From: Bacteroidales bacterium | GTDB taxonomy: Bacteria > Bacteroidota > Bacteroidia > Bacteroidales > UBA932 | Assembly: GCA_017469425.1 (NCBI GenBank) | Contig: JAFUGJ010000101.1 | Coordinates: 1-64,000 of the forward strand | Length of the DNA stretch: 64,000 nt | Direction of reading: 5' to 3' | Part shown: positions 1-64,000 of the stretch, piece by piece | How the letters are laid out: every line of letters begins with the position of its first letter | How positions within the stretch are numbered: position 1 is the first letter of the stretch | Program-made: the position numbers and the translations under genes | Notes under the pieces: generated by a model | Database searches by the model: none | Seen by the model: only the letters and a program-made list of their open reading frames with translations | What the model was told of the DNA's origin: nothing

Positions 1-948
1 GATGGCATATGCGAGTTGCACGAGGGCTTCTTCGGCAATGCCTGCCGCCACGAGGTTCTTGGCGAGATATCTGGCTGCGTAGGCTGCGCTGCGGTCGACT
101 TTCGATGGGTCTTTGCCGGAGAATGCTCCGCCGCCGTGTGCTCCGCGTCCGCCGTATGTGTCGACGATGATTTTGCGTCCGGTAAGCCCGGTGTCGCCTG
201 CAGGGCCGCCGATGACGAATTTGCCGGTGGGATTCACATGGAGGATGAACTCGCCGTCGAAAAGTTCAGCAAGTGAAGAGGGGAGGGAGGCGATGAGACG
301 GGGGAGGACAATTTCGCGCACATCGCGCTCGATGCGAGCGTGCATTGCTTCGTCGGTGTCGAATTCGTCGTGCTGGGTGCTGAGGACTATGGTATGGATG
401 CGGACGGGGCGGTTGGTCTTCCCGTCGAATTCCACGGAGAACTGGGCTTTTGCATCGGGGCGAAGATAGGGCATTCCGGGCTCTCCGGCATGCCGGATTT
501 CTGCCAGCACCTGCAGCAGACGGTGCGATAGATAGAGTGCGAGCGGCATGTAGTCGGGGGTGTTCTTGCAGGCATATCCGAACATCATCCCCTGGTCGCC
601 TGCGCCCTGGGCCATTTCGTCTTCGCGCACGACGCCCCTGTTGATGTCGCCGCTCTGTTCGTGAATCGTGGAGATGACCCCGCAGGAATTGGCGTCGAAA
701 CGGTATTCGGTCTTGGTGTACCCTATCCTGGCGATGGTTTCGCGCACGACGCGCTCGATGTCGACATAGGCTTCCGAGCGCACTTCTCCGCCCACTACCA
801 CGAGCCCCGTGGTGCAGAAGGTCTCGCATGCTACTTTCGCCTCCGGGTCGAGGCGCAGGAATTCGTCGAGAATGGAATCTGAAATCTGGTCGGCAACCTT
901 GTCGGGATGCCCTTCCGAGACGCTCTCGGATGTGAAGAGATAGTTCAT
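1..948 (-). CDS. metK: S-adenosylmethionine synthetase, 3' end outside window
   Basis: Makes S-adenosylmethionine from methionine and ATP in the cytoplasm. The frame is open from ATG at 948 to the window edge, giving 316 N-terminal residues of an enzyme usually 380-430 long, so the C-terminal part lies outside. Visible family signatures are GHPDK (residues 13-17), GAGDQG (115-120) and GGGAFSGKD (271-279), which bind methionine, ATP/Mg and phosphate in this family. It is transcribed away from the TonB receptor gene. A minus-strand TATCTTTG (complement of 1010-1017) lies about 60 nt upstream and is a plausible -7 element, but no clear -33 TTTG is seen. No internal damage is visible. Confidence 0.96.
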
Positions 949-1009
949 TTTAGCATTTTTTTAAAATTACAGGGGTTGCAATCAGTCAAATCCTTCCCCT
1001 TTCCGCATG

Positions 1010-1017
1010 CAAAGATA
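1010..1017 (-). promoter_or_regulatory. Candidate -7 element of metK
   Basis: The minus strand reads TATCTTTG, a perfect match to the Bacteroidota -7 consensus TAnnTTTG, about 60 nt upstream of the metK start. No matching -33 TTTG sits at the expected distance. Confidence 0.45.
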
Positions 1018-1074
1018 TAAAAATAAACATCAACTTTGTTGATAACTTTTTCTTTCTATACCGATAAATCGTGC

Positions 1075-1082
1075 TATCTTTG
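1075..1082 (+). promoter_or_regulatory. Candidate -7 element of the first TonB receptor gene
   Basis: TATCTTTG matches TAnnTTTG and lies 34 nt before the chosen ATG at 1117. The -33 region is poor. It forms a divergent pair with the metK element at 1010-1017. Confidence 0.5.
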
Positions 1083-1116
1083 TGCCACGAAAAAACATAT
1101 TCTTATAAAAAGGTTT

Positions 1117-4100
1117 ATGAAACAGTTCTTCAAGAGTCTGTCGTTAAGTATTTTAGCGGCACTTTTCGTTGTGTCTGCCTATGCGCAGGTCACGACATCA
1201 TCTCTTGGCGGCCGTGTTCTCGACGAAGCCGGCCTGCCTGTTCCCGGTGTGGCAGTTGTTGCTACGCATGTTCCCTCCGGAACCACCTATGGCGTTGTGA
1301 CCAATCTCGACGGTCACTATACCATCCAGGGTATGCGTACCGGCGGCCCCTACACGGTTGAGGTAAGCTGCCTCGGCTATGCCACCGTCAAGTACACCGA
1401 TGTTACCCTGCAGCTCGGTGAGCTCTACAGCCTGAATTCAGTGCTGAAGGACGACACCCAGCTTCTGCAGGAAGTAGTGGTTACAGCATCTCCCACTTCC
1501 AAGTTCGCTTCTACCGAGAAGACCGGTGCTTCCACCAACATCTCCTCGCGTCAGATGACCGAACTCCCTACTATCAGCAGGAGTCTTACCGATGTGGCAA
1601 AGCTCTCTCCCTACGGTGGTAACGGAATGAATTTCTCCGGAAGTTCAGGCCGCAGCGCAAACTTCACCGTTGACGGTGCGAACTTCAACAACAACTTCGG
1701 TCTTTCCACCGCACTTCCCGGCGGCGGCAACCCCATCTCCATCGATGCTATCGAGGAAATCCAGGTTGTGGTTTCGCCTTACGATGTGCGCCAGAGCAAC
1801 TTCATCGGCGGCGGTATCAATGCAATCACCAAGTCCGGTACCAACACCTTCAAGGGCACTGCATACATCTATCACCAGAACGAGAACCTGCACGGAAGCC
1901 GCGTTGACGGCGTTGACCTCGAAAGGACCAAGGACCGCCAGACCACTTACGGATTCACTCTCGGCGGACCCATCATCAAGAACAAGCTCTTCTTCTTCGT
2001 GAATGCTGAGCAGACTCCTAACCCTTCCGAGATTATCCGCTGGCGCACTTCCGAGGACGGAGTCGCCAATACCGACAGGATGATTACCCGCGTCCGTACC
2101 TCCGAGGCCGAGACCATGCGTAACTTCCTTATCAACAACTACGACTACGATCCCGGTTCCTACACGAGCTACAACAAGGATCAGGGAACTCTCAAGCTCC
2201 TTGCCCGCATTGACTGGAACATCAACCAGAAGCACCATCTCGCCCTGCGTTACAACTATACCAACTCCAATGCATGGAGAGAGCCTTCCACTTCGCGTGA
2301 TGTGCCTACCCTCAGCAATAATATGGCCAGCCAGGACGGTCTCGTGTTCAGCAACTCGCTCTACAACATGATGAACAAGATTGCCACTTATTCGGTCGAT
2401 CTCAACAGCCGCCTTTCCGACAATCTTTCCAACCAGCTGCTCATCACCTATTCCGACATTCAGGATGTGCGTGGCAACGACGGCGGATTCTTCCCCTTCG
2501 TGGAAATCGCTGCAGGTGACCTCGGCGATGCAGGTTCTCCTTATATGAACTTCGGTACCGAGCTCTTCACCTACAGGAACAAGGTTCAGAACACCGTGCT
2601 CAACATCAAGGACGATGTAACCTACTATCTTGGTGCACACAAGATTACAGCCGGCATCAGCTATGAGGCCCAGATGGCACTCAATACCTATATGCGTAAC
2701 GGTACCGGTATGTTCCAGTTCGCCAGCCTCTCCGACTTCTACGCAGGCAAAGCTCCCGTTGCAATGGCATTCGACTGGGGATTCGACGGCGACGAATATC
2801 CTTCCGCAAAGGTGCGCTTCGCGCAGATTGGCCTTTACGGACAGGATGAGTGGAATGTGAACGACAAGCTCAAGCTCACTTACGGCGTCCGCTTCGACAA
2901 CATTTCGTTTAACAACGACGACATCATGACCAACGATGCCACTCTCGCCATCGATTACGGCGGACGCAAAGTGGATACCGGCAAGTGGCCCAAGACCAAC
3001 ATCCAGGTCAGCCCCCGCGTAGGTTTCAGCTATGATGTGTTCGGCGACAAGACCCTCAAGGTCCGCGGCGGTACCGGTCTGTTTGCAGGCCGTATCCCTC
3101 TCGTGTTCTTCACCAACATGCCCACCAATGCAGGTATCGTGAAGGGCCGTCTTACCCAGATGAAGGATGCCGCCGTGCTCGCACAGATGATGCCCGGCGG
3201 AAAGATGGTTACCGACCGCTGGCAGATTCTCGACATCCTGAACGGAATCGATGCTGACAAGTATGCCAAAACCATCACCCCCGCCACCGCACCCGCTCCT
3301 TCGGAGGTTGCAGGCGTGGATCCCAACTTCAAGATGCCTCAGGTTTGGAAGTCTTCAATCGGTGTGGATTACACCCTTCCCGTGAGCTTCCCTCTCACCG
3401 TATCTGCCGAGTATGTCTTCAACAAGACCATCAATGCCGTGATGCTCGACAACTATAATATTATAAAGGACAACTCCGGATGGACCACCTTCAAGGGTGC
3501 AGACAACCGTCACATCTATCCTTCGAGTTACACCTACAGCAAGGTTGACGCTTATGTGCTCACCAACAACAAGAGGGGTTACGGCTCGGTCGCTACCGTT
3601 TCCTTCAATGCAGAGCCTGTCCGCAACCTCGAGCTGACTGCTTCCTATACCCACACCGTGAGCAAGGAAATCACCGGCATGCCCGGCTCCAACGCCGCAG
3701 CTGCATGGCAGTATATTCCTTCGGTTGACGGCCCTAACTTCAACATCCTCCATAACTCCAGCTACAACCTGCCCGACCGTCTGATGGCTTCCGTAAGCTA
3801 TACCGACAAGGCCCACAACCACTGGAGCCTCCTTTATGAAGGTCTGCGTTATGGCGGAAACAGCTACATCTACGCAAATGATTTCAATGGCGACGGCAAG
3901 GCTTACGACCTTATTTACATCCCTGCCGACCGCAGCGAAATACGCTTCACGAATTCCGACAACGAGGCCCGTTTCTGGGAATTCCTCGAGCAGGACAAGT
4001 ACCTGAGCAAGCATAAGGGCGAGTATGCCGAGGCTTATGCCGTTACCCAACCTATGCGCCATGTGTTCGACTTCCGCTATGCACACGACTTCGTCGTCAA

Positions 4101-4377
4101 GGTCGGAAGTGTCAAGAATACCCTCCAGGTGAGCCTCGATGTACAGAATGCAGGCAACCTCTTCAACTCCCGCTGGGGTGTGAGCAAGGGCTGGAATTCC
4201 GATGTGCAGCACGACTCCAACGGAAACGCCAAGATCCTGAAGTATGAGCGTACCGATGCCGATGGCGTTCCCGTATTCTCCACCACCGTGGGTTCCGGTG
4301 TCAAGACCTGGGACTTCACTCACTCCCTGTCGAACTGCTGGTATATGCAGATTGGTCTTAAATATATGTTCAACTAA
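1117..4377 (+). CDS. TonB-dependent receptor, Oar-like, with carboxypeptidase-regulatory-like N-domain
   Basis: Outer-membrane receptor for active uptake or surface binding; the substrate cannot be read from sequence. The start at 1117 gives a clean signal peptide (residues 1-24, MKQFFKSLSL...VSAYAQ) and 1086 residues; the frame opens at 1036, but that region contains the -7 element and upstream leader. A carboxypeptidase-regulatory-like beta domain spans roughly residues 28-112, then a plug with VDGAN and an ITKSGTN motif near 225-250, then a large beta-barrel ending in aromatic/Asn (YMFN), typical of Oar-like receptors. The next gene begins 15 nt downstream and encodes a lipoprotein that is probably its partner. 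Confidence 0.93.
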   Translation: MKQFFKSLSLSILAALFVVSAYAQVTTSSLGGRVLDEAGLPVPGVAVVATHVPSGTTYGVVTNLDGHYTIQGMRTGGPYTVEVSCLGYATVKYTDVTLQLGELYSLNSVLKDDTQLLQEVVVTASPTSKFASTEKTGASTNISSRQMTELPTISRSLTDVAKLSPYGGNGMNFSGSSGRSANFTVDGANFNNNFGLSTALPGGGNPISIDAIEEIQVVVSPYDVRQSNFIGGGINAITKSGTNTFKGTAYIYHQNENLHGSRVDGVDLERTKDRQTTYGFTLGGPIIKNKLFFFVNAEQTPNPSEIIRWRTSEDGVANTDRMITRVRTSEAETMRNFLINNYDYDPGSYTSYNKDQGTLKLLARIDWNINQKHHLALRYNYTNSNAWREPSTSRDVPTLSNNMASQDGLVFSNSLYNMMNKIATYSVDLNSRLSDNLSNQLLITYSDIQDVRGNDGGFFPFVEIAAGDLGDAGSPYMNFGTELFTYRNKVQNTVLNIKDDVTYYLGAHKITAGISYEAQMALNTYMRNGTGMFQFASLSDFYAGKAPVAMAFDWGFDGDEYPSAKVRFAQIGLYGQDEWNVNDKLKLTYGVRFDNISFNNDDIMTNDATLAIDYGGRKVDTGKWPKTNIQVSPRVGFSYDVFGDKTLKVRGGTGLFAGRIPLVFFTNMPTNAGIVKGRLTQMKDAAVLAQMMPGGKMVTDRWQILDILNGIDADKYAKTITPATAPAPSEVAGVDPNFKMPQVWKSSIGVDYTLPVSFPLTVSAEYVFNKTINAVMLDNYNIIKDNSGWTTFKGADNRHIYPSSYTYSKVDAYVLTNNKRGYGSVATVSFNAEPVRNLELTASYTHTVSKEITGMPGSNAAAAWQYIPSVDGPNFNILHNSSYNLPDRLMASVSYTDKAHNHWSLLYEGLRYGGNSYIYANDFNGDGKAYDLIYIPADRSEIRFTNSDNEARFWEFLEQDKYLSKHKGEYAEAYAVTQPMRHVFDFRYAHDFVVKVGSVKNTLQVSLDVQNAGNLFNSRWGVSKGWNSDVQHDSNGNAKILKYERTDADGVPVFSTTVGSGVKTWDFTHSLSNCWYMQIGLKYMFN

Positions 4378-4392
4378 TAATACGGACTGGTT

Positions 4393-6387
4393 ATGAAACT
4401 TAAATATATTCTTTCTTCCCTGTTCGCGGCTGCCGCAGTCTTTGCAGCCTGCTCCACTGAAGATCCGGTTTCCAAACTGTCTGGTCTTGAAGTGTCCAAC
4501 GACTATATCACCTTCGGTTCAGAGGATAACCTGACCGCCAGCATCAGCGTAAAAGGTGATGAGGCATGGACATTGTCATACGATGAGAAAGCCGACTGGC
4601 TTACCGTTACTCCCGACAGCGGCGCTGCCGGAGAGACCGTGACCGTTTCCTTGACGGCTGCCGCCACAGCGGGCGCCAGGAGCACCGAGGTTAAGATTAC
4701 CATGGGCTCCAAGGAAAAAATCGTTACCGTAAACCAGGAAGGCAACATCAGCCCCGCCACCGTCAAGGAAATCCTTGAAGGTCCTGACAAGACTTATCAG
4801 GTTACCGGTAGGGTTACCAAGATTGTCAACACCCACTACGGCAATATCTACATCAATGACGGTACTGTTGAGGGTGACGGTGTGTATATCTATGGCGTGC
4901 TCGACAAGAAGGGCAATGACAACAAATCTGCCAACTCCTGGGACAATCTCAACGACCCCAACTATGAAAACAGCTGGGAACTTGCAGTCGGTGACGAAAT
5001 CACCGTAGAAGGCCCCAAGTCTGTGTATAACGGAGCCGTTGAACTTGTGAATGTTACCGTTATCAAGATTGTTCCTTCCCTTATCACCGTGGATAACCTC
5101 GAGTTCGATGTTCCCAAGGAAGAAAGCGTGGTAGTTGCCAAGGTTCAGTATTCCGGCGACAATCTCGATTTTACCTCCGATGCAGGCTGGCTCAGTGTAA
5201 CCAGCGTGAAGAGGGATGCCGATACCACTCTTGTGAGCATCCATGCATCGGCCAATACTGAGGATACGCGCAAGGGCGTCATTACCCTTTCTTCCACCAA
5301 GGGCGCATCCGTTACCGAGATTGCCATTACCGTTACCCAGGCTTCAGGACTTGCCGCTTATCCCCTGCCTTACGAAGATGCCCTTACCGACGGATTCGGA
5401 GCATGGGAGGCCAATGACATTGTTGCTGTCGATGGTGTCAGCAGCATCTGGACCAACAGCGACCAGTATGGCATGGTTGCCAAGGCTACCAAGGCTGCCG
5501 ACAGTGAGGCAGAACTTGTAAGTCCGAACATTGACCTTACGGGTGCAGTTTCCCCTGTTCTCAGTTTCGAGCATGTTTCCCGTTATGCAGGCAGCGTATA
5601 TGAGGAACTCAAGCTCTATGCTTCCAAGGACAATGGCGAGACCTGGACCGAGCTGCTGATTCCCAACTACTCCAGCGGAGCAAACTGGAATTATGTTGCT
5701 TCCGGTTCAATCAGCCTTGCAAACTTCACGGGCAGCCTCGTAAAGGTCAAGTTCGTATATAAGTCCAGCACCGCTCATTATGCTACATGGGAAATCAAGA
5801 ACCTCAAGGTTGCGGATGAGACCCTTTCTGTAACGAATATCGCCGAGATTAACGACGCCGCTACTTCCGACGGTTTCGCGTGGTCAGGTGAATTTACCGA
5901 TGCCGTTGTAAGCTATGTGAATGGCGGCAATGCGTTCATCGAAGATGCTACCGGCGGTATCCAGCTTTACAAGAGCGGTCATGGCCTTACAACGGGCCAG
6001 AAGATCAGCGGCAAGGTTTCCGGCACGGTCAAGCTGTACAACGGATATGCTGAACTTACTGCCCTCGATCTTTCCGCGGCTACCGTTACCGATGGCGAAG
6101 CTCCTGCTGCAACTGTCCTTACCGTTGACGAACTCCTTGGCAGGTATCTTCGTTATCAGAACTGCAAGGTCCAGCTCGAAGGCGTAACTCTCAATCCTGC
6201 ACTCACTACTTCCAACAGGAACACTACCGTTACTCAGGGAACCGCTACAATTGCGGGTTATGCGCAGATAAGGGAAGCGATTGAGATTGCTGCCGACACA
6301 AAGGGTACACTCTTGTGCTGGCCTACCCGCTACAATGCCAATCTCCAGGTTGGTATTTGGGAAAGTGCCCATTTCACTGCCGAGTAA
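4393..6387 (+). CDS. BACON and OB-fold multidomain surface lipoprotein
   Basis: Probable outer-membrane lipoprotein of 664 residues, lipobox FAAC with Cys20. Domains in order: BACON-like (about 33-117), an OB-fold-like segment (about 120-228, ITVEGPKSVYNG region), a second BACON-like domain (about 232-322), a jelly-roll or 'choice-of-anchor' type domain (about 325-480), and a second OB-fold-like segment to the end. BACON domains commonly bind glycans or act as spacers; the OB-like segments resemble those of DUF5689/DUF6359 proteins. It lies 15 nt after the TonB receptor and ends before a strong terminator, so the two form one transcript. No catalytic motif is visible. Confidence 0.85.
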   Translation: MKLKYILSSLFAAAAVFAACSTEDPVSKLSGLEVSNDYITFGSEDNLTASISVKGDEAWTLSYDEKADWLTVTPDSGAAGETVTVSLTAAATAGARSTEVKITMGSKEKIVTVNQEGNISPATVKEILEGPDKTYQVTGRVTKIVNTHYGNIYINDGTVEGDGVYIYGVLDKKGNDNKSANSWDNLNDPNYENSWELAVGDEITVEGPKSVYNGAVELVNVTVIKIVPSLITVDNLEFDVPKEESVVVAKVQYSGDNLDFTSDAGWLSVTSVKRDADTTLVSIHASANTEDTRKGVITLSSTKGASVTEIAITVTQASGLAAYPLPYEDALTDGFGAWEANDIVAVDGVSSIWTNSDQYGMVAKATKAADSEAELVSPNIDLTGAVSPVLSFEHVSRYAGSVYEELKLYASKDNGETWTELLIPNYSSGANWNYVASGSISLANFTGSLVKVKFVYKSSTAHYATWEIKNLKVADETLSVTNIAEINDAATSDGFAWSGEFTDAVVSYVNGGNAFIEDATGGIQLYKSGHGLTTGQKISGKVSGTVKLYNGYAELTALDLSAATVTDGEAPAATVLTVDELLGRYLRYQNCKVQLEGVTLNPALTTSNRNTTVTQGTATIAGYAQIREAIEIAADTKGTLLCWPTRYNANLQVGIWESAHFTAE

Positions 6388-6407
6388 TTGCTTGACACCA
6401 TAATTAA

Positions 6408-6439
6408 AGCGCGACGGAACCCCGCCGCGCTTTTTTTTT
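6408..6439 (+). terminator. Rho-independent terminator, first of two identical copies
   Basis: A 10-bp stem with one mismatch (6408-6417 with 6422-6431), an AACC loop and a run of T residues (6431-6439). The stretch 6409-6438 is repeated exactly at 7188-7217, after the next gene. Confidence 0.9.
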
Positions 6440-6494
6440 GGAAATTTGAAAACTATTCTTTATCATTGCGAAGAATATACATCAATGGAGAACA

Positions 6495-7165
6495 ATGCCG
6501 GAATTACACCCAATAGATTTCGAAATGATCCAGCGTTTCAGCATGGACTTGAAGCGGGAGGCAGACTCCTGGTCCAAGGAGCCTTGGTCGTGGAGCGATA
6601 TGGTCGCTCAGTATCAGAGGCTTCATTCGGGGCAGGCGTAGATGCTGATTTTGTTTCAGAACTCGAGGATGCACTTGAGCAATGGGCAAAATCGGATGGC
6701 TGTTGGTTCAGTAATCCCAAACAGTATTACAAGGATTGTCACTATCGATTTTATGGATATGGTGGCGAGGCTCAGGTTTTTGCCGAAGAGGACAGGTTCG
6801 TTCATAAAATCTGCAGAGTAGGCCAGTTCGCCAATTTGCGATTGTTTTTTGACAGGATTATTATACAGAATTCGTTGTGCCCTGCTGCAGCATTGGAAGT
6901 GGAGGGCTTTGGCCGTGATGAATTCTGTAATTTTGTCGTACTGCTTAAGCAGCATTTTTTTAGAGAAGCCCGGACTATGACAGAATCCGAAGTATCGTTA
7001 TTCATGCGGTGTATGGGTTTTCGGGAACTTGTCACAGAACCATATCATGTAGTTCGCTATTTTTCGGAATCTGTAATTGCCGAAGATTTGCATCCGGGAA
7101 ATATTTGGATGACAGCCGAGGGCAATGTTGTGATAATAGATGGCATATTCTCATTCAATGAATGA
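6495..7165 (+). pseudogene. Polyvalent-kinase-like protein, apparently split by a -1 frameshift
   Basis: A natural-looking 48-residue reading frame begins at 6495 (MPELHPIDFEMIQRF...) four bases after GGAG and stops at 6639-6641. The downstream frame, open to 7165, carries kinase-like features: a glycine-rich loop (YGYGGEAQVF), a possible beta-3 lysine (VHKI), and a catalytic-loop-like EDLHPGNIW followed by VVIIDG. Upstream of the junction this second frame reads as low-quality sequence, so the ancestral protein probably used the first frame and then shifted near the GGGG run at 6629-6632. A single lost base would explain it; programmed slippage or two separate genes remain possible. If intact, the second frame could start at 6485 (226 residues). 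It lies alone between two identical terminators. Confidence 0.6.
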
Positions 7166-7187
7166 CTGGGAGTTGTTTTGAATGATT

Positions 7188-7217
7188 GCGCGACGGAACC
7201 CCGCCGCGCTTTTTTTT
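7188..7217 (+). terminator. Rho-independent terminator, second identical copy
   Basis: Stem 7188-7196 with 7201-7209 and a T run 7210-7217; identical over 30 bases to 6409-6438. The two copies bracket the kinase-like gene. Confidence 0.88.
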
Positions 7218-7246
7218 GTTTTATTCCTGCGGAATAGTTATCTTTG
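7215..7246 (+). promoter_or_regulatory. Promoter of the endonuclease/TonB operon
   Basis: TTTG (7215-7218), 20 nt spacer, TATCTTTG (7239-7246): a full Bacteroidota sigma-ABfr match. A second TAnnTTTG (7256-7263) lies just downstream. Transcription would begin about 50 nt before the ATG at 7305. Confidence 0.7.
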
Positions 7247-7304
7247 AAGGATAAGTATTTTTGTGCATCAGCATAATCAAAATAATTAAAACAATAACGC
7301 AATT

Positions 7305-9560
7305 ATGAAATTCAAATCACTTTTCGCCATTGCCGCAACGGCTCTTGCCTTTGTGCTGTCCGGCTGTGAGGAAACCGAGAATCCGGGCGTGCCCGAGCTG
7401 ACTCTCACTCCTGCAGAACTGAGTTTTGAGGCAACAGCTGCCGCGTCCCAGACACTCACTGTCATCGCCACACGCGAGTGGTCGGTGGTGAGCTGCCCCG
7501 AGTGGGTGGGCCTCAGCATTGAAAGCGGCCCCGCTTCCACCAAGGAGCAGAGTGTCACCGTTTCTGTCGAGGACAATACCGGCTACACCCGCAGCGATGT
7601 CATCGTGTTCTACAATCTTGCCGGCAAAAAGTCGGTTTCCATTACCCAGGAAGGCCCTCAGGGCGTTCTCGACAATGGTGAAGGAACAGCCGACAAGCCC
7701 TATACCATTGCCGGTGTGAAGGCTTACATCGACGGTCTTGACAATCCTTCCCAGGCCAGCCCCGAAAAGGTCTATGTAGCAGGTAAGGTGTCCGCCGTAG
7801 TGGAACAGTATGGCACCCAGTATGGCAACGGCACATTCTACATTTCGCTCGATGGTACTGCAAGTGCTACCCACGACAGCGAATTCTATGTTTACCGTGC
7901 CCTTTATCTCGGCGGACAGCGTTTCAAGAGCGGCGATACCGAAATAAAGGTCGGCGACGATGTGGTGATTTACGGAAATGTATATCTGTTCGGCTCGTCC
8001 AATCCTGTGTATGAGACCGTTACAAGTGAAGCCTATCTGTATTCTCTCAATGGAGTTACCGGAGGCAAGGCTCCCGCGCCCACTCCCGGAACCGCAAAAG
8101 GAACCGGCACCTTGGCCGACCCTTATAACCCTGCAGGTGCTGCAGCTGCGGTTGCGGGTCTCAGCTGGACTTCCAACAATGACTATCAGAAGACAGACCC
8201 CGTTTATGTAAAGGGAAAGATTGCGAGGATAGCCGACAAGGGCACCTTCACCGAGGGCGGAACCTACGGCAACGGTTCCTTCTATATCACCGACAGCGAC
8301 GATGCGACCGGAGAATTCTATGTGTTCCGTGCCCTTTACCTCGGAAACAAGAAGTTCACCTCCGGCCAGACCGACATCAAAGTCGGCGACGAAGTCGTCA
8401 TTTGCGGAGCGCTCATGAACTATCACGGCGACACTCCTGAAACCGTTGCAGGTGAGGCTTACCTGTATTCGCTCAATGGTGAGACTGGCGGTGATACACC
8501 AGCACCTACCCCCAGTGACCCTGCCGGTACGGGCACGCTCGAAGACCCTTACAATGCGGCAGGAGTGCTTGCTTACATAGCTACGCTTAACGGTGCGGAA
8601 GAAAGCCCCGCCGATGTTTATGTGAAGGGTAAGATTTCTTCAATCAAATATACTTTCAGCGCCAATTACGGCACTGCCACCTTCGATATTTCCGACGATG
8701 GCACCACTTCCGGCAGCCAGTTCACCTGCTACAGCGTATATACCCTCGGCAACCAGCCTTGGGTCGAAGGCAACACCCAGGTTGCCGTCGGCGACGAAGT
8801 CGTAATCTGCGGAAAGGTTTACAAATATGAAGGCAGCACTCCCGAGACCGTATCCAAGAAGGCATACATCTACTCGCTCAACGGAAAAACGACGGATACG
8901 GTATCCGACCTGTTCGGAGTTGAGAATGCCGCCGTTTCTGTCGGCGCTTCGGCAACATCCGCAACTATCAAGGTAACCGGAAATGTAGCCTGGACCGCTT
9001 CCAGCACCGATGCAACGGTCGCTCCTGCAAGCGGCTCCGGTGCGGGAGAGCTTACCGTAAGTTTCGAGGCCAATACCGACACCGAGAACGCAAAGACCTA
9101 TCATGTGACCCTCACCACCACCGCCGATGTGGCCGAAAAGACCATCAATGTGGTGATTACCCAGGCCAAGGCAGGTGCGGCAGGCGGCAGCGAAGTTACT
9201 GTCGACTTCACTGCACAGGGCTATGCCAATGCCCAGGACATTACCTCGCTTACCGTGGATGGCGTAACCGTAAGTTTTGCTGCAGGCAGCAACAATAATG
9301 CCCCCAAGTTCTACACTTCCGGCAACTCCATCAGGTGCTACGGCGGCAATTCCATGACTGTAGCTGCTGAAGGTAAAACCATTACGAAGATTGAAATTAC
9401 TTTTGGCGGTTCCGACGGCAACTATTCCAATGAAATAACCGTCAATTCCGGCACTTTGAGCAGTGGCATCTGGGAAGGAGATGCTTCCTCCGTGGTATTC
9501 ACCATCGGAGGTACTTCCGGACAGCGCCGCTTTGCAAAACTCGTAGTAACCATTCAATAA
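7305..9560 (+). CDS. BACON lipoprotein with three DUF6359-type OB-fold repeats
   Basis: Surface lipoprotein of 751 residues, lipobox LSGC with Cys21. A BACON-like domain (about 30-117) precedes three copies of an approximately 130-residue repeat starting near residues 124, 265 and 407, each opening with a GTGT(L)xDPY motif and ending in a (A)YLYSLNG motif; these resemble DUF6359/OB-fold modules. A second BACON-like domain (about 535-622) and a C-terminal beta-domain (about 630-751) follow. No catalytic residues are recognisable. It is the first gene of an operon, 8 nt before a secreted nuclease, so a role in holding nucleic acid or the nuclease at the surface is an inference from OB folds and context. 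Confidence 0.85.
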   Translation: MKFKSLFAIAATALAFVLSGCEETENPGVPELTLTPAELSFEATAAASQTLTVIATREWSVVSCPEWVGLSIESGPASTKEQSVTVSVEDNTGYTRSDVIVFYNLAGKKSVSITQEGPQGVLDNGEGTADKPYTIAGVKAYIDGLDNPSQASPEKVYVAGKVSAVVEQYGTQYGNGTFYISLDGTASATHDSEFYVYRALYLGGQRFKSGDTEIKVGDDVVIYGNVYLFGSSNPVYETVTSEAYLYSLNGVTGGKAPAPTPGTAKGTGTLADPYNPAGAAAAVAGLSWTSNNDYQKTDPVYVKGKIARIADKGTFTEGGTYGNGSFYITDSDDATGEFYVFRALYLGNKKFTSGQTDIKVGDEVVICGALMNYHGDTPETVAGEAYLYSLNGETGGDTPAPTPSDPAGTGTLEDPYNAAGVLAYIATLNGAEESPADVYVKGKISSIKYTFSANYGTATFDISDDGTTSGSQFTCYSVYTLGNQPWVEGNTQVAVGDEVVICGKVYKYEGSTPETVSKKAYIYSLNGKTTDTVSDLFGVENAAVSVGASATSATIKVTGNVAWTASSTDATVAPASGSGAGELTVSFEANTDTENAKTYHVTLTTTADVAEKTINVVITQAKAGAAGGSEVTVDFTAQGYANAQDITSLTVDGVTVSFAAGSNNNAPKFYTSGNSIRCYGGNSMTVAAEGKTITKIEITFGGSDGNYSNEITVNSGTLSSGIWEGDASSVVFTIGGTSGQRRFAKLVVTIQ

Positions 9561-9568
9561 TTTAACCT

Positions 9569-10792
9569 ATGACTGAACGGATTTTCAGATTTACACTGTG
9601 CCTCGCCGTCCTTTCCGGGATTGCGGTCTCGTGCGGAAAATCCGGCGAGGATGAACCGTATGTGACGGATGCGGGCATAACTCCGCGAAAGACGGCTTTC
9701 AGTTCCGATAAGGGAAGCACCTTTGTTTCGGTGAACTGCAACGGAGACTGGACCCTTTCGCTTTCCTATCCTGCAGACGGCGAGTCGGGGTGGGCGAGTA
9801 TCGAACCTGAGTCCGGCAGCGGCAGCAGGGGAGATGTGCGGCTTATTTATGAGGCCAACGAGTCCGAGACGACTCGCAGCGTCGTGATTACCCTGCAACC
9901 CAAGAATGGCCTTGCTGCAAGTGTGACTATCGTGCAGCTCGGCGAAGGCGTGACTTATGTGCCTGACGACCCTCTTCCGAGCGAGAACGGACAGTATGGA
10001 GCCGATGTGGCTTCTGCCGGATGGCTTGAACTCCCTGCAACGGTCGCCGGTGACGGGCGTGAGTTCTTCACCCATGACATGAAGGGTGGCAGATATGTCA
10101 GCCAGGCGGTGAGCGGCATCCGCAACTGGTCGTTCTATTACGATTACGATGCCTACGACGCCCTCTGGGTCGCTTATCCTCTGAACAACGGCCTTCGTGC
10201 TTCGGGTTCGCGCACCAATGCCTGGGGCATAGACCCCCTGATTCCCATGGCCTATCAGTCGGCTTCCTACCTTGGCGGATATGGCAGCGGTTACGACCGG
10301 GGGCATCAGCTGCCTTCCAACGACAGGCTCAGTTATTCGGCAAATGTAACCACATTCTATCCCACCAACATGACTCCCCAGTACTCCTCGTTCAATCAGG
10401 GTATTTGGGAGAAGCTGGAAGAGAAAGTCCGCAGTTACGCTTCGTCTTCCGATACGCTTTATGTGGTAACCGGGTGCGTGCTTGCAGGCAGCCCCGGCAC
10501 CATTACCGACAGGGCGGGCAACAAGGTTACCGTGCCTGCTGCATACTTCAAGGCCCTGCTCCGCTACATGCCGAGTTCCACCTACGGTTTCGGCGGTTAT
10601 ATGGCTGCGGGGTACTATCTGCCACATTCCACATCGATTTCCGGCAACAGTTTCACGGGCTATATCATGAGCATCGACGAACTTGAACAGAAGACCGGAA
10701 TCGATTTCTTCGTGAATCTCGCATCGGTGGTAGGGAAGGACACGGCTGACAAAATCGAAGCCCAGTCGCCTATCAACTGGTGGACAAATTAA
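9569..10792 (+). CDS. DNA/RNA non-specific endonuclease lipoprotein (NucA family)
   Basis: Secreted, lipid-anchored nuclease of 407 residues; lipobox AVSC with Cys22. Residues about 35-125 form a BACON-like domain; the Endonuclease_NS domain follows. The signature DRGH (243-246, within GYDRGHQLPSNDR) carries the catalytic histidine, and NMTPQYSSFNQGIWEKLE downstream supplies the metal-ligand asparagine of this beta-beta-alpha-metal family. These enzymes cut both DNA and RNA. It lies 8 nt after the OB-fold lipoprotein and 12 nt before an EEP-family hydrolase, so the operon would degrade nucleic acid stepwise outside the cell or in the periplasm. Confidence 0.92.
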   Translation: MTERIFRFTLCLAVLSGIAVSCGKSGEDEPYVTDAGITPRKTAFSSDKGSTFVSVNCNGDWTLSLSYPADGESGWASIEPESGSGSRGDVRLIYEANESETTRSVVITLQPKNGLAASVTIVQLGEGVTYVPDDPLPSENGQYGADVASAGWLELPATVAGDGREFFTHDMKGGRYVSQAVSGIRNWSFYYDYDAYDALWVAYPLNNGLRASGSRTNAWGIDPLIPMAYQSASYLGGYGSGYDRGHQLPSNDRLSYSANVTTFYPTNMTPQYSSFNQGIWEKLEEKVRSYASSSDTLYVVTGCVLAGSPGTITDRAGNKVTVPAAYFKALLRYMPSSTYGFGGYMAAGYYLPHSTSISGNSFTGYIMSIDELEQKTGIDFFVNLASVVGKDTADKIEAQSPINWWTN

Positions 10793-10804
10793 TAACACTT
10801 ACAG

Positions 10805-11881
10805 ATGAAAAGATTTACTGTCATATTGATTGCCCTGCTGATGATGCTGCCCGTCGGGAGCAGCGCCCAGCGCAAGCATGCCAGCTATGTAATCGGGTTC
10901 TATAACCTCGAGAACCTGTTCGACACCGTGCACGACGAGGGCAAGAACGACTATCAGTACCTGCCCGACGGGCAGAACCAGTGGACCGAAGCCAAGTACA
11001 GGAAGAAACAGCACAACATGGCGACGGTCATTAAGGCCATGAAGGAAGACAACGGAGCCTGGCATGCCGTGCTTGGAGTGTCCGAAATCGAGAACCGCCA
11101 TGTGCTCGAAGACCTTGTGAGCCAGCCGGAGATTGCCGACGCGAACTACCAGATAGTGCATTACGACGGCCCCGACAACCGTGGCGTGGATGTGGCCCTG
11201 CTCTACAAGCCGGAAATACTCAAGGTCATCACGAGCGAAAGCATCCCCTTCACCTTCGCCCCTTCCCGCATCGACTTCAGCGAGTGGACCAAGGAGGAAA
11301 TGGACCGTTTCCGCACGCGCGATGTGCTGATGGTACGCGGCACCATAGACGGTGAAATGTTCGCTTTCTTCGTAACCCACCTTCCTTCCCGTCTCGGCGG
11401 AAAGGGCGCCGACCTGCGTCCCCGCGGAGCGGAAATCATCTACAAGAGAGCCATGGAACTCCAGAAGGAATTCCCCGGCATCAAGATAGTGGTGATGGGC
11501 GACATGAACGACAATCCCACCGATATCAGCATGACGGATTTCATGCGGGGCAAGGAGAAGATAAAGAGCGTTACCGATGAGGATTTCTTCTCTCCTTTCC
11601 TGAGCATGCTCAAGGCAGGCTACAGTTCTCTGTACTATCGCGGCGAGGGCAACATCTACGACATCATCCTCGTTAACAATGCCATCGCCAACGCTCCCAA
11701 GGGCACATTCCAGATTCAGCCCATCGTGCAGAAGAAATACTACGGGCGCGTGTTCAGCAAGCCTTTCATGACCAACCAGTCGGGCGACTACAAGGGCACC
11801 CCCTTCCGCACTTTCTCCGGAGGAGCCTTCGTCGGCGGATACTCCGACCATTATCCTACTTATATTGTAATCAAGAAATAA
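10805..11881 (+). CDS. Endonuclease/exonuclease/phosphatase family protein, secreted
   Basis: A 358-residue member of the EEP fold with a Sec signal peptide (about residues 1-21, ending SSAQ). Family elements are FYNLENLFD (Asn metal ligand), SEIENRHV (Glu), DNRGVDVALLY, VMGDMNDNP (general Asp/Asn) and the C-terminal YSDHYP (catalytic Asp-His). EEP members are nucleases or phosphodiesterases; the neighbours (non-specific endonuclease upstream, TonB receptor 1 nt downstream) favour nuclease or nucleotide-phosphatase action on products of the first enzyme. The exact substrate is not visible. Confidence 0.88.
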   Translation: MKRFTVILIALLMMLPVGSSAQRKHASYVIGFYNLENLFDTVHDEGKNDYQYLPDGQNQWTEAKYRKKQHNMATVIKAMKEDNGAWHAVLGVSEIENRHVLEDLVSQPEIADANYQIVHYDGPDNRGVDVALLYKPEILKVITSESIPFTFAPSRIDFSEWTKEEMDRFRTRDVLMVRGTIDGEMFAFFVTHLPSRLGGKGADLRPRGAEIIYKRAMELQKEFPGIKIVVMGDMNDNPTDISMTDFMRGKEKIKSVTDEDFFSPFLSMLKAGYSSLYYRGEGNIYDIILVNNAIANAPKGTFQIQPIVQKKYYGRVFSKPFMTNQSGDYKGTPFRTFSGGAFVGGYSDHYPTYIVIKK

Positions 11882-11882
11882 T

Positions 11883-14789
11883 ATGAAAAGAATATTGATG
11901 GCAATGGCGGCCATTCTGGCTTCGGCGGCCCTGTATGCGCAGGACTACACCGGAGGCGTGAAGGGTACCGTCATCAACCGAAACGGCAGGCAGCCTGTCG
12001 AGAATGCCAAGCTCACCCTCCTGCAGGGCGCGGCCGAGCTTGCAACGGTGAGTTCGGATGCTGACGGCAACTTCTTCATCCCGAACCTGGCCGACGGCAT
12101 GTACACCCTCGTTATCGACGCCCCCGAATTCCTGGAAACCCAGGTGCAGGTAACCGTGAACAACGGCTATGTGAAGAACATGTTCAACCTTTCCCTCACC
12201 GGCATCCAGCGCGTGGCGGAGGTCGACGACGACAGCTTCGCACAGTTCGACATGGATGATTCGGGCTACAACGACAATCCCACCATCCTTTTCGGTTCGA
12301 ACGATGTGTTCAACAACATTGCAGGCTATAATTTCAGTTCCGTGCGTTTCCGTGCACGCGGTTATTCTTCCGAGAGCCAGGATGTGTACCTCGCGGGCGT
12401 GAAGCTCAACGATGCCATCACCGGATATTCGCCCTTCTCCCTTTGGAGCGGCCTCAATGAAGCCATGCGTTCCAAGGAAACCGTGAACGGCAGCGAGGTG
12501 TCCGACTTCGGCTTCGGCGGGTACAACGGCCTCACCAACATCTTCGGAAATGCCTCCAATGTACGCAAGGGGCTTCGCGGAAGCGTGATGACCAACAGCG
12601 CGCTTTACCGCCTGCGTCTTATGGGTTCGTATGCCACGGGCCTCATGGATAATGGCTGGGCTCTTGCGTTCAATGTGAGCGCCCGCCTTGGCGGCAACGA
12701 CTGGATTGACGGTGTATATTATCGTTCTTTCGCTTACTATGCCGCTGCCGACAAAGTGTGGGGCGACACCCACAAACTCGGCTTCGCCTTCTTCGCAACC
12801 CCCGGCTCGAGAGGAGCACAGAACGCATCTACTCAGGAAGTTTACGACCTCGTCGGCGACAACATGTACAACTCCAACTGGGGTTATCAGGACGGCAAGG
12901 TGCGCAACTCCCGCGTACGCAACACCAATGAACCCATCGCCGTGCTGAAGTATGACTACACCCCTTCGGACAAATTCAACGCGCATCTCACCGCCCTCTA
13001 CCGCTTCGGCACGAACGGCTACACCGCCCTTGACTGGTACGACGCGCAGGACCCCCGCCCGGACTACTACCGCAATCTTCCCAGTTATTTCTACGACACC
13101 AACACCGACCTCAACCGCAGCAGTTTCGAGAAGGCGGCGTGGGCGACCGAAATGTGGACCTATCCTCAGACCTATTCCAACTATACCCATATAGATTGGG
13201 ACAGGCTCTACAACATCAACCGCTCGCAGGCTGACGGCCGTGCAAAATATGTGCAGGAAGAACGCCATGTGGACCAGCGCGATTTCAATCTCGCCGCGTC
13301 CTTCAAGTACCGCCCCGCGGAGTGGGCGACGGTTACCGGCGGGCTGAGCGCAAGAGTGAACCGTACCGAATATTACAAGGTGATTGCCGACCTTCTCGGA
13401 GGAAAGTATTTCGTGGATTCCGACAATTTCGCCGAGCGCGACTTCGCGGCATCTCCTTATAAACTGCAGAATGATATTGACCACTACCTCCGGGTTGGCG
13501 GAACGCGCACCGTGGTAGAAGGCGAGAAATACGGATATGACTACTACGCTCAGGTGCGCAACTACGGCGGATGGGTGAACGGCAGGTTTACCTTCGGCAA
13601 CCTCAGCGCCAACCTCGGCGGAAGGCTCGGATACGAATCCTTCTGGCGCGAGGGTCTGCTGCGCAAGGGCCTCTTCCCCGGGCAGCCCGAGGATGAAATC
13701 ATGGCCGCACGGTGGCAGGCGGACGGGATAGTTCCCACCGATGAATCTTCATACGGCAAGAGCAAGGTGAGCAAGTTCGTCACCTACGCGGGCAAGCTCG
13801 GACTCAACTATGTGATAGGAGGTTCGCAGCGCGTCTATGCCAATGTGGGCTATTTTGCAGACGCCCCCAAGTTCAATCAGGCATTCCTCTCGCCCCGTAC
13901 CCGCAATACCCTGATGGAAGACCTCAAGACCTCCAAGACCTTCTCTTCCGACATCAATTGGCAGTACTCGGCCAACGGCATCAATGTACGCGCTACCGCA
14001 TACTACACCACCATCAAGGACCAGTCCAAGGTGATGAGCGCATACGATGACATCCAGAACGCATTCTCCAACTTCGCAATCAACGGCATCGACCAGTGCA
14101 ACGCGGGCGTTGAATTCGGTTTCAAGGTTCCTACCTATGTGGTTCCCGGCCTTTCGGTGCAGGGAGTGCTCGCCGCAGGCCGCTACGAGTATACTTCCAA
14201 TCCTACCATGACCCAGACCGTCGACAACAGTGCCGACAAGGTCATGGACAATGTGACCGTTTTCTATTGGATGTCGAACCCCGTGTTCAAGAAGGATGAT
14301 AATGGCAACTATACCGGCGAGATTTCCCGCTGGCAGAAGCACTATCTCCCTTCCACTCCGCAGCTTGCCGCAAGCCTCGGGCTTTCGTACAATGTGAACT
14401 ACTGGTTCATCGATGCCGATGTGGAATATTTCGGAGAGAGCTATCTCGACATGAATCCTCTCTACCGTACCGATTACGCCACCGCGGGCCCGGACAACAC
14501 CGTGTCGCCTGCCGAAATCGAGTACATGACCACTCAGGAGAAGTTCGACCCTGCAGTGCTGCTCAATCTCTCCGTGGGCAAGAGCTGGTATATCCACTAC
14601 AAGTATCAGCTTGGCTTCTCGTTCAATGTGAAGAATCTGCTCAACAACCGCAATGTAAAGACCGGCGGTTACGAGCAGACCCGTATCGTTGACAATACCG
14701 TGAGCAAGGAGCGCTTCTACCGTTTCGACCCCAAGTATTTCTATATGACCGGTACCAATTATATGTTGAATGTTTATTTCAGATTCTAA
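11883..14789 (+). CDS. TonB-dependent receptor with carboxypeptidase-like N-domain
   Basis: Outer-membrane receptor of 968 residues. Signal peptide about 1-20 (ending LYAQ), a carboxypeptidase-regulatory-like beta domain (about 24-100), a plug region, and a beta-barrel ending in NVYFRF, the usual terminal phenylalanine. The ATG lies 1 nt after the EEP gene stop and the next gene starts 3 nt after this one, so it is translationally close to both. Given the nuclease pair upstream and OB-fold lipoproteins on both sides, import of nucleic-acid breakdown products is the most economical guess; nothing in the barrel itself proves it. Confidence 0.92.
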   Translation: MKRILMAMAAILASAALYAQDYTGGVKGTVINRNGRQPVENAKLTLLQGAAELATVSSDADGNFFIPNLADGMYTLVIDAPEFLETQVQVTVNNGYVKNMFNLSLTGIQRVAEVDDDSFAQFDMDDSGYNDNPTILFGSNDVFNNIAGYNFSSVRFRARGYSSESQDVYLAGVKLNDAITGYSPFSLWSGLNEAMRSKETVNGSEVSDFGFGGYNGLTNIFGNASNVRKGLRGSVMTNSALYRLRLMGSYATGLMDNGWALAFNVSARLGGNDWIDGVYYRSFAYYAAADKVWGDTHKLGFAFFATPGSRGAQNASTQEVYDLVGDNMYNSNWGYQDGKVRNSRVRNTNEPIAVLKYDYTPSDKFNAHLTALYRFGTNGYTALDWYDAQDPRPDYYRNLPSYFYDTNTDLNRSSFEKAAWATEMWTYPQTYSNYTHIDWDRLYNINRSQADGRAKYVQEERHVDQRDFNLAASFKYRPAEWATVTGGLSARVNRTEYYKVIADLLGGKYFVDSDNFAERDFAASPYKLQNDIDHYLRVGGTRTVVEGEKYGYDYYAQVRNYGGWVNGRFTFGNLSANLGGRLGYESFWREGLLRKGLFPGQPEDEIMAARWQADGIVPTDESSYGKSKVSKFVTYAGKLGLNYVIGGSQRVYANVGYFADAPKFNQAFLSPRTRNTLMEDLKTSKTFSSDINWQYSANGINVRATAYYTTIKDQSKVMSAYDDIQNAFSNFAINGIDQCNAGVEFGFKVPTYVVPGLSVQGVLAAGRYEYTSNPTMTQTVDNSADKVMDNVTVFYWMSNPVFKKDDNGNYTGEISRWQKHYLPSTPQLAASLGLSYNVNYWFIDADVEYFGESYLDMNPLYRTDYATAGPDNTVSPAEIEYMTTQEKFDPAVLLNLSVGKSWYIHYKYQLGFSFNVKNLLNNRNVKTGGYEQTRIVDNTVSKERFYRFDPKYFYMTGTNYMLNVYFRF

Positions 14790-14792
14790 GCC

Positions 14793-15893
14793 ATGAAGAA
14801 GATTATAATTGCAATCGCCGCCATCGCGGCCCTCATTTCCTGCCGGAGTCTGAAAGAAGAATGGCAGCCTGTGTTCGGAAGCCACGAACCCGACAGTTTC
14901 GTGCCCTTTGACCCTACAGGCATCACCTTCACCAATATCGCCGACCTCAAGGCCATGTACAAGGCTCCCGGCATCGACATTACCGGAGATGTCTGGATTA
15001 AAGGACAGGTCATTTCGTCCGACAAGACTGGCAACATCTACCGCGAACTCTACATCCAGGACGAAACCGGAGGCATTGATGTGAAGATAGGAAAGTCCTC
15101 CCTTTACAGCGAGTTCCAGCTCGGACAGTGGGTGTATGTGAACTGCAATTCGCTAACCCTCGGTTCCTACAGCGGAATGCCCCAGATTGGGGTTGACGAC
15201 CCTACCGGCGAATACGAAACTGCATACATCGACCTTCAGGTGCTCATTGACAAGCATATTTTCCGCGGAGCCTACGATACCCCGCTGGAGCCTGTGGAAG
15301 TGAGCGAGGCCGACCTTACCGCAGCTCTCAGCCGTGGCTACAAGCATGAGCTCTGGGGCAAATATGTCACCATAAAGGGCCTGCAGTACGGCGCTCCCTC
15401 CACCTACAGTACCGACAATTTCAAGCGTATCTTCATCCTCCTCTATGTGGACCAGTACAAGGACAAGAAAGACGGTGCCAACCGCGTATTCTGCTCCGAC
15501 AAGACCTATGGAGTGACCACATGGGCAATGAGCAAGGCCAAGTTCCTGGAATATCTCGACGGAGGCAATTTCGATGAGTGCACCACCAACGGCAACAAGG
15601 GCATGAACGACATCTTCGACCCTCTTACCAACCTTACCGTTAAGGAAACCCTGCGTGCCAATGCCGTGGCTGTTACCACCAGCCAGTATTTCCACATTGG
15701 CAATACTCCGGTGCAGATACGCACCAGCGGCTATGCCAAGTTCTCCGACACCGAAATCGACCCCGACATCATCGGTGATGTAAGCGCTAAGGACGGTGCC
15801 TTGATAGATGTGACGGGCATTCTCTCCATTTACAATGGCGCCGCCCAGTTCACGCTCGTTGACGAACCTTCCGTATCCGTGAAGAAACATTAG
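14793..15893 (+). CDS. DUF5689 domain lipoprotein
   Basis: Surface lipoprotein of 366 residues, lipobox ALISC with Cys17. The N-terminal half contains the DUF5689 pattern, an OB-fold-like beta domain with the phrase GQVISSDKTGNIYRELYIQD and later WVYVNCNSL. DUF5689 proteins are typically encoded next to TonB receptors in Bacteroidota and have no established function. It is 3 nt after the receptor and 1 nt before the M3 peptidase. It probably acts as the receptor's lipoprotein partner, comparable in position to SusD, though it is not SusD-like in sequence. Confidence 0.88.
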   Translation: MKKIIIAIAAIAALISCRSLKEEWQPVFGSHEPDSFVPFDPTGITFTNIADLKAMYKAPGIDITGDVWIKGQVISSDKTGNIYRELYIQDETGGIDVKIGKSSLYSEFQLGQWVYVNCNSLTLGSYSGMPQIGVDDPTGEYETAYIDLQVLIDKHIFRGAYDTPLEPVEVSEADLTAALSRGYKHELWGKYVTIKGLQYGAPSTYSTDNFKRIFILLYVDQYKDKKDGANRVFCSDKTYGVTTWAMSKAKFLEYLDGGNFDECTTNGNKGMNDIFDPLTNLTVKETLRANAVAVTTSQYFHIGNTPVQIRTSGYAKFSDTEIDPDIIGDVSAKDGALIDVTGILSIYNGAAQFTLVDEPSVSVKKH

Positions 15894-15894
15894 T

Positions 15895-17925
15895 ATGAGA
15901 TTCCACCGATTTTTAGTTGCCGCACTGGCAATCATGCTTATGACGAATGCTTGCAACCGTACCAATCCTTTCCTTGAGGATTGGGATACCCCTTACGGGA
16001 TTCCTCCCTTCGACAAGATAAAGGTCTCCGACTATATTCCTGCCATAAAGGCGGGAATCGCGCAGCAGCAGGCTGAGATAGATGCAATCGCCGCAAATCC
16101 CGATGCCCCCACTTTCGAGAACACTATCGTGCCTCTGGAGCTTTCGGGCGAAATCCTTTCAAAAGTTGAGGGCGTGCTTTACAATGTGGCCGAGACCGAC
16201 CGCAGTGACGCACTCGACGCCGTTGTGGAAGAGAGCATCCCTCTTATGAGCGAGCATGAGGCCAACCTTTCTTTCAACAAGGCCCTCTACGAGCGCATAG
16301 CCGCTATCTGGAACGCTGACCAGAGCGGCCTTACCCGCGAGCAGCAGATGGTGCTGAAGAAGCACTACGAGAGCTTCGAGCGCGAGGGAATCGGCCTTCC
16401 CGAAGAGAAGCAGGCCCGGCTTCGCGAAATCAACTCCGAGATTGCGGCAAAGACGCAGAAGATAGGCAACAACATCCTTGCGGAGAGCAATGCCTTCAAG
16501 GAGAAATTCGGCTTCAGCGTGAGCGCCTATCCCGACAAGATGACTTCCACCGCCGACCGCGAACTGCGCAGGGCCTACAATGAAGCTTATACATCCCGCG
16601 GGCACAACGGCAACGAGTATGACAACGCACTGCTCGTCATCGAAGTGATACGCCTCCGTCAGGAGAAGGCAAAGATGCTTGGATACGAGAATTCCGCCGC
16701 CTACACCCTCGACAACAAGATGGCGAAGACTCCTGCAACGGTGGATAATTTCCTCCGGGGGATAATGTCGGCTGCTACCGCCCGCGCCCGTGAAGAAATC
16801 GCCGACATGCAGAAGGTGATGGATGAAGACATTGCCGCCGGCCTTCTTCCCGCAGGCTCGAAGATTGAGCCCTGGGACTGGTGGTACTATGCAGAGAAGG
16901 TGCGCAAGGCAAAGTACGACCTTGACGACGAGGAAGTGAAGCCTTATTTCCAGATGGATTCCGTGCGCAAGGGCGTTTTCCTTGCTGCCAAGGAACTTTA
17001 CGGAGTGCAGATGGAACCCCTCAGTGGCGTGCCTTCATACAATCCAGACTGCGTCCAGACCTATAAAGTCCTGGATGCCGACGGCTCGCTTCTCGGCATC
17101 TTCACTACCGACTATCTGCCCCGCGACAGCAAGCGTGGGGGAGCGTGGATGAACAATATCCGCGAGCAGTATGTGGATGCTTCCGGAGTTGAGGTGCGGC
17201 CCATTATCGTGAATGTCGGGAATCTTGCCGAGAACATGAATGTGGACCAGGTGCAGACCGCCTTCCACGAATTCGGCCATGCCCTGCACGGGCTCCTTAC
17301 CAAGTGCCATTATCCTTCGGTAAGCGGCACCGGCGTCACCCGCGACTTTGTGGAGATGTTCAGCCAGTTCAACGAAAACTGGGCGTTCCAGCCTTCGCTG
17401 CTCGCGCGCTACGCACATAATTCCGCCAATGAGACCATTCCTGCCGCACTCGTTGAGAAGATTAACAATTCCCTCAAGTTCAACCAGGGCTTCATGACTA
17501 CGGAACTTTGTGCGGCATCCCTTCTGGATTTGAAATGGCACGAACTCGCCGACATCCCTTCCGATATTGACACTCGTGAGAAGGCGACGGCGTTCATCGA
17601 TGCCTTCGAAGCCGACCTTGCCAAGTCCATAGGGCTGAATCCGGAAATTACCTATCGCTACCGCAGTACTTACTTCAACCACATTTTCTCCAGCGGCTAC
17701 AACACCGGTTACTATGGTTATCTGTGGAGCGAAGTGCTCGACAAGGATGCGTTCAGCATCTTCGAAGCCTCCGAAGGCGGCCCGTTCAACCTCGAACTGG
17801 CCCGCAAGTTCCGCCAGACCTTCCTGGAGCGCGGCGGCAGCGAAGAACCCATGACGCTTTATGTGCAGTTCGCAGGCCGCGAGCCCGACTCCCGCGCCTT
17901 CCTTGAAGCGCGAGGATTGAAATAG
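15895..17925 (+). CDS. M3 family metallopeptidase, periplasmic peptidyl-dipeptidase-like lipoprotein
   Basis: Zinc peptidase of 676 residues, close in length to Dcp/OpdA. HEFGH at residues 458-462, followed by EMFSQFNENW, forms the M3 zinc site. A likely lipoprotein signal (TNAC, Cys20) places it in the periplasm or on a membrane surface, as seen for Bacteroidota Dcp proteins. It trims dipeptides from short oligopeptides. The ATG is 1 nt after the DUF5689 stop, so it is the last gene of the 7305-17925 operon; a peptidase here would let the locus process protein bound to nucleic acid, although M3 enzymes are also housekeeping. Confidence 0.9.
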   Translation: MRFHRFLVAALAIMLMTNACNRTNPFLEDWDTPYGIPPFDKIKVSDYIPAIKAGIAQQQAEIDAIAANPDAPTFENTIVPLELSGEILSKVEGVLYNVAETDRSDALDAVVEESIPLMSEHEANLSFNKALYERIAAIWNADQSGLTREQQMVLKKHYESFEREGIGLPEEKQARLREINSEIAAKTQKIGNNILAESNAFKEKFGFSVSAYPDKMTSTADRELRRAYNEAYTSRGHNGNEYDNALLVIEVIRLRQEKAKMLGYENSAAYTLDNKMAKTPATVDNFLRGIMSAATARAREEIADMQKVMDEDIAAGLLPAGSKIEPWDWWYYAEKVRKAKYDLDDEEVKPYFQMDSVRKGVFLAAKELYGVQMEPLSGVPSYNPDCVQTYKVLDADGSLLGIFTTDYLPRDSKRGGAWMNNIREQYVDASGVEVRPIIVNVGNLAENMNVDQVQTAFHEFGHALHGLLTKCHYPSVSGTGVTRDFVEMFSQFNENWAFQPSLLARYAHNSANETIPAALVEKINNSLKFNQGFMTTELCAASLLDLKWHELADIPSDIDTREKATAFIDAFEADLAKSIGLNPEITYRYRSTYFNHIFSSGYNTGYYGYLWSEVLDKDAFSIFEASEGGPFNLELARKFRQTFLERGGSEEPMTLYVQFAGREPDSRAFLEARGLK

Positions 17926-17965
17926 GATTTTTTATTAACGGAAAACAGCTTGCATATTCTGCGAC

Positions 17966-18007
17966 CATTTTCCCGTCAGGGCCGCAAAGCGACAGGGAGC
18001 GGAAATG
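17966..18007. repeat. Imperfect inverted repeat in the gpmA leader
   Basis: CATTTTCCCGTC and GACAGGGAGCGGAAATG can pair with a small bulge and internal loop around GCCGCAAAGC. It resembles a small palindromic insertion, but it may simply be a leader hairpin of gpmA. Confidence 0.4.
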
Positions 18008-18042
18008 CGAGGTGTTTTTCAAAAAGGAAACAAATAAATATA

Positions 18043-18789
18043 ATGAAAAACATCGTATTAGTACGCCATGGCGAGAGCCAGTGGAACAAAGAGAACCGCT
18101 TTACCGGTTGGACAAATGTTGATTTAAGTGAGAAGGGCCTTCAGGAAGCTCTCGATGCAGGAAAGGCACTCAAGGAAGCAGGCTTCAAATTCGATATTGC
18201 CTACACTTCATATCTGAAGAGGGCCGTAAAGACCCTGAACAATGTGCTCGACGCAATGGACCTCGACTGGATTCCCGTGGAAAAGACCTGGCGCCTCAAC
18301 GAGAAGCATTACGGCATGCTCCAGGGCCTCAACAAGGCCGAGACCGCGGCCAAGTACGGCGACGAGCAGGTTCTCATCTGGCGCCGCAGCTATGATGTGG
18401 AACCACTTCCCCTTCCCGAGACCGACCCCAACTCCGCAACGCAGGATCCCCGCTATGCTGATGTTCCCGACCAGTATGTTCCCCGCACCGAAGCCCTCAA
18501 GCAGTGCATCGAGCGCGTAATGCCTTTCTGGGAGTGCGAAATCTTCCCCAAGCTCAAGACCGTCGATAACATCATCGTAGTTGCTCATGGCAACAGCCTC
18601 CGCGGTGTGGTAAAGCACCTCAAGGGCATCTCCGACGCCGACATCGTAAAACTCAACATCCCTACGGCCACCCCGTATGTATTCGAGTTCGACGACGACC
18701 TCAATCTCGTGCGCGACTACTATCTCGCCGACCCCGAGGAACTCGCCGCCAAGCAGGCCGCCGTTGCCAACCAGGGCAAAGCGAAGTAA
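18043..18789 (+). CDS. gpmA: 2,3-bisphosphoglycerate-dependent phosphoglycerate mutase
   Basis: Interconverts 3- and 2-phosphoglycerate in glycolysis. The start at 18043 gives 248 residues beginning [15 protein letters not shown]; the frame opens further upstream at 17950, but that part covers an imperfect palindrome and not conserved protein. Hallmarks are RHGE (phosphohistidine His), NRFTGW, and [10 protein letters not shown] near the C-terminus. It stands alone between the M3 peptidase gene and a hairpin terminator/repeat at 18807. No promoter of the standard type was found in the 117-nt gap, so it may be partly read from the upstream operon. Confidence 0.96.
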
Positions 18790-18806
18790 TAATCAGGGAT
18801 TTCCTT

Positions 18807-18847
18807 AAGAACTATCGCTCATTTTGGGCGATAGTTCTTCGTTAAAT
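18807..18847 (+). repeat. Hairpin repeat, copy A (may also terminate gpmA)
   Basis: Perfect 12-bp arms (18807-18818 and 18828-18839) around a 9-nt loop, followed by CGTTAAAT. The same 41 nt recurs with one mismatch at 25007-25047 in the same orientation, and the hairpin core recurs inverted inside the long repeats at 60816 and 63491. It lies 17 nt after gpmA, so it may act as its terminator, though the T run is weak. Confidence 0.85.
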
Positions 18848-18887
18848 GGTTGAAATATACTCACTTGCCTATTCCATATGTGGAACC

Positions 18888-18966
18888 CCTTCTCCATCTT
18901 TTCCCGCCAGGAGTAGTCAACGGCCATGTGCGGAGCGAGAGGTGGCAGGGGATAGGAAAGTCCGTA
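18888..18966 (-). pseudogene. Possible remnant of a M64-type C-terminal tail
   Basis: The minus strand encodes LSYPLPPLAP...YSWREKMEKG, which echoes the tail of the M64 gene at 20215 (LSKPLPPLPAP...HGWREELQKG) in order and spacing. It lies within an 80-codon open frame (18805-19047) without other recognisable content. A fragment left by recombination between related surface genes is one reading; chance resemblance is the other. Confidence 0.3.
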
Positions 18967-19054
18967 CTTGCCTTGATACCTGCTAATTGCTTGTCGCAGC
19001 ATTACCTTTACTTCACAGGTGATGCTAATACCTCGAAGAACAATCATCGATGTA

Positions 19055-20065
19055 TTAGTTCTTTTTCAAGGATTTCGTCTCTTTTTGCAAAGAATCGAGA
19101 TATGCTTTTTCTACAGGCGTTAACTCCCGGACTTGATACTTCCGGTATTCTGCGATGGCTTTTTCCCGGGCCTGTTGGTTGGATACACTGCCGGAACCGT
19201 CAAGGACCTTGGCACCGTTTGCTGACAGGATATTATCCAGCAAAACCCTGTAATCGTGCATAGTCATGGGTTTTCTCATCAAAGCCTGGTTCTCGGCGAA
19301 GTCGAAATAACCGGATACAAGGTTGTTGAGATACCGGAGTTCTGTCTCGCTCAAGTAGTTCTTGGCAACAGTGACATCGGCAAGCGTAGGATGCGAACCT
19401 TTGAAGGAAGTAAGCCCCATAAACTCCTTGTCAGAATCGGCCCGATTGTAAATTAGTTCGGCTGCCGTCTGCCCATGTGTTGCAAAATGAAATTTGTTCT
19501 GGACAATCTTGAAAAAGAGCCTGGTTTCCTCATCCGAAGCGTCATAGTCGATGCTGGTCGCATATAAATCCAGAACCTGACGATACAGAACTTTTTCGCT
19601 GGAGCGGATGTCCTTGATGGTATTAAGCAGGTCATACCAGTACTGACCGCCTCCGTTCCCTTTCAGCCGGTTTACATCCAGCGTCCATCCTTTGACGATG
19701 TATTCACGCAAGCGCTTCGTGGCCCACTGCCGGAAACGGGTTCCAGCGATGGAGTGAACCCTGTAACCGACGGATATGATTACATCAAGATTGTATAGAA
19801 GAACTTCTTGATTCTGCATTTTGCCTGCAATAGCACCATGAGGAGTGGTTGTTCGGAATTTCCGAACAACCACTGATTTCTCCAGCTCTCCCTCTTTGAA
19901 AATATTGGAAATATGTTCGCTGATTGTGGATTTAGCTTTGTTGAATAATAGACATAGCTGCTCTTGAGTCAGCCATACGGTTTCATTCTCTAAACGCACA
20001 TCCAGATGTACATTTCCATCCTCGGACTGGTAAAGGATTATTTCCCCTTTATCTTTTCCCTCCAT
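19055..20065 (-). CDS. RhuM family protein
   Basis: A 336-residue protein of the virulence RhuM family. The N-terminus (QSEDGNVHLDVRLENETVWLT, then a helix-turn-helix-like LCLLFNKAKSTISEHISNIF) and the conserved YNLDVIISVGYRV and GTRFRQWAT motifs are typical. The family is common on islands and mobile elements in many phyla; its function is unknown, and a DNA-binding or defence-related role is only suggested by the N-terminal motif. ATG at 20065 is chosen because the frame's upstream option is TTG (20077). It has its own promoter and lies in the segment bounded by hairpin copies A and B. Confidence 0.88.
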   Translation of the reverse strand: MEGKDKGEIILYQSEDGNVHLDVRLENETVWLTQEQLCLLFNKAKSTISEHISNIFKEGELEKSVVVRKFRTTTPHGAIAGKMQNQEVLLYNLDVIISVGYRVHSIAGTRFRQWATKRLREYIVKGWTLDVNRLKGNGGGQYWYDLLNTIKDIRSSEKVLYRQVLDLYATSIDYDASDEETRLFFKIVQNKFHFATHGQTAAELIYNRADSDKEFMGLTSFKGSHPTLADVTVAKNYLSETELRYLNNLVSGYFDFAENQALMRKPMTMHDYRVLLDNILSANGAKVLDGSGSVSNQQAREKAIAEYRKYQVRELTPVEKAYLDSLQKETKSLKKN

Positions 20066-20109
20066 AGCGATAAGCAATAGGGCGCTTGGTTCTCACCCTG
20101 ATTGACATC

Positions 20110-20140
20110 CAAAGATAATCACAAGAAAATGCAAATCCAA
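20110..20140 (-). promoter_or_regulatory. Promoter of the RhuM-family gene
   Basis: On the minus strand TTG (complement of 20138-20140), 20 nt spacer, TATCTTTG (complement of 20110-20117), about 45 nt before the ATG at 20065. Confidence 0.55.
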
Positions 20141-20170
20141 GTGATTGCAGCTTCGTAATCACTTGGATTT
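20133..20170 (-). terminator. Inverted repeat after the M64 gene, probable terminator
   Basis: Perfect 14-bp arms (20133-20146 and 20157-20170) with a 10-nt loop. Read on the minus strand it follows the M64 stop by about 45 nt and is followed by GCATTTTC. It overlaps the -33 region of the RhuM promoter. Confidence 0.65.
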
Positions 20171-20189
20171 GTTGATAGTTTTACTTCGC

Positions 20190-20217
20190 TGTCATTCTGA
20201 GCGAAGCGAAGAATCTA
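20190..20217. repeat. Widespread dispersed repeat TGTCATTCTGAGCGAAGCGAAGAATC
   Basis: Matches a short imperfect palindrome (CTGAGCGAAGCGAAG core) that recurs in intergenic DNA of many unrelated bacterial genomes. The stop codon of the M64 gene (complement of 20215-20217) lies at its edge, so the repeat may have set the present end of that gene. Confidence 0.6.
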
Positions 20218-23200
20218 TTTCCCCTTCTGCAGCTCTTCTCTCCAACCGTGACCTACCACAACCGGGGCCGGGAGCGGCGGCAGCGGTTTGGAGAGACGCG
20301 CCTTCGCAGCCTGAGTTTTGCGGCGCTGGATGGCGGCAGGAGTGCGGTTCACTGCATCGTAGGCCACGAAGTCTTCGTAACTGCCTTCCCATGATTCGCC
20401 GTAGGCCAGCTTTCCGATTCGGTACCAGATGGCGTATCGGCTGGGGGCGTTGAATCCGCCGGTATTGGTGTTCATGATACTGTTCACAGTTGGACGCCAA
20501 ACGCCAGTCCAATAAGTGAGACCGCCTTCGTAGCAACCAAGACCTTCGCCTGAATAACGAGGGTCACCAAGGAACTGCGACCATTTCACCTGAGCCGGGT
20601 CGCTCGTAAAGTCAACATTCTTCCACCAGCCGTAAGCCTCATTGACTTTGGTGTTGGCAATGGCATCCGCCGAAATTGCTCCATTATACTCGTATGCATA
20701 CTCATCAGCCAGTTTGGAGAAGCCGTGACCGCCAGCCTCGTGGGATACGAGTCCGTTGAAAATATCGGTATCGCTGTTTGTGGGGAAATAGGCAATGGAA
20801 AGTCCGCTACCATAGTTGCCCGATGATGGATAATACATGTAGCAGGTACCGGCGTAGGCGTTTTCATTCATCATGACGATGATGACAGCATCGTCCAGTC
20901 TGTCTTCGCTGATGGCTTTCTTGGCATATTCAATGACCTTTGAGTCGTCTCCATAGATGTATGTGCCATCACCATGAGCAGTGGAAAGTGCTTGGCCACT
21001 ATGTTCATAGCCTTCGGTGGCCGATACGACATTCACTGTATAGACATTGAAGCGGTCTTTCATTGACTTGTAAGGCTCCTCTGAGAAGAACGCATCAGCA
21101 GCTTTCTGCATTATGTTGGCGTATGTGCCGTCTGCTATCTGCCGGTCAGAGAAGCCATCTCCCATCAAAACGAGGTCTATGCCAGTGCCAATGGTTGACT
21201 GTTGGAGGGTTGATGTTGCGCCGTCTGAGGAATAGTCTGAGGACTGATACCAATCAACAACGATATTTTCTGCAAGAAACTGAGACAGATCTAGCGTACT
21301 TATAAGATTTGACCAAACAACCTTTGAATTACTATCTACGACTGTAATTGCGGGGGAGCCTGTATACCACAGTGGATAACTGACTATTTCGTAATCAGGG
21401 TCAACGCTTTTATAAAAATAGTTTCCTTCTTGGGAATAACAAAAATTTATCCAGGGAGTTTCGGATGCACGAATCTCATCAACACTATCGCCTGTCCATG
21501 CAATCATTCCCACTCCCTTATCCTTATACTCATTAAACAAATGAATCATTGTTTTGGTCATATCAGTATTTTCCCCTGGACGCCACTGCATCAAAATAGT
21601 GTACTGATTAGCCGTATAGATATCCTTCGCAACTATCTGTTCACCATCAATATCAGTGGTAATAAATACAGGTGCATTGAAAGTAATTTCATTCAAGTCA
21701 AATTGATTCCCTGGAAGAATCTCTCCCCATTGATACATAAACCAGGGGGAAGACTTTACCGATTCTGGGATTATGCCTGAAAGATGATTCCCGGATAAAG
21801 TTAAATCGTGTAGTCTATTTAAATATGAAAAAGACTCAGGGATAGTACCGATAAGGTTATTACCCCTAAGATCTAAAGTCTCGAGTTGATTCAGAGTACC
21901 GAGCGATTCGGGAATAACGCCAGTCAAGCCGCATGAACCAAATAATAGTCGCTGTAACTGTTGTAATTCTGAAATCCATGAAGGAATTTGTAATCCATCC
22001 ATCCGTGTCAGTGAAAAGTCCAATGTCCTAAGATTCTTTAATTCGCGAATTTGCTCAGGCATTTCATTTAATACACCCATATGGTATTCCAAGTATTTCA
22101 AGTTGGGAATAGAACATATTCCTATCGGGAAAGATTTAAAAACAATTGAAATACTAGACAAGTTAGTAAGGGGAGTAAAAGTCGGTTTTACATCTTCCAA
22201 ATCAGCTCCGCCTATAAACAAATAGTACAATTTGCTTAGTTTATCTATTTCTTGCGGGATTACTTTAGTTCGATGACCGCAAAGTGTAAGTTCCATTAGG
22301 TTTTTCAAATTGCCTATTTCCGATGGAAATGATGTGATATTATCATCTTCAAGCCGTAAGGCTTTCAGATTTACCAATTCACCTAATGAGGCTGGCACAT
22401 CACCTCTCATGCCGATATACTGTAGGGAAAGATTGCCAACATTTCCGTTCTCATCTGTATGAACCCCATACCATTCTCCAACCGGCTTATCCGAACACCA
22501 GTTCTCATTATTTGTCCAATTGTCACCATCCAAAGCATTATAAATAGCTATCAGTGCTTCACGCTCAAGTGCAAGCTGATAATCATGATTGGGTCCTTGT
22601 TCGATTAAGTATGGAAGGATAATCGCTCCGTCTTCACTTTTGATAACCACCGTGGCGCTCCTTTTAGTGCCGGTATTCGATTGAACAATCAGTCCTATCG
22701 TCTGTTTCTCCATCGCCTTGGTCTCCGGAGCAACGCTAATCCAACTCTGAGCATCTTCAGGGATGACGATGTGGCAAGGAACATTGGCGAAGAACTCCAG
22801 CGTGACCTCGCCGCCTTCGTTGGAGACTTCCTTGGTAGTATTCTCCTCAACCTCAATAGCTTCCGCCTCAAAATTCAGCGTGCGCATAATGGCCTGGCTG
22901 CCATTAGAAACAAGCACCACAACCTTGCTGTATTCATCAATTGTCGCGCCTGTCTTAACCTGAAGCGCCCCCGTCTTGGCATCGGTCTTTACGACCTTCA
23001 CCTTGATATCGACCGAACTCAATGCCTCAATAGTGATGTCGTCAATGCCGGAGGTAATAGTATAATGAATATTGCGGGTAGCGTTGGTGCCCATCACCAC
23101 AAGGTCTGCCGAATCAAACTCTATGCTCAGCGCAGCAGCACGACGAATGACAAAAGTCTGGCCGTCGCTTGTAACAAATGTCACTTCCGTTTCGGTCACA

Positions 23201-24681
23201 TTCACGCTCTGGAACATACTGTCGCCGTCTTTGCCGTCAATTCCGTCTTTCCCATCTCTTCCATCCTGACCATTCTCGCCTGTAGCTTTGCCCAACTGGG
23301 TCCAGGTAGTACCGTTGTCTGTGGAAACATACCAGTAGCCGTCTTCAATCTTCAATTGAGGCGTGATGCCGTCTTTACCGTCCTGCCCATTCTGGCCATT
23401 CTCTCCGTCCTTGCCGGGGACACCGTCTTCCCCGTCCTGACCATCCTTTCCGTCTTGGCCGTTTGCTCCGTTCTTACCATCAGTTCCTACGGCTTTGACC
23501 TTCTGGCCGTTGCTGTCAAGAAGCCACTGCCCGTCAAGGGTCCAGTACCAGATGCCGTCGGTATCCTGCTTCACTCCAATCACCGGCGTGTGACCGTCCT
23601 GACCATTTGTCCCATCCTTGCCATCGGCCCCATCTTTTCCTTGATAGATAGTTACAGAACCACTCTTTGTGAAGTTGATGATGTACCCAACCTCCTTGCC
23701 GTCCTCTATAATGGGAAGAATTGCCGTGATATAGTCATTGTTCTGCAGAGCGTAAACAATAGTCTGCAACGCTTCAATGTTGGAATTCATCTGATTCACA
23801 AGGGTCCTGAGCTGTTCAAAAGCATACCAGGTAGGGATTGTGAGAACAGTTCCATCCATTAAAGTGAACACAATGTAATCACTGTTAGAGGTATCTATGC
23901 TAGTAAACATTGAATCTCCAGTTAGGCCGATTGCTCCGTCCTTGCCATCAACACCGTCCTTACCATCCTTGCCGTCTTCGCCTGTGGCTTTGCCCAGTTG
24001 GGTCCAGGTGGCACCGTTGTCTGTGGAAACATACCAGTAGCCGTCCTCAATCTTTAACTGAGGGGTGATGCCATCTTTCCCGTCTTGTCCATTCTGACCG
24101 TTCTCTCCGTCCTTGCCGGGGGCGCCGTCTTTACCATCCTGACCATCCTTTCCGTCTTGGCCGTTTGCTCCGTTCTTACCATCAGTTCCTACGGCTTTGA
24201 CCTTCTGGCCGTTGCTGTCAAGCAGCCACTGCCCGTCAAGGGTCCAGTACCAGATGCCGTCGGTATCCTGCTTCACTCCAATCACCGGCGTGTGACCGTC
24301 CTGACCATTCGTCCCGTCCTTGCCATCTCTGCCATTGGTGCCGTCCTTTCCGTCAGCACCGTCTTTGCCATCGGCCCCATCCTGACCATGATAGATGGTG
24401 ATGGGATTGCCCTTGGCGAAGGTGATGGTGTAGCCGACGGTCTTGCCACCCTCGGTAATGGGGTTGACCGAAGTGATGTAGTCGCCGGTCTGCAATGCAG
24501 AGACGATGCCCTGCAGGGAGGAGATGTTGCTGTTCATCTCGCCGCAGAGTTTCTCCAACGCCGATACGCGCTTTTCAAGGTCGTTCAAGCGCTCGTTGAC
24601 ATCCATGATTTCCTGCTGGCAGGAAGCGAGGGCAAGCATCGTGAGGAATGCTGCCAGAATAATTTTGATGCGTGTTATCAT
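20215..24681 (-). CDS. Giant surface lipoprotein: DUF4988, Gly-X-Y repeats, BACON, LRR, M64 peptidase
   Basis: Lipoprotein of 1488 residues; lipobox ALASC with Cys21. Order: DUF4988-like coiled coil (22-95), Gly-X-Y collagen-like stretches with embedded YWTLDGQW and GYWYVSTDNG modules (98-258), a second copy of the whole unit (285-487), a linker, a BACON-like domain (about 610-697), leucine-rich repeats (about 700-985), a possible thioredoxin-like domain without paired cysteines (about 1003-1135), and a M64 (IgA-peptidase-like) domain with zinc motif HEAGGH (1314-1319) followed by GFSKLADEY. The proenzyme order suggests a long stalk presenting the protease. The LRR part is markedly more AT-rich than both ends, so the gene looks assembled from parts. 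It has its own promoter and a structured leader. Confidence 0.9.
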   Translation of the reverse strand: MITRIKIILAAFLTMLALASCQQEIMDVNERLNDLEKRVSALEKLCGEMNSNISSLQGIVSALQTGDYITSVNPITEGGKTVGYTITFAKGNPITIYHGQDGADGKDGADGKDGTNGRDGKDGTNGQDGHTPVIGVKQDTDGIWYWTLDGQWLLDSNGQKVKAVGTDGKNGANGQDGKDGQDGKDGAPGKDGENGQNGQDGKDGITPQLKIEDGYWYVSTDNGATWTQLGKATGEDGKDGKDGVDGKDGAIGLTGDSMFTSIDTSNSDYIVFTLMDGTVLTIPTWYAFEQLRTLVNQMNSNIEALQTIVYALQNNDYITAILPIIEDGKEVGYIINFTKSGSVTIYQGKDGADGKDGTNGQDGHTPVIGVKQDTDGIWYWTLDGQWLLDSNGQKVKAVGTDGKNGANGQDGKDGQDGEDGVPGKDGENGQNGQDGKDGITPQLKIEDGYWYVSTDNGTTWTQLGKATGENGQDGRDGKDGIDGKDGDSMFQSVNVTETEVTFVTSDGQTFVIRRAAALSIEFDSADLVVMGTNATRNIHYTITSGIDDITIEALSSVDIKVKVVKTDAKTGALQVKTGATIDEYSKVVVLVSNGSQAIMRTLNFEAEAIEVEENTTKEVSNEGGEVTLEFFANVPCHIVIPEDAQSWISVAPETKAMEKQTIGLIVQSNTGTKRSATVVIKSEDGAIILPYLIEQGPNHDYQLALEREALIAIYNALDGDNWTNNENWCSDKPVGEWYGVHTDENGNVGNLSLQYIGMRGDVPASLGELVNLKALRLEDDNITSFPSEIGNLKNLMELTLCGHRTKVIPQEIDKLSKLYYLFIGGADLEDVKPTFTPLTNLSSISIVFKSFPIGICSIPNLKYLEYHMGVLNEMPEQIRELKNLRTLDFSLTRMDGLQIPSWISELQQLQRLLFGSCGLTGVIPESLGTLNQLETLDLRGNNLIGTIPESFSYLNRLHDLTLSGNHLSGIIPESVKSSPWFMYQWGEILPGNQFDLNEITFNAPVFITTDIDGEQIVAKDIYTANQYTILMQWRPGENTDMTKTMIHLFNEYKDKGVGMIAWTGDSVDEIRASETPWINFCYSQEGNYFYKSVDPDYEIVSYPLWYTGSPAITVVDSNSKVVWSNLISTLDLSQFLAENIVVDWYQSSDYSSDGATSTLQQSTIGTGIDLVLMGDGFSDRQIADGTYANIMQKAADAFFSEEPYKSMKDRFNVYTVNVVSATEGYEHSGQALSTAHGDGTYIYGDDSKVIEYAKKAISEDRLDDAVIIVMMNENAYAGTCYMYYPSSGNYGSGLSIAYFPTNSDTDIFNGLVSHEAGGHGFSKLADEYAYEYNGAISADAIANTKVNEAYGWWKNVDFTSDPAQVKWSQFLGDPRYSGEGLGCYEGGLTYWTGVWRPTVNSIMNTNTGGFNAPSRYAIWYRIGKLAYGESWEGSYEDFVAYDAVNRTPAAIQRRKTQAAKARLSKPLPPLPAPVVVGHGWREELQKGK
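23279..24309 (-). repeat. Internal long repeat in the M64 gene, period 700 bp
   Basis: The stretch 23279-23609 recurs nearly identically at 23979-24309. It encodes the ATG(E)-GYWYVSTDNG-Gly-X-Y-YWTLDGQWLLDSNGQ block. High similarity at synonymous sites points to recent duplication or gene conversion and predicts copy-number variation between strains. Confidence 0.88.
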
Positions 24682-24715
24682 ATTTTGTGAGTTCTTGTTT
24701 CCTCCTATACATAAA

Positions 24716-24790
24716 GTGTGAGCCTCTCGGGTCTTATCCTAGCGAGGGCTCTGGAAAGCCTGTAAAGAGAATAAGGGAATCAGCTCACAC
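24716..24790 (-). ncRNA. Candidate structured 5' leader of the M64 gene
   Basis: An 8-bp closing stem, GTGTGAGC (24716-24723) with GCTCACAC (24783-24790), encloses 59 nt that can fold further (a CCTCG...CGAGAGG arm and a GGCT...AGCC arm on the minus strand). It sits in a leader of about 240 nt between the promoter at 24930-24960 and the ATG at 24681. No known riboswitch class was recognised. Confidence 0.45.
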
Positions 24791-24929
24791 CGCTATATGG
24801 AGGGAAAACCCACAATACAGCCAATGCAAGCGTCTCACTATATCCCGTCTTTACAATGAATTATCCAGATTCTCGCTACGGAACAAGCTTAACGCTCAAA
24901 TATGTACGCGCACCTTGCGGTGAGCATGG

Positions 24930-24960
24930 CAAAATTAACCAAAGTTTTGCAGATATACAA
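24930..24960 (-). promoter_or_regulatory. Promoter of the M64 surface protein gene
   Basis: Minus strand TTG (complement of 24958-24960), 20 nt spacer, TAATTTTG (complement of 24930-24937). It implies a leader of about 240 nt; apart from the candidate fold at 24716-24790, nothing else is seen in 24682-25006. Confidence 0.5.
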
Positions 24961-25006
24961 TAATAGCAGGCGCATCCGTTATAGCTTGTATATCAGGTGT
25001 TTACTA

Positions 25007-25047
25007 AAGAACTATCGCTCATTTCGGGCGATAGTTCTTCGTTAAAT
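25007..25047 (+). repeat. Hairpin repeat, copy B
   Basis: Same 41-nt element as 18807-18847 with one loop mismatch: 12-bp arms 25007-25018 and 25028-25039, then CGTTAAAT. It lies upstream of the M64 gene promoter and closes the accessory segment opened by copy A. Confidence 0.85.
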
Positions 25048-25133
25048 TATTGATATTTAGCTATTTGAGTTTTCCGAGCGCTCTCAGATGACGCACAATC
25101 CTGGCATTTCACCGACGGAGGATTGTCCGTATT

Positions 25134-26006
25134 TTAAAGATGTGTGGTAAGCAATTTAAGCGTATTTCCGTCGGGGATGAAACTCACCTCGCTCTCTCCC
25201 ATTATGAGAAGGGCTTCGCCTGCGGCAATGGCAACCGGGTCGGAACCGTAAACCTGCACATGCCCGGAGCCTTCCAGTCCCATTACAACCAGGAAGTTCT
25301 TGCCGGTAAGCCCGAAAAGATCCTTGGTGAAGGGCTTGCTTAGTTCATACACGGATGTTACGAAGTAGGGGCACTCCACAACCTGCATTTCGGCATCGGG
25401 AACCCTTTCGTAAGCGGTCTTATAGGAAGGATGGACTTTGTAGTCGATGACATCCTTGGCGAGTTCGGTATGGAGCTGGCGGGGTTTCCCGTCGAGCCCG
25501 GGGCGGTTGTAGTCGAAGATGCGGTAAGTGATGTCGGATGTCTCCTGAATCTCTGCGATGTAGCATCCTCCGCAGATGGCATGAACCCTTCCTGCAGGCA
25601 GGTAGAACACATCTCCTTTTTGGGTAGGATGATTCGCCAGCACCTCGGTAATCCTTCCTTCTGCAACCAGCCGTACATATTCTTCGGGCGTAATCTCCCT
25701 GCTCATCCCTGAATACAGATGCGCTCCGGGTGCGGCATCAATCATATACCACATTTCCGTCTTGCCACGGCAGCCGTGACGCTCCCGTGCAACATCATCG
25801 TTCGGGTGCACCTGAATGCTCAGGTCCTGCCTGGCATCTATGAATTTTATGAGCAGCGGAAACTCCTCCCCATACAGTTCATTCAGGGTTTTCCCGTCGG
25901 CAGGGCCTCCCGTTACTTTCGTTTCATTTCCCTTCACCCCCGACAGCACCCAGTTCTCGGTGCCCCATACCAGGGTCTTCAGTATCGGTTGAAATCTATA
26001 TATCAT
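25134..26006 (-). CDS. manA: Class I mannose-6-phosphate isomerase
   Basis: Interconverts mannose 6-phosphate and fructose 6-phosphate, linking mannose use and GDP-mannose supply. The 290-residue length and sequence fit the short type I isomerase (cupin). Zinc ligands are visible in QVHPND, KTEMWY and the later GRVHAI motif; the conserved FDYNRPG segment with arginine near the active site is also present. It is preceded by a 93-nt gap with an inverted repeat and no clear promoter. An inverted repeat with ACAATCCT/AGGATTGT arms lies just downstream. Confidence 0.93.
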   Translation of the reverse strand: MIYRFQPILKTLVWGTENWVLSGVKGNETKVTGGPADGKTLNELYGEEFPLLIKFIDARQDLSIQVHPNDDVARERHGCRGKTEMWYMIDAAPGAHLYSGMSREITPEEYVRLVAEGRITEVLANHPTQKGDVFYLPAGRVHAICGGCYIAEIQETSDITYRIFDYNRPGLDGKPRQLHTELAKDVIDYKVHPSYKTAYERVPDAEMQVVECPYFVTSVYELSKPFTKDLFGLTGKNFLVVMGLEGSGHVQVYGSDPVAIAAGEALLIMGESEVSFIPDGNTLKLLTTHL

Positions 26007-26040
26007 TGCAGCACTTAACTAATTTATTTTCAGTATCTTA

Positions 26041-26081
26041 CCGGACAACAAATCGGTAAAATCCGCCGATTTGTTCCCCGG
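26041..26081. repeat. Inverted repeat between the holin-like gene and manA
   Basis: AACAAATCGG (26047-26056) and CCGATTTGTT (26066-26075) form a perfect 10-bp stem, with CCGG/CCGG (26041-26044, 26078-26081) able to extend it. No T run follows on either strand, so termination is uncertain. Confidence 0.55.
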
Positions 26082-26099
26082 CAAATATTTGATATTCAA

Positions 26100-26534
26100 T
26101 CATTTGCGTGCTGCAAGTTTTAGGAAGATACGGAGTACTTGCAGCCCGAGGCGGCCAAGAGCGGACGAATCGCCGTTTTCGGCGTCCTGGAGACGGACGG
26201 CGTTGAGTTCTTCGCTGCGCACGAGTTCTTTGTAGCCCGGCTTGTCGCTAAGGATGCGCACGAAGGTGCCGCGGAACATGCTCCCCCGGCAGAGGAAAAG
26301 CACCAGGAGGATAAGCAGCAGGGCTCCGGCCACAATGAGGGCGCCCAGGGCGTAGTTGCCGAGGGCCTGTCCGATGAAGAGGATGCCAGCAAATGCGAGT
26401 GCGCTCAGGGCGAGTATGCCGATGGCGATTATCAGAATCCAGGCAACCAGGATGCCGAGGGCCTTTGAGCCGCTGTCGGCGCCTTTCAGTTTCAGTTGCT
26501 CAATGCGCAGGTCGATGTAGTCTTTGGTGCTCAT
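26100..26534 (-). CDS. Holin-X-like (putative phage holin family) membrane protein
   Basis: A 144-residue inner-membrane protein with two long hydrophobic segments (about 25-50 and 56-83) and a charged, helical C-terminus. It resembles the 'phage holin family / holin superfamily III' proteins that are encoded on ordinary chromosomes next to YtxH-like genes. No phage genes are nearby, so lysis is unlikely; an envelope-stress role is usual speculation. Its ATG overlaps the stop of the YtxH gene (26531-26534), so the two are translationally coupled. Confidence 0.75.
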   Translation of the reverse strand: MSTKDYIDLRIEQLKLKGADSGSKALGILVAWILIIAIGILALSALAFAGILFIGQALGNYALGALIVAGALLLILLVLFLCRGSMFRGTFVRILSDKPGYKELVRSEELNAVRLQDAENGDSSALGRLGLQVLRIFLKLAARK

Positions 26535-26791
26535 ACGGCTGCGTCCCGGGGTTGCTCTGGCGATTCTTCCCTGTCGATGGCGTTCTCAAGTGCATCCAGA
26601 CCTTTGGAAACTGCATCCATTGCGCTGTCGGCAAATTCGCCAGCCTTGTTCTTGACTTTTTCACCAAGGTCGTCCATGGTCTGCCGGATGCGTTCTTTGT
26701 CTTCCTTGCCTTTGTCGGAAAGCAGATATGCCGCTCCGATTGCACCGAGTGCGAGACCGGCCATGAATCCGAAAAATGAGTTGTTTGCCAT
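26531..26791 (-). CDS. YtxH domain protein
   Basis: An 86-residue protein with an N-terminal glycine-rich membrane segment (GFMAGLALGAIGAAYLLS, about 8-25) and an amphipathic helical tail rich in Lys, Asp and Glu, the pattern of YtxH/general-stress proteins. It starts 3 nt after the rnr stop and overlaps the holin-like gene by 4 nt, making a rnr-ytxH-holin transcript. Function is unknown; related genes respond to envelope or salt stress in other bacteria. Confidence 0.8.
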   Translation of the reverse strand: MANNSFFGFMAGLALGAIGAAYLLSDKGKEDKERIRQTMDDLGEKVKNKAGEFADSAMDAVSKGLDALENAIDREESPEQPRDAAV

Positions 26792-26794
26792 ATC

Positions 26795-28927
26795 TTATCT
26801 GAGTTTTTCTACAAGTTCATAATCGAGGAGACGCTGCTCCAGGTTGGCGCTCTTGACCTTGATGCGCACCGGGTCGCCCAGGCGGTAAACCTTGCGGGTG
26901 CGTTTGCCCACAAGCCGGTAGCGGGCTTCGTCGAATTCGAAGAAGTCGGACTTGATGTCGCGCAGGGCCACCATCCCTTCCACCATCGTGGGTTCGATGG
27001 CTACATACATGCCCCATTCGGTAACTCCCGAAACATGTCCGGGGAACTCCATGCCCACTTTGTCCTGCATGAATTCCACGAGTTTGTATTTTGTGCTTGT
27101 GCGCTCGGCGTCGGCGGCTATCACTTCGCGTTCCGAAGCGTGCTGACACTCGGTTTCGTAGTAGCTCTTGTTCTGCGACTCTCCGCCTTCCAGATAGATT
27201 GTAAGAAGACGGTGTACCATCGTGTCGGGATAGCGGCGGATGGGGGAGGTGAAGTGGGTGTAGAAGTCAAAGGCGAGCCCGTAGTGGCCGATGTTGTCGG
27301 TGCTGTAGCAGGCTTTTGCCATTGAGCGTAGGGCGATGTCTTCGAATGCGGCGAGTTCTGGCTTGTCCTTTGCCGCCTGCATGAGGGAGTTGATGCTCTT
27401 TGCAGCCGCGCGTCCCGAGAGTTCGCCGTCGATGTGGTAGCCGAATCCGCCCGCAAAGTTGCGCAGACCTTCGAGTTTTTCGGTATTGGGTTCGTCGTGG
27501 ATACGGTAAACGAAGGTCTTGGCTTTCTTGGATGCCACGCCGTTCATCTTGCCGTCGGTGGCAATGAATTCCGCAACCGTGCGGTTGGCGAGGAGCATGA
27601 ATTCTTCTATGAGGAAGTTGGCTTCTTTGCTGACCTTTTCGTAAACATTTATCGGTCGTCCGTTTTCATCAACCTCCACCTTCATTTCGGGCCTGTCGAA
27701 GTTTACCGCTCCGGCCTTGAACCGCTTGGCCTTCAGTCTCTGCGCCAAATCATTCAGAATTAGAATAGCTTCGCGGAGTTCAGCGGAGGGGAGTATTTCT
27801 TCTGAAACAGTCTCGCTGTGCTCGACCCCTCCCAGCGATGCTGGGCCCCTCCCTCTTACATTGCCGAGGGTGGCATGTGTTCCAGAAGAAATCTCCCTTC
27901 CGCCCTCAATAATCTCTTGCGCCTGCCCGTAGTCCAGGCGGAAATCCGAATTTATGACTGTGCGCCCTATCCAGCGGTTCTTGATTTCCGCCTTGGGAGT
28001 CATCTCGCAAACCACTGCAAAGGTGAGCTTGTCTTCGTGCGGACGCAGCGAACAGAGTTTGTTGCAAAGCTTTTCGGGGAGCATAGGAACCGTGCGGTCT
28101 ACAAGATAGACGCTCGTTCCGCGCTCGCGCGCCTCCCGGTCGACGGCGGTGCCGGGCTTTACATAATACGATACATCGGCGATATGCACGCCCACCTCGT
28201 AATTGCCGTTAGGGAGCTTACGGAACGACAGTGCGTCGTCGAAGTCCTTCGCGTCGGCAGGGTCGATGGTGAAGGTGAACACATCGCGGTAGTCTTTCCT
28301 GCCCTTCAGGTCTTTCGATGTTATCTTTTCCGATATGGCATCGGCGGCATCTTCCACTTCCTTCTCGAACTTATAGGGGAGATTGAATTCCGCGAGAATG
28401 GCGTGCATCTCGGTATTGTTTTCTCCGGGAAAGCCCAGAACATCGGCGATGTGCCCCCGGGGGCTGATGTCGCTGCGGTTCCAGCGGTCCACCACCACGG
28501 AAACCTTCATCCCTCTCTGCGCCCCTGCAGCCGCCGCCTCTTCGGCATCCACTTCAATGTCGTAGGGCATGTTCTTGCTCTGCATCAGCACCCACGCCTG
28601 GGCGCCCACGGTGTGGTAGATTCCCACGAACTGCTTGCCGCTGCGGCGTATAATCTCAATCACTTCCCCTTCCCTGCGGCGCGAAGCCTTTCCTCCGGCG
28701 CGCGACGATGCCTTGGTTCCGCTCTCCTTGGTAACGGCCACTCTCACAGTGTCGCCGTCCAGGGCGTTTCGGGTCTTGGACGCCTTGACATAGATGTCGT
28801 CATCCTGTCCGTCCACTATTACAAAAATGAATCCTTCGCGGGTCATCTGGACCCTTCCCTCCAGAATCGGGAAAACTTTTTTCTGCTTTCTGCCGGAACC
28901 TTTCCGGCTTGAATTCTTTTTTCTCAT
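26795..28927 (-). CDS. rnr: Ribonuclease R, with an in-frame palindromic insertion
   Basis: 3'-5' exoribonuclease for structured RNA. ATG at 28927 (MRKKNSSRKG) gives 710 residues; the frame is open to 29008, but that stretch overlaps the divergent promoter. Order: cold-shock domains (about 30-170), RNB catalytic domain with DPADAKDFDDAL near 222-233, and a C-terminal S1 domain ending near residue 705. Residues about 344-380 (HATLGNVRGRGPASLGGVEH region) are not expected in the family. They are encoded by 27789-27897, which is bounded by inverted repeats. The insertion follows the conserved AQEII motif in a region likely to be a surface loop, so activity may survive. First gene of a minus-strand operon. 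Confidence 0.93.
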   Translation of the reverse strand: MRKKNSSRKGSGRKQKKVFPILEGRVQMTREGFIFVIVDGQDDDIYVKASKTRNALDGDTVRVAVTKESGTKASSRAGGKASRRREGEVIEIIRRSGKQFVGIYHTVGAQAWVLMQSKNMPYDIEVDAEEAAAAGAQRGMKVSVVVDRWNRSDISPRGHIADVLGFPGENNTEMHAILAEFNLPYKFEKEVEDAADAISEKITSKDLKGRKDYRDVFTFTIDPADAKDFDDALSFRKLPNGNYEVGVHIADVSYYVKPGTAVDREARERGTSVYLVDRTVPMLPEKLCNKLCSLRPHEDKLTFAVVCEMTPKAEIKNRWIGRTVINSDFRLDYGQAQEIIEGGREISSGTHATLGNVRGRGPASLGGVEHSETVSEEILPSAELREAILILNDLAQRLKAKRFKAGAVNFDRPEMKVEVDENGRPINVYEKVSKEANFLIEEFMLLANRTVAEFIATDGKMNGVASKKAKTFVYRIHDEPNTEKLEGLRNFAGGFGYHIDGELSGRAAAKSINSLMQAAKDKPELAAFEDIALRSMAKACYSTDNIGHYGLAFDFYTHFTSPIRRYPDTMVHRLLTIYLEGGESQNKSYYETECQHASEREVIAADAERTSTKYKLVEFMQDKVGMEFPGHVSGVTEWGMYVAIEPTMVEGMVALRDIKSDFFEFDEARYRLVGKRTRKVYRLGDPVRIKVKSANLEQRLLDYELVEKLR
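27789..27897. mobile_element. Inverted-repeat-bounded insertion inside rnr (MITE or palindromic coding element)
   Basis: About 20-bp terminal inverted repeats, GGGAGTATTTCTTCTGAAAC at 27789-27808 and the complement-like 27878-27897, with two differences. The core contains further palindromes (CCCAGCGATGCTGGG). Reading frame is kept through the element. No transposase is present. Confidence 0.65.
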
Positions 28928-28933
28928 ACGATA

Positions 28934-28941
28934 CAAAGTTA
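28934..28941 (-). promoter_or_regulatory. Candidate -7 element of rnr
   Basis: Minus strand TAACTTTG lies 6 nt before the rnr ATG at 28927. A -33 match is weak. The short or absent leader resembles other starts in this window. Confidence 0.4.
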
Positions 28942-28950
28942 GAAAATTCT

Positions 28951-28958
28951 TACCTTTG
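28951..28958 (+). promoter_or_regulatory. Candidate -7 element of the phosphoesterase gene
   Basis: TACCTTTG matches TAnnTTTG. It lies 21 nt before the ATG at 28980 and back to back with the rnr element, so both promoters share about 25 bp. Confidence 0.5.
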
Positions 28959-28979
28959 TGCGACAATATGAACCACAAA

Positions 28980-30167
28980 ATGAAACGCTTTATTTTAATC
29001 ATCTCCATTTTGCTGGCAGGGCTCTCTGCCGGTGCCCAGGAAACGCCCCGCAGGGCCTATGCAATTTGCGGACCTTATGTACAGAACCCCACGACCACGG
29101 GCTTTACCGTAGTGTGGGAATCCAATATGCATGCAATCGGCTGGGTTGAACTTGCTCCCGACGACGGAACCCATTTTTACAATTCCGACAGGCCCAAGTA
29201 CTACGACATGCGCGGCTTCGGCAACCAGGTCATCAGCACCATCCACAAAGTGCGCGTGGACGGCCTTCAGCCCGGCACCACTTACCGCTACCGCATCATG
29301 ATGAAGGGCGTAAAGGAATTCAAGGGCCCCGGAGAGGTGGAGTATGTGCTTGGATGGGGAAGCAATGTCTATTCAAAGAATCCCTTTAAGGTCACAACAT
29401 TGAAGAAGGATTACGATAAAGTCCGCTTCGATGTGTATAACGATATCCACCAGCAGGATTCGATTCTCAATGTGCTGATGCAGGGTTCCAAGAAGGAGGA
29501 ACTGGATTTCGTGGCATTCAACGGCGACATGGTGAGCTCCCTTGCGTGGAAGGAGAAGATACGCGACATGTATCTTGCCACCGGTGCGAAGAATCTGGAA
29601 GGGAGCATTCCCCTCTATAATCTGCGCGGCAACCATGAGTTCCGCGGGGTGGATACGAAGCATTGGTTCGACTACGCCGACCTCCCTGAAGGAAAACCCT
29701 ACTGGACCGCATCGTACGGCAAGTTCTTCTTTATTTTCCTCGACACCTGCGAGGATAAGCCCGACAACGACATAGAGTATGGCGGAACCATGCTGTCGGA
29801 ACCCTATCTGAAGGAAGAGGCCGCATGGCTCTCGAAGGTGGTGGAGTCGGATGAGTGCAAGAATGCCGATGTGCGCATCGTGATAGGGCACATCTATCCC
29901 GAATCCGCAAGCTGGTACGGCAACAGGAAGATAGAAGAGCACTTCGTGCCCGTGCTCAACAAGGCGGGCATCAGCCTGTGGATTGCGGCTCACCTGCACC
30001 AGTGGCGCGAGGATGAACCCGGAAAGGTTTCGGGCGCGAATTTCCCCGTTATCGTGAACAGCACCTGCGAGCGCTTGGAAGTGACTGCTACAAAGAAGGA
30101 TATCTCCCTGAAAGCCTTCTCTCCCGACGGAAAGCAGACCCACAGTTACAACTGCAAGGTAAAGTAG
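28980..30167 (+). CDS. Secreted calcineurin-like phosphoesterase with Fn3-type N-domain
   Basis: A 395-residue metallophosphoesterase with a signal peptide (about 1-19, ending SAGAQ). Residues about 28-125 form the fibronectin/purple-acid-phosphatase N-domain (GLQPGTTYRYRI). The catalytic domain has the expected series: DIH, FNGDMV, RGNHE, VIGH and AAHLHQW; the last replaces the more common GHxH. Start 28980 is preferred over 28968 because the latter lies almost at the predicted transcription start. It converges with the MATE gene (6 nt apart). The substrate, a phosphomonoester or phosphodiester in the periplasm, is not determined. Confidence 0.88.
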   Translation: MKRFILIISILLAGLSAGAQETPRRAYAICGPYVQNPTTTGFTVVWESNMHAIGWVELAPDDGTHFYNSDRPKYYDMRGFGNQVISTIHKVRVDGLQPGTTYRYRIMMKGVKEFKGPGEVEYVLGWGSNVYSKNPFKVTTLKKDYDKVRFDVYNDIHQQDSILNVLMQGSKKEELDFVAFNGDMVSSLAWKEKIRDMYLATGAKNLEGSIPLYNLRGNHEFRGVDTKHWFDYADLPEGKPYWTASYGKFFFIFLDTCEDKPDNDIEYGGTMLSEPYLKEEAAWLSKVVESDECKNADVRIVIGHIYPESASWYGNRKIEEHFVPVLNKAGISLWIAAHLHQWREDEPGKVSGANFPVIVNSTCERLEVTATKKDISLKAFSPDGKQTHSYNCKVK

Positions 30168-30173
30168 TGCATT

Positions 30174-31613
30174 TCAGAGCCTTGAGAGGACTTCTGCCCT
30201 GTATCTGATGCTGAGGTGGACGGTCCTTGCGGCGAGATGCGCGAAGTATGCCGCCATCAGAAGATGTATGGCGGCGGGGTTGTACGGCGTTGCGGCGAAA
30301 AGTTCCGGTGCCAGGGCTCTCCCTGCAAACCACACGCCGAGGAAGGCGGCAAGCGCCCAGGTCATGGCGTTGCGCATGGCCTTGGAAGCGGTAGCTCCTA
30401 TGTAGATGCCGTCCCAAGTGAAAGCGGCGCAGCCTATGGGTGGCATGGCAATCAGCCAGGGTATGAATTGCATGCAGCTGTCGGTTACGGCAGGGTCGTC
30501 GCTCATCAGCCGCAGCATGGGAAGCCCGGCAAGTGCGTAGATGAACATCCAGATTCCCGCCACGCCCATGCTCCATCGGAAAGTGCCCGCTACGCTTCTG
30601 CGGAGCATTGCGCCGTCCTTTGCACCTATGAAGCGTCCGGTAAGGGCCTCTCCGGCATAGGCGAATCCGTCGGTGAAATAAGAGAAAATCATCAGCAGGT
30701 TCATCATGATATTGGCGCATGCGAGGAGCGTTTCCCCATAGCGCGATGCGATGATGGTGTAGCCGAGGTAGATGCCAGTGAAGCACAGCGACCGGACGAA
30801 CAGGTCGGTATTCAGGTGGAAGAAGTCTGCAATGCCTGAAGCTGGCCGGGCAGGCAAAGGACCGTCCGAAGTCGCAGGGACATTCGGTACGGCATTGCCT
30901 TCTCCGGACACGACGCCCGCGCACGGCATTGTAGACTTCTTCGGTGACATCCGGTATTTGAAACGGCAGACGCAGAAGGCGAAGATGAGCCCGGAGTATT
31001 GGGCAATGACCGTGCCGAGCGCGATGCCCGGGAAACCCATTCCCTGCCAGGAGCCTATGCCAAGGGTGAGGATGATGCTTGCGGCAATGTTCACAACATT
31101 CACAATGAGGTCGGTGAACATGGAACTTACCGTATCCTGCATGCCTATGAACCACCCCTTGAATGACATCAGGCTGAGTGTCGCCGGTGCTGCCCAGATG
31201 CGAATCATCACATACCGGATTGCAAGGGCGGCAACCCCGGGAGTAGCGTCCCGGAATATGAGGGCAAGGCGGGAGATGGGCCATTGGAGAGCCAGCAACA
31301 GAACGGATATGGCAAAGGACAGGCTCACCGCCCTCCGAAGGATGGAATGGCATTCGGACGGCGCCATTCTCCCATAAGCCTGGGCTGTTAGGCCGCCCGT
31401 GCTTGCCCGCAGGAAGGCGAAATTCCAATAGATGACACTGAGAATCATCGCCCCCACGGAAATCCCCCCTATGAACTCCGCACTGCTCCCGGCGACAGAA
31501 TGAAGATGCCCGGCCACGGCAGTATCCACCAGCCCCACGAGTGGAACGGTAATGTTCGCAAGTATGCTTGGAACGGCCAGGCGCAGTATTTCCTTGTCGA
31601 GGGCTTTCATCAT
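30174..31613 (-). CDS. MATE family efflux transporter with an in-frame palindromic insertion
   Basis: Inner-membrane multidrug or metabolite exporter of 479 residues with about 12 hydrophobic segments and the family opening LAVPSILANITVPLVGLVDTAVAG. Residues about 225-265 (KKSTMPCAGVVSGEG...PARPASG) are extra relative to family expectation and fall in the central cytoplasmic loop between the two six-helix bundles. They are encoded by 30819-30942, which is bounded by 18-bp inverted repeats. The start overlaps the stop of rsgA (ATGA type, 31610-31613), so translation is coupled. The substrate is unknown. Confidence 0.9.
   Translation of the reverse strand: MMKALDKEILRLAVPSILANITVPLVGLVDTAVAGHLHSVAGSSAEFIGGISVGAMILSVIYWNFAFLRASTGGLTAQAYGRMAPSECHSILRRAVSLSFAISVLLLALQWPISRLALIFRDATPGVAALAIRYVMIRIWAAPATLSLMSFKGWFIGMQDTVSSMFTDLIVNVVNIAASIILTLGIGSWQGMGFPGIALGTVIAQYSGLIFAFCVCRFKYRMSPKKSTMPCAGVVSGEGNAVPNVPATSDGPLPARPASGIADFFHLNTDLFVRSLCFTGIYLGYTIIASRYGETLLACANIMMNLLMIFSYFTDGFAYAGEALTGRFIGAKDGAMLRRSVAGTFRWSMGVAGIWMFIYALAGLPMLRLMSDDPAVTDSCMQFIPWLIAMPPIGCAAFTWDGIYIGATASKAMRNAMTWALAAFLGVWFAGRALAPELFAATPYNPAAIHLLMAAYFAHLAARTVHLSIRYRAEVLSRL
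30819..30942. mobile_element. Inverted-repeat-bounded insertion inside the MATE gene
   Basis: GAAGAAGTCTGCAATGCC (30819-30836) and its inverted partner (30925-30942) match at 17 of 18 positions. The GC-rich core codes for a proline/alanine/glycine-rich loop without stops. It is a second example, with different arms, of the arrangement seen in rnr. Confidence 0.6.
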
Positions 31614-32530
31614 TGCCTGAATTTCCCGTCGTCCTCGAGCATGCCGAGGTAGGAGTTGTATCGTTCGGAGCTGATTTCGCCGGTTTCAACGGCAGCCTTT
31701 ACTGCGCATCCCGGCTCATGGGTGTGGGTGCAGGGCACGAAACGGCAGTCGTCGGCTACGCGCAGCATTTCGGGGAAGTATTTTGCGATTTCCTCCTTCT
31801 CCAGGTCTACCAGCCCGAATCCCCTGAGCCCAGGGGAGTCAATGAGGTATCCGTCGCTGAATTTGTACATCTCGTAAAGCGAGGTGGTGTGCTTTCCCTG
31901 CAGATGGGCGAGGGATATCTGCCCGATTTTTGGGTCGAGAGAAGGGTCTATTGCCTTGATTACGGAGGATTTTCCCACTCCGGATTCGCCGGAAAACAGG
32001 CTCAGGCGGCCTTTGCATGCGTCGCGCAGGGCATCTATCCCTTCCCCCGTTTTGCAGGAAGTCTGAATCACCCTGTATCCCGCCCCTTCGTAGATTTGCA
32101 TGAAGGTTTCCACTGCTTCCGGGGCGTCTTCCCGGTAGAGGTCAACTTTGTTGAGCACTATGACCGCCGGGATTTTATACACTTCGCAGGTAACCAGGAT
32201 TCGGTCGAGGAAGGGGAGTTTTATTTCGGGAAAAAAGAGGCTCACTACAATCACCGCCTGGTCGAGGTTGGCGGCAATGACATGGGCCTGGCGGCTCAGG
32301 TTCGTGGATTTGCGGATGAGGTAATTGCTTCGCGGAAGGATTTCGGTAATGACGCCGTCCTCGTAGCGGACCCTGTCGCCCACCGCGACGGGATTGGTCG
32401 AGGAACTTTTCTGCAGGCGGACTTTTCCTCGGAGCACGGCGGGAAACGGCTCCCATGCCGGGAGCTCGCTAAGCAGATAATGGCTGCCTGCATTCTTTAC
32501 GACCGTTGCCGTTCCGCCTGTCTTTGCCAT
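31610..32530 (-). CDS. rsgA: Ribosome small-subunit-dependent GTPase A
   Basis: Late 30S maturation factor. At 306 residues it has the expected layout: OB-fold N-domain, circularly permuted GTPase with G4 (LNKVDL) before G1 (GESGVGKSS) and G3 (DSPGLRGFGL), and a C-terminal zinc-binding motif with Cys-x4-Cys-x-His-x4-Cys (CRFVPCTHTHEPGC). The start codon overlaps the prenyl synthase stop (TAA at 32530-32532), and its stop overlaps the MATE start, so three genes are coupled. Confidence 0.95.
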   Translation of the reverse strand: MAKTGGTATVVKNAGSHYLLSELPAWEPFPAVLRGKVRLQKSSSTNPVAVGDRVRYEDGVITEILPRSNYLIRKSTNLSRQAHVIAANLDQAVIVVSLFFPEIKLPFLDRILVTCEVYKIPAVIVLNKVDLYREDAPEAVETFMQIYEGAGYRVIQTSCKTGEGIDALRDACKGRLSLFSGESGVGKSSVIKAIDPSLDPKIGQISLAHLQGKHTTSLYEMYKFSDGYLIDSPGLRGFGLVDLEKEEIAKYFPEMLRVADDCRFVPCTHTHEPGCAVKAAVETGEISSERYNSYLGMLEDDGKFRQ

Positions 32531-33516
32531 TATTTTGCGCGTCCTACGAGTTTTTCGGCAAAGCGCCGCAGCGTTTCCGAACGGATTGCCGACAGTTTCA
32601 GGGAAGAAGTGGCCTCAAGGGCCTTGGATGTGTAAAGGGCTATCTCGGCACGGGCATCCGTATCGGCGCCGCAGTTCATGTAATCCTGCCTGATTGTCTC
32701 AATTTTTACCCTGTCGGCTTCGGGAGAAGAAGTGCTGCAGTTGAAGCGTGCGATAAAATCCTCCCTCTCCTTTCCGGAAAGCTTTTCTATGGTGCGTACG
32801 GTCAGCCAGCTCTTCTTGCAGTTGAGGATGTCGCCTCCGATGGGCTTGCCGAATACTTTTTCGTCGCCGAAGGCATCCAGATAATCGTCTGCCACCTGGA
32901 AAGCCATTCCCAGTTCATAGCCATATCGGTACATCGCTTCGCTGTCCTTTTCCGAAGCGCCTGCAAGCAGGGCTCCCATCTTTGCGGAGCAAGCCAGAAG
33001 CACGGCTGTCTTCAGCCCTATCATCTTGCAGTATTCCTCCATGGAAACCTGGGGAACACGCTCGAATTCCATGTCGTATTGCTGCCCTTCGCAGACCTCG
33101 GCCGCCGTCTTGCTGAAAAGCTCGAGCACTGCCTCCAGCTTGTCGGAAGGGGCGGTGGCTATGCGCTTGTAGGCATCAATCTGCATCACATCACCGGAGA
33201 GGATTGCGGTATCCTCATCCCATTTTTTCCATACTGTAGGCTTGCCACGGCGCAGGGGGGAACGGTCCATGATGTCGTCGTGCAGGAGGGTGAATGTGTG
33301 GAAGACCTCCAGCGCGCGGGCCGGTTCAAGAACCTCGTTTGCGATGCTGTCCCTGAAAATGGAGTAAGCCGTGAGGCAGAGGCGCGGGCGGATGCGTTTT
33401 CCGCCTATTTCAATCATGTATCGCAGCGGGTCATAGAGTCCTGCGGGTTCGGCAGGGAATTCTATGCCCGCGAACATTTTTTTTACGGTGGTATCTATCA
33501 GTGCTTCTGTTATCAT
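32530..33516 (-). CDS. Polyprenyl (octaprenyl-type) diphosphate synthase
   Basis: Condenses isopentenyl diphosphate onto allylic diphosphates to make the long isoprenoid chain for quinones or the cell-wall carrier. The 328-residue protein has both aspartate-rich motifs: DDIMDRS (first) and DDYLD (second), plus GGKRIRPRL at the N-terminus. ATG at 33516 is chosen over the upstream frame opening at 33552 because that region holds the promoter. Residues before DD do not show the bulky pair used by short-chain enzymes, but chain length cannot be stated safely. First gene of the prenyl synthase-rsgA-MATE operon. Confidence 0.9.
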   Translation of the reverse strand: MITEALIDTTVKKMFAGIEFPAEPAGLYDPLRYMIEIGGKRIRPRLCLTAYSIFRDSIANEVLEPARALEVFHTFTLLHDDIMDRSPLRRGKPTVWKKWDEDTAILSGDVMQIDAYKRIATAPSDKLEAVLELFSKTAAEVCEGQQYDMEFERVPQVSMEEYCKMIGLKTAVLLACSAKMGALLAGASEKDSEAMYRYGYELGMAFQVADDYLDAFGDEKVFGKPIGGDILNCKKSWLTVRTIEKLSGKEREDFIARFNCSTSSPEADRVKIETIRQDYMNCGADTDARAEIALYTSKALEATSSLKLSAIRSETLRRFAEKLVGRAK

Positions 33517-33521
33517 ATCCA

Positions 33522-33552
33522 CAAAAGTAATAAATTTGGATGTCGATGCCAA
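33522..33552 (-). promoter_or_regulatory. Promoter of the prenyl synthase-rsgA-MATE operon
   Basis: Minus strand TTG (complement of 33550-33552), 20 nt spacer, TACTTTTG (complement of 33522-33529). The ATG lies 5 nt beyond the -7 element, implying a very short leader or leaderless transcript. Confidence 0.55.
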
Positions 33553-33560
33553 GCCGCCGC

Positions 33561-33591
33561 TTTGTTTTTCGGCCGATTATTGATAGATTTG
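33561..33591 (+). promoter_or_regulatory. Promoter of the YgjP-like protease gene
   Basis: TTTG (33561-33564), 19 nt spacer, TAGATTTG (33584-33591), ATG 7 nt later at 33599. Divergent from the promoter at 33522-33552. Confidence 0.7.
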
Positions 33592-33598
33592 CGCCGCC

Positions 33599-34006
33599 AT
33601 GAGAATAACTTTGGGCGATATCCTTTCAGGACGGGTGCGGTTCGTGGTGCGGAGGCGCAGGCGCAAACTGCCCGAAACCCCTGAGGTGGCCGCACTTCGC
33701 AAAGAGGCGAAGGCGTATCTTCCCGTGCGGCTCGCCGAGCTCGCCGCGGAGCATGGCTTCGAGTTCAATTCGGTGCGCATCAAGCACAATTCCAGCAACT
33801 GGGGAAGCTGCTCGTCGAAAGGCAACATCAACCTGAACCTCAATCTCATGCGTCTGCCGGAAGAGCTGCGCGACTATGTTCTTCTCCACGAACTCTGCCA
33901 CCTGCGCCACATGAACCACGGACCCGAGTTCCACGCGCTGCTCGAAAGCCTCTGCCCCAACCATGCCGAACTTCGCAAAAGGCTCAGGGAATACAAGTTG
34001 ATTTAA
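33599..34006 (+). CDS. YgjP-like / SprT-related metallopeptidase
   Basis: A 135-residue protein of the DUF45/YgjP family. Conserved elements are NWGSCSSKGNINLN and the zinc motif HELCH followed by LRHMNHGPEFH, which supply the zincin ligands. The family average is about 230 residues; this form lacks most of the N-terminal beta region and begins with a short basic stretch (VVRRRRRK). Physiological substrates are unknown. It precedes engB by 52 nt; engB has its own -7 element. Confidence 0.85.
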   Translation: MRITLGDILSGRVRFVVRRRRRKLPETPEVAALRKEAKAYLPVRLAELAAEHGFEFNSVRIKHNSSNWGSCSSKGNINLNLNLMRLPEELRDYVLLHELCHLRHMNHGPEFHALLESLCPNHAELRKRLREYKLI

Positions 34007-34043
34007 AAACTAAATTATTTACATAAAAGTCGGCGGAAATGGC

Positions 34044-34051
34044 TATATTTG
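34044..34051 (+). promoter_or_regulatory. Candidate -7 element of engB
   Basis: TATATTTG, 7 nt before the ATG at 34059. The -33 position shows only TTTA. Confidence 0.4.
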
Positions 34052-34058
34052 CAATGCA

Positions 34059-34655
34059 ATGAAGATAACGGACGCTAAATTCGCTGGCAGCAGCACGAGG
34101 GTTTCCGGCAAACCCAAGCGGAAACTGCCCGAATTCGCCTTTATCGGAAGGTCGAATGTGGGCAAGAGTTCGCTCATCAACATGCTCACCGGCAACGGCA
34201 GGCTTGCCATGACTTCTTCCACTCCCGGCAAGACCAAGCTCGTCAACCATTTCCTCATCAACGACAGGTGGTATCTGGTGGATCTCCCCGGCTACGGCTA
34301 TGCCAGGATGGGGCAGAAAGGGCGCGGCGAACTGCAGGCGGTAATCAGCGACTACATCCTCGGCTCCGAAGAACTGCGCACCCTTTTCGTGCTGGTGGAT
34401 TCCCGCTACGACATCACCCCCATCGACATCGGCTTCATTGCCGAACTCGGCGAAAAGGGCATCCCCTTCGCCCTTGTCTTCACGAAATGCGACAAACTCG
34501 GCCCGGTGGCGCTGCAGGCGCAGATAGAGCAAAGCTGCAGCATCCTCCTTCGCGACTGGGAAAGTCTTCCTCCGGTTTTCGTGAGCTCTGCGGTAAAAAA
34601 GCAGGGACGCGACGAAATCCTGAAGTATATTGACGAGATTCTATCATTAAAATAA
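34059..34655 (+). CDS. engB: Ribosome biogenesis GTP-binding protein EngB/YsxC/YihA
   Basis: GTPase needed for 50S assembly; 198 residues, a normal length. G1 is GRSNVGKSS, G3 DLPGYGYA, G4 TKCDKL, with the G2 threonine region in MTSSTPGKTK. It is followed 3 nt later by prs, so the two are probably co-transcribed with der and xseA downstream. Confidence 0.95.
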   Translation: MKITDAKFAGSSTRVSGKPKRKLPEFAFIGRSNVGKSSLINMLTGNGRLAMTSSTPGKTKLVNHFLINDRWYLVDLPGYGYARMGQKGRGELQAVISDYILGSEELRTLFVLVDSRYDITPIDIGFIAELGEKGIPFALVFTKCDKLGPVALQAQIEQSCSILLRDWESLPPVFVSSAVKKQGRDEILKYIDEILSLK

Positions 34656-34658
34656 ACT

Positions 34659-35645
34659 ATGCAACACGAACACAGAATGTTGGTTTTCAGCTGCAAGGCT
34701 TCCGAAGCTTTTGCGCAGCAAGTGGTGAGTTATCTTCAGGCTACCGAGGGGCCCGATGACGAGCACATTGTACTCGGCCAGTTGGAAGTGGATAAGTTCA
34801 GCGACGGAGAGTTCCAGCCTTCGTACCGCGACAGCGTGCGCGGGGCGACGGTGTTCCTCATCCAGAGCACATTCCCCCCGGCAGACAATCTGATGGAGCT
34901 GCTTCTGTGCATCGATGCGGCCAAGCGTGCCTCCGCCGACAAGGTGATAGCAGTGATGCCCTATTTCGGATGGGCCCGTCAGGACCGCAAGGACCGCCCC
35001 CGCGTGAGCATCGGTGCCAAGCTCGTAGCCAACCTGCTTCGTGCAGCCGGATGTGACCGCGTGATGACCTGCGACCTCCATGCCGACCAGATACAAGGCT
35101 TTTTCGATATTCCGGTCGACCACATCTACGCCAGCGGAGTGTTCGTGAAGGAGATTTCCGAAATGAAGCTCAAGCACCTCGCCATCGCCGCTCCCGACAT
35201 GGGCGGTGCAAAGAGGGCCAACTCTTATGCCAAATACCTGAGCAAACGCCGCGACTGCCCCGTCATCATCTGCCACAAGACCCGCGAGCGCGCCAATGTG
35301 GTGAGCGAGATAAAGGCTATTGGCGATGTGGAAGGAAAGGATGTGGTTATCGTCGATGATATGATAGATACCGCCGGCACCCTCTGCAAGGCTGCCGATG
35401 TGCTCAAGAAGATGGGTGCGGAGAGCGTGCGCGCCTGCGCCAGCCACGGAGTGCTTTCCGGCGAAGCCCTGAACCGCATCGAGGCTTCGGCGCTTGACGA
35501 AGTGCTCATTACCGACACCATCCCGCATGCCGAGCTTGCGGATTATCCCAAAATCAAGGTCCTGAGCATCGCTCCCGTATTTGCCGAGATGATGCGCAGG
35601 GTTTATATGTACGAACCTATCAGCACACAGTTCGAGGTCAAGTGA
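34659..35645 (+). CDS. prs: Ribose-phosphate pyrophosphokinase
   Basis: Makes PRPP from ribose 5-phosphate and ATP for purine, pyrimidine, NAD and amino-acid synthesis. The 328 residues include the flexible-loop region MPYFGWARQDRKDRPR, the metal-binding DLHADQIQGFF, and the PRPP loop VIVDDMIDTAGTL. Its stop overlaps the start of the next small gene by one base (TGATG). Confidence 0.96.
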   Translation: MQHEHRMLVFSCKASEAFAQQVVSYLQATEGPDDEHIVLGQLEVDKFSDGEFQPSYRDSVRGATVFLIQSTFPPADNLMELLLCIDAAKRASADKVIAVMPYFGWARQDRKDRPRVSIGAKLVANLLRAAGCDRVMTCDLHADQIQGFFDIPVDHIYASGVFVKEISEMKLKHLAIAAPDMGGAKRANSYAKYLSKRRDCPVIICHKTRERANVVSEIKAIGDVEGKDVVIVDDMIDTAGTLCKAADVLKKMGAESVRACASHGVLSGEALNRIEASALDEVLITDTIPHAELADYPKIKVLSIAPVFAEMMRRVYMYEPISTQFEVK

Positions 35646-35899
35646 TGAAAGTGCTTCTCGCCGCCATACTGCTTGTGGGAATCTGCGTCCTGCTGATGAG
35701 CGTAGGCATCATCGCCAGACGCGGCTTTCCCCAGTTTGATGTGGGGAAGAACGAGAAGCTCAAGGAACGCGGCATTACTTGTTTCAAAGACGAGGATGCT
35801 CTCCTGCACCGGCGTCCGGATACTGTGTGCGACGGCAATTTTACCGACGCCTGCAAGGACTGCAGCCTGTACGGTATCGAATCAACGAAACGAGTATGA
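35645..35899 (+). CDS. Small single-pass membrane protein, function unknown
   Basis: An 84-residue protein with one N-terminal membrane segment (about 2-23) and a soluble part with four cysteines (positions about 46, 62, 69 and 72), the last two spaced as CKDC. It is wedged between prs and der with overlaps at both ends (TGATG and ATGA), which supports real translation. Similar small proteins appear beside these genes in other Bacteroidales, but no function is known to me. Cysteines could bind metal or form disulfides outside the membrane. Confidence 0.7.
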
Positions 35900-37206
35900 A
35901 CGGATTAGTAGCAATAGTAGGACGCCCGAATGTGGGCAAATCCACACTTTTCAACCGTCTGGTGGGAATGCGCCAGGCAATAGTCGATGACATTTCCGGC
36001 GTGACCCGCGACCGCCATTACGGGCGCAGCGACTGGAACGGACGGGAGTTCTCGGTGGTGGATACGGGGGGATATACCTCCAATTCCGACGATGTTTTCG
36101 AAACAGCCATCCGCCGTCAGGTGCAGATAGCAATCGACGAGGCGGATGTCGTACTCTTCATGGTCGAGGCGGGAACGGGCATCACCGATTATGATTCGGA
36201 GATTGCAGATGTGCTGCGCCGCTCGCGCAAGCCCGTCATCCTTTGCGTGAACAAGGTGGATTCGGGCGAGAAAGTGTTCGACACCTATCAGTTCTACGGT
36301 CTCGGGCTTGGAGAGGTGTATTCAATTTCCGCGGCCAACGGAAGCGGCACCGGCGACCTGCTGGACGCGGTTGTGTCGGCGCTTCCAGTAGAAAATGAGG
36401 CACCGGACCCTTACGAGGGGCTGCCGCGCATCGCCATCGTGGGAAAACCGAATGTGGGAAAATCCTCCATCACCAACGCCCTGCTCGGTGAAGAGCGCAA
36501 CATAGTCACCCCTGTTGCAGGCACCACCCGCGACAGCATCGAAACCCACTACAACAAGTTCGGCCATGAATTCATGCTGGTGGACACCGCCGGCATACGC
36601 AAGAAAGGCAAGGTTACCGAAGACCTGGAATTCTACTCCGTCATGCGCTCCATACGCGCCATTGAACACAGCGATGTGTGCGTGATGATGATAGACGCCA
36701 CCACGGGCATGGAAGCCCAGGACATGAACATCTTCAACCTCATCGTCCGCAACCGCAAAGCCTGCGTGCTGGTGGTGAACAAATGGGACCTTTTCATCAA
36801 GGATTCCAAGACGATGAAGGAATACACCCGCGCCCTCAAGGAGCGCCTTGCCCCGTTCGACGATGTGCCCATAATCTTCACTTCGGTAGTGAAGATGCAG
36901 CGTATCCAGGATGTGCTGGATGCTGTGACGGAGGTCTATGCCAACTATTCGCAGAAGATTCCCACCGCCCGCCTGAACGAGGCCCTGCTTCCCATAATCG
37001 AACAGACTCCTCCTCCCGCATGGAAGGGCAAGTATGTGAAAATCAAATACATCACCCAGCTCCCCACCAAGTTCCCGTCCTTTGCATTCTTCTGCAATCT
37101 TCCGCAGTACATCAAGGAGCCCTACAAGCGCTTCCTCGAAAACAAACTGCGCGAGAACTTCAATCTCACCGGATGCCCCGTGCAGATTTACTGCAGGCAG
37201 AAATAG
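35896..37206 (+). CDS. der: Ribosome biogenesis GTPase Der (EngA)
   Basis: Double-GTPase factor for 50S maturation; 436 residues from ATG at 35896, the conserved start [17 protein letters not shown]. The first G domain has GRPNVGKST and NKVDS, the second [19 protein letters not shown] and NKWDL, followed by the KH-like C-terminal domain. The frame is open farther upstream to 35779, but that region is the preceding gene in another frame. Its start overlaps the small membrane protein stop (ATGA). Confidence 0.96.
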
Positions 37207-37212
37207 TGCTTT

Positions 37213-38313
37213 ATGGCAGCCGTGGAAGAAATCTCCCTGCTCGAACTGCAGACCCTAATTGCGGAAGGCATTGAAGATGCCGTTCCGGGGAAACTGTGGA
37301 TACGCGCGGAGATAGCTTCCGTACAGGCGAAAAGCAACGGGCACTGCTATCTGGAGCTTTGCCAGAATGAGGGCGGACGCCTGGTCGCCAAGGCCCGGGC
37401 AGTTATCTGGAAGAATGTGTTTTTCGCCCTGCGCCGCTATTTTTACGACGCCACCGGCAGCGACCTCACCCCTGGAATGCAGATTCTCGCAAGGGTGCAG
37501 GTGTCGTACAGCGAACTGTACGGACTTTCCCTGGTGATTGACGAACTGGAACCCCGGTTTACCCTCGGTGCGGCTGAACTTGAAAAGCGCCGTACCATCG
37601 AAAAACTCGAAAAGGAAGGACTGCTCGACAGACAGCAGGAACTCTCGCTTGCCGACCTTCCATATTCCCTTGCCGTGATTTCCGCCGAAGATGCCGCAGG
37701 GTTCGGCGACTTCTGCCGCCATCTTTCCGAAAATGAATACGGATTCAAATTCCGGGTGGAACTTTTTCCTGCGGTGATGCAGGGGGAGTCTGCCCCGGAA
37801 AGCATTATAGATGCCCTTCAGGCAGTTGAGGCGGAAGGAGGTTTCGACGCCGTGCTGATTCTCCGAGGGGGTGGCGCCCGGCTCGATCTCGCCTGTTTCG
37901 ACGACTACGGCCTTGCTTTTGCCATAGCGAACTGCGGCATCCCCGTTTTTACCGCCATCGGACATGAGCGCGACCACAGCGTGGCCGACATGGTGGCTTT
38001 TCGGGCGGTCAAGACCCCGACGGCACTTGCGGATGAATTCATTGATGCCTTCGCCGCGGAAGACGAGCGCATCAGTTCCTTCTCCAACCGCCTCCGACTT
38101 GCGCTGAGCGGCAAGATTTCCGCAATGGAAAACGCCGTTTCCCTTTTGCAGCAGCGCATCCGTGCCGCCGACCCGCGGAACATCCTCACCCGAGGCTATT
38201 CCCTCGTTACCGACGAAGGCGGTGTCGTTCTCAAATCCGCCTCCGGCCTCAAGGCAGGCCGGCGCCTCCGCATCCTCTTCGCCGACGGCTCCGTCGATGC
38301 CGAAGTGCTTTGA
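37213..38313 (+). CDS. xseA: Exodeoxyribonuclease VII large subunit
   Basis: Catalytic subunit of ExoVII, which degrades single-stranded DNA. The 366 residues are shorter than the roughly 450 of E. coli, mainly because the coiled-coil region between about 260 and 320 is reduced. Present are the N-terminal OB-fold (SVQAKSNGHCYLELCQNEG) and the catalytic block LRGGGARLDLACFDDYGLA...GHERDHSVAD. It follows der by 6 nt. The small subunit gene lies 75 nt downstream under its own promoter. Confidence 0.93.
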   Translation: MAAVEEISLLELQTLIAEGIEDAVPGKLWIRAEIASVQAKSNGHCYLELCQNEGGRLVAKARAVIWKNVFFALRRYFYDATGSDLTPGMQILARVQVSYSELYGLSLVIDELEPRFTLGAAELEKRRTIEKLEKEGLLDRQQELSLADLPYSLAVISAEDAAGFGDFCRHLSENEYGFKFRVELFPAVMQGESAPESIIDALQAVEAEGGFDAVLILRGGGARLDLACFDDYGLAFAIANCGIPVFTAIGHERDHSVADMVAFRAVKTPTALADEFIDAFAAEDERISSFSNRLRLALSGKISAMENAVSLLQQRIRAADPRNILTRGYSLVTDEGGVVLKSASGLKAGRRLRILFADGSVDAEVL

Positions 38314-38338
38314 ATCGTGCTGAAGCTGAAGAACAATC

Positions 38339-38369
38339 TTGACTAATTCAAAGAATATCAGTATCTTTG
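38339..38369 (+). promoter_or_regulatory. Promoter of xseB and the glycogen cluster
   Basis: TTG (38339-38341), 20 nt spacer, TATCTTTG (38362-38369). Transcription would start at about 38375, which favours ATG 38389 over 38371 for xseB. Confidence 0.65.
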
Positions 38370-38388
38370 AATGTTATTAAAACGGATT

Positions 38389-38571
38389 ATGATTAAGGAT
38401 TTCGACTATAAAAAGGCCCTGGACGAGCTGGAGGCGATTGCAAAGAAGGTTGAGGACACTTCTACGGGGCTGGACGACATTGACAAATACATTATGAGGG
38501 CCGACGAGCTCATTGCTTCGTGCAGGGAGTATCTGCGTTCGGCGAGGGAGCGCCTGGACGGAATTGAATGA
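38389..38571 (+). CDS. xseB: Exodeoxyribonuclease VII small subunit
   Basis: A 60-residue all-helical subunit (DYKKALDELEAIAKKVED then LDDIDKYIMRADELI), matching XseB. The start at 38389 is chosen because 38371 lies at the predicted transcription start. Its stop overlaps the glgB start (ATGA), which ties DNA repair and glycogen genes into one transcript, probably by position alone. Confidence 0.88.
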   Translation: MIKDFDYKKALDELEAIAKKVEDTSTGLDDIDKYIMRADELIASCREYLRSARERLDGIE

Positions 38572-40583
38572 AGATGAAAGTCAAGAAGATATATGAAACC
38601 GACCCGTGGCTGGAACCTTTCCGTCAGGCGGTGGATGAGCGTGGCGTGCGGCTGTCGAAGCTGACGGCGGAAATCAGCGGAGCCGGTCCGGAAGGGCTGC
38701 TGTCGCCCCATGTCAACAACCATCTTTGGTATGGCCTTCACAAGGAGGCCGGGAGCTGGGTGCTTCGCGAGTGGGCTCCGGGCGCCACGAGGATTTTCCT
38801 TATAGGGGAATTCAATAACTGGAAGAAGGCTGATGCCTGGGCACTCAAGCCTGTGGGCAGCGGCAACTGGGAGCTTCGCATCCCGCAGATATTCCTCCAT
38901 CACGGCGAACTCTACAAACTGTTCGTGGAATGGCCCGGTGGTGGCGGAGAGAGGATTCCCGCGTATGCGACGAGGGTCGTGCAGGACCCGGATACCAAGG
39001 TGTTCAGCGCCCAGGTGTGGGATGCCGCCCCGTACAAGTGGAAGCATGAAGGCCCGGGAAAGCGTCCGCACCCTTTCATCTATGAGTGCCACATTGGCAT
39101 GAGTTCCGAGAAGGAGAAGGTTGCAAGTTTCGACGATTTCCGGACAACTGTGCTTCCGAGAGTGAAGCGGCTTGGTTACGATACGCTTCAGATAATGGCG
39201 CTTCAGGAGCATCCGTATTATGGTTCGTTCGGCTATCAGGTGAGCAGTTTCTTCGCGCTCAGTTCGCGTTTCGGCACCCCCGAGCAGTTCAAGGCCCTGG
39301 TGGATGAAGCCCACGGCATGGGGATAGCGGTAATCATGGACATAGTTCATTCTCATGCGGTGTCCAACGAAATAGAGGGGCTCGGGCGTTTCGACGGGCA
39401 CGAGGACCTTTACTTCTATCCCGGCGAGGCGGGGCATCATCCGGCATGGGGTTCGCGCTGTTTCGATTATGGCAAGCCCGAGGTGCGTTATTTCCTTCTT
39501 TCCAACTGCAAATACTGGCTCGAAGAGTATCATCTCGACGGATTCCGTTTCGACGGGGTGACTTCCATGCTGTATTGGGACCATGGCCTGGGCACCGATT
39601 TTGGCGACTATGGCATTTATTTCGGGCCGGGGGTCGATGCCAATGCAGTGGATTATCTCGGACTGGCGAATTCCCTCATCCATGAAATCAATCCCGATGC
39701 AATCACAATCGCCGAGGATGTGAGCGGAATGCCCGGTCTTGCAGCTCCCCGGAAGGCTGGAGGCGTGGGCTTCGATTTCCGCATGGCCATGGGCATAGCC
39801 GACCACTGGATAAAGTGGATAAAGGAGAAGGGAGACGAGCAGTGGAGTCCCGGGGAAATATGGTACGAACTTACCAACAAACGGGCCGACGAGAAGACGG
39901 TGAGCTATGCAGAATGCCACGACCAGGCGCTGGTGGGCGACAAGACCATAATCTTCCGCCTAATCGACAAGGAGATGTACTTCTCCATGGACAAGCCCGT
40001 CAAGAACATCACCGTGGAGAGGGGAATTGCGCTGCACAAGATGATAAGGCTGGTTACCGCCGCCACCGCAGGCGACGGCTACCTCGATTTCATGGGCAAT
40101 GAGTTCGGACATCCGGAGTGGATTGACTTCCCGAGGGAGGGCAACGGATGGAGTTATTCGCACGCCCGCAGGCTCTGGTCGATAGCGGACGATGACTCCC
40201 TTTTGTACAAGGGGCTTGAGGCATTCGACGCCGCAATGGTGCACTTCATCCGCAAAAACCAACTGCTCAGCCATAAACCGGTGCTGCTCACCGCCGATGA
40301 GCAGAAACAAATACTCGTTTTCCTACGGAAAAATACTATCTTTGCACTGAATTTCAATCCGACAGGCTCCTTTGGAGACTACGGCTTTGCCGCTCCTGAG
40401 GGCACATACGAACTCGTGTTCAGTTCCGACGATGCCGCATTCAACGGACAAGGGAGGCTCAGCGTGGGCGAAAGGCACATCAGCCTCGCGCAGAAGTGCC
40501 CCAACGGAAACCGGGAGTTCGACAATACCCTGTATCTGTATCTCCCTGCGAGGAGCGCTGTGGTTTTGAAGAAAATCAAGTAA
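38568..40583 (+). CDS. glgB: 1,4-alpha-glucan branching enzyme (GH13)
   Basis: Introduces alpha-1,6 branches into glycogen. 671 residues with an N-terminal CBM48-like domain (EWAPGATRIFLIGEFNNW), a GH13 barrel and a C-terminal beta domain. Predicted nucleophile D329 (in GFRFDGVTSM), acid/base E383 (in IAEDVSG), and the conserved HD pair H451-D452 (in AECHDQAL). The pattern is that of the eukaryote-like GH13_8 branching enzymes found in Bacteroidota. First structural gene of a five-gene glucan cluster; the start overlaps xseB. Confidence 0.95.
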   Translation: MKMKVKKIYETDPWLEPFRQAVDERGVRLSKLTAEISGAGPEGLLSPHVNNHLWYGLHKEAGSWVLREWAPGATRIFLIGEFNNWKKADAWALKPVGSGNWELRIPQIFLHHGELYKLFVEWPGGGGERIPAYATRVVQDPDTKVFSAQVWDAAPYKWKHEGPGKRPHPFIYECHIGMSSEKEKVASFDDFRTTVLPRVKRLGYDTLQIMALQEHPYYGSFGYQVSSFFALSSRFGTPEQFKALVDEAHGMGIAVIMDIVHSHAVSNEIEGLGRFDGHEDLYFYPGEAGHHPAWGSRCFDYGKPEVRYFLLSNCKYWLEEYHLDGFRFDGVTSMLYWDHGLGTDFGDYGIYFGPGVDANAVDYLGLANSLIHEINPDAITIAEDVSGMPGLAAPRKAGGVGFDFRMAMGIADHWIKWIKEKGDEQWSPGEIWYELTNKRADEKTVSYAECHDQALVGDKTIIFRLIDKEMYFSMDKPVKNITVERGIALHKMIRLVTAATAGDGYLDFMGNEFGHPEWIDFPREGNGWSYSHARRLWSIADDDSLLYKGLEAFDAAMVHFIRKNQLLSHKPVLLTADEQKQILVFLRKNTIFALNFNPTGSFGDYGFAAPEGTYELVFSSDDAAFNGQGRLSVGERHISLAQKCPNGNREFDNTLYLYLPARSAVVLKKIK

Positions 40584-40584
40584 T

Positions 40585-42525
40585 ATGGCTTTTTTGAAAT
40601 TCAATAAGGCGGAACTCGTGAATCTCTCGTATTCGCTGAAGCGGGAGATTATCTGTGTAAACAAGACGGGCGCCTACTGCAACACCAGCATCGTCACCTG
40701 CAACACCCGCCGCTACCACGGCCTGCTCAGTGTGACTCTGGACCGTTTCGGAGGCGACAAATACCTCCTTCTCTCGGCAATCGACGAGAGCATATATGTG
40801 AACGGCAAGCAGTTCAACCTTGGCATACATTGCTATGGCGACAGCTACGAACCCAGAGGACATAAATATGTTGTTGATTTCGGCGCGGACCCCATTCCTT
40901 CCATCACCTACAAGGTGGGGGAAATCGTGTTCCGCAAGTCGCTCCTGCTGCTGCCCGGGAAAGACCAGCTGCTCATCCGTTACGAGCTTCTGGAGTCTCC
41001 CGCAAAGGCCGTGATAAGGCTGAGGCCCTTCCTCGCCTTCCGCAACATACATGCGCTCACACAGCGCAACGATGTTGCCGACACCGGCTTCAGGGAAGTG
41101 GGCAACGGAGCCTCGTTCCGCATGTACGGCAACTTCCCGGACCTGGTGCTCCAGGCTTCCGATTCCTCGTTTGCCTACACCCACGAGCCTGCATGGTACT
41201 ATGGCATCACCTATTCCGACGAATACCGCCGTGGCTTCGACTGCAAGGAGGACCTGTTCGTTCCGGGATATTTCGAAGGGGGCATGAAGGCAGGGGATTC
41301 CCTGGTGGTTTCCGCATCGCTCAAGGAGGAAACCCCCTCCGGATTCAAGCGCATTTTCAGCAATGCCCTCGCAAAGGCTCCCACCATAACGAACTATCAG
41401 GACCTTCTGAAGCGCTGGGCGAATCTTTTCATCTGCGAACACAATGGGCGCAAGCGCATTACCGCAGGATTTTCCTGGATGTATACCGGGCTGCTCCGCG
41501 AAACTCTGATTTCACTTCCCGGCCTTACCCTTTATGCCGGCGGCGACACCCGCACTTTCGAGGAAGTGCTGGACAATCTCATTGCCGACGAGCAGGAACG
41601 CCTGTTCCGCCGCACCACCCAGGTTGAGGCTCCGCTGATGCTCGCTTCGGTGCTGCAGCAGTATATCGCTTTCGGGGCTTCTCCCGCAAAGGTATGGAAG
41701 AAGTATGGCGTCATCGTGCGCGGCATCCTTGAAAGTTACCTTCCGGGCCGCAGGCGCGAAGTGGCAATGCATCCCAACGGCCTGCTGTGGGCCCAGATGG
41801 AGCGCGTCGCACTGAGCTGGATGAACGCGTACATCGATGGAAATCCCGTCACGGAACGCGCAGGTTATCAGGTAGAAACCAACGCCCTTTGGTACAACGC
41901 CATCTGCTTTGCGGTTGAAATGGAATCCAAATATGGCACTGGCAGCAGCTTCGTGCGCGAGTGGAGCGCCATCCGCGACCTCGTGAAGGCTAACTACCAG
42001 CCTGTTTTCTGGAATGCAAAGCGCGGATGCCTTGCCGACTATGTGGACAACAACGGCCAGAACATGGACATCCGCCCCAACCAGCTGATAGCCCTTTGGG
42101 TCAAGAATACACCGGTTGAGGATGAACTTCATCCGTCCATTTTCAAGGTGGTTTCGGCAGAACTTGAAACATCGCGCGGCATCAGGACACTGTCGCCCCG
42201 CGACCCCAAATACAAATCCGTTTACGAAGGCTCCCAGGTGGACCGCGACCTTGCCTACCATCAGGGCAGCACCCGTCCGTTCCTGCTGGAATACTATGTG
42301 GCCGCAGGCTTCCGCCTCAAGGGTGCCAGCTTTGCGAAGAAGGCCGAATGGCTGTGCGAAGGCTTCTACGAAGACCTCGGCAAGCACGGAGTAGTGGCAT
42401 TCAGCGAGCTTTACGACGGCGACCCGCCGCAGGAACCTCACGGGGCCATAGCTTCCGCCCTCAGCACCGCCGCCCTCGTAACCGTCAATTACATCATCGG
42501 ACTTAACAAGGAGGACGCCAGATGA
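40585..42525 (+). CDS. Glycogen debranching enzyme (amylo-alpha-1,6-glucosidase, GH133-type)
   Basis: Removes alpha-1,6 branch points. The 646 residues comprise the archaeal/bacterial GDE N-domain (TGAYCNTSIVTCNTRRYHGLL) and the (alpha/alpha) C-domain; catalytic carboxylates in this family lie in segments such as MHPNGLLWAQME and YHQGSTRPFLLEYY. The gene is 1 nt after glgB and overlaps the next start by 4 nt. With the phosphorylase downstream it allows complete breakdown of glycogen. Confidence 0.92.
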   Translation: MAFLKFNKAELVNLSYSLKREIICVNKTGAYCNTSIVTCNTRRYHGLLSVTLDRFGGDKYLLLSAIDESIYVNGKQFNLGIHCYGDSYEPRGHKYVVDFGADPIPSITYKVGEIVFRKSLLLLPGKDQLLIRYELLESPAKAVIRLRPFLAFRNIHALTQRNDVADTGFREVGNGASFRMYGNFPDLVLQASDSSFAYTHEPAWYYGITYSDEYRRGFDCKEDLFVPGYFEGGMKAGDSLVVSASLKEETPSGFKRIFSNALAKAPTITNYQDLLKRWANLFICEHNGRKRITAGFSWMYTGLLRETLISLPGLTLYAGGDTRTFEEVLDNLIADEQERLFRRTTQVEAPLMLASVLQQYIAFGASPAKVWKKYGVIVRGILESYLPGRRREVAMHPNGLLWAQMERVALSWMNAYIDGNPVTERAGYQVETNALWYNAICFAVEMESKYGTGSSFVREWSAIRDLVKANYQPVFWNAKRGCLADYVDNNGQNMDIRPNQLIALWVKNTPVEDELHPSIFKVVSAELETSRGIRTLSPRDPKYKSVYEGSQVDRDLAYHQGSTRPFLLEYYVAAGFRLKGASFAKKAEWLCEGFYEDLGKHGVVAFSELYDGDPPQEPHGAIASALSTAALVTVNYIIGLNKEDAR

Positions 42526-43814
42526 GAGTGCTCATGTTTGGATGGGAGTTCCCTCCGCACATTGCCGGAGGACTCGGAACGGCCTGTGAAGGCATAGTCA
42601 AGGGCCTCGCCTACAATGGGGTGGAAAGCATTTTCGTGATGCCTTCCGCAAGCGGCGATGAAGACCAGTCCGCCACCCGCATCATCAATGCGAGCGATGT
42701 CGCCGTGGAGAACTTTACGGACACCGTGGATGAATTCCTCGACAAGGTGAAGTTCATCCATATCGACTCCAACCTCATCCCCTATGCCGACCCGGAAGAG
42801 TTCTCGAAGATAGTTGAAAACGAACGCGCCCGCCAGGTAAAGGATTTCAGCATCAGTTTCGGCCAGAAATACAAGTTCTCCGGAAAATACGGCGCCAACC
42901 TCCTGGAAGAGGTGGCGCGCTACGCAATGGTGGGCGGAACCATCGCAATGCAGCATCGCGGTGAGTTCGATATCATCCACGCACACGACTGGCTCACCTA
43001 CCTTGCAGGCATAGCCGCCAAGGAACTTACCGGGAAGCCCCTCGTGGTGCATGTGCATGCCACATCTTTCGACCGCGGAACCGACGACATGGTGGATTCC
43101 AGGGTCTATGCCATCGAAAAGCGTGGCATGGAGGCGGCAGACCGCGTGGTCACCGTGAGCGACCTTACCCGCAACATCGTCATCAACAAATATGGCATCG
43201 ACCCCGCCAAGGTGGTGACGGTGCATAACGCCGTGGATTTCAGCGGACGCGAAAATATAGAGGTGGAGCGGGGAGTGCGCGACAAAGTCGTCACCTTCCT
43301 CGGCCGCATCACCTTCCAGAAAGGACCCGAGTACTTTATCGAAGCGGCTGCCAAGGTGCTGAAGCGCACCAAGGGCGTGCGTTTCGTGATGGCGGGCAGC
43401 GGCGACATGATGAACCGCTCCATCCGTATGGTGGCGCGCCTCGGCATTTCCGACCGCTTCCATTTCACGGGCTTCCTTCACGGGGCGGATGTGCAGAAGA
43501 TGTTCGCGCTGTCCGATGTCTATATCATGCCTTCGGTGTCGGAGCCTTTCGGCATTTCGCCGCTTGAAGCCATGCGCACCGGAGTGCCCTCCATCATCTC
43601 CCACCAGAGCGGTGCGGCAGAGGTGCTCCGCTATGCCCTCAAGGTGGACTTCTGGGATGTGGATGCCATGGCGGACGACATATATGCCCTTCTCTCCTAT
43701 CCTGCCCTTTCGCATTTTGCAACAGTGCAGGGCTTCGACGAAGTGAATGAGCTGAAGTGGAACAACGCCACCGCAAAGCTCAAGAAAGTTTATGAATCAG
43801 TATTAAACCAGTAG
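42522..43814 (+). CDS. Glycosyltransferase family 4/5, glycogen-synthase-like
   Basis: 430-residue GT-B enzyme. N-terminal WEFPPHIAGGLGTACEG contains the AGGLG loop that binds the nucleotide sugar, VHAHDWLT is the typical HDW motif, and the C-terminal domain has GRITFQKGPEYFIEAA and PSVSEPFGISPLEAM with the catalytic EPFG glutamate. Position between debranching enzyme and GH57 suggests it extends alpha-glucan from UDP- or ADP-glucose; donor choice cannot be read. Upstream stop overlaps the start (ATGA). Confidence 0.88.
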   Translation: MRVLMFGWEFPPHIAGGLGTACEGIVKGLAYNGVESIFVMPSASGDEDQSATRIINASDVAVENFTDTVDEFLDKVKFIHIDSNLIPYADPEEFSKIVENERARQVKDFSISFGQKYKFSGKYGANLLEEVARYAMVGGTIAMQHRGEFDIIHAHDWLTYLAGIAAKELTGKPLVVHVHATSFDRGTDDMVDSRVYAIEKRGMEAADRVVTVSDLTRNIVINKYGIDPAKVVTVHNAVDFSGRENIEVERGVRDKVVTFLGRITFQKGPEYFIEAAAKVLKRTKGVRFVMAGSGDMMNRSIRMVARLGISDRFHFTGFLHGADVQKMFALSDVYIMPSVSEPFGISPLEAMRTGVPSIISHQSGAAEVLRYALKVDFWDVDAMADDIYALLSYPALSHFATVQGFDEVNELKWNNATAKLKKVYESVLNQ

Positions 43815-43818
43815 CCTT

Positions 43819-44994
43819 ATGAAAAAGGTTTGTTTCTATTTCCAGATACATCAGCCCGACCGTCTGCGCGTGTTCCGTTTTTTTGACATCGGCAAGGATT
43901 CGCACTACTACGACGATTTCGTGAACCGCACCATCCTGCGCCGTATCGCCCAGCGCTGCTATCTTCCCATGAATGAAGTCGTGCTGGAAGCGATTCGCAG
44001 CACCGGAGGAAAGTTCAAGGTTGCTTATTCGATTACCGGCAGCGCCCTCGAGCAGTTCGAGCGCTACGCTCCGGAAGTAATCGACAGCTTCCGCGAACTG
44101 GCGGCTACCGGCTGCGTGGAATTCCTCTGCGAAACCTGCAACCACTCGCTTTCGTCGTTAAAGAGCGAGAATGAGTTCGCACACCAGGTGCGCAGGCATA
44201 AGGCGACCATAGAAAAATATTTCGGGGTGACTCCCACCACCTTCCGCAACACCGAGCTCATCTACTCGGATTCCATCGGGAAGACGGTCTATGGCCTTGG
44301 ATTCAAGACCATCCTCACCGAGGGCGCCAAGCACATCCTCGGATGGAAGAGCCCCAACTACATCTATTCCAACGATATCCAGGCTTCGCAGAAGCTGCTG
44401 CTGCGCAACTACACGCTCAGCGACGACATCGCCTTCCGCTTCGGCTCCGGCGCCACTACCGCAGAGAGCTTCGTCGCCAAACTGCAGGCGGAAGAAGGTG
44501 ACATCGTGAACCTTTTCATGGATTACGAGACCTTCGGCGAGCACCAGAGCGCCGACACCGGCATCTTCGAGTTCATGAAGGCCCTGCCTGCCGCCGCCGT
44601 CGCCGCAGGCATCAGCTTCGTGACCCCCGCGGAGGCCGCCAAAAAGCTGAAGAGCGTCGCCCCCCTCTCCGTTCCACAGCCCATTTCCTGGGCCGATGAA
44701 GAGCGCGATGTTACCGCATGGCTTGGAAATGAACTCCAGCAGGATGCCTTCAACAAGCTCTACTCGCTGGTGGAAAAACTTTCGATAATTGACAATGCCG
44801 ACCTGTGGGCCGACTTCGGACGCCTGCAGGAAAGCGACCATTTCTACTATATGTGCACCAAGTTCTTCTCCGATGGCGATGTGCACAAATATTTCAATCC
44901 TTATGACACTCCGTACGAAGCTTTCATCAACTATATGAATGTACTGAGTGATTTCATTATCAGAGTAAACGACGAATATGCAACAAAAAATTGA
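43819..44994 (+). CDS. GH57 family glycoside hydrolase (alpha-amylase-like)
   Basis: 391 residues with GH57 features: motif 1 HQPDR near residue 11, ETCNHSL, NTELIYSD, and motif 4 FMDYETFGEHQ, which holds the acid/base aspartate. There is no signal peptide, so it acts in the cytoplasm, most likely on stored alpha-glucan or maltodextrin. The short length matches Bacteroides homologues encoded in the same gene order. Its 3' end overlaps the phosphorylase start by 17 nt. Confidence 0.88.
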   Translation: MKKVCFYFQIHQPDRLRVFRFFDIGKDSHYYDDFVNRTILRRIAQRCYLPMNEVVLEAIRSTGGKFKVAYSITGSALEQFERYAPEVIDSFRELAATGCVEFLCETCNHSLSSLKSENEFAHQVRRHKATIEKYFGVTPTTFRNTELIYSDSIGKTVYGLGFKTILTEGAKHILGWKSPNYIYSNDIQASQKLLLRNYTLSDDIAFRFGSGATTAESFVAKLQAEEGDIVNLFMDYETFGEHQSADTGIFEFMKALPAAAVAAGISFVTPAEAAKKLKSVAPLSVPQPISWADEERDVTAWLGNELQQDAFNKLYSLVEKLSIIDNADLWADFGRLQESDHFYYMCTKFFSDGDVHKYFNPYDTPYEAFINYMNVLSDFIIRVNDEYATKN

Positions 44995-47542
44995 GATTGG
45001 AGCCCCTTCATGGGCAAGTGTACGCGTGACGCGCCACTTGCCCGGAGAACTCGAGGGGCTGGAAAAACTGTGCAGTAATCTTTGGTGGTGCTGGAACGAC
45101 AACGCGAAAGCCCTTTTCAAATATGTGGACCCGGACATTTGGCACCGTTTCGGGCACAATCCCATGGTAATCCTCGACAAAGTATCGCTCAAGCGTTACA
45201 AACAATTGTCGAAGGATTCCGAATTCCTCGGAAGGCTGCATGCCGTGCTGGACGAATTCAATGCCTACATGGCCGAAAAGGAGCATCGCAGCGACCCTTC
45301 CGTAGCGTATTTCTGCATGGAATACGGCCTCGACACCTCGCTTCAGATTTACTCCGGAGGTCTCGGCATCCTTGCAGGCGACTACCTCAAGGAAAGCAGC
45401 GACATGAATGTGAATCTCGTCGCGGTGGGTCTTCTTTACCGTTACGGGTATTTCACACAGAAGATTACTCCCCAGGGCAACCAGGTTGCGGAGTACAATG
45501 CCCAGGACTTCCTGCGCATTCCCGCCGAGCCCGTTACTGATTCGGAAGGCAAGTGGCTCACCGTCAGCTGCCAGCTGCCCGGACGCGACCTTCACGCCCG
45601 CATCTGGAGGGTTGCGGTAGGCCGTACCGACCTGTATCTTCTCGACACCGACTTTGAAGATAACAGCCCCGAGGACCGTCAGATTACATATCAGCTCTAC
45701 GGCGGCGACTGGGAGAACCGCCTGAAGCAGGAAATCCTGCTCGGAATCGGAGGCATCCGCGCCCTGCGCGCCCTCGGCCTGCATCCTACAATCTACCATT
45801 CCAACGAGGGCCATGCCGCATTCATCGGCCTCGAGCGCCTGCGCGAATACATGTTCGAGCAGAAGATGGATTACGACGAAGCCATGGAGCTCGTGCGTGC
45901 GAGCGGTCTGTTCACCACGCACACCCCCGTTCCCGCCGGTCACGACGCTTTCGACGAGGGGATGATGTACAACTACTTCGGGCACTATCCTTCCCGCTTC
46001 GGCATCGACTGGGACACCCTTCTCGGGCTGGGCAAGGTGAATGTCCACGACCATAACGAGCGCTTCAGCATGAGCGTACTCGCCGCCAACTGCTCGCAGA
46101 ATGTGAACGGCGTGTCCATGCTGCACGGAAAGGTCAGCCAGGACATTTTCGCCCGCATGTACCCCGGGTATCTGCCGGAAGAACTGCACATAGGCTATGT
46201 AACCAACGGAGTTCACTATCCCACATGGGCGGCCAAGGAATGGAAGGCGGTGCACGCGAAGGTGTTCGGCCCCGAGTTTCAGACCCATCATTACGACAAG
46301 AGTTGCTTCGAGGGCATCTTCAATGTTTCCGACAAGGAGATATGGGATACCCGCACCGTGCTGAAGAAAGAACTCATACGCATCATAGGCGACCGCCTTT
46401 CCAATCCGGAAATCAGCAGCCATTATTCGCCGAGCGAAGTCGTGGAAATAAGGGAAAAGCTTCGTGAGGATGTGCTCACGATAGGCTTTGCCCGTCGTTT
46501 TGCAACTTACAAGAGGGCTACCCTTCTCTTCTCCGACCTCGACGAACTCGACAGCATCGTCAACAATCCCGAGCGCCCCGTGCAGTTCATCTTTGCGGGC
46601 AAGGCCCATCCTGCCGACCAGGCCGGACAGGACCTTATCAAACATATCATCGAAATCTCCAAGCAGCCCCGCTTCCTTGGCAAGATAGTGTTTGTGCCCG
46701 GATACGACATTTCCCTCGCAAAGAGGCTCGTGCAAGGCGTGGATGTGTGGCTCAACAACCCCACCCGTCCTCTCGAAGCGTCCGGCACCTCGGGCGAAAA
46801 GGCCGTGATGAACGGCGTGATGCACTTCTCCGTGCTCGACGGATGGTGGGTTGAAGGCTACAAGGAAGGCTGCGGCTGGGCACTGCCTCTGGAAAAGACT
46901 TATGACGACAACAACTACCAGAACGAACTCGACGCCGCCACGATTTATTCCATAATCGAGAATGAAATCGCTCCCGCATACTACCGCAGGGATCCTTCCA
47001 CCGGACTTTCTCAGGAGTGGCTGTCGCAGATTCGCAACACCATCGCCCATGTCGCCTGCAACTTTACCACCAACCGCATGATGGAAGACTACTGCGTGCA
47101 GTATTACAGGCCGCAGTACGACCGCTACAACTTCCTCGTCGCAGACGACTGTGCCAAGGCACGCGAGATTGCCGCATGGAAGAAGAAGGTCGCGGAAGCC
47201 TGGGGAAATATCAATGTACATTCCGTCACGGCGCCCAATGCTTCATATGTGCTCTCGCAGGACAATCCTCTCGAAAGCGAAGTGGTGGCCGACCTTGCCG
47301 GACTCACACCCGAAGACATCGGCGTGGAAATGATTTTCGCCGTTGCCGACAAGAAGAATGTTCTTCACATTCAGGAAAAGGTGGATTACGAACTCTTAAG
47401 CTTCGAAGACGGAGTCGCCACTTTCCGCGCATCCATCATACCCGAGCGTACCGGCATGTACCAGATTGGCGTGAGGATGTATGCCAAGAATGTGCTGCTT
47501 CCCCACAGGATGGACTTCCCTCTGGTCAAATGGCTGTCATAG
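44978..47542 (+). CDS. glgP: Alpha-glucan phosphorylase
   Basis: Releases glucose 1-phosphate from glycogen. The 854 residues include an N-terminal DUF3417-type region (NLWWCWNDNAKALF), the GT35 phosphorylase core, and the pyridoxal-phosphate lysine K608 in EASGTSGEKAVMNG. The C-terminal extension beyond about 720 resembles the domain seen in the 'alpha-glucan family phosphorylase' type. Last gene of the glucan cluster, overlapping ribF by 13 nt. Confidence 0.95.
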   Translation: MQQKIEIGAPSWASVRVTRHLPGELEGLEKLCSNLWWCWNDNAKALFKYVDPDIWHRFGHNPMVILDKVSLKRYKQLSKDSEFLGRLHAVLDEFNAYMAEKEHRSDPSVAYFCMEYGLDTSLQIYSGGLGILAGDYLKESSDMNVNLVAVGLLYRYGYFTQKITPQGNQVAEYNAQDFLRIPAEPVTDSEGKWLTVSCQLPGRDLHARIWRVAVGRTDLYLLDTDFEDNSPEDRQITYQLYGGDWENRLKQEILLGIGGIRALRALGLHPTIYHSNEGHAAFIGLERLREYMFEQKMDYDEAMELVRASGLFTTHTPVPAGHDAFDEGMMYNYFGHYPSRFGIDWDTLLGLGKVNVHDHNERFSMSVLAANCSQNVNGVSMLHGKVSQDIFARMYPGYLPEELHIGYVTNGVHYPTWAAKEWKAVHAKVFGPEFQTHHYDKSCFEGIFNVSDKEIWDTRTVLKKELIRIIGDRLSNPEISSHYSPSEVVEIREKLREDVLTIGFARRFATYKRATLLFSDLDELDSIVNNPERPVQFIFAGKAHPADQAGQDLIKHIIEISKQPRFLGKIVFVPGYDISLAKRLVQGVDVWLNNPTRPLEASGTSGEKAVMNGVMHFSVLDGWWVEGYKEGCGWALPLEKTYDDNNYQNELDAATIYSIIENEIAPAYYRRDPSTGLSQEWLSQIRNTIAHVACNFTTNRMMEDYCVQYYRPQYDRYNFLVADDCAKAREIAAWKKKVAEAWGNINVHSVTAPNASYVLSQDNPLESEVVADLAGLTPEDIGVEMIFAVADKKNVLHIQEKVDYELLSFEDGVATFRASIIPERTGMYQIGVRMYAKNVLLPHRMDFPLVKWLS

Positions 47543-48393
47543 CAACAGGATTCTTCGACGGTGTCCACAAAGGGCACCGTCTGATTATCGAAAAACTCGT
47601 TGCCGAGGCTCGGAGACGGGGAGAGGAGAGCATAGTGCTCACTTTCTGGCCGCATCCACGCACCGTGCTTCAGGACGATGCGCTCAGCCTGCGCCTGCTC
47701 AACACTCCCGACGAAAAGCGGAAAATACTGCTTTCACTCGGGGTTGACCGGGTGGAACAGCTGCCCTTCACCAGGGAATTCAGCCGTATGGGCACCGAAC
47801 AGTACCTGCGCGAGGTGGTCGTGGGGCGTTTCGGCGGCACTGCGATTCTTCTTGGCTACGACAACCGCATAGGGCACGACTTGCTCACTCCTTCCCAGAC
47901 CTCGGACATCGCTGCGGGCCTCGGGCTGGATGTGGTGCGGGCGGAACAGGTTTCGTCCGTAGGCATTGCGGTGAGTTCCACCAAGATACGCGCGGCGCTG
48001 CGAAGCGGTGATGTGAAGCTTGCATCCTCCTATCTCGGTTACGACTACAGCCTCTGCGGTGAAGTGGTTCATGGGAAGAAGCTGGGCCGCACGATAGGCT
48101 TTCCTACTGCCAACATGGAAGTATCGGAGCCCCTCAAGATGGTTCCCGCCCCCGGAGTATACGCCAGCGTCGTGGAAGTGGGAGGAAGGGAGTTCGGAGG
48201 CATGACCAACATCGGCTCCGCCATCGAAACCCATATCTTCGCTTTCGACGAACAGATTTACGGGCAGCGCATCACTGTGGCCTTTTCGGACCGCGTGCGC
48301 GACGAGATTTCATTCGGCTCTTTGCAGGATTTGAAAAAGCAGTTGCAGACCGATGAAGAATGTTGCAAAAAATTATTATCTTTGCATAAATGA
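47530..48393 (+). CDS. ribF: Bifunctional riboflavin kinase / FAD synthetase
   Basis: Makes FMN and FAD. ATG at 47530 (MAVIATGFFDGVHKGHR) gives 287 residues; the frame continues upstream inside glgP but that part is not protein-like. The N-terminal nucleotidyltransferase has GFFDGVHKGH and a C-terminal SSTKIR motif; the riboflavin kinase domain has GRTIGFPTANM. It overlaps the end of glgP by 13 nt. The family is normally 300-310 long, so a few N-terminal residues are trimmed here. Confidence 0.95.
   Translation: MAVIATGFFDGVHKGHRLIIEKLVAEARRRGEESIVLTFWPHPRTVLQDDALSLRLLNTPDEKRKILLSLGVDRVEQLPFTREFSRMGTEQYLREVVVGRFGGTAILLGYDNRIGHDLLTPSQTSDIAAGLGLDVVRAEQVSSVGIAVSSTKIRAALRSGDVKLASSYLGYDYSLCGEVVHGKKLGRTIGFPTANMEVSEPLKMVPAPGVYASVVEVGGREFGGMTNIGSAIETHIFAFDEQIYGQRITVAFSDRVRDEISFGSLQDLKKQLQTDEECCKKLLSLHK
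48377..48384 (+). promoter_or_regulatory. Candidate -7 element of greA
   Basis: TATCTTTG at the 3' end of ribF, 66 nt before the greA ATG; the -33 match is poor. Confidence 0.4.
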
Positions 48394-48400
48394 CAAAAGC

Positions 48401-48433
48401 GAGGGTTCTGCCGCAAGGGCAGGACTCCTTTTT
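48401..48433 (+). terminator. Hairpin with T run between ribF and greA
   Basis: GTTCTGCC (48405-48412) pairs with GGCAGGAC (48418-48425) through one G-T pair, followed by TCCTTTTT. It can end the ribF transcript; if the -7 element at 48377 is used it lies in the greA leader and could act as an attenuator. Confidence 0.7.
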
Positions 48434-48450
48434 GATTAACCAATACTAAT

Positions 48451-48921
48451 ATGGCAGCAATACATTATATGAGCCAGGAAGGGCTCGACAAACTTAAGAA
48501 AGAACTTGCAGATGCGCTCGCCCAGCGTCCTGTGATTTCTGCCGCAATCGCCGAAGCGCGCGAAAAGGGCGACCTCTCCGAGAATGCCGAATATGAGTCG
48601 GCCAGGGAGGCGCAGGGCCTGCTCGAACTGAAGATAGCCCAGCTCCAGAACCAGGTCGCCAACGCAAAAGTAGTGGCGGCTTCACAGCTCGGCACCGACA
48701 AAGTACAGATGCTCAACAAAGTAAAGGTGCAGAACATCACCGCAGGTGCGGTGATGGAGTTCACCATCGTGGGCGAGTCTGAAGCCGATTTCTCAAAGGG
48801 GCGCCTTGCCGCCACCACTCCCATTGCAAAGGCTCTCATGGGCCATGGCAAAGGTGATGTCGTGGAGGCTCAGGTTCCTTCCGGCGTACTCAAGTTCAAG
48901 ATTCTCGACATTTCAATTTAG
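48451..48921 (+). CDS. greA: Transcription elongation factor GreA
   Basis: Rescues backtracked RNA polymerase by stimulating transcript cleavage. 156 residues with the N-terminal coiled coil whose tip carries the acidic pair region (AREKGDLSENAEYESAREAQ) and the C-terminal FKBP-like domain (PIAKALMGHGKGDVVEAQVP). Length and motifs are normal. It is followed 6 nt later by the HIT gene. Confidence 0.96.
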   Translation: MAAIHYMSQEGLDKLKKELADALAQRPVISAAIAEAREKGDLSENAEYESAREAQGLLELKIAQLQNQVANAKVVAASQLGTDKVQMLNKVKVQNITAGAVMEFTIVGESEADFSKGRLAATTPIAKALMGHGKGDVVEAQVPSGVLKFKILDISI

Positions 48922-48927
48922 TGCGAT

Positions 48928-49332
48928 ATGGCTACACTGTTCACACGCATAGCAAACGGGGAAATCCCTTCTTATAAAGTGGCTGAAAACGAGGATTTTT
49001 ATGCTTTTCTCGACATCAGCCCGCTCGCGCCCGGGCATACCCTCGTGATTCCCAAGAAGGTTGAGGACGATTATATCTTCAATCTCGATTCTTCCGTGTA
49101 TGAAGGTCTCTGGGCCTTTGCGCGTAAAGTCGCCGTCGCCATCAAAGCCGCCGTTCCCTGCAAAAGGGTAGGCGTGGCCGTGCTCGGCATGGAAGTGCCC
49201 CACACTCACATTCACCTTGTGCCTCTGCAGAACGAGGGTGACATGGATTTCCGCAAGCAGAAGCCCGTGGTTACCGATGAGCAGAAAGCCGAAATCGCCA
49301 AATCCATACTTTCCGAATATGAAAAGCTTTAG
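48928..49332 (+). CDS. HIT family nucleotide-binding protein
   Basis: 134-residue histidine-triad protein, Hint-like, hydrolysing nucleoside phosphoramidates or related substrates. The triad motif is seen as PHTHIHLVPL, and the upstream HTLVIPKK loop is also typical. It follows greA by 6 nt and overlaps the next lipoprotein gene by 14 nt. Confidence 0.93.
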   Translation: MATLFTRIANGEIPSYKVAENEDFYAFLDISPLAPGHTLVIPKKVEDDYIFNLDSSVYEGLWAFARKVAVAIKAAVPCKRVGVAVLGMEVPHTHIHLVPLQNEGDMDFRKQKPVVTDEQKAEIAKSILSEYEKL

Positions 49333-50422
49333 ACTTGCCGCTTTTGCCGCTGCGGTGCTTCTTCTTGCATCCTGTACTTCCAACAAGGCAGGCATCAGTG
49401 CCAGCATCCCTTCCGCTCCCAATTCGGCGCTTGTCATCAAGCAGCTGAACGGCACTGCGGTAAGCGTCCTTGATACTGTCAAAACCGATGCTGCGGGTGC
49501 GTTCAGGTACAATGTCAAACTTCAGCCCGGGCAGCCCGAGTTCATCTATATCTACAAGGGCGACACCCGTCTCGCCTCGCTTCTTGCCCAGGCCGGGGAG
49601 ACTCTTGCCGTCGAGGCCGACACTCTCGGAAATTACACGGTGGAAGGTTCCGATGCTTCCGCTCTTCTGAAGCGTGGGGATGATGCCTACAAGGCTTTCC
49701 TCTCCCGCATCGTTGCTCTGTCCAATTCCGGTGCGGAGCCCGCAGAAATCGCGAAAGAGTATGTGTCGCACTATCGTGAAAGCGCAAAATTCGTCCTGGA
49801 AAACAGCGGTTCGCTTGCCGTGATTCCCGTGCTTTACGAAGGGATGCCCGACGCTCCCACATTCAGCAGCCTCACCGACGCATTCATTTTCCGCCGCGTC
49901 TGCGATTCGCTTTCTACATTGTATCCCGACTCAAAATATGTAAAGGCCCTCGAAAAGGAAACCCAGCGCAGGGAACATCTTTTCAACTTGTCAAACAGCC
50001 TGAATTCCGCCAGCGAATCACCTTATCCTGAACTCAATCTGCCCGGCCTGGACGGGCAGAAGGTTTCGTTGACCGGACTTGATGCCAAGCTCGTTCTGGT
50101 TTATTTCTGGTCTGCTTCGGATGCCACCCACAAGATTTTCAATCAGGATGTGCTCAAGCCTCTTTATGCCCAATATGCATCCAGAGGTTTTGATATTTAT
50201 GCCGTGGGCGTCGGTGCCGACAAGGTTGAATGGGCCCAGGTTGTGAAGGACCAGCAGCTTCCCTGGAAGAATGTGAACGACGGCCTCGGCACTGCATCGA
50301 GAGCACTGTATCTTTACAATGTGCAGAGTGTGCCTGCATGTGTTCTGGTGTCTGAAAAGGAAGTACGGCAGGTGGAAGTGAGCGAAAAGGCTCTCCGCGC
50401 AGCCCTTGCAAGTATGCTTTGA
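49319..50422 (+). CDS. Thioredoxin-fold lipoprotein without active-site cysteines
   Basis: 367-residue lipoprotein (ATG at 49319, lipobox LLASC, Cys19) with an N-terminal DUF4369-like beta domain (about 25-130) and a C-terminal TlpA/AhpC-type thioredoxin fold (about 240-367). Where family members have WCxxC this one has WSASDATHK, so redox activity is not expected; cis-Pro appears in QSVPACVLV. It is probably a periplasmic or outer-membrane-facing binding protein. The frame extends upstream to 49217, but that is the HIT gene in another frame. Confidence 0.85.
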   Translation: MKSFRLAAFAAAVLLLASCTSNKAGISASIPSAPNSALVIKQLNGTAVSVLDTVKTDAAGAFRYNVKLQPGQPEFIYIYKGDTRLASLLAQAGETLAVEADTLGNYTVEGSDASALLKRGDDAYKAFLSRIVALSNSGAEPAEIAKEYVSHYRESAKFVLENSGSLAVIPVLYEGMPDAPTFSSLTDAFIFRRVCDSLSTLYPDSKYVKALEKETQRREHLFNLSNSLNSASESPYPELNLPGLDGQKVSLTGLDAKLVLVYFWSASDATHKIFNQDVLKPLYAQYASRGFDIYAVGVGADKVEWAQVVKDQQLPWKNVNDGLGTASRALYLYNVQSVPACVLVSEKEVRQVEVSEKALRAALASML

Positions 50423-50431
50423 CACTTGCCT

Positions 50432-50800
50432 ATGAACGGTATCTGGACCGTGTTGATGCTGGTTGCGTCAAACATCTTCATGACTTTTGCCTGGTACGGG
50501 CATCTGAAACTCAGCGAAATGAAAATATCTACGGGATGGCCGCTGATTGCAGTCATCCTTTTTTCCTGGGGCATCGCTTTCTTTGAGTATTGCCTTACCG
50601 TTCCGGCAAACCGCATAGGCTTTTCCGGCAATGGAGGTCCGTTCAACCTGATGCAGTTGAAAGTGATTCAGGAGGTAGTATCCCTTACGGTGTTTTCCCT
50701 GATTGTGCTCTTCGTATTCAAGGGACAGGCCATCCAGTGGAACCACATTGCCGCCTTCGTCTGCCTTGTGCTCGCGGTTTTCTTCGTGTTCCTAAAATAG
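50432..50800 (+). CDS. DMT family membrane protein (DUF486)
   Basis: 122-residue inner-membrane protein with four hydrophobic helices, matching DUF486 (NIFMTFAWYGHLK, ISWG-like ILFSWGIAFFEYCLTVPANRIG). ATG at 50432 is used; the frame's earlier option at 50426 is TTG. The family is conserved and of unknown function, possibly a small transporter. Its last 9 nt overlap the convergent tsaB gene. Confidence 0.9.
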   Translation: MNGIWTVLMLVASNIFMTFAWYGHLKLSEMKISTGWPLIAVILFSWGIAFFEYCLTVPANRIGFSGNGGPFNLMQLKVIQEVVSLTVFSLIVLFVFKGQAIQWNHIAAFVCLVLAVFFVFLK

Positions 50801-51475
50801 TTTCTTGCCCACGGTGGCAACGAATTGTTTGAGATAGAAGGGTTCGAAGTACGCAATGTCTTCGAACTCTTTCTTTTCGAATTTTGCAAGGGCGGGGGTG
50901 AGCATCGCCTTGGCTTCCGGGCAGCATTGGATGAAGCGGGAGGCGGGGAGTACTTCGCGACATTTGTCTGCCGCATCGCCTATGACGGTAACCGGTCCGG
51001 AAGCAAACAGGTCTGCGAAACTGTTTTCATCCAGCACTGCCGGGGCGATGTCGGACAGGCGCTGCCCGGAAGGGGAATAGACGGCTGTGTAAACCTCCAT
51101 CCTTCTGGCATCCACTACGGGGAGTATGCCCGTGCATCCCTCGGGAAGAAGCCCGCCTTCGATTGCCTGCCATGCAAGGACATCGAGGGTGCTGACGGCC
51201 AATAAAGGGATGCCCGCGCCGAAACAAAGCCCCTTTGCGGTGGATACGCCGACCCGCAGTCCTGTGTAGGAACCGGGGCCCATGCTGACGGCAACGGCGT
51301 CCAGGTCCGATGCGCGGAGCCCGCATTCATCCAGAACTTCTTTTGCAAAGACGGCGGTAAGGGATGCGTGTGCGCGGGGCTCGGCACTGCGGCGCTCTGC
51401 GGCAATCTTTCCGTCAATTGCAAGTGCTACCGAGCACAGCGAAGTGGATGTTTCGATAAGGAGCAGTTCAGACAT
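50792..51475 (-). CDS. tsaB: tRNA threonylcarbamoyladenosine biosynthesis protein TsaB
   Basis: Partner of TsaD and TsaE in making t6A37 of ANN-decoding tRNAs. The 227-residue protein begins MSELLLIETSTSLCSVAL and has GPGSYTGLRVG, the ASKHA-fold signature of TsaB. ATG at 51475 is chosen; the longer option starts with TTG. It overlaps the cvpA stop by 8 nt upstream and DUF486 by 9 nt at its end. Confidence 0.94.
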   Translation of the reverse strand: MSELLLIETSTSLCSVALAIDGKIAAERRSAEPRAHASLTAVFAKEVLDECGLRASDLDAVAVSMGPGSYTGLRVGVSTAKGLCFGAGIPLLAVSTLDVLAWQAIEGGLLPEGCTGILPVVDARRMEVYTAVYSPSGQRLSDIAPAVLDENSFADLFASGPVTVIGDAADKCREVLPASRFIQCCPEAKAMLTPALAKFEKKEFEDIAYFEPFYLKQFVATVGKKLF

Positions 51476-51962
51476 TGGCAATCAATGATTTCAGGTAGGG
51501 GAAAACCTTGAGTGAAAGTTCGCTCAGGCTCTGATAGACTATGGATGATTCAAGCACTTCGGGCTTCACTATCATGTATTTTGCATTGACAGGGTTGAAA
51601 ATGAAGATGATGAGGCTGATTATCAGCGCGGCTTTCAGCAGGGCGAAAACGAGCCCTGCAAGGCGGTTCAGCCAGCTTAACGACGCCAGCTTCAGCACTC
51701 CTGTGAGGAGCCTGCCGAGCAGCGATAGCAGCACTATGGCGATGATTACCATGAGCGCGAAGGCGATAATGTTTGTTATCTTTGGCTCCAGCGAGAGAAA
51801 ACCCGACATCCATACGGCCAGGGGGCCGGAAAATTTGAAGGCGGCCCATACACCCACGAAAACGGACACGAGAGATACGACTTGTTCGACTATCCCTTTC
51901 CGTATCCCCGTCACGAGGGCGGGTACGAAACATACAAGAAGTATAATGTCAAGAGTTTCCAA
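51468..51962 (-). CDS. CvpA family membrane protein
   Basis: 164 residues with four predicted membrane segments (about 5-20, 25-45, 63-85, 100-122). It matches CvpA/colicin V production-type proteins, which are conserved in Bacteroidota and likely function in the cell envelope, not in colicin secretion. It is first in a cvpA-tsaB operon and divergent from ileS with a 52-nt gap. Confidence 0.85.
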   Translation of the reverse strand: METLDIILLVCFVPALVTGIRKGIVEQVVSLVSVFVGVWAAFKFSGPLAVWMSGFLSLEPKITNIIAFALMVIIAIVLLSLLGRLLTGVLKLASLSWLNRLAGLVFALLKAALIISLIIFIFNPVNAKYMIVKPEVLESSIVYQSLSELSLKVFPYLKSLIANV

Positions 51963-51971
51963 AGAATTGAT

Positions 51972-51979
51972 TATATTTG
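51972..51979 (+). promoter_or_regulatory. Candidate -7 element of ileS
   Basis: TATATTTG, 35 nt before the ileS ATG; the -33 match is poor. The leader (TAAGGACAAATTTAAGGAAAA) is A-rich, as usual for Bacteroidota start regions. Confidence 0.45.
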
Positions 51980-52014
51980 TAAATTATTTATAAGGACAAA
52001 TTTAAGGAAAAAAT

Positions 52015-55000
52015 ATGACATTCAAAGAATATAAGGGATTGGACTTGGTTGCCACCGGCAACCGTGTGTTGGAACGCTGGAAGGAACACAAGGCTTTCGA
52101 GAATAGTCTCGAACTCTCGGAAGGGGAGCCGGAGTTCATCTTCTTTGAAGGTCCTCCTTCTGCCAACGGAATGCCCGGCATACATCATGTGATGGCCCGT
52201 TCCATCAAGGATGCCATCTGCCGCTACAAGAGCCAGACCGGGCACAAGGTGCGTCGCCGCGCAGGATGGGATACCCACGGGCTGCCCGTGGAACTCAGCG
52301 TGGAAAAGAAACTCGGCATCACCAAGGCCGACATCGGCACCAAAATCACCGTAGAGGAATACAACCGCACCTGCCGCGAGGAGGTGATGAAATATACTGC
52401 GGAGTGGGAGAACATGACGCAGCGTGTGGGCTACTGGGTTGACATGAACGACCCGTACATCACCTACGACAACCGCTACATCGAGACCCTCTGGTATCTG
52501 CTTCGCAGGATTTACGACAAGGGGCTGCTCTACAAGGGCAAGACCATTCAGCCCTATTCTCCTACCGACGGTACGGGCCTGAGTTCCCACGAGCTCAACC
52601 AGCCCGGATGCTATAAGGATGTCACCGACACCACCGCTACCGTGCAGTTCGAAGTCGTCCGCAACGAGGTTTCCGAGAAGCTCTTCGGCGAAGGTCCGGT
52701 CTACTTCCTTGCCTGGACCACGACGCCATGGACCCTTCCTTCCAATACGGCTCTCTGCGTCGGCCCCAAAATCGACTATGTCCGCGTGAAATCCACCAAT
52801 CCCTATACCGGGGAACCTGCGGTATATGTGCTTGCGGAAGCTCTGGTGGGAGCCTGGTTCAATGATAAGATACCCTACGAAGTGCTTCCCGGAAAGATGA
52901 AGGGCACGGAGCTCGCGGGCATTGCCTACAGGCAGCTGATTCCCTGGTTCAAGCCCGACGGAAAGGCATTTGAAGTCATACTCGGCGACTATGTCACCAC
53001 CGAGGACGGTACGGGCATAGTGCATATCGCACCCACCTTCGGCGCCGACGACAAGAAGGTTGCCACCATCGCGGGAATCGCCCCCCTCATGGTTGTCGAC
53101 CGCGACGGAAATCCCCAGGCGCAGGTGGACCGCCAGGGGCGCTTCTATCGCCTGGAAGACCTCGACCCAGCCTATGTGGCAGCGTCCGTGGACCCTTCAT
53201 ACAAGGAGTTCGAGGGCCGCTATGTGAAGAACGCCATCGAAAACTTCTTCCGCCAGTTCTCCGGACAGGAGCCTCTCGGAAAAGACGCTCCCACGCTCGA
53301 CATCGACCTCAGCGTCATGCTGAAGGCGCAGGGCAAGGCTTTCCGCATCCAGAAGCATGTGCACAGCTATCCTCACAGTTGGCGCACCGATGTTCCCATC
53401 CTCTACTATCCCCTCGACTCCTGGTTCATCCGCACCAGCGCGGTGAAGGACGACATGGTGGCCTTGAACAATCAGATACGCTGGAAGCCCGAATCCACCG
53501 GTACGGGCCGCTTCGGGGTGTGGCTCGAGAACATCCAGGACTGGAATCTCAGCCGCAGCCGTTTCTGGGGCACCCCTCTGCCCATCTGGCGTACCGAGGA
53601 CGGGAAGGAGGAAATCTGCATAGGGAGCGTAAAAGAACTCTATTCCGAGATAGAAAAGGCGGTAGGGGCCGGTTTCATGGCCTCCAATCCGCTCAAGCTT
53701 CAGGGCTTCAACCCCGACGACATGAGCAAGGAAAACTACGACCGCATCGACCTGCACCGGCCTTATGTGGATGAAATATTCCTCGTGAGCCCGAGCGGAC
53801 GCAAGATGGTGCGCGAGAGCGACCTCATCGATGTATGGTTCGACTCGGGAGCAATGCCTTATGCCCAGACAGGGCTCCGCGGCCTCGGCACTTCCGACTT
53901 CGGCAGCACAGCCGACTTCATTGCGGAAGGAGTGGACCAGACCCGCGGATGGTTCTATACCCTGCATGCAATCCATACCATGGTAAGCGGCACGCCTGCG
54001 TTCAAACGCGTGATTTCCAACGGCTTGGTGCTCGACAAGAACGGCAACAAGATGAGCAAGCGCCTCGGCAACGCTGTTGACCCCTTCAAGGCCCTTGACA
54101 CCTACGGGGCCGACGCCCTCCGCTGGTACATGCTTACCAATGCCCAGCCCTGGGATAATCTGCGTTTCGACGAGGCCGGAGTGGACGAGGTGCGCCGCAA
54201 GTTCTTCGGCACGCTCTACAACACCTACTCTTTCTTCGCCCTCTATGCCAATGTGGACGGCTTCGACCCTTGTGCCGAAGAGGTACCGGTGGCTCTGCGG
54301 CCCGAAATCGACAGGTGGATAGTATCGCTTCAGAACAGCCTCATCCGCGATGTGCGCGCCGCATACGAAGACTACGACATCACCCTTGCAGGCAGACTCA
54401 TCCAGACCTTCGTCTGCGACCATCTTTCCAACTGGTATGTGCGTCTGAACCGCAAGCGCTTCTGGGGTGGGGAATTCTCCGCCGACAAACTCTCCGCGTA
54501 TCAGACCCTTTACGGAGTGCTCCGTACCGTGGCCCTGCTCTCCGCTCCCATCGCTCCTTTTTATGCCGACGAACTCTGGCGCGACCTCGTGCCCGCTTCG
54601 GAGTGCGTGCATTTCGAGTCCATGCCGGAGGCGGACGGCGCTCTTATCGACAAAGACCTGGAGCAGCGCATGGAGCTTGCCCAGAAGGCCACTTCGCTCG
54701 TGCTTGCGCTTCGCCGCAAGGTGAACATCAAGGTCAAGCAGCCGCTTGCCAAAATGCTGATTCCGGTCATTTCGGAGGAACTTCGTTCCGCGCTCGAAAA
54801 GGTCAAGGACATCATTCTTGCCGAGGTGAATGTCAAGGACGCCGAGTTCATTGCCGACACCGCCGGTATCATCACCAAGAAAATCAAACCCAACTTCCGT
54901 GTCCTTGGCAAGAAGCATGGCGCCCGGATGAAGGAGATTGCCGCTGCGTTCGCCAAGCTCGACCAGGCAGGAATTTCGGACATCCAGGCTTCGGAGCAGT

Positions 55001-55404
55001 ATACCCTCGCACTGCCTTCAGGTCCGATAGTGCTCGTGCCTGAAGACTACGAAATCACTTCCGAGGACATGCCCGGCTGGCTCGTGGCTTCGGACGGGCC
55101 GCTCACCATCGCGCTCGACATCCAGCTCACCGATGCACTGCGCAGGGAAGGCACTGCCCGCGAACTTATCAACCGTATCCAGAACCTGCGCAAGGACAGC
55201 GGATTCGAGGTTACCGACCGCGTTAGCGTGCATGTCGTGGCCGATGGCGAGTCTTACGACGAACTTGAAGACGCTTTGGCGGATTATAAGGACTATATTG
55301 CATCGCAGACCCTCGCCGTGGCTCTGACCCTCGCCCGTGAAGGCGAAGGCGCAGAGGTGGAGTGGAACGATGCCGTAATAAAGATAAATGTAATACGAAA
55401 ATAA
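52015..55404 (+). CDS. ileS: Isoleucyl-tRNA synthetase
   Basis: Class I synthetase of 1129 residues. The HIGH-type motif appears as GIHHVM after PPSANGMP, the KMSKS motif as NKMSKRLGN, and the CP1 editing domain lies between about 190 and 400 (FLAWTTTPWTLPSNTAL). The length and the absence of a C-terminal zinc finger fit the eukaryote-like IleS type common in Bacteroidota. Two genes, dksA-like and lspA, follow at 9 and 3 nt spacing. Confidence 0.97.
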   Translation: MTFKEYKGLDLVATGNRVLERWKEHKAFENSLELSEGEPEFIFFEGPPSANGMPGIHHVMARSIKDAICRYKSQTGHKVRRRAGWDTHGLPVELSVEKKLGITKADIGTKITVEEYNRTCREEVMKYTAEWENMTQRVGYWVDMNDPYITYDNRYIETLWYLLRRIYDKGLLYKGKTIQPYSPTDGTGLSSHELNQPGCYKDVTDTTATVQFEVVRNEVSEKLFGEGPVYFLAWTTTPWTLPSNTALCVGPKIDYVRVKSTNPYTGEPAVYVLAEALVGAWFNDKIPYEVLPGKMKGTELAGIAYRQLIPWFKPDGKAFEVILGDYVTTEDGTGIVHIAPTFGADDKKVATIAGIAPLMVVDRDGNPQAQVDRQGRFYRLEDLDPAYVAASVDPSYKEFEGRYVKNAIENFFRQFSGQEPLGKDAPTLDIDLSVMLKAQGKAFRIQKHVHSYPHSWRTDVPILYYPLDSWFIRTSAVKDDMVALNNQIRWKPESTGTGRFGVWLENIQDWNLSRSRFWGTPLPIWRTEDGKEEICIGSVKELYSEIEKAVGAGFMASNPLKLQGFNPDDMSKENYDRIDLHRPYVDEIFLVSPSGRKMVRESDLIDVWFDSGAMPYAQTGLRGLGTSDFGSTADFIAEGVDQTRGWFYTLHAIHTMVSGTPAFKRVISNGLVLDKNGNKMSKRLGNAVDPFKALDTYGADALRWYMLTNAQPWDNLRFDEAGVDEVRRKFFGTLYNTYSFFALYANVDGFDPCAEEVPVALRPEIDRWIVSLQNSLIRDVRAAYEDYDITLAGRLIQTFVCDHLSNWYVRLNRKRFWGGEFSADKLSAYQTLYGVLRTVALLSAPIAPFYADELWRDLVPASECVHFESMPEADGALIDKDLEQRMELAQKATSLVLALRRKVNIKVKQPLAKMLIPVISEELRSALEKVKDIILAEVNVKDAEFIADTAGIITKKIKPNFRVLGKKHGARMKEIAAAFAKLDQAGISDIQASEQYTLALPSGPIVLVPEDYEITSEDMPGWLVASDGPLTIALDIQLTDALRREGTARELINRIQNLRKDSGFEVTDRVSVHVVADGESYDELEDALADYKDYIASQTLAVALTLAREGEGAEVEWNDAVIKINVIRK

Positions 55405-55413
55405 GTATATACT

Positions 55414-55815
55414 ATGGCAGAACAAGTTAAAACCCGTTATTCTGATGAAGAGCTTGCCGAGTTCAGGCAAATCATCGAAGGAATGCTGGAAAAGGCCAAG
55501 GCGGAGTACAACACACTCAGGGCCGTGGTAATGCACGGGGGCAACAACGACATCGAGGACACTTCGCCCTCGTTCCGTACTGTAGAGGATGATGGAGCCA
55601 ACCAGCTTACGAAAGAAGAGGCGAGCCAGCTCGCACAGCGCCAGTACAAGTTCATAAAGAACCTTGAGGCTGCGCTCATCCGCATTGAAAACAAGACTTA
55701 TGGAATCTGCCGGGTTACCGGCAAACTGATTCCGAAGGAGAGGCTTCGCCTTGTTCCTCATGCCACGCTCACCGTGGAGGCCAAGGAGATGCTTGCAAGG
55801 CAGGGTAAGAATTAG
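55414..55815 (+). CDS. TraR/DksA family protein lacking the zinc cysteines
   Basis: 133-residue DksA-like protein. N-terminal coiled-coil (about 10-95) and a C-terminal segment YGICRVTGKLIPKERL in the place of the C4 zinc finger; only one of the four cysteines is present, a form often seen in Bacteroidota. It may bind RNA polymerase's secondary channel and modulate transcription. It sits between ileS and lspA in one operon. Confidence 0.87.
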   Translation: MAEQVKTRYSDEELAEFRQIIEGMLEKAKAEYNTLRAVVMHGGNNDIEDTSPSFRTVEDDGANQLTKEEASQLAQRQYKFIKNLEAALIRIENKTYGICRVTGKLIPKERLRLVPHATLTVEAKEMLARQGKN

Positions 55816-55818
55816 CTT

Positions 55819-56367
55819 ATGAAAGTGTCCAGGGGGGCGAGGCTCCTCATATTGGGAGTATTGTTGGTTGTCGTCGATCAGGTGATAAAGTACCTGGTCA
55901 AGACCAATATGTCGCTTGGCGAACAGATTCCCGTCATCGGGAACTGGTTCCGCCTTTGTTTCGTTGAAAACGAGGGCATGGCTTTCGGAATGAAGTTCGG
56001 GGGCAGCGTGGGCAAGTTCCTGCTGTCGCTTTTCCGCATTGTGCTGTTTTGCCTGCTCTGCTGGTGGATTTCCTCACTCGACCGTAAAAACAAGGCACCT
56101 GCAGGCGTTCTCGTAGGCTTGACCATGATTACTGCCGGGGCCCTCGGCAACATTATAGACTGCCTTTTCTACGGGCTTGTATGGGATTATGCTCCGTTCA
56201 TGTTCGGAAAGGTAGTGGACATGTTCTATTTCCCGCTAATCCATAATTCAGCCGGAGAAGTCATATTTTTCAGTCCGGTGTTCAATTTTGCCGATTCCTG
56301 CGTGACGGTCGGAGCTTTCTATCTGCTCCTTTTCCAGTGGAAATTCTTTGTGAAGGAAGAAAAATAA
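55819..56367 (+). CDS. lspA: Lipoprotein signal peptidase (signal peptidase II)
   Basis: Cleaves prolipoproteins at the lipobox cysteine, consistent with the many lipoproteins in this window. 182 residues, four membrane helices; conserved blocks VDQVIKYLV, FVENEGMAFG, GALGNIIDCL (first catalytic Asp) and FNFADSCVTVG (second). Somewhat longer than the usual 165 owing to an insert around 140-150. Its stop lies in the first arm of a bidirectional terminator. Confidence 0.95.
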   Translation: MKVSRGARLLILGVLLVVVDQVIKYLVKTNMSLGEQIPVIGNWFRLCFVENEGMAFGMKFGGSVGKFLLSLFRIVLFCLLCWWISSLDRKNKAPAGVLVGLTMITAGALGNIIDCLFYGLVWDYAPFMFGKVVDMFYFPLIHNSAGEVIFFSPVFNFADSCVTVGAFYLLLFQWKFFVKEEK

Positions 56368-56403
56368 AATCAGCCTCGGAGCAATCCGAGGCTGATTTCT
56401 TTT
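56367..56403. terminator. Bidirectional terminator between lspA and the beta-barrel gene
   Basis: 14-bp perfect stem (56367-56380 with 56385-56398) and a 4-nt loop, flanked by A run on the left and T-rich sequence on the right. It serves the two convergent operons. Confidence 0.9.
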
Positions 56404-56416
56404 CAATACGCCGGTT

Positions 56417-56983
56417 TTAGAACAGGTATGCCACGCCGAAGTGGAAACCACCGGTCGTGACAGAGTCGTCGGATTCCTTTATGCGGTTCAGCAGACCCTT
56501 GTTGTAACCTACGCTGATGCGTATGATGTCCATTACATCAAGAGCTACGCCTCCGCCGACGAGAATGTCGAAGCGCTTGGCAATGTCAACATCCTTGTCG
56601 TAAAGGTTGATGCTTACACCGGAACTCTCCACTTTGTCGCTGAGTCCGATGCTGAAGGTAGGGCCGAGGAATGGAACAAGGTTGAATCCTTCGGCAAGAG
56701 TGACGGTGTAGTTGGCAAGAACGGGAATTCCCAAGTTGAATTCCTTGATGGTTGCGCCGCCTTGATCGCCGCTGAGGAAGTTGACGACTGCGCCGAGCGA
56801 AACTGCCAGGCTCTGGTCGAGTACATAATTGTAGTTGGCACCGACATATACGCCTCCTACGGAGTAGGAATCGTCGCCGTCCGAATACTTTTTGCCCTGA
56901 TAACCTGCGCCGACTCCAATCTGTGCGCTTGCACTGATGGCTGCTGCAGCCGCGAGTGCGAGAGTGATGATAATTCTTTTCAT
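56417..56983 (-). CDS. Small outer-membrane beta-barrel protein
   Basis: 188 residues with a signal peptide (about 1-21, ending SASAQ) and alternating amphipathic strands ending in HFGVAYLF, the terminal-Phe beta-barrel signature. It resembles eight-stranded 'outer membrane beta-barrel domain' proteins. Function is unknown; such barrels act as small porins or assembly partners. It lies 14 nt after the EF-hand membrane protein and is the last gene of the operon. Confidence 0.82.
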   Translation of the reverse strand: MKRIIITLALAAAAAISASAQIGVGAGYQGKKYSDGDDSYSVGGVYVGANYNYVLDQSLAVSLGAVVNFLSGDQGGATIKEFNLGIPVLANYTVTLAEGFNLVPFLGPTFSIGLSDKVESSGVSINLYDKDVDIAKRFDILVGGGVALDVMDIIRISVGYNKGLLNRIKESDDSVTTGGFHFGVAYLF

Positions 56984-56997
56984 GTTATATATACTGA

Positions 56998-59199
56998 TTA
57001 TTCTGCATTTTCAGATATGGTTTCTTCAACTGTTTCCGCTGCATCGACTGCGGCTTCCACTGCTTCGGCGGCCTGCTGTTTGGCAGCCTTGCATGCCTGG
57101 TACTTCGTGTATCCGAGGTAACCGCATCCTGCCAGAAGGAGCACGACTATCGTCCAGACAAGGCAGCGCTTGCGCACCACCTTCTTGCGCTCTGCAGGGT
57201 CAACCGCAGTAAGCTTGGGATATTTTACGAGAGTGGTAAGCGTCTTTCCGAACTTCGTGTTCACATACGCGGCGGCATTGATGGCCCAGCCGTTGGCATT
57301 GAGCACGGGGCCGAGGTCGCGCTTGCGGAGTTTGCGCCAGGTGATGAATACGGAAGGCAGGGAAATTACCAGCATAACGGCGATGATTACGAGAACCACT
57401 TTGACGAATCCGAGGTTCGCGGCTCCTTTCGCAAGCGATACGAGCGCCTGTCCGATGAATCCGAGAGCCATGCCTATTGCGGCGAAGATGCCTGCGAACT
57501 TGGCGATGTCGAAGGTACTCTGCACGGTTGCGGCGGCTCCTTCCTTGCTTGAGGTAGCGCTGTCGGCCGAAGCGGTGAGATTCGCCATCGAAGCGTCGTT
57601 CTTTTCCGCTGCGGACTTGTCAATCTTGTCGGAAATCCATTTGCCTACCTTCTTATACGGAGCCCAGAAAGCCTGGCGGAGGCTGATGGGATTGTCGATG
57701 ATGCCGGTGACGGTTGCGTCGTACTGCTCTCCTGCGCGGTCGTAGAAGATTGCGTTCTTTCCGACGCGAAGTCCGTCCACATCACCGTCGGTAAGCACGG
57801 CTGCAATGGGGAAACTCTTGCCGCTGACTTTGCTCACGCAGTTGCAATACAGGATATACATTCCGCTCAGGGCCGAAATATCTCCCTGCTTTCCGGCATC
57901 CAGGACCTTGACGCACAGGTCAGTGCTTCTCTGGTCGATGTAGAGCCGTCCTGCCTGGAAGATGGCTTTGGTGTCGGGATTTTTGTCGTAGAAGTCTTCA
58001 AGCACGACATAGTTCTTGAGGAAAGTGTAGAAGTCGCGCACATAGTGCAGGAGCTTGTCTACGGCCTCGATGCTGAGGGCTTCTTCCTCAAGGGCCTTGT
58101 CCTCAGCGATGAGTCCGAGCAGTATTGCCTTGCAGTCGGCCTTGAGCGCTGCATTGACCGCTTCGATGCCGAGGGGTTCGACTTCGGCGCCCTTCTTTGC
58201 GGCTTTCCAAGCATTGTAGCTGTCGAACTTCGCAAGGGTTTCCTGCCATTCAGCCTCGCTGATTTCTTCCTTATCGGGGAAAACCAGGCTTTTCAGCGCT
58301 GCGACTGCGCCCTGCCATGCGGGGTTGATGCCGTTTCCGAGGGGAAGTTTTCCGTCTTTTACGGGACGGGCGAGGGGATAGGTCGCAATTTCTCCCGTGG
58401 CTGCGGAAAGGTCGCCACCGCTGATGGCTCCGACCTTGTCCACCGACACATCCACGACTCCGGCAACGCTTTCGTCGAAGCTGATGAGTTTGCAGCGCAT
58501 GAAGAAATCGGCAACTTTATCTTTTACGGCCTCGCATGCGGCAAGGGCTGCTTCTGTGTTGTCGCCGAAAGGTCCTTTGTCTTCGGCGGCCTTCCATGCG
58601 CTGTAATCTGCGAGGGCTGTGTAGAAGGCTTCAATCTGGTCGGTATTCACGCCATCCGCGCCGCTGCGGTCCTTGCTGGAGCCGATGGTGGCGATGATGT
58701 TCTTGATGGTCTCTTTGATTTGCCCGTCATCAGTGCTGGCTTCGGTGATGATGCCGTCGCCGTTGAAGCGGGTTTCGGCAAATATTTTCTCGTTGTCGGA
58801 AGTTTCGGCAAGGGAGATGCCGTCCTTCTCGATGCCGAGGTTTGAAAGAATCTGGCGGGCGGATTTTTCGAGCCTTGCGCCTTCTTCGCTCTTCTTGTTG
58901 AAGTCGCTGAATTTCAGGCTGTCGCCGCCTTTGATAAGGATTTCGGGGGTCTTCAGCACCGAGGTGAGCCACTGCGAAGCTGCAATGACTTCATCGACAT
59001 GGATGCGTCCGTCGCCGTCGGCATCCAGGAGGGAAAGGGTCTTGGCATCGAACTCCAAGCCTGTGGTGGGGCAGCTGAGCACCGTCCACTTCTTGCGGTC
59101 GAGTTCGTGCAGGTGTGCGATGTCTTCACCGCTTTCAATCTTCACGCGGACGGACCCGCCCACGGAAGCGTATTTCCAGTTGTAGCTTTCTTTGGACAT
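56998..59199 (-). CDS. Large EF-hand-containing membrane protein, function unknown
   Basis: 733 residues without signal peptide. A perfect 12-residue EF-hand loop lies at D59-E70 (DADGDGRIHVDE); a second, degenerate one (FNGDGIITE) near 145-155. The central 160-520 region is helical and lacks recognised motifs. Three hydrophobic segments lie near 587-610, 622-645 and 690-712, so the C-terminal third anchors it in the inner membrane with an Ala/Glu/Val-rich tail. Calcium or other divalent-cation sensing is suggested only by the EF-hand. It is between an EEP lipoprotein and a beta-barrel protein in one operon. Confidence 0.75.
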   Translation of the reverse strand: MSKESYNWKYASVGGSVRVKIESGEDIAHLHELDRKKWTVLSCPTTGLEFDAKTLSLLDADGDGRIHVDEVIAASQWLTSVLKTPEILIKGGDSLKFSDFNKKSEEGARLEKSARQILSNLGIEKDGISLAETSDNEKIFAETRFNGDGIITEASTDDGQIKETIKNIIATIGSSKDRSGADGVNTDQIEAFYTALADYSAWKAAEDKGPFGDNTEAALAACEAVKDKVADFFMRCKLISFDESVAGVVDVSVDKVGAISGGDLSAATGEIATYPLARPVKDGKLPLGNGINPAWQGAVAALKSLVFPDKEEISEAEWQETLAKFDSYNAWKAAKKGAEVEPLGIEAVNAALKADCKAILLGLIAEDKALEEEALSIEAVDKLLHYVRDFYTFLKNYVVLEDFYDKNPDTKAIFQAGRLYIDQRSTDLCVKVLDAGKQGDISALSGMYILYCNCVSKVSGKSFPIAAVLTDGDVDGLRVGKNAIFYDRAGEQYDATVTGIIDNPISLRQAFWAPYKKVGKWISDKIDKSAAEKNDASMANLTASADSATSSKEGAAATVQSTFDIAKFAGIFAAIGMALGFIGQALVSLAKGAANLGFVKVVLVIIAVMLVISLPSVFITWRKLRKRDLGPVLNANGWAINAAAYVNTKFGKTLTTLVKYPKLTAVDPAERKKVVRKRCLVWTIVVLLLAGCGYLGYTKYQACKAAKQQAAEAVEAAVDAAETVEETISENAE

Positions 59200-59211
59200 A
59201 TCGTTGTTTGT

Positions 59212-60060
59212 TTAGAATACGAGGATTGCCGCCACGGGGTAGTGGTCGGAAATGTAGGGGATGTTTTCGTAGGTCTTGCGAATGCATTCGAACAGCGGGG
59301 TGGCGCTGAATCCGGATTCGTAGATGTAGTCGATGGCGGTGTCGCGGTCGGTCGTGCCCCATCCGTTGTAGGTTACGAGGCTGTCGGTGACGGGAGCGAT
59401 GTCACGCACGGATTCCATGCGCCCGACGAGGCTCTGCAGGCAGGGGTCGCCAAGCTCGACATTGAAGTCGCCTGTGAGAATCATGGGGTATCCTTCGGGA
59501 TTTATGTCGTCGATGCGGTCAACGATGAGGCTGAGCCCCTTGGCACGGGCAACAGGTCCGATGTGGTCCAGATGCGTATTTACATAGTAGTAATTCTTGT
59601 TGTAGCGCTTGTCTTTGAGAAGGGCCCAGGTTGCGGTGCGGAAGCACGCGGCGTCCCATCCCCTGGAAGGAACCTCCGGGGTCTCGGACAGCCAGAAATT
59701 GCCCCATTTTACAAGTTCCTGCGTCTTGGTGTTCCAGAAGATGGCCATCACTTCGCCCTTGGTGTCGCCGTCGTCGCGGTGTACGCCTACATATTTGTAA
59801 TCGGGGCAGGTTTCGGTGAGATAGTCAAGTTGCATCTGCAACGCTTCCTGCAGGCCGAAAATGTCCGGCTGCTGGTCTGCAATCATTGCGGGCGACGCGC
59901 TCTTTCGCTTGTCCCAGTGATTGTCGCCGTCGTGGGCGGTACCTACGCGGATGTTGTAGGATATTACCTTTAGGGTCTGTTGTTTTTCTTTTTTGCAGCC
60001 GCTGAGGCTTGCGGGGAGAATGACGGCAATGCCGAGAAGGATGATGAATATTCGTTTCAT
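59212..60060 (-). CDS. Endonuclease/exonuclease/phosphatase family lipoprotein
   Basis: 282-residue EEP protein; lipobox LSGC, Cys22, so likely membrane-anchored outside the cytoplasm. Family elements: SYNIRVG (Asn ligand), FGLQEAL (Glu), NTHLDHIG (His), LTGDFNVELGDP (Asp/Asn), and SDHYPV at the C-terminus (catalytic pair). Related proteins hydrolyse nucleic acid, phosphoinositides or sphingomyelin; nothing here selects among them. First gene of a three-gene minus-strand operon with its own promoter at 60086-60116. Confidence 0.88.
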   Translation of the reverse strand: MKRIFIILLGIAVILPASLSGCKKEKQQTLKVISYNIRVGTAHDGDNHWDKRKSASPAMIADQQPDIFGLQEALQMQLDYLTETCPDYKYVGVHRDDGDTKGEVMAIFWNTKTQELVKWGNFWLSETPEVPSRGWDAACFRTATWALLKDKRYNKNYYYVNTHLDHIGPVARAKGLSLIVDRIDDINPEGYPMILTGDFNVELGDPCLQSLVGRMESVRDIAPVTDSLVTYNGWGTTDRDTAIDYIYESGFSATPLFECIRKTYENIPYISDHYPVAAILVF

Positions 60061-60085
60061 CTTGCTGAATGGATTTAGATTTACA

Positions 60086-60116
60086 CAAAAGTAACTTTTT
60101 TATTCCATTTGTCAAA
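60086..60116 (-). promoter_or_regulatory. Promoter of the EEP/EF-hand/beta-barrel operon
   Basis: Minus strand TTTG (complement of 60113-60116), 19 nt spacer, TACTTTTG (complement of 60086-60093), 25 nt before the ATG at 60060. The -33 abuts that of the divergent tRNA-Ser promoter. Confidence 0.7.
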
Positions 60117-60139
60117 ATAAATAAAAATCCATAACTTTG
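60108..60139 (+). promoter_or_regulatory. Promoter of tRNA-Ser
   Basis: TTTG (60108-60111), 20 nt spacer, TAACTTTG (60132-60139), about 65 nt upstream of the tRNA 5' end. Confidence 0.7.
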
Positions 60140-60208
60140 CGTTCCCTTTCGGACTGGAGTTCCGTCTGGGCACGCCTTGCAGCCGGAAGTGCTGCACCGC
60201 GTTAACAT

Positions 60209-60293
60209 GGAGGAATGGCCGAGTGGTCGATGGCGGCAGTCTTGAAAACTGTTGTGCGGCAACGCACCGGGGGTTCGAATCCCTCTTCCTCCG
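60209..60293 (+). tRNA. tRNA-Ser (anticodon UGA)
   Basis: 85 nt. Acceptor stem GGAGGAA (60209-60215) pairs with TTCCTCC (60286-60292), discriminator G60293. Anticodon loop CTTGAAA gives TGA at 60243-60245, and a long variable arm (GTGCGGCAACGCAC) is present as expected for serine. CCA is not encoded. Its 3' end is duplicated at 60469-60482. Confidence 0.96.
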
Positions 60294-60299
60294 CGCAAT

Positions 60300-60429
60300 G
60301 CAATCAGAATCAGGTGCCGCACATGAGTGCGGCATTTGTGTTTGCCGGTGCGCCCGTTGAAAGCTTGCTTTCATAAGGGTGTGCCGGCAAACACAAAGCA
60401 ACCTATGGTTGCACCTGCATACTGATTGC
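60300..60429. repeat. Nested palindrome downstream of tRNA-Ser
   Basis: Outer arms GCAATCAGAATCAGGTGC (60300-60317) and GCACCTGCATACTGATTGC (60411-60429) enclose a hairpin (60315-60322 with 60327-60334) and a longer one whose 14-bp arms are 60335-60348 and 60384-60397. The small hairpin with TTT may end the tRNA transcript; the whole could be a structured RNA or a miniature element. Confidence 0.65.
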
Positions 60430-60468
60430 TCCCGGACATCAGGGAAAAGGCACGGCGCGGCCGTGGCT

Positions 60469-60482
60469 AATCCCTCTTCCTC
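60469..60482 (+). repeat. Duplicated 3' end of tRNA-Ser, possible att remnant
   Basis: AATCCCTCTTCCTC repeats 60278-60291 of the tRNA exactly, 191 bp downstream. Short duplications of a tRNA 3' end are left by tyrosine-recombinase integration. No integrase gene is present in the window. Confidence 0.5.
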
Positions 60483-60815
60483 TTCGCTCAGGAAGAAGCT
60501 TGGTTTGCGTCAGGCTCTTTTTAGGGGCGCTGCCCCTGATGTATTCCGCGGATTCCGGCCTTCGTCCTTCGGACCGGCCTCCGCCGTTTGCGCTGGGGCT
60601 CTCAATGAATATTCTTCTGAACTATTGCTTGCCGACAGTGCGGGAAGGCCAAGGTGGCTGACACCTTCGGCCCTGGCGGGCCTTAAATAGGCTGAAATGT
60701 CTTCAAGCTGCCGGAGGCCTGTCAGTTGTTGGACCACCTCCGTAAAAATAGGCCGTTTTTGACGGACCCATGCCAGGTTGTTGGACCACCTCCGGCATCG
60801 AAGCCTTGTTTTGAT
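60483..60815. other. Gene-free stretch with GC-rich palindromes and an 18-bp repeat
   Basis: Contains short palindromes (AGGGGCGCTGCCCCT; the CCGGCCTTCG/CGGACCGGCC region) and the direct repeat GTTGTTGGACCACCTCCG at 60725-60742 and 60777-60794. No supported gene on either strand. Confidence 0.5.
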
Positions 60816-60968
60816 TTGAAAAGAATTAATCGGCGTCGAAATAATTGGGCAGCGATTTTGCTGCGCGATATTAAATAATTGATTATTAATAACTTCGCAA
60901 CTTACTATCGCTGGAAATGAGCGATAGTTTTTAAGTAATCGCCTGGCTATTAACGATTTAAGGACGCG
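60816..60968. repeat. Long direct repeat, copy C, containing the hairpin family
   Basis: About 90% identical to 63491-63645 in the same orientation. It includes a GCAGC/GCTGC hairpin and ACTATCGCT/AGCGATAGT (60904-60928), the inverted form of the 18807/25007 hairpin. Confidence 0.85.
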
Positions 60969-61190
60969 CGAGCAATATAGACTGAACTTTTCGTGTGCTT
61001 CTCTCCTATCGGGAAAGAGGCATGAGATGAAAGCAGATTCTTTGACACCGTAGGTTTTATTGTATAGTTTAACCACTAAGCATGGTGCATAGCTGCCTCT
61101 CCAAAAACGCAGTTTGGGGGAGAAGTTGTCACCCCTATGGAGAATAATTCTTATATTTATAGCTTGAAATAAGATACACAGAATAGAGCT
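60969..61190. other. Leader region before the zinc-ribbon-like gene
   Basis: 222 nt, AT-rich, no supported gene and no complete promoter. A TATATTTA near 61151-61158 is a near-match to the -7 element. Confidence 0.35.
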
Positions 61191-61772
61191 ATGGAAGATT
61201 CTTTGAAGGAACTGAATAATAGTGTTGACAAATATATTGCCGATGGTACATTTACCGAGGATGCCTTCAATAGGTATGCTCAGTCGTTTTGCTGGTACTG
61301 CGGAAATACCTATGTGGACGGAAAAGTTTACAAGGATGTCATCCACTTTTCTCGATATGAATCCAAAAGGGTGGGCGCGAAAAGAGTCTCAAGAACAGAA
61401 TACAAAACAATTGAGGTGCATCAATGTAGAAATTGCTGGCACATCCACGAAGATGAATCTTCTTGCATTGAAAGAGCGCAGTCAATTTTCAAAAAGGCAT
61501 ATTGGGGACTTGCAATAGCAGTTCCAATCATTCTATTCCTCTCCACTGAGCCTTGGGATAATTGGAATTGGGAAATTCTTGGAATATTAGCGTTCTGGGC
61601 TGTTCTTCTTTCCTTTGCCGCTTATTTTATTGTTCGGGCAATTGTAATGATGATTGTCTCTGAAAAAGTTCATAAAGAAGTCGTCAACAAATATCACCTC
61701 CGTAAAAGAGAAGATATCCCAGCTGTCAAAAAGGCACTTAAACACAAGTGGAAAATTGACAGATTTCTTTGA
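61191..61772 (+). CDS. Zinc-ribbon-like two-helix membrane protein
   Basis: 193 residues. The soluble N-terminal part carries two cysteine pairs, CWYC (about 34-37) and CRNC (about 79-82), suited to a four-cysteine zinc site. Two membrane helices follow (about 103-118 and 128-153), then a basic tail. It is not a family I recognise by name. Base composition is more AT-rich than the core genome, and it lies in the segment bounded by repeats C and D, next to an AAA ATPase. It has its own terminator, so the two genes are separate transcripts. Confidence 0.7.
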   Translation: MEDSLKELNNSVDKYIADGTFTEDAFNRYAQSFCWYCGNTYVDGKVYKDVIHFSRYESKRVGAKRVSRTEYKTIEVHQCRNCWHIHEDESSCIERAQSIFKKAYWGLAIAVPIILFLSTEPWDNWNWEILGILAFWAVLLSFAAYFIVRAIVMMIVSEKVHKEVVNKYHLRKREDIPAVKKALKHKWKIDRFL

Positions 61773-61777
61773 TTCAG

Positions 61778-61802
61778 CGCTCACTCCGGTGAGCGTTTTT
61801 TG
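61778..61802 (+). terminator. Terminator of the zinc-ribbon-like gene
   Basis: CGCTCAC (61778-61784) pairs with GTGAGCG (61789-61795), followed by seven T residues. Confidence 0.88.
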
Positions 61803-61865
61803 TTTTCCAGAGGAGGTGTTGGAACCAGCGCATTCTCCGCAATCTTCCTCTTAGGATTCACCTGC

Positions 61866-62072
61866 TTAAGAGCTCCGGTCTTGGTAGAGCGCCATCTCCC
61901 GGCAGCAGGCTACCAGCAGGTACAACTTCTTGGCCGTTTCCTTCAGGCCCCTTGCCTTGGGAAGAGCCGTCACCGGATTCACCGAGACAACGGCTCCATC
62001 CATCCGGCATGGCTGGTCGGTAGCCCGGAGGCGCTTGGCCTCGTTCGATATCTTCTTTCTGTCTTTTGTCAT
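61866..62072 (-). CDS. Small hypothetical or remnant protein
   Basis: 68-codon frame (MTKDRKKISNEAKRLRATDQ...) with a basic N-terminus and composition closer to real protein than to shadow sequence. It has no clear promoter and no recognised relatives. It may be the truncated start of a phage-type gene, since the region around it is GC-richer than its two neighbours. The rest of the 61803-62096 gap shows nothing else. Confidence 0.3.
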   Translation of the reverse strand: MTKDRKKISNEAKRLRATDQPCRMDGAVVSVNPVTALPKARGLKETAKKLYLLVACCREMALYQDRSS

Positions 62073-62096
62073 AAATCAAAGAATGTGTTTACATTT

Positions 62097-62128
62097 TTTG
62101 TAATTACAATTTTTGTTTTATACCTTTG
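62097..62128 (+). promoter_or_regulatory. Promoter of the AAA ATPase gene
   Basis: TTTG (62097-62100), 20 nt spacer, TACCTTTG (62121-62128), ATG 22 nt later. It supports the start at 62151 over the longer frame opening at 61800. Confidence 0.75.
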
Positions 62129-62150
62129 CGGTGGTAAATCACACATTAGG

Positions 62151-63284
62151 ATGGAAGCGCCTTTCATATTCGGCAAGATTGCCACAGACAAGAATTTTAC
62201 AGACAGAGAACAGGAAACGGCTCATCTGGTAAACAATTTCGAATCTCTCATCAACACAATCATCATTTCTCCAAGGCGTTGGGGAAAAAGTTCTCTCGTT
62301 CATAAGGCTGCAACCATTGCACAGTATGAAGATAAACAGCTCAAAATATGCACGGTTGACCTTTTTAATGTCAAGACAGAAGAACAATTCTACACTGTCT
62401 TTGCTCGCAGTGTCATTCGGGGAACTGCATCTCGGTGGAATGAGGCAGTTGAAAACGCGAAGAAGTTCTTCTCTCGTCTGGTTCCCAAAATATCCATCGG
62501 GGCCGACCCGATGAACGAGGTCTCCATTGACTTTGATTGGGAGGAAATGAAAAGGAACCCCGATGAGATTCTTGATCTTCCGGAACGGATCGCACAGTCG
62601 AAGGGGATAAAGGTTATGGTTTGTATTGATGAATTCCAGAACATCGCGGAATTTGACGACCCTCTTTTCTTCCAAAGGAAGTTGCGTGCTCACTGGCAAA
62701 AACACCAGAAAGTGAGCTATTGCCTTTATGGGAGTAAGCGTCACATGATGCTTGAGGTCTTCACGGACTCATCCATGCCATTTTATAAGTTCGGTGACCT
62801 TTTTTTTCTGAATAAGATTGATACAGATCATTTTGTTCCATTCATTATAGAGCGGTTCTCCTCCACAGGAAAAACTATCTCTGAAGGCGCTTGCAAGAAA
62901 ATCATTGCTCTCGCAGACAATCATCCATACTATGTCCAGCAGCTTTCTCAACTTTCTTGGCTCAGATCCTCCTCGCAGTGTACTGAAGAGATTGTAATAA
63001 AGGCTCATGAATCGCTCGTCGAACAGCTCAGTCTCCTTTTCTCCAACCTTATTGAAACCTTCACATTCCAACAGGTTTGTTACCTTCATGCCGTCATTGC
63101 AGGGGAAAAAGCTATAACGAGTTCCGAGACCATGCACCGATACCATATAAGCAGTGCCACGGCAGCATCGAGGTCTCTCAAGACATTGATTAAAAAAGAC
63201 ATTCTTGACAGCAAAGCTGGCATCGTTTCTTTTCAAGATCCCATCTTTGAATATTGGCTGAGACATCATTACTATCAGGTTTAG
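62151..63284 (+). CDS. AAA family ATPase (archaeal-type / AAA_14-like)
   Basis: 377-residue P-loop protein. Walker A is SPRRWGKSSLV (about 43-52), Walker B VMVCIDEFQN (about 162-171); a sensor-like GSKRH follows, and the C-terminal 120 residues form a winged-helix-like region (ISSATAASRSLKTLIKKDIL) ending in DPIFEYWLRH, the common tail of this ATPase group. Such proteins are scattered in accessory DNA and some act in defence or mobile-element functions; none is assigned here. AT-rich, own promoter, inside the segment bounded by repeats C and D. Confidence 0.85.
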   Translation: MEAPFIFGKIATDKNFTDREQETAHLVNNFESLINTIIISPRRWGKSSLVHKAATIAQYEDKQLKICTVDLFNVKTEEQFYTVFARSVIRGTASRWNEAVENAKKFFSRLVPKISIGADPMNEVSIDFDWEEMKRNPDEILDLPERIAQSKGIKVMVCIDEFQNIAEFDDPLFFQRKLRAHWQKHQKVSYCLYGSKRHMMLEVFTDSSMPFYKFGDLFFLNKIDTDHFVPFIIERFSSTGKTISEGACKKIIALADNHPYYVQQLSQLSWLRSSSQCTEEIVIKAHESLVEQLSLLFSNLIETFTFQQVCYLHAVIAGEKAITSSETMHRYHISSATAASRSLKTLIKKDILDSKAGIVSFQDPIFEYWLRHHYYQV

Positions 63285-63490
63285 CATATCCATATTCCAC
63301 AATTTTGCACGCGAGCGTTCTCGACTCAAGGGGCGGTTGACATTTGAGAGCCCGAAGGAAATCTGACTCCCTCCCCGTTGGAGTCAGTCGTATGCACAGA
63401 GTTGTCTTTTCGAGTGTTTTCTAAACTTTTATCAAAGAGTTACGCGGTTTCGGGCCGATTTTTCCGTAGTTAATTCGAGTGTGCATCTGT
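63285..63490. other. Gene-free stretch after the ATPase gene
   Basis: Holds one perfect hairpin, CTGACTCC (63363-63370) with GGAGTCAG (63380-63387), without a T run. Nothing else is recognised before repeat D. Confidence 0.45.
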
Positions 63491-63645
63491 TTGAAAAGAA
63501 TTAATCGGTGTCGAAATAATTGTGTGCGGCAATTTTGCTGCGCGATATTAAATAATTGATTATCAATAACTTCGCAACTCACTATCGTTGGAAATGAGCG
63601 ATAGTTTTTAAGTAATTGCCTGGCTATTAACGATTTAAGGATGCG
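63491..63645. repeat. Long direct repeat, copy D, containing the hairpin family
   Basis: Direct repeat of 60816-60968 with a 2-base length difference. In the hairpin, ACTATCGT replaces ACTATCGC, turning a C-G pair into T-G and keeping the stem; in the first hairpin GCGGC replaces GCAGC with pairing kept. Confidence 0.85.
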
Positions 63646-63660
63646 CTAACAACGGAACGG

Positions 63661-64000
63661 TCATTGTATCCAATTCAGTATGACCTGATAATTTGCAATC
63701 GAGTAGTCGGGAAGAATGAATAGGTCATCTATTAATGAATTGGGGGATACCTCCGCTATCATACAGTTTTTGAACTGATAAAAAGCCACTATATCAGGGT
63801 ATGTCACATATGAATAGTAGCCGGGTAGCATTCCTGCGCTCTGCACTGGGATAAAACGCTTCGCCATTTCAACCCGGTCCGGACGAGATTCAAAGTAATC
63901 GTCCAGCAGTTTATCTGTTTCCTGGGTGAGGTATAATACTTTCTTCCCTTTTACAGCCGGTGGAAACATATAAGTTGTATCCGCGTAAGTATAAGAATCC
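63661..64000 (-). CDS. Unrecognised protein, 3' end only
   Basis: The frame is open from the window edge to a stop at 63661-63663, so the true start lies outside. The 112 visible residues include LTQETDKLLDDYF, VTYPDIVAFYQFKNCMIAEV and end NYQVILNWIQ. I do not recognise the family. ATG at 63969 would give 102 residues, but ten in-frame codons upstream without a stop (ending ADTTY) suggest a longer protein. It begins just beyond repeat D. Confidence 0.55.
   Translation of the reverse strand, partial: DSYTYADTTYMFPPAVKGKKVLYLTQETDKLLDDYFESRPDRVEMAKRFIPVQSAGMLPGYYSYVTYPDIVAFYQFKNCMIAEVSPNSLIDDLFILPDYSIANYQVILNWIQ

Follow-up and report, generated by a model that had tools for sequence, protein, structure and literature searches.

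Within the 64-kb stretch of Bacteroidales DNA analyzed here (the window), two segments of accessory genes are each enclosed by a pair of similar hairpins, raising the question of whether these hairpins delimit mobile gene blocks or are elements that spread independently of the genes between them. An exact search for the 15-mer core located four occurrences in the window, direct at 18810 and 25010 and inverted at 60915-60929 and 63592-63606. These are precisely the two direct and two inverted copies listed in the initial annotation, and its statement that the core regions carry none likewise stands, with no fifth exact core and no further place of the family (family 1) in the 64-kb window. Copies 1 (18774-18876) and 2 (24970-25076) lie on the plus strand; the stem of copy 1 is formed by ACTATCGC (18811-18818) and GCGATAGT (18828-18835), and its left arm extends into the end of a phosphoglycerate mutase gene. 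Copies 3 (60863-60969) and 4 (63540-63646), on the minus strand, are contained in longer repeats at 60815-60975 and 63490-63652, the left one comprising copy 3 and some 48 bp of common flank on one side. As annotated, these 161-163-bp repeats are direct to each other (92.6% identity over 163 columns), and they bound segment 2, which consists of a gene for a 193-aa protein, with no match in Pfam, NCBIfam, PADLOC or PHROGs, and an ATPase gene. Segment 1 encodes RhuM and a collagen/LRR/M64 protein, and the ATPase of segment 2 is ATPase_2-like, with a score below the Pfam cut-off.

The four copies belong to a family of nested palindromes of about 107 bp present at about 28 places in the genome, 24 of them outside the window. 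Each is built around a central stem, ACTATCGC/GCGATAGT, with TGATWATCA-like boxes some 32 nt away from the center and GCGC-like ends, and conservation peaks at the center rather than at the ends. The element is palindromic throughout; its single strong hairpin is the central one, and the TGATWATCA boxes could form small hairpins. With its gap, the stem occurs exactly 21 times against approximately 0.002 expected in 2.5 Mb, so its recurrence is not due to chance. No GT[AG]G motif was found, on either strand, in the 12-13 nt lying 5' of the stem in any of 24 copies. Inspection of the stems covered the family-1 places other than C82:8587, C87 and C45:3486.

Two family-1 copies flank a predicted long RAYT (REP-associated tyrosine transposase, HUH/Y1 type) gene at C73:4203-5120, one on each side, at distances of 6 and 19 bp. 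This RAYT gene is flanked by its own element family, copies of which are dispersed elsewhere in the genome. The genome carries a second RAYT, on contig C27, which is bordered by its own palindrome family (family 2) with a different stem, ACAAATCGG/CCGATTTGT, and terminal repeats TGCAGCAC/GTGCTGCA; a single family-2 copy, at 26007-26115, lies in the window. The C27 protein scores over the Y1_Tnp cut-off; Pfam returned nothing at 0.01 for the C73 protein, although 25 of 42 relatives match Y1_Tnp. H43 and H45 (NHTH) and Y103 are invariant in 42 aligned RAYT homologs, Y103 being the putative catalytic residue. The best structural match of a RAYT structure model is the solved TnpA-REP/REP-hairpin complex, with a best Foldseek E-value of 0.22 and no match at 0.001 or better, and the modeled protein appears to share the TnpA-REP fold. 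RAYTs here span about 294-305 aa and, past the catalytic core, carry a helical C-terminal part.

Together, these results suggest, with a probability of roughly 0.84, that the hairpins are dispersed ~107-bp palindromes flanking the predicted C73 RAYT, which likely recognizes and copies them. Under this model, the transposase would likely recognize the palindrome via its central stem and would bind and cleave the folded single strand, and the palindrome would likely be copied as folded single-stranded DNA to new intergenic sites during replication or repair, with the outer arms presumably decaying in older copies. Movement of the palindromes by the RAYT is the inferred part of this reading, and against it stands the fact that the relatives examined offered no comparison of orthologous sites differing in the presence of a copy.

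The association between RAYTs and stems extends across the genus. Among 103 genus RAYT loci, a hairpin stem was detected on both sides of 39, and on one side only or on neither of the remaining 64. The two stems match in 32 of the 39 two-sided loci, compared with 19 of 1468 swapped pairs, a contrast for which the Fisher test is a guide only because the genomes share ancestry; a slightly different filter yields 34 matched loci rather than 32, and shuffles were mononucleotide. Stem similarity also tracks RAYT similarity across the genus. Applied to 91 RAYT loci, a strict nested-palindrome detector (stem of at least 8 bp and terminal repeat of at least 8 bp) picked up an element 5' of 19 and 3' of 20, with 8 loci having elements on both sides; its one hit in the 64-kb window was the family-2 copy. 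Since this detector missed family-1 copies with degenerate arms, including those at C73, two looser stem tests were used, both designed post hoc, after an earlier result had been seen. The count over 103 loci is noisy to the extent that some of its stems may be coding palindromes, such as AGTCCAGTT in L122 and L125. The association is not universal: in G006 the dispersed stem lies beside none of the four RAYT matches examined (five in total), and G123 harbors a single family-1 element with a matching stem at neither of its two RAYTs. The second model match of G019 (contig C11) and the fifth RAYT match of G006 were left out.

In several respects the system resembles known ones, as far as the available parts of the sources describe them. 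In the REP/REPIN-RAYT (TnpA-REP) systems of E. coli and Pseudomonas, many extragenic palindromes accompany an HUH transposase, which is encoded close to its cognate elements and has co-evolved with them, and REPINs fold as hairpins (PMC3116915, PMC8266576). Many-copy extragenic palindromes and an HUH transposase gene near its own elements are likewise found here, but family 1 lacks the canonical GT[AG]G foot, one extensive nested palindrome, built on a strong central stem and carrying TGATWATCA boxes, appears to stand in for the inverted REP pair of a REPIN, and the transposase, at ~294-305 aa, includes the helical C-terminal part noted above. TIRtrons (TIRYT) consist of a RAYT-like gene between long inverted repeats that bear no relation to GTAG REPs; some of these repeats are partly or wholly self-complementary, and they form moderately abundant dispersed families (PMC3733652). 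The present system also has a RAYT-like gene between long non-GTAG inverted repeats that form a repeat family, but it belongs to the Bacteroidales, and the consulted part of that study yielded neither an example from this order nor a description of exchangeable stems set in a constant frame. In Bacteroidetes, TnpA-Y1 subclass 2.6 genes have atypical secondary structures on their flanks, which recur at other places in the genome and lack GT[AG]G (PMC6006769), all features shared by the elements reported here, although the median subclass protein is 179 aa long as against ~294-305 aa. Among the open-access papers listed in literature searches, none dealt with such Cryptobacteroides elements or with a Bacteroidales stem code. 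The closest known systems are REP/REPIN-RAYT and TIRtron/TIRYT, and the present system is best read as a differing variant of this kind.

An alternative, which we regard as unlikely, is that the hairpins are terminators or mRNA 3'-end stabilizers useful to the host that were multiplied by ordinary duplication, the RAYT link being incidental. In a gene-context survey of 24 of the 28 family-1 places (leaving out C56, C82:8587, C87 and C45:3486), 13 copies lie in tandem and 8 in convergent gaps (21 together), with a single one in a divergent gap, in favor of this alternative. The hairpins are also strong, with folding z-scores of -4.65 and -5.67 for the first two and of -3.65 and -2.50 for the minus strand of the long repeats (-1.65 for the plus strand of the first repeat). 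A terminator-like pattern is present on the plus strand at copies 3 and 4, but is missing at copies 1 and 2. Also against this alternative are the copies of their own family that adjoin both RAYT genes, the matched flanking stems of RAYT genes across the genus, and the presence of the exact family-1 stem in 2 of 250 genus genomes. Terminator activity may still be a by-product. A structured-RNA reading is unsupported, because the stem is invariant in RNAalifold and shows no compensatory changes (0 of 9 pairs); the Rfam hits (E of 1 or better) were SAM-II, tRNA and four weak ones that fell short of their gathering scores, none of them at the hairpins.

Less probable still is the proposal of the initial annotation that the hairpin pairs are borders or recombination sites mobilizing the enclosed accessory genes. 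Both pairs in the window do enclose such genes, the second within the long direct repeats, and copies cluster within 20 kb (9 vs. 3.1 expected, P = 0.002, with the RAYT pair counted once; 10 vs. 3.3, P = 0.0005, with it included) in a random-placement test for which the length of C56 was assumed and contigs without copies were given equal lengths. Close pairs, however, are only weakly enriched, with 4 gaps of at most 7 kb, a threshold picked after the gaps had been seen, against 1.6 expected (P = 0.07; 5 vs. 1.7, P = 0.02, including the RAYT pair), and 3 against 0.8 at 3 kb (P = 0.05; 2 vs. 0.8, P = 0.18, without that pair). At least four of the 28 copies fall in one 64-kb stretch in 49% of random placements, and copy 2 and the family-2 copy enclose a manA-like gene just as neatly as the annotated pairs enclose theirs. 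Copies elsewhere lie mostly between ordinary genes. The annotation had held that copies spread evenly after core genes in all strains, unlinked to gene presence or absence, would indicate an ordinary terminator repeat, and this refutation is largely borne out, since 12 of 20 neighbor proteins scanned beside 11 copies belong to families that we classified as housekeeping.

Comparison with the pgm loci of six relatives and the transporter loci of five bears on the same question. In G009, the only relative with manA beside pgm, a manA homolog comes right after pgm with no RhuM gene, M64 gene or element in between, in favor of the border proposal, but there both manA and its following neighbor have switched strand. 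In G020 and G003 the sequence reaches a contig edge less than 2 kb past pgm. At the transporter loci, gene order is conserved beyond the far end of segment 2, and on its near side one gene (56998-59199, 48% identical) is kept in G021 only, the near-side genes having no match in the other four relatives. A single 486-aa gene in G021 takes the place of a 6.2-kb stretch that includes segment 2, but the differing block also covers tRNA-Ser and at least three other frames, so its ends do not coincide with the hairpins. At the pnp copy (C54:77791) synteny stops short of the copy, and neither this place nor the pgm and transporter loci revealed a clean empty site. The suggested link to strain-variable genes holds in that both segments lie in regions differing between relatives, but the differing blocks are not hairpin-bounded; similarly, the hairpin itself looks non-autonomous, as postulated for a hairpin-ended unit without a recombinase, but gene blocks as that unit are unsupported. 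The copies form a genome-wide family, and the family-1 palindrome does not look like a boundary device of the accessory segments in the window, which adjoin its copies probably because tolerant gaps accommodate both.

The least probable reading is a MITE or ERIC-like element moved by a DDE transposase via its terminal repeats, for which the length (107-109 bp) and terminal inverted repeats such as those of family 2 would speak, but the family-1 center is the most conserved part, no target duplication is evident by eye at four family-2 copies, and the gene adjoining the copies is of the Y1/HUH type.

Returning to palindromes copied by a RAYT, the genus may, in a broader reading whose chances we place at about even, constitute a diversifying lock-and-key system, in which long RAYTs read an exchangeable stem and terminal repeats set in a constant ~107-109-bp frame (TGATWATCA at ~32 nt), and in which pairs are re-coded per species, with sometimes two mutually ignoring pairs per genome. 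A conspicuous pairing of hairpins on either side of accessory genes can result from a scattered repeat. As one genome holds two pairs whose stems differ, cross-activity can be tested directly, and the dozens of natural transposase-stem pairs in a single genus provide a data set for the recognition code, bearing on how RAYTs choose their elements and on whether they still move them.

The core AACTATCGCTCATTT, reported by the initial annotation as a four-copy hairpin, has four exact matches in the window, two direct and two inverted, and a search of the organism's own genome (2.53 Mb in 103 contigs, 94% complete, 6.3% contamination) returned many additional copies outside it. Alignment of the copies revealed that this hairpin is the centre of a longer imperfect palindrome of ~107 bp (family 1), with a central ACTATCGC-N9-GCGATAGT stem, a TTGATTATCAA-like box on either side and GCGC-like ends; the window copies 1 to 4 lie at 18774-18876, 24970-25076, 60863-60969 and 63540-63646, and strong folding is predicted for the first two. 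A model trained on 24 copies, which match it by construction, identified 28 places in the genome when strands were merged (25 at ≥68 bits and three at 57-61 bits), as well as 18 further, weaker places at 30-52 bits. Exact copies of the family-1 stem number 21 in the own genome; elsewhere in the genus, G123 has one and the remaining 248 genomes have none. The stem presents no compensatory changes, which fits the expectation if its particular sequence is read. Canonical REPs carry a GT[AG]G foot, which is absent within 12-13 nt 5' of the stem, on either strand, from all 24 family-1 copies examined.

The four weaker model matches listed belong to a second family, which combines the family-1 frame with a different stem (ACAAATCGG/CCGATTTGT) and ends in TGCAGCAC/GTGCTGCA or near variants. 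The exact family-2 stem is found 12 times in the genome, and one family-2 copy lies in the window (26007-26115). On contig C27, a family-2 copy is located 4 bp past the stop of a 294-aa gene whose product, a predicted REP-associated tyrosine transposase (RAYT), scores over the Y1_Tnp cut-off. A search with this protein identified a second RAYT gene, 51% identical, on contig C73 (4203-5120, minus strand, 305 aa), flanked by family-1 elements at 4077-4183 and 5127-5233 with spacings of 19 and 6 bp. Each of the two transposases thus stands beside its own palindrome family, and the window hairpins fall in the family at C73. On another contig (C89, locus L072), a family-1 element (901-1007) and a family-2 element (1018-1126) adjoin, 10 bp apart.

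RAYT homologues are present in 152 of the 250 genus genomes, own genome counted; going by the source name of a single match at 33% identity, this genus is probably Cryptobacteroides. We examined 103 RAYT loci for hairpins with stems of at least 9 bp no more than 500 bp away, and detected them at 81 loci, on both sides in 39. The two sides had a stem 7-mer in common at 32 of these 39 loci, versus 19/1468 when sides were swapped between genomes, and a detection-free test found a common 12-mer in both 400-bp flanks at 47 of 88 loci, versus 95/2000 after swapping. Pairs from different genomes had a stem 7-mer in common in 20/45 cases at RAYT identities of at least 60%, 10/69 at 50-60%, 8/617 at 40-50% and 13/2478 below 40%. 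Across 68 elements of matched-stem loci, a TGATWATCA box (up to two mismatches) was found in 73 of 136 arms, versus 9.7% of shuffled arms, usually ~32 nt from the element centre. At one locus (L228, on contig C18 of genome G005), three same-stem elements lie in a row, 132-134 bp apart, after a single RAYT gene, an arrangement resembling REP clusters.

The exact family-2 stem was detected in seven of 250 genomes (G000, 12; G069, 8; G198, 3; G192 and G145, 2 each; G115 and G195, 1 each), and all five genomes that, among the matches listed, have a RAYT with ≥55% identity to the C27 protein fall within these seven, the G145 match being partial. Fisher P values for this association are 2.7e-9 with and 9.6e-8 without the own genome, and serve only as a guide given shared ancestry. 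The search of relatives proposed in the initial annotation, run with the family-1 model, returned elements in 6 of 61 genomes, own counted; the 24 genomes that belong to other families of the order gave none. Two elements examined in G005 have ATCCTCGGC in common with elements beside a RAYT on a different contig, and an element in G008 likewise has AACCTTCGGA in common. The matches in G019 and G009 lie within ~0.7 kb of a RAYT and are hence not independent, and in G006 the dispersed stem was absent at all four RAYT loci examined. Four Bacteroidales MAG records present an element after a RAYT, three with the family-2 stem and one with GAGAATCGG; three of these elements resemble those of loci L111, L112 and L114 and may come from the same genomes. 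Together, these sequence comparisons indicate that element dispersal goes with the enzyme. The one G123 occurrence of the family-1 stem is a lone element (L141, G123:C106:11351-11375) in a different species, whose two RAYTs have other stems.

The initial annotation had proposed that the hairpins mark accessory segments, and both window pairs do enclose accessory genes. Between copies 1 and 2 lie the reported RhuM (19055-20077, minus strand) and M64 (20215-24681, minus strand) genes. Among the candidate defence models of PADLOC, PDC-S05 is hit by the RhuM protein (best E 8e-143); the second gene, with an internal 300-bp repeat 87% alike, encodes a 1488-aa surface-type protein with collagen repeats, five DUF4988 stretches, BACON, leucine-rich repeats and an M64 peptidase domain. 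The second pair encloses a gene for a 193-aa protein with no family match and one for an ATPase_2-like protein. The long repeats described around this pair were recovered as 60815-60975 and 63490-63652, direct and 92.6% identical, 0.5 kb downstream of a tRNA-Ser gene (60209-60294); outside the palindrome they have ~48 bp in common, for which the rest of the genome holds no substantial match. Elsewhere in the window, a SAM-II riboswitch (940-1005, minus strand) scores 60.5 bits, above the Rfam gathering score of 44.

Simple open-frame calls around 24 of the 28 family-1 copies placed 13 in tandem gaps, eight in convergent gaps, one in a divergent gap (copy 3, its nearby tRNA left out of the call), one overlapping a small predicted frame and one at a contig end. 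Twelve of 20 neighbour proteins beside 11 selected copies match housekeeping families (purB, GMP/PMI, glutamate racemase, triose-phosphate isomerase, RecJ, rRNA methyltransferase, malate dehydrogenase, peptide deformylase, UvrD/PcrA-like helicase, PheS, PNPase and QueF), three are a short-chain dehydrogenase, a MarR regulator and a thioredoxin-like protein, and five have no match; of the nine found with NCBIfam, four (purB, glutamate racemase, triose-phosphate isomerase and RecJ) reach its curated cut-off. Copy pairs no more than 7 kb apart number five versus 1.7 expected (P = 0.02), or four versus 1.6 (P = 0.07) with the RAYT pair left out, and random placement puts at least four copies in some 64-kb stretch in 49% of runs. 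Copy 2 and the family-2 copy, moreover, enclose a manA-like gene. The pattern can therefore be explained without a link to accessory genes, though the copies do cluster regionally, significantly so within 20 kb (P = 0.002, RAYT pair left out).

The empty-site comparison likewise proposed was run for both segments and yielded a simple empty site for neither. In G009, a manA homologue directly follows pgm with no RhuM gene, M64 gene or element between, yet both manA and the gene after it have the opposite strand to their window counterparts, and the locus therefore does not qualify as a simple empty site. For segment 2, gene order on the far side is kept in five relatives, and the near-side gene only in G021 (48% homologue of 56998-59199), where one 486-aa gene occupies the place of 6.2 kb that in the own genome holds an endonuclease-family gene, tRNA-Ser, segment 2 and more frames; no family-1-stem element was seen in the matching G021 region. 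The segment-2 region is thus variable, with ends that differ from the hairpin positions. Adjoining the G021 homologue, a fully paired 19-bp stem closes a 3-nt loop (L250, G021:C55, ~6800-6840); it is distinct from the family-1 stem.

When compared with a terminator-like pattern, copies 3 and 4 gave a match, on the plus strand, and copies 1 and 2 gave none; ending transcripts may be a by-product role of the hairpins. The nearest published descriptions found are the TIRtron/TIRYT class (PMC3733652) and, for Bacteroidetes subclass 2.6, the atypical structures described in PMC6006769; in the portions of these and other accounts of RAYT-associated elements available to us, we found no description of a constant frame whose stems are exchangeable and matched to the enzyme. 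The favoured mechanism draws on the analogy of REP/RAYT systems (PMC3116915, PMC8266576): the RAYT would recognise the element, folded as a single strand, via its central stem, and the element would be cut near its ends and inserted elsewhere, settling at places that genes tolerate.
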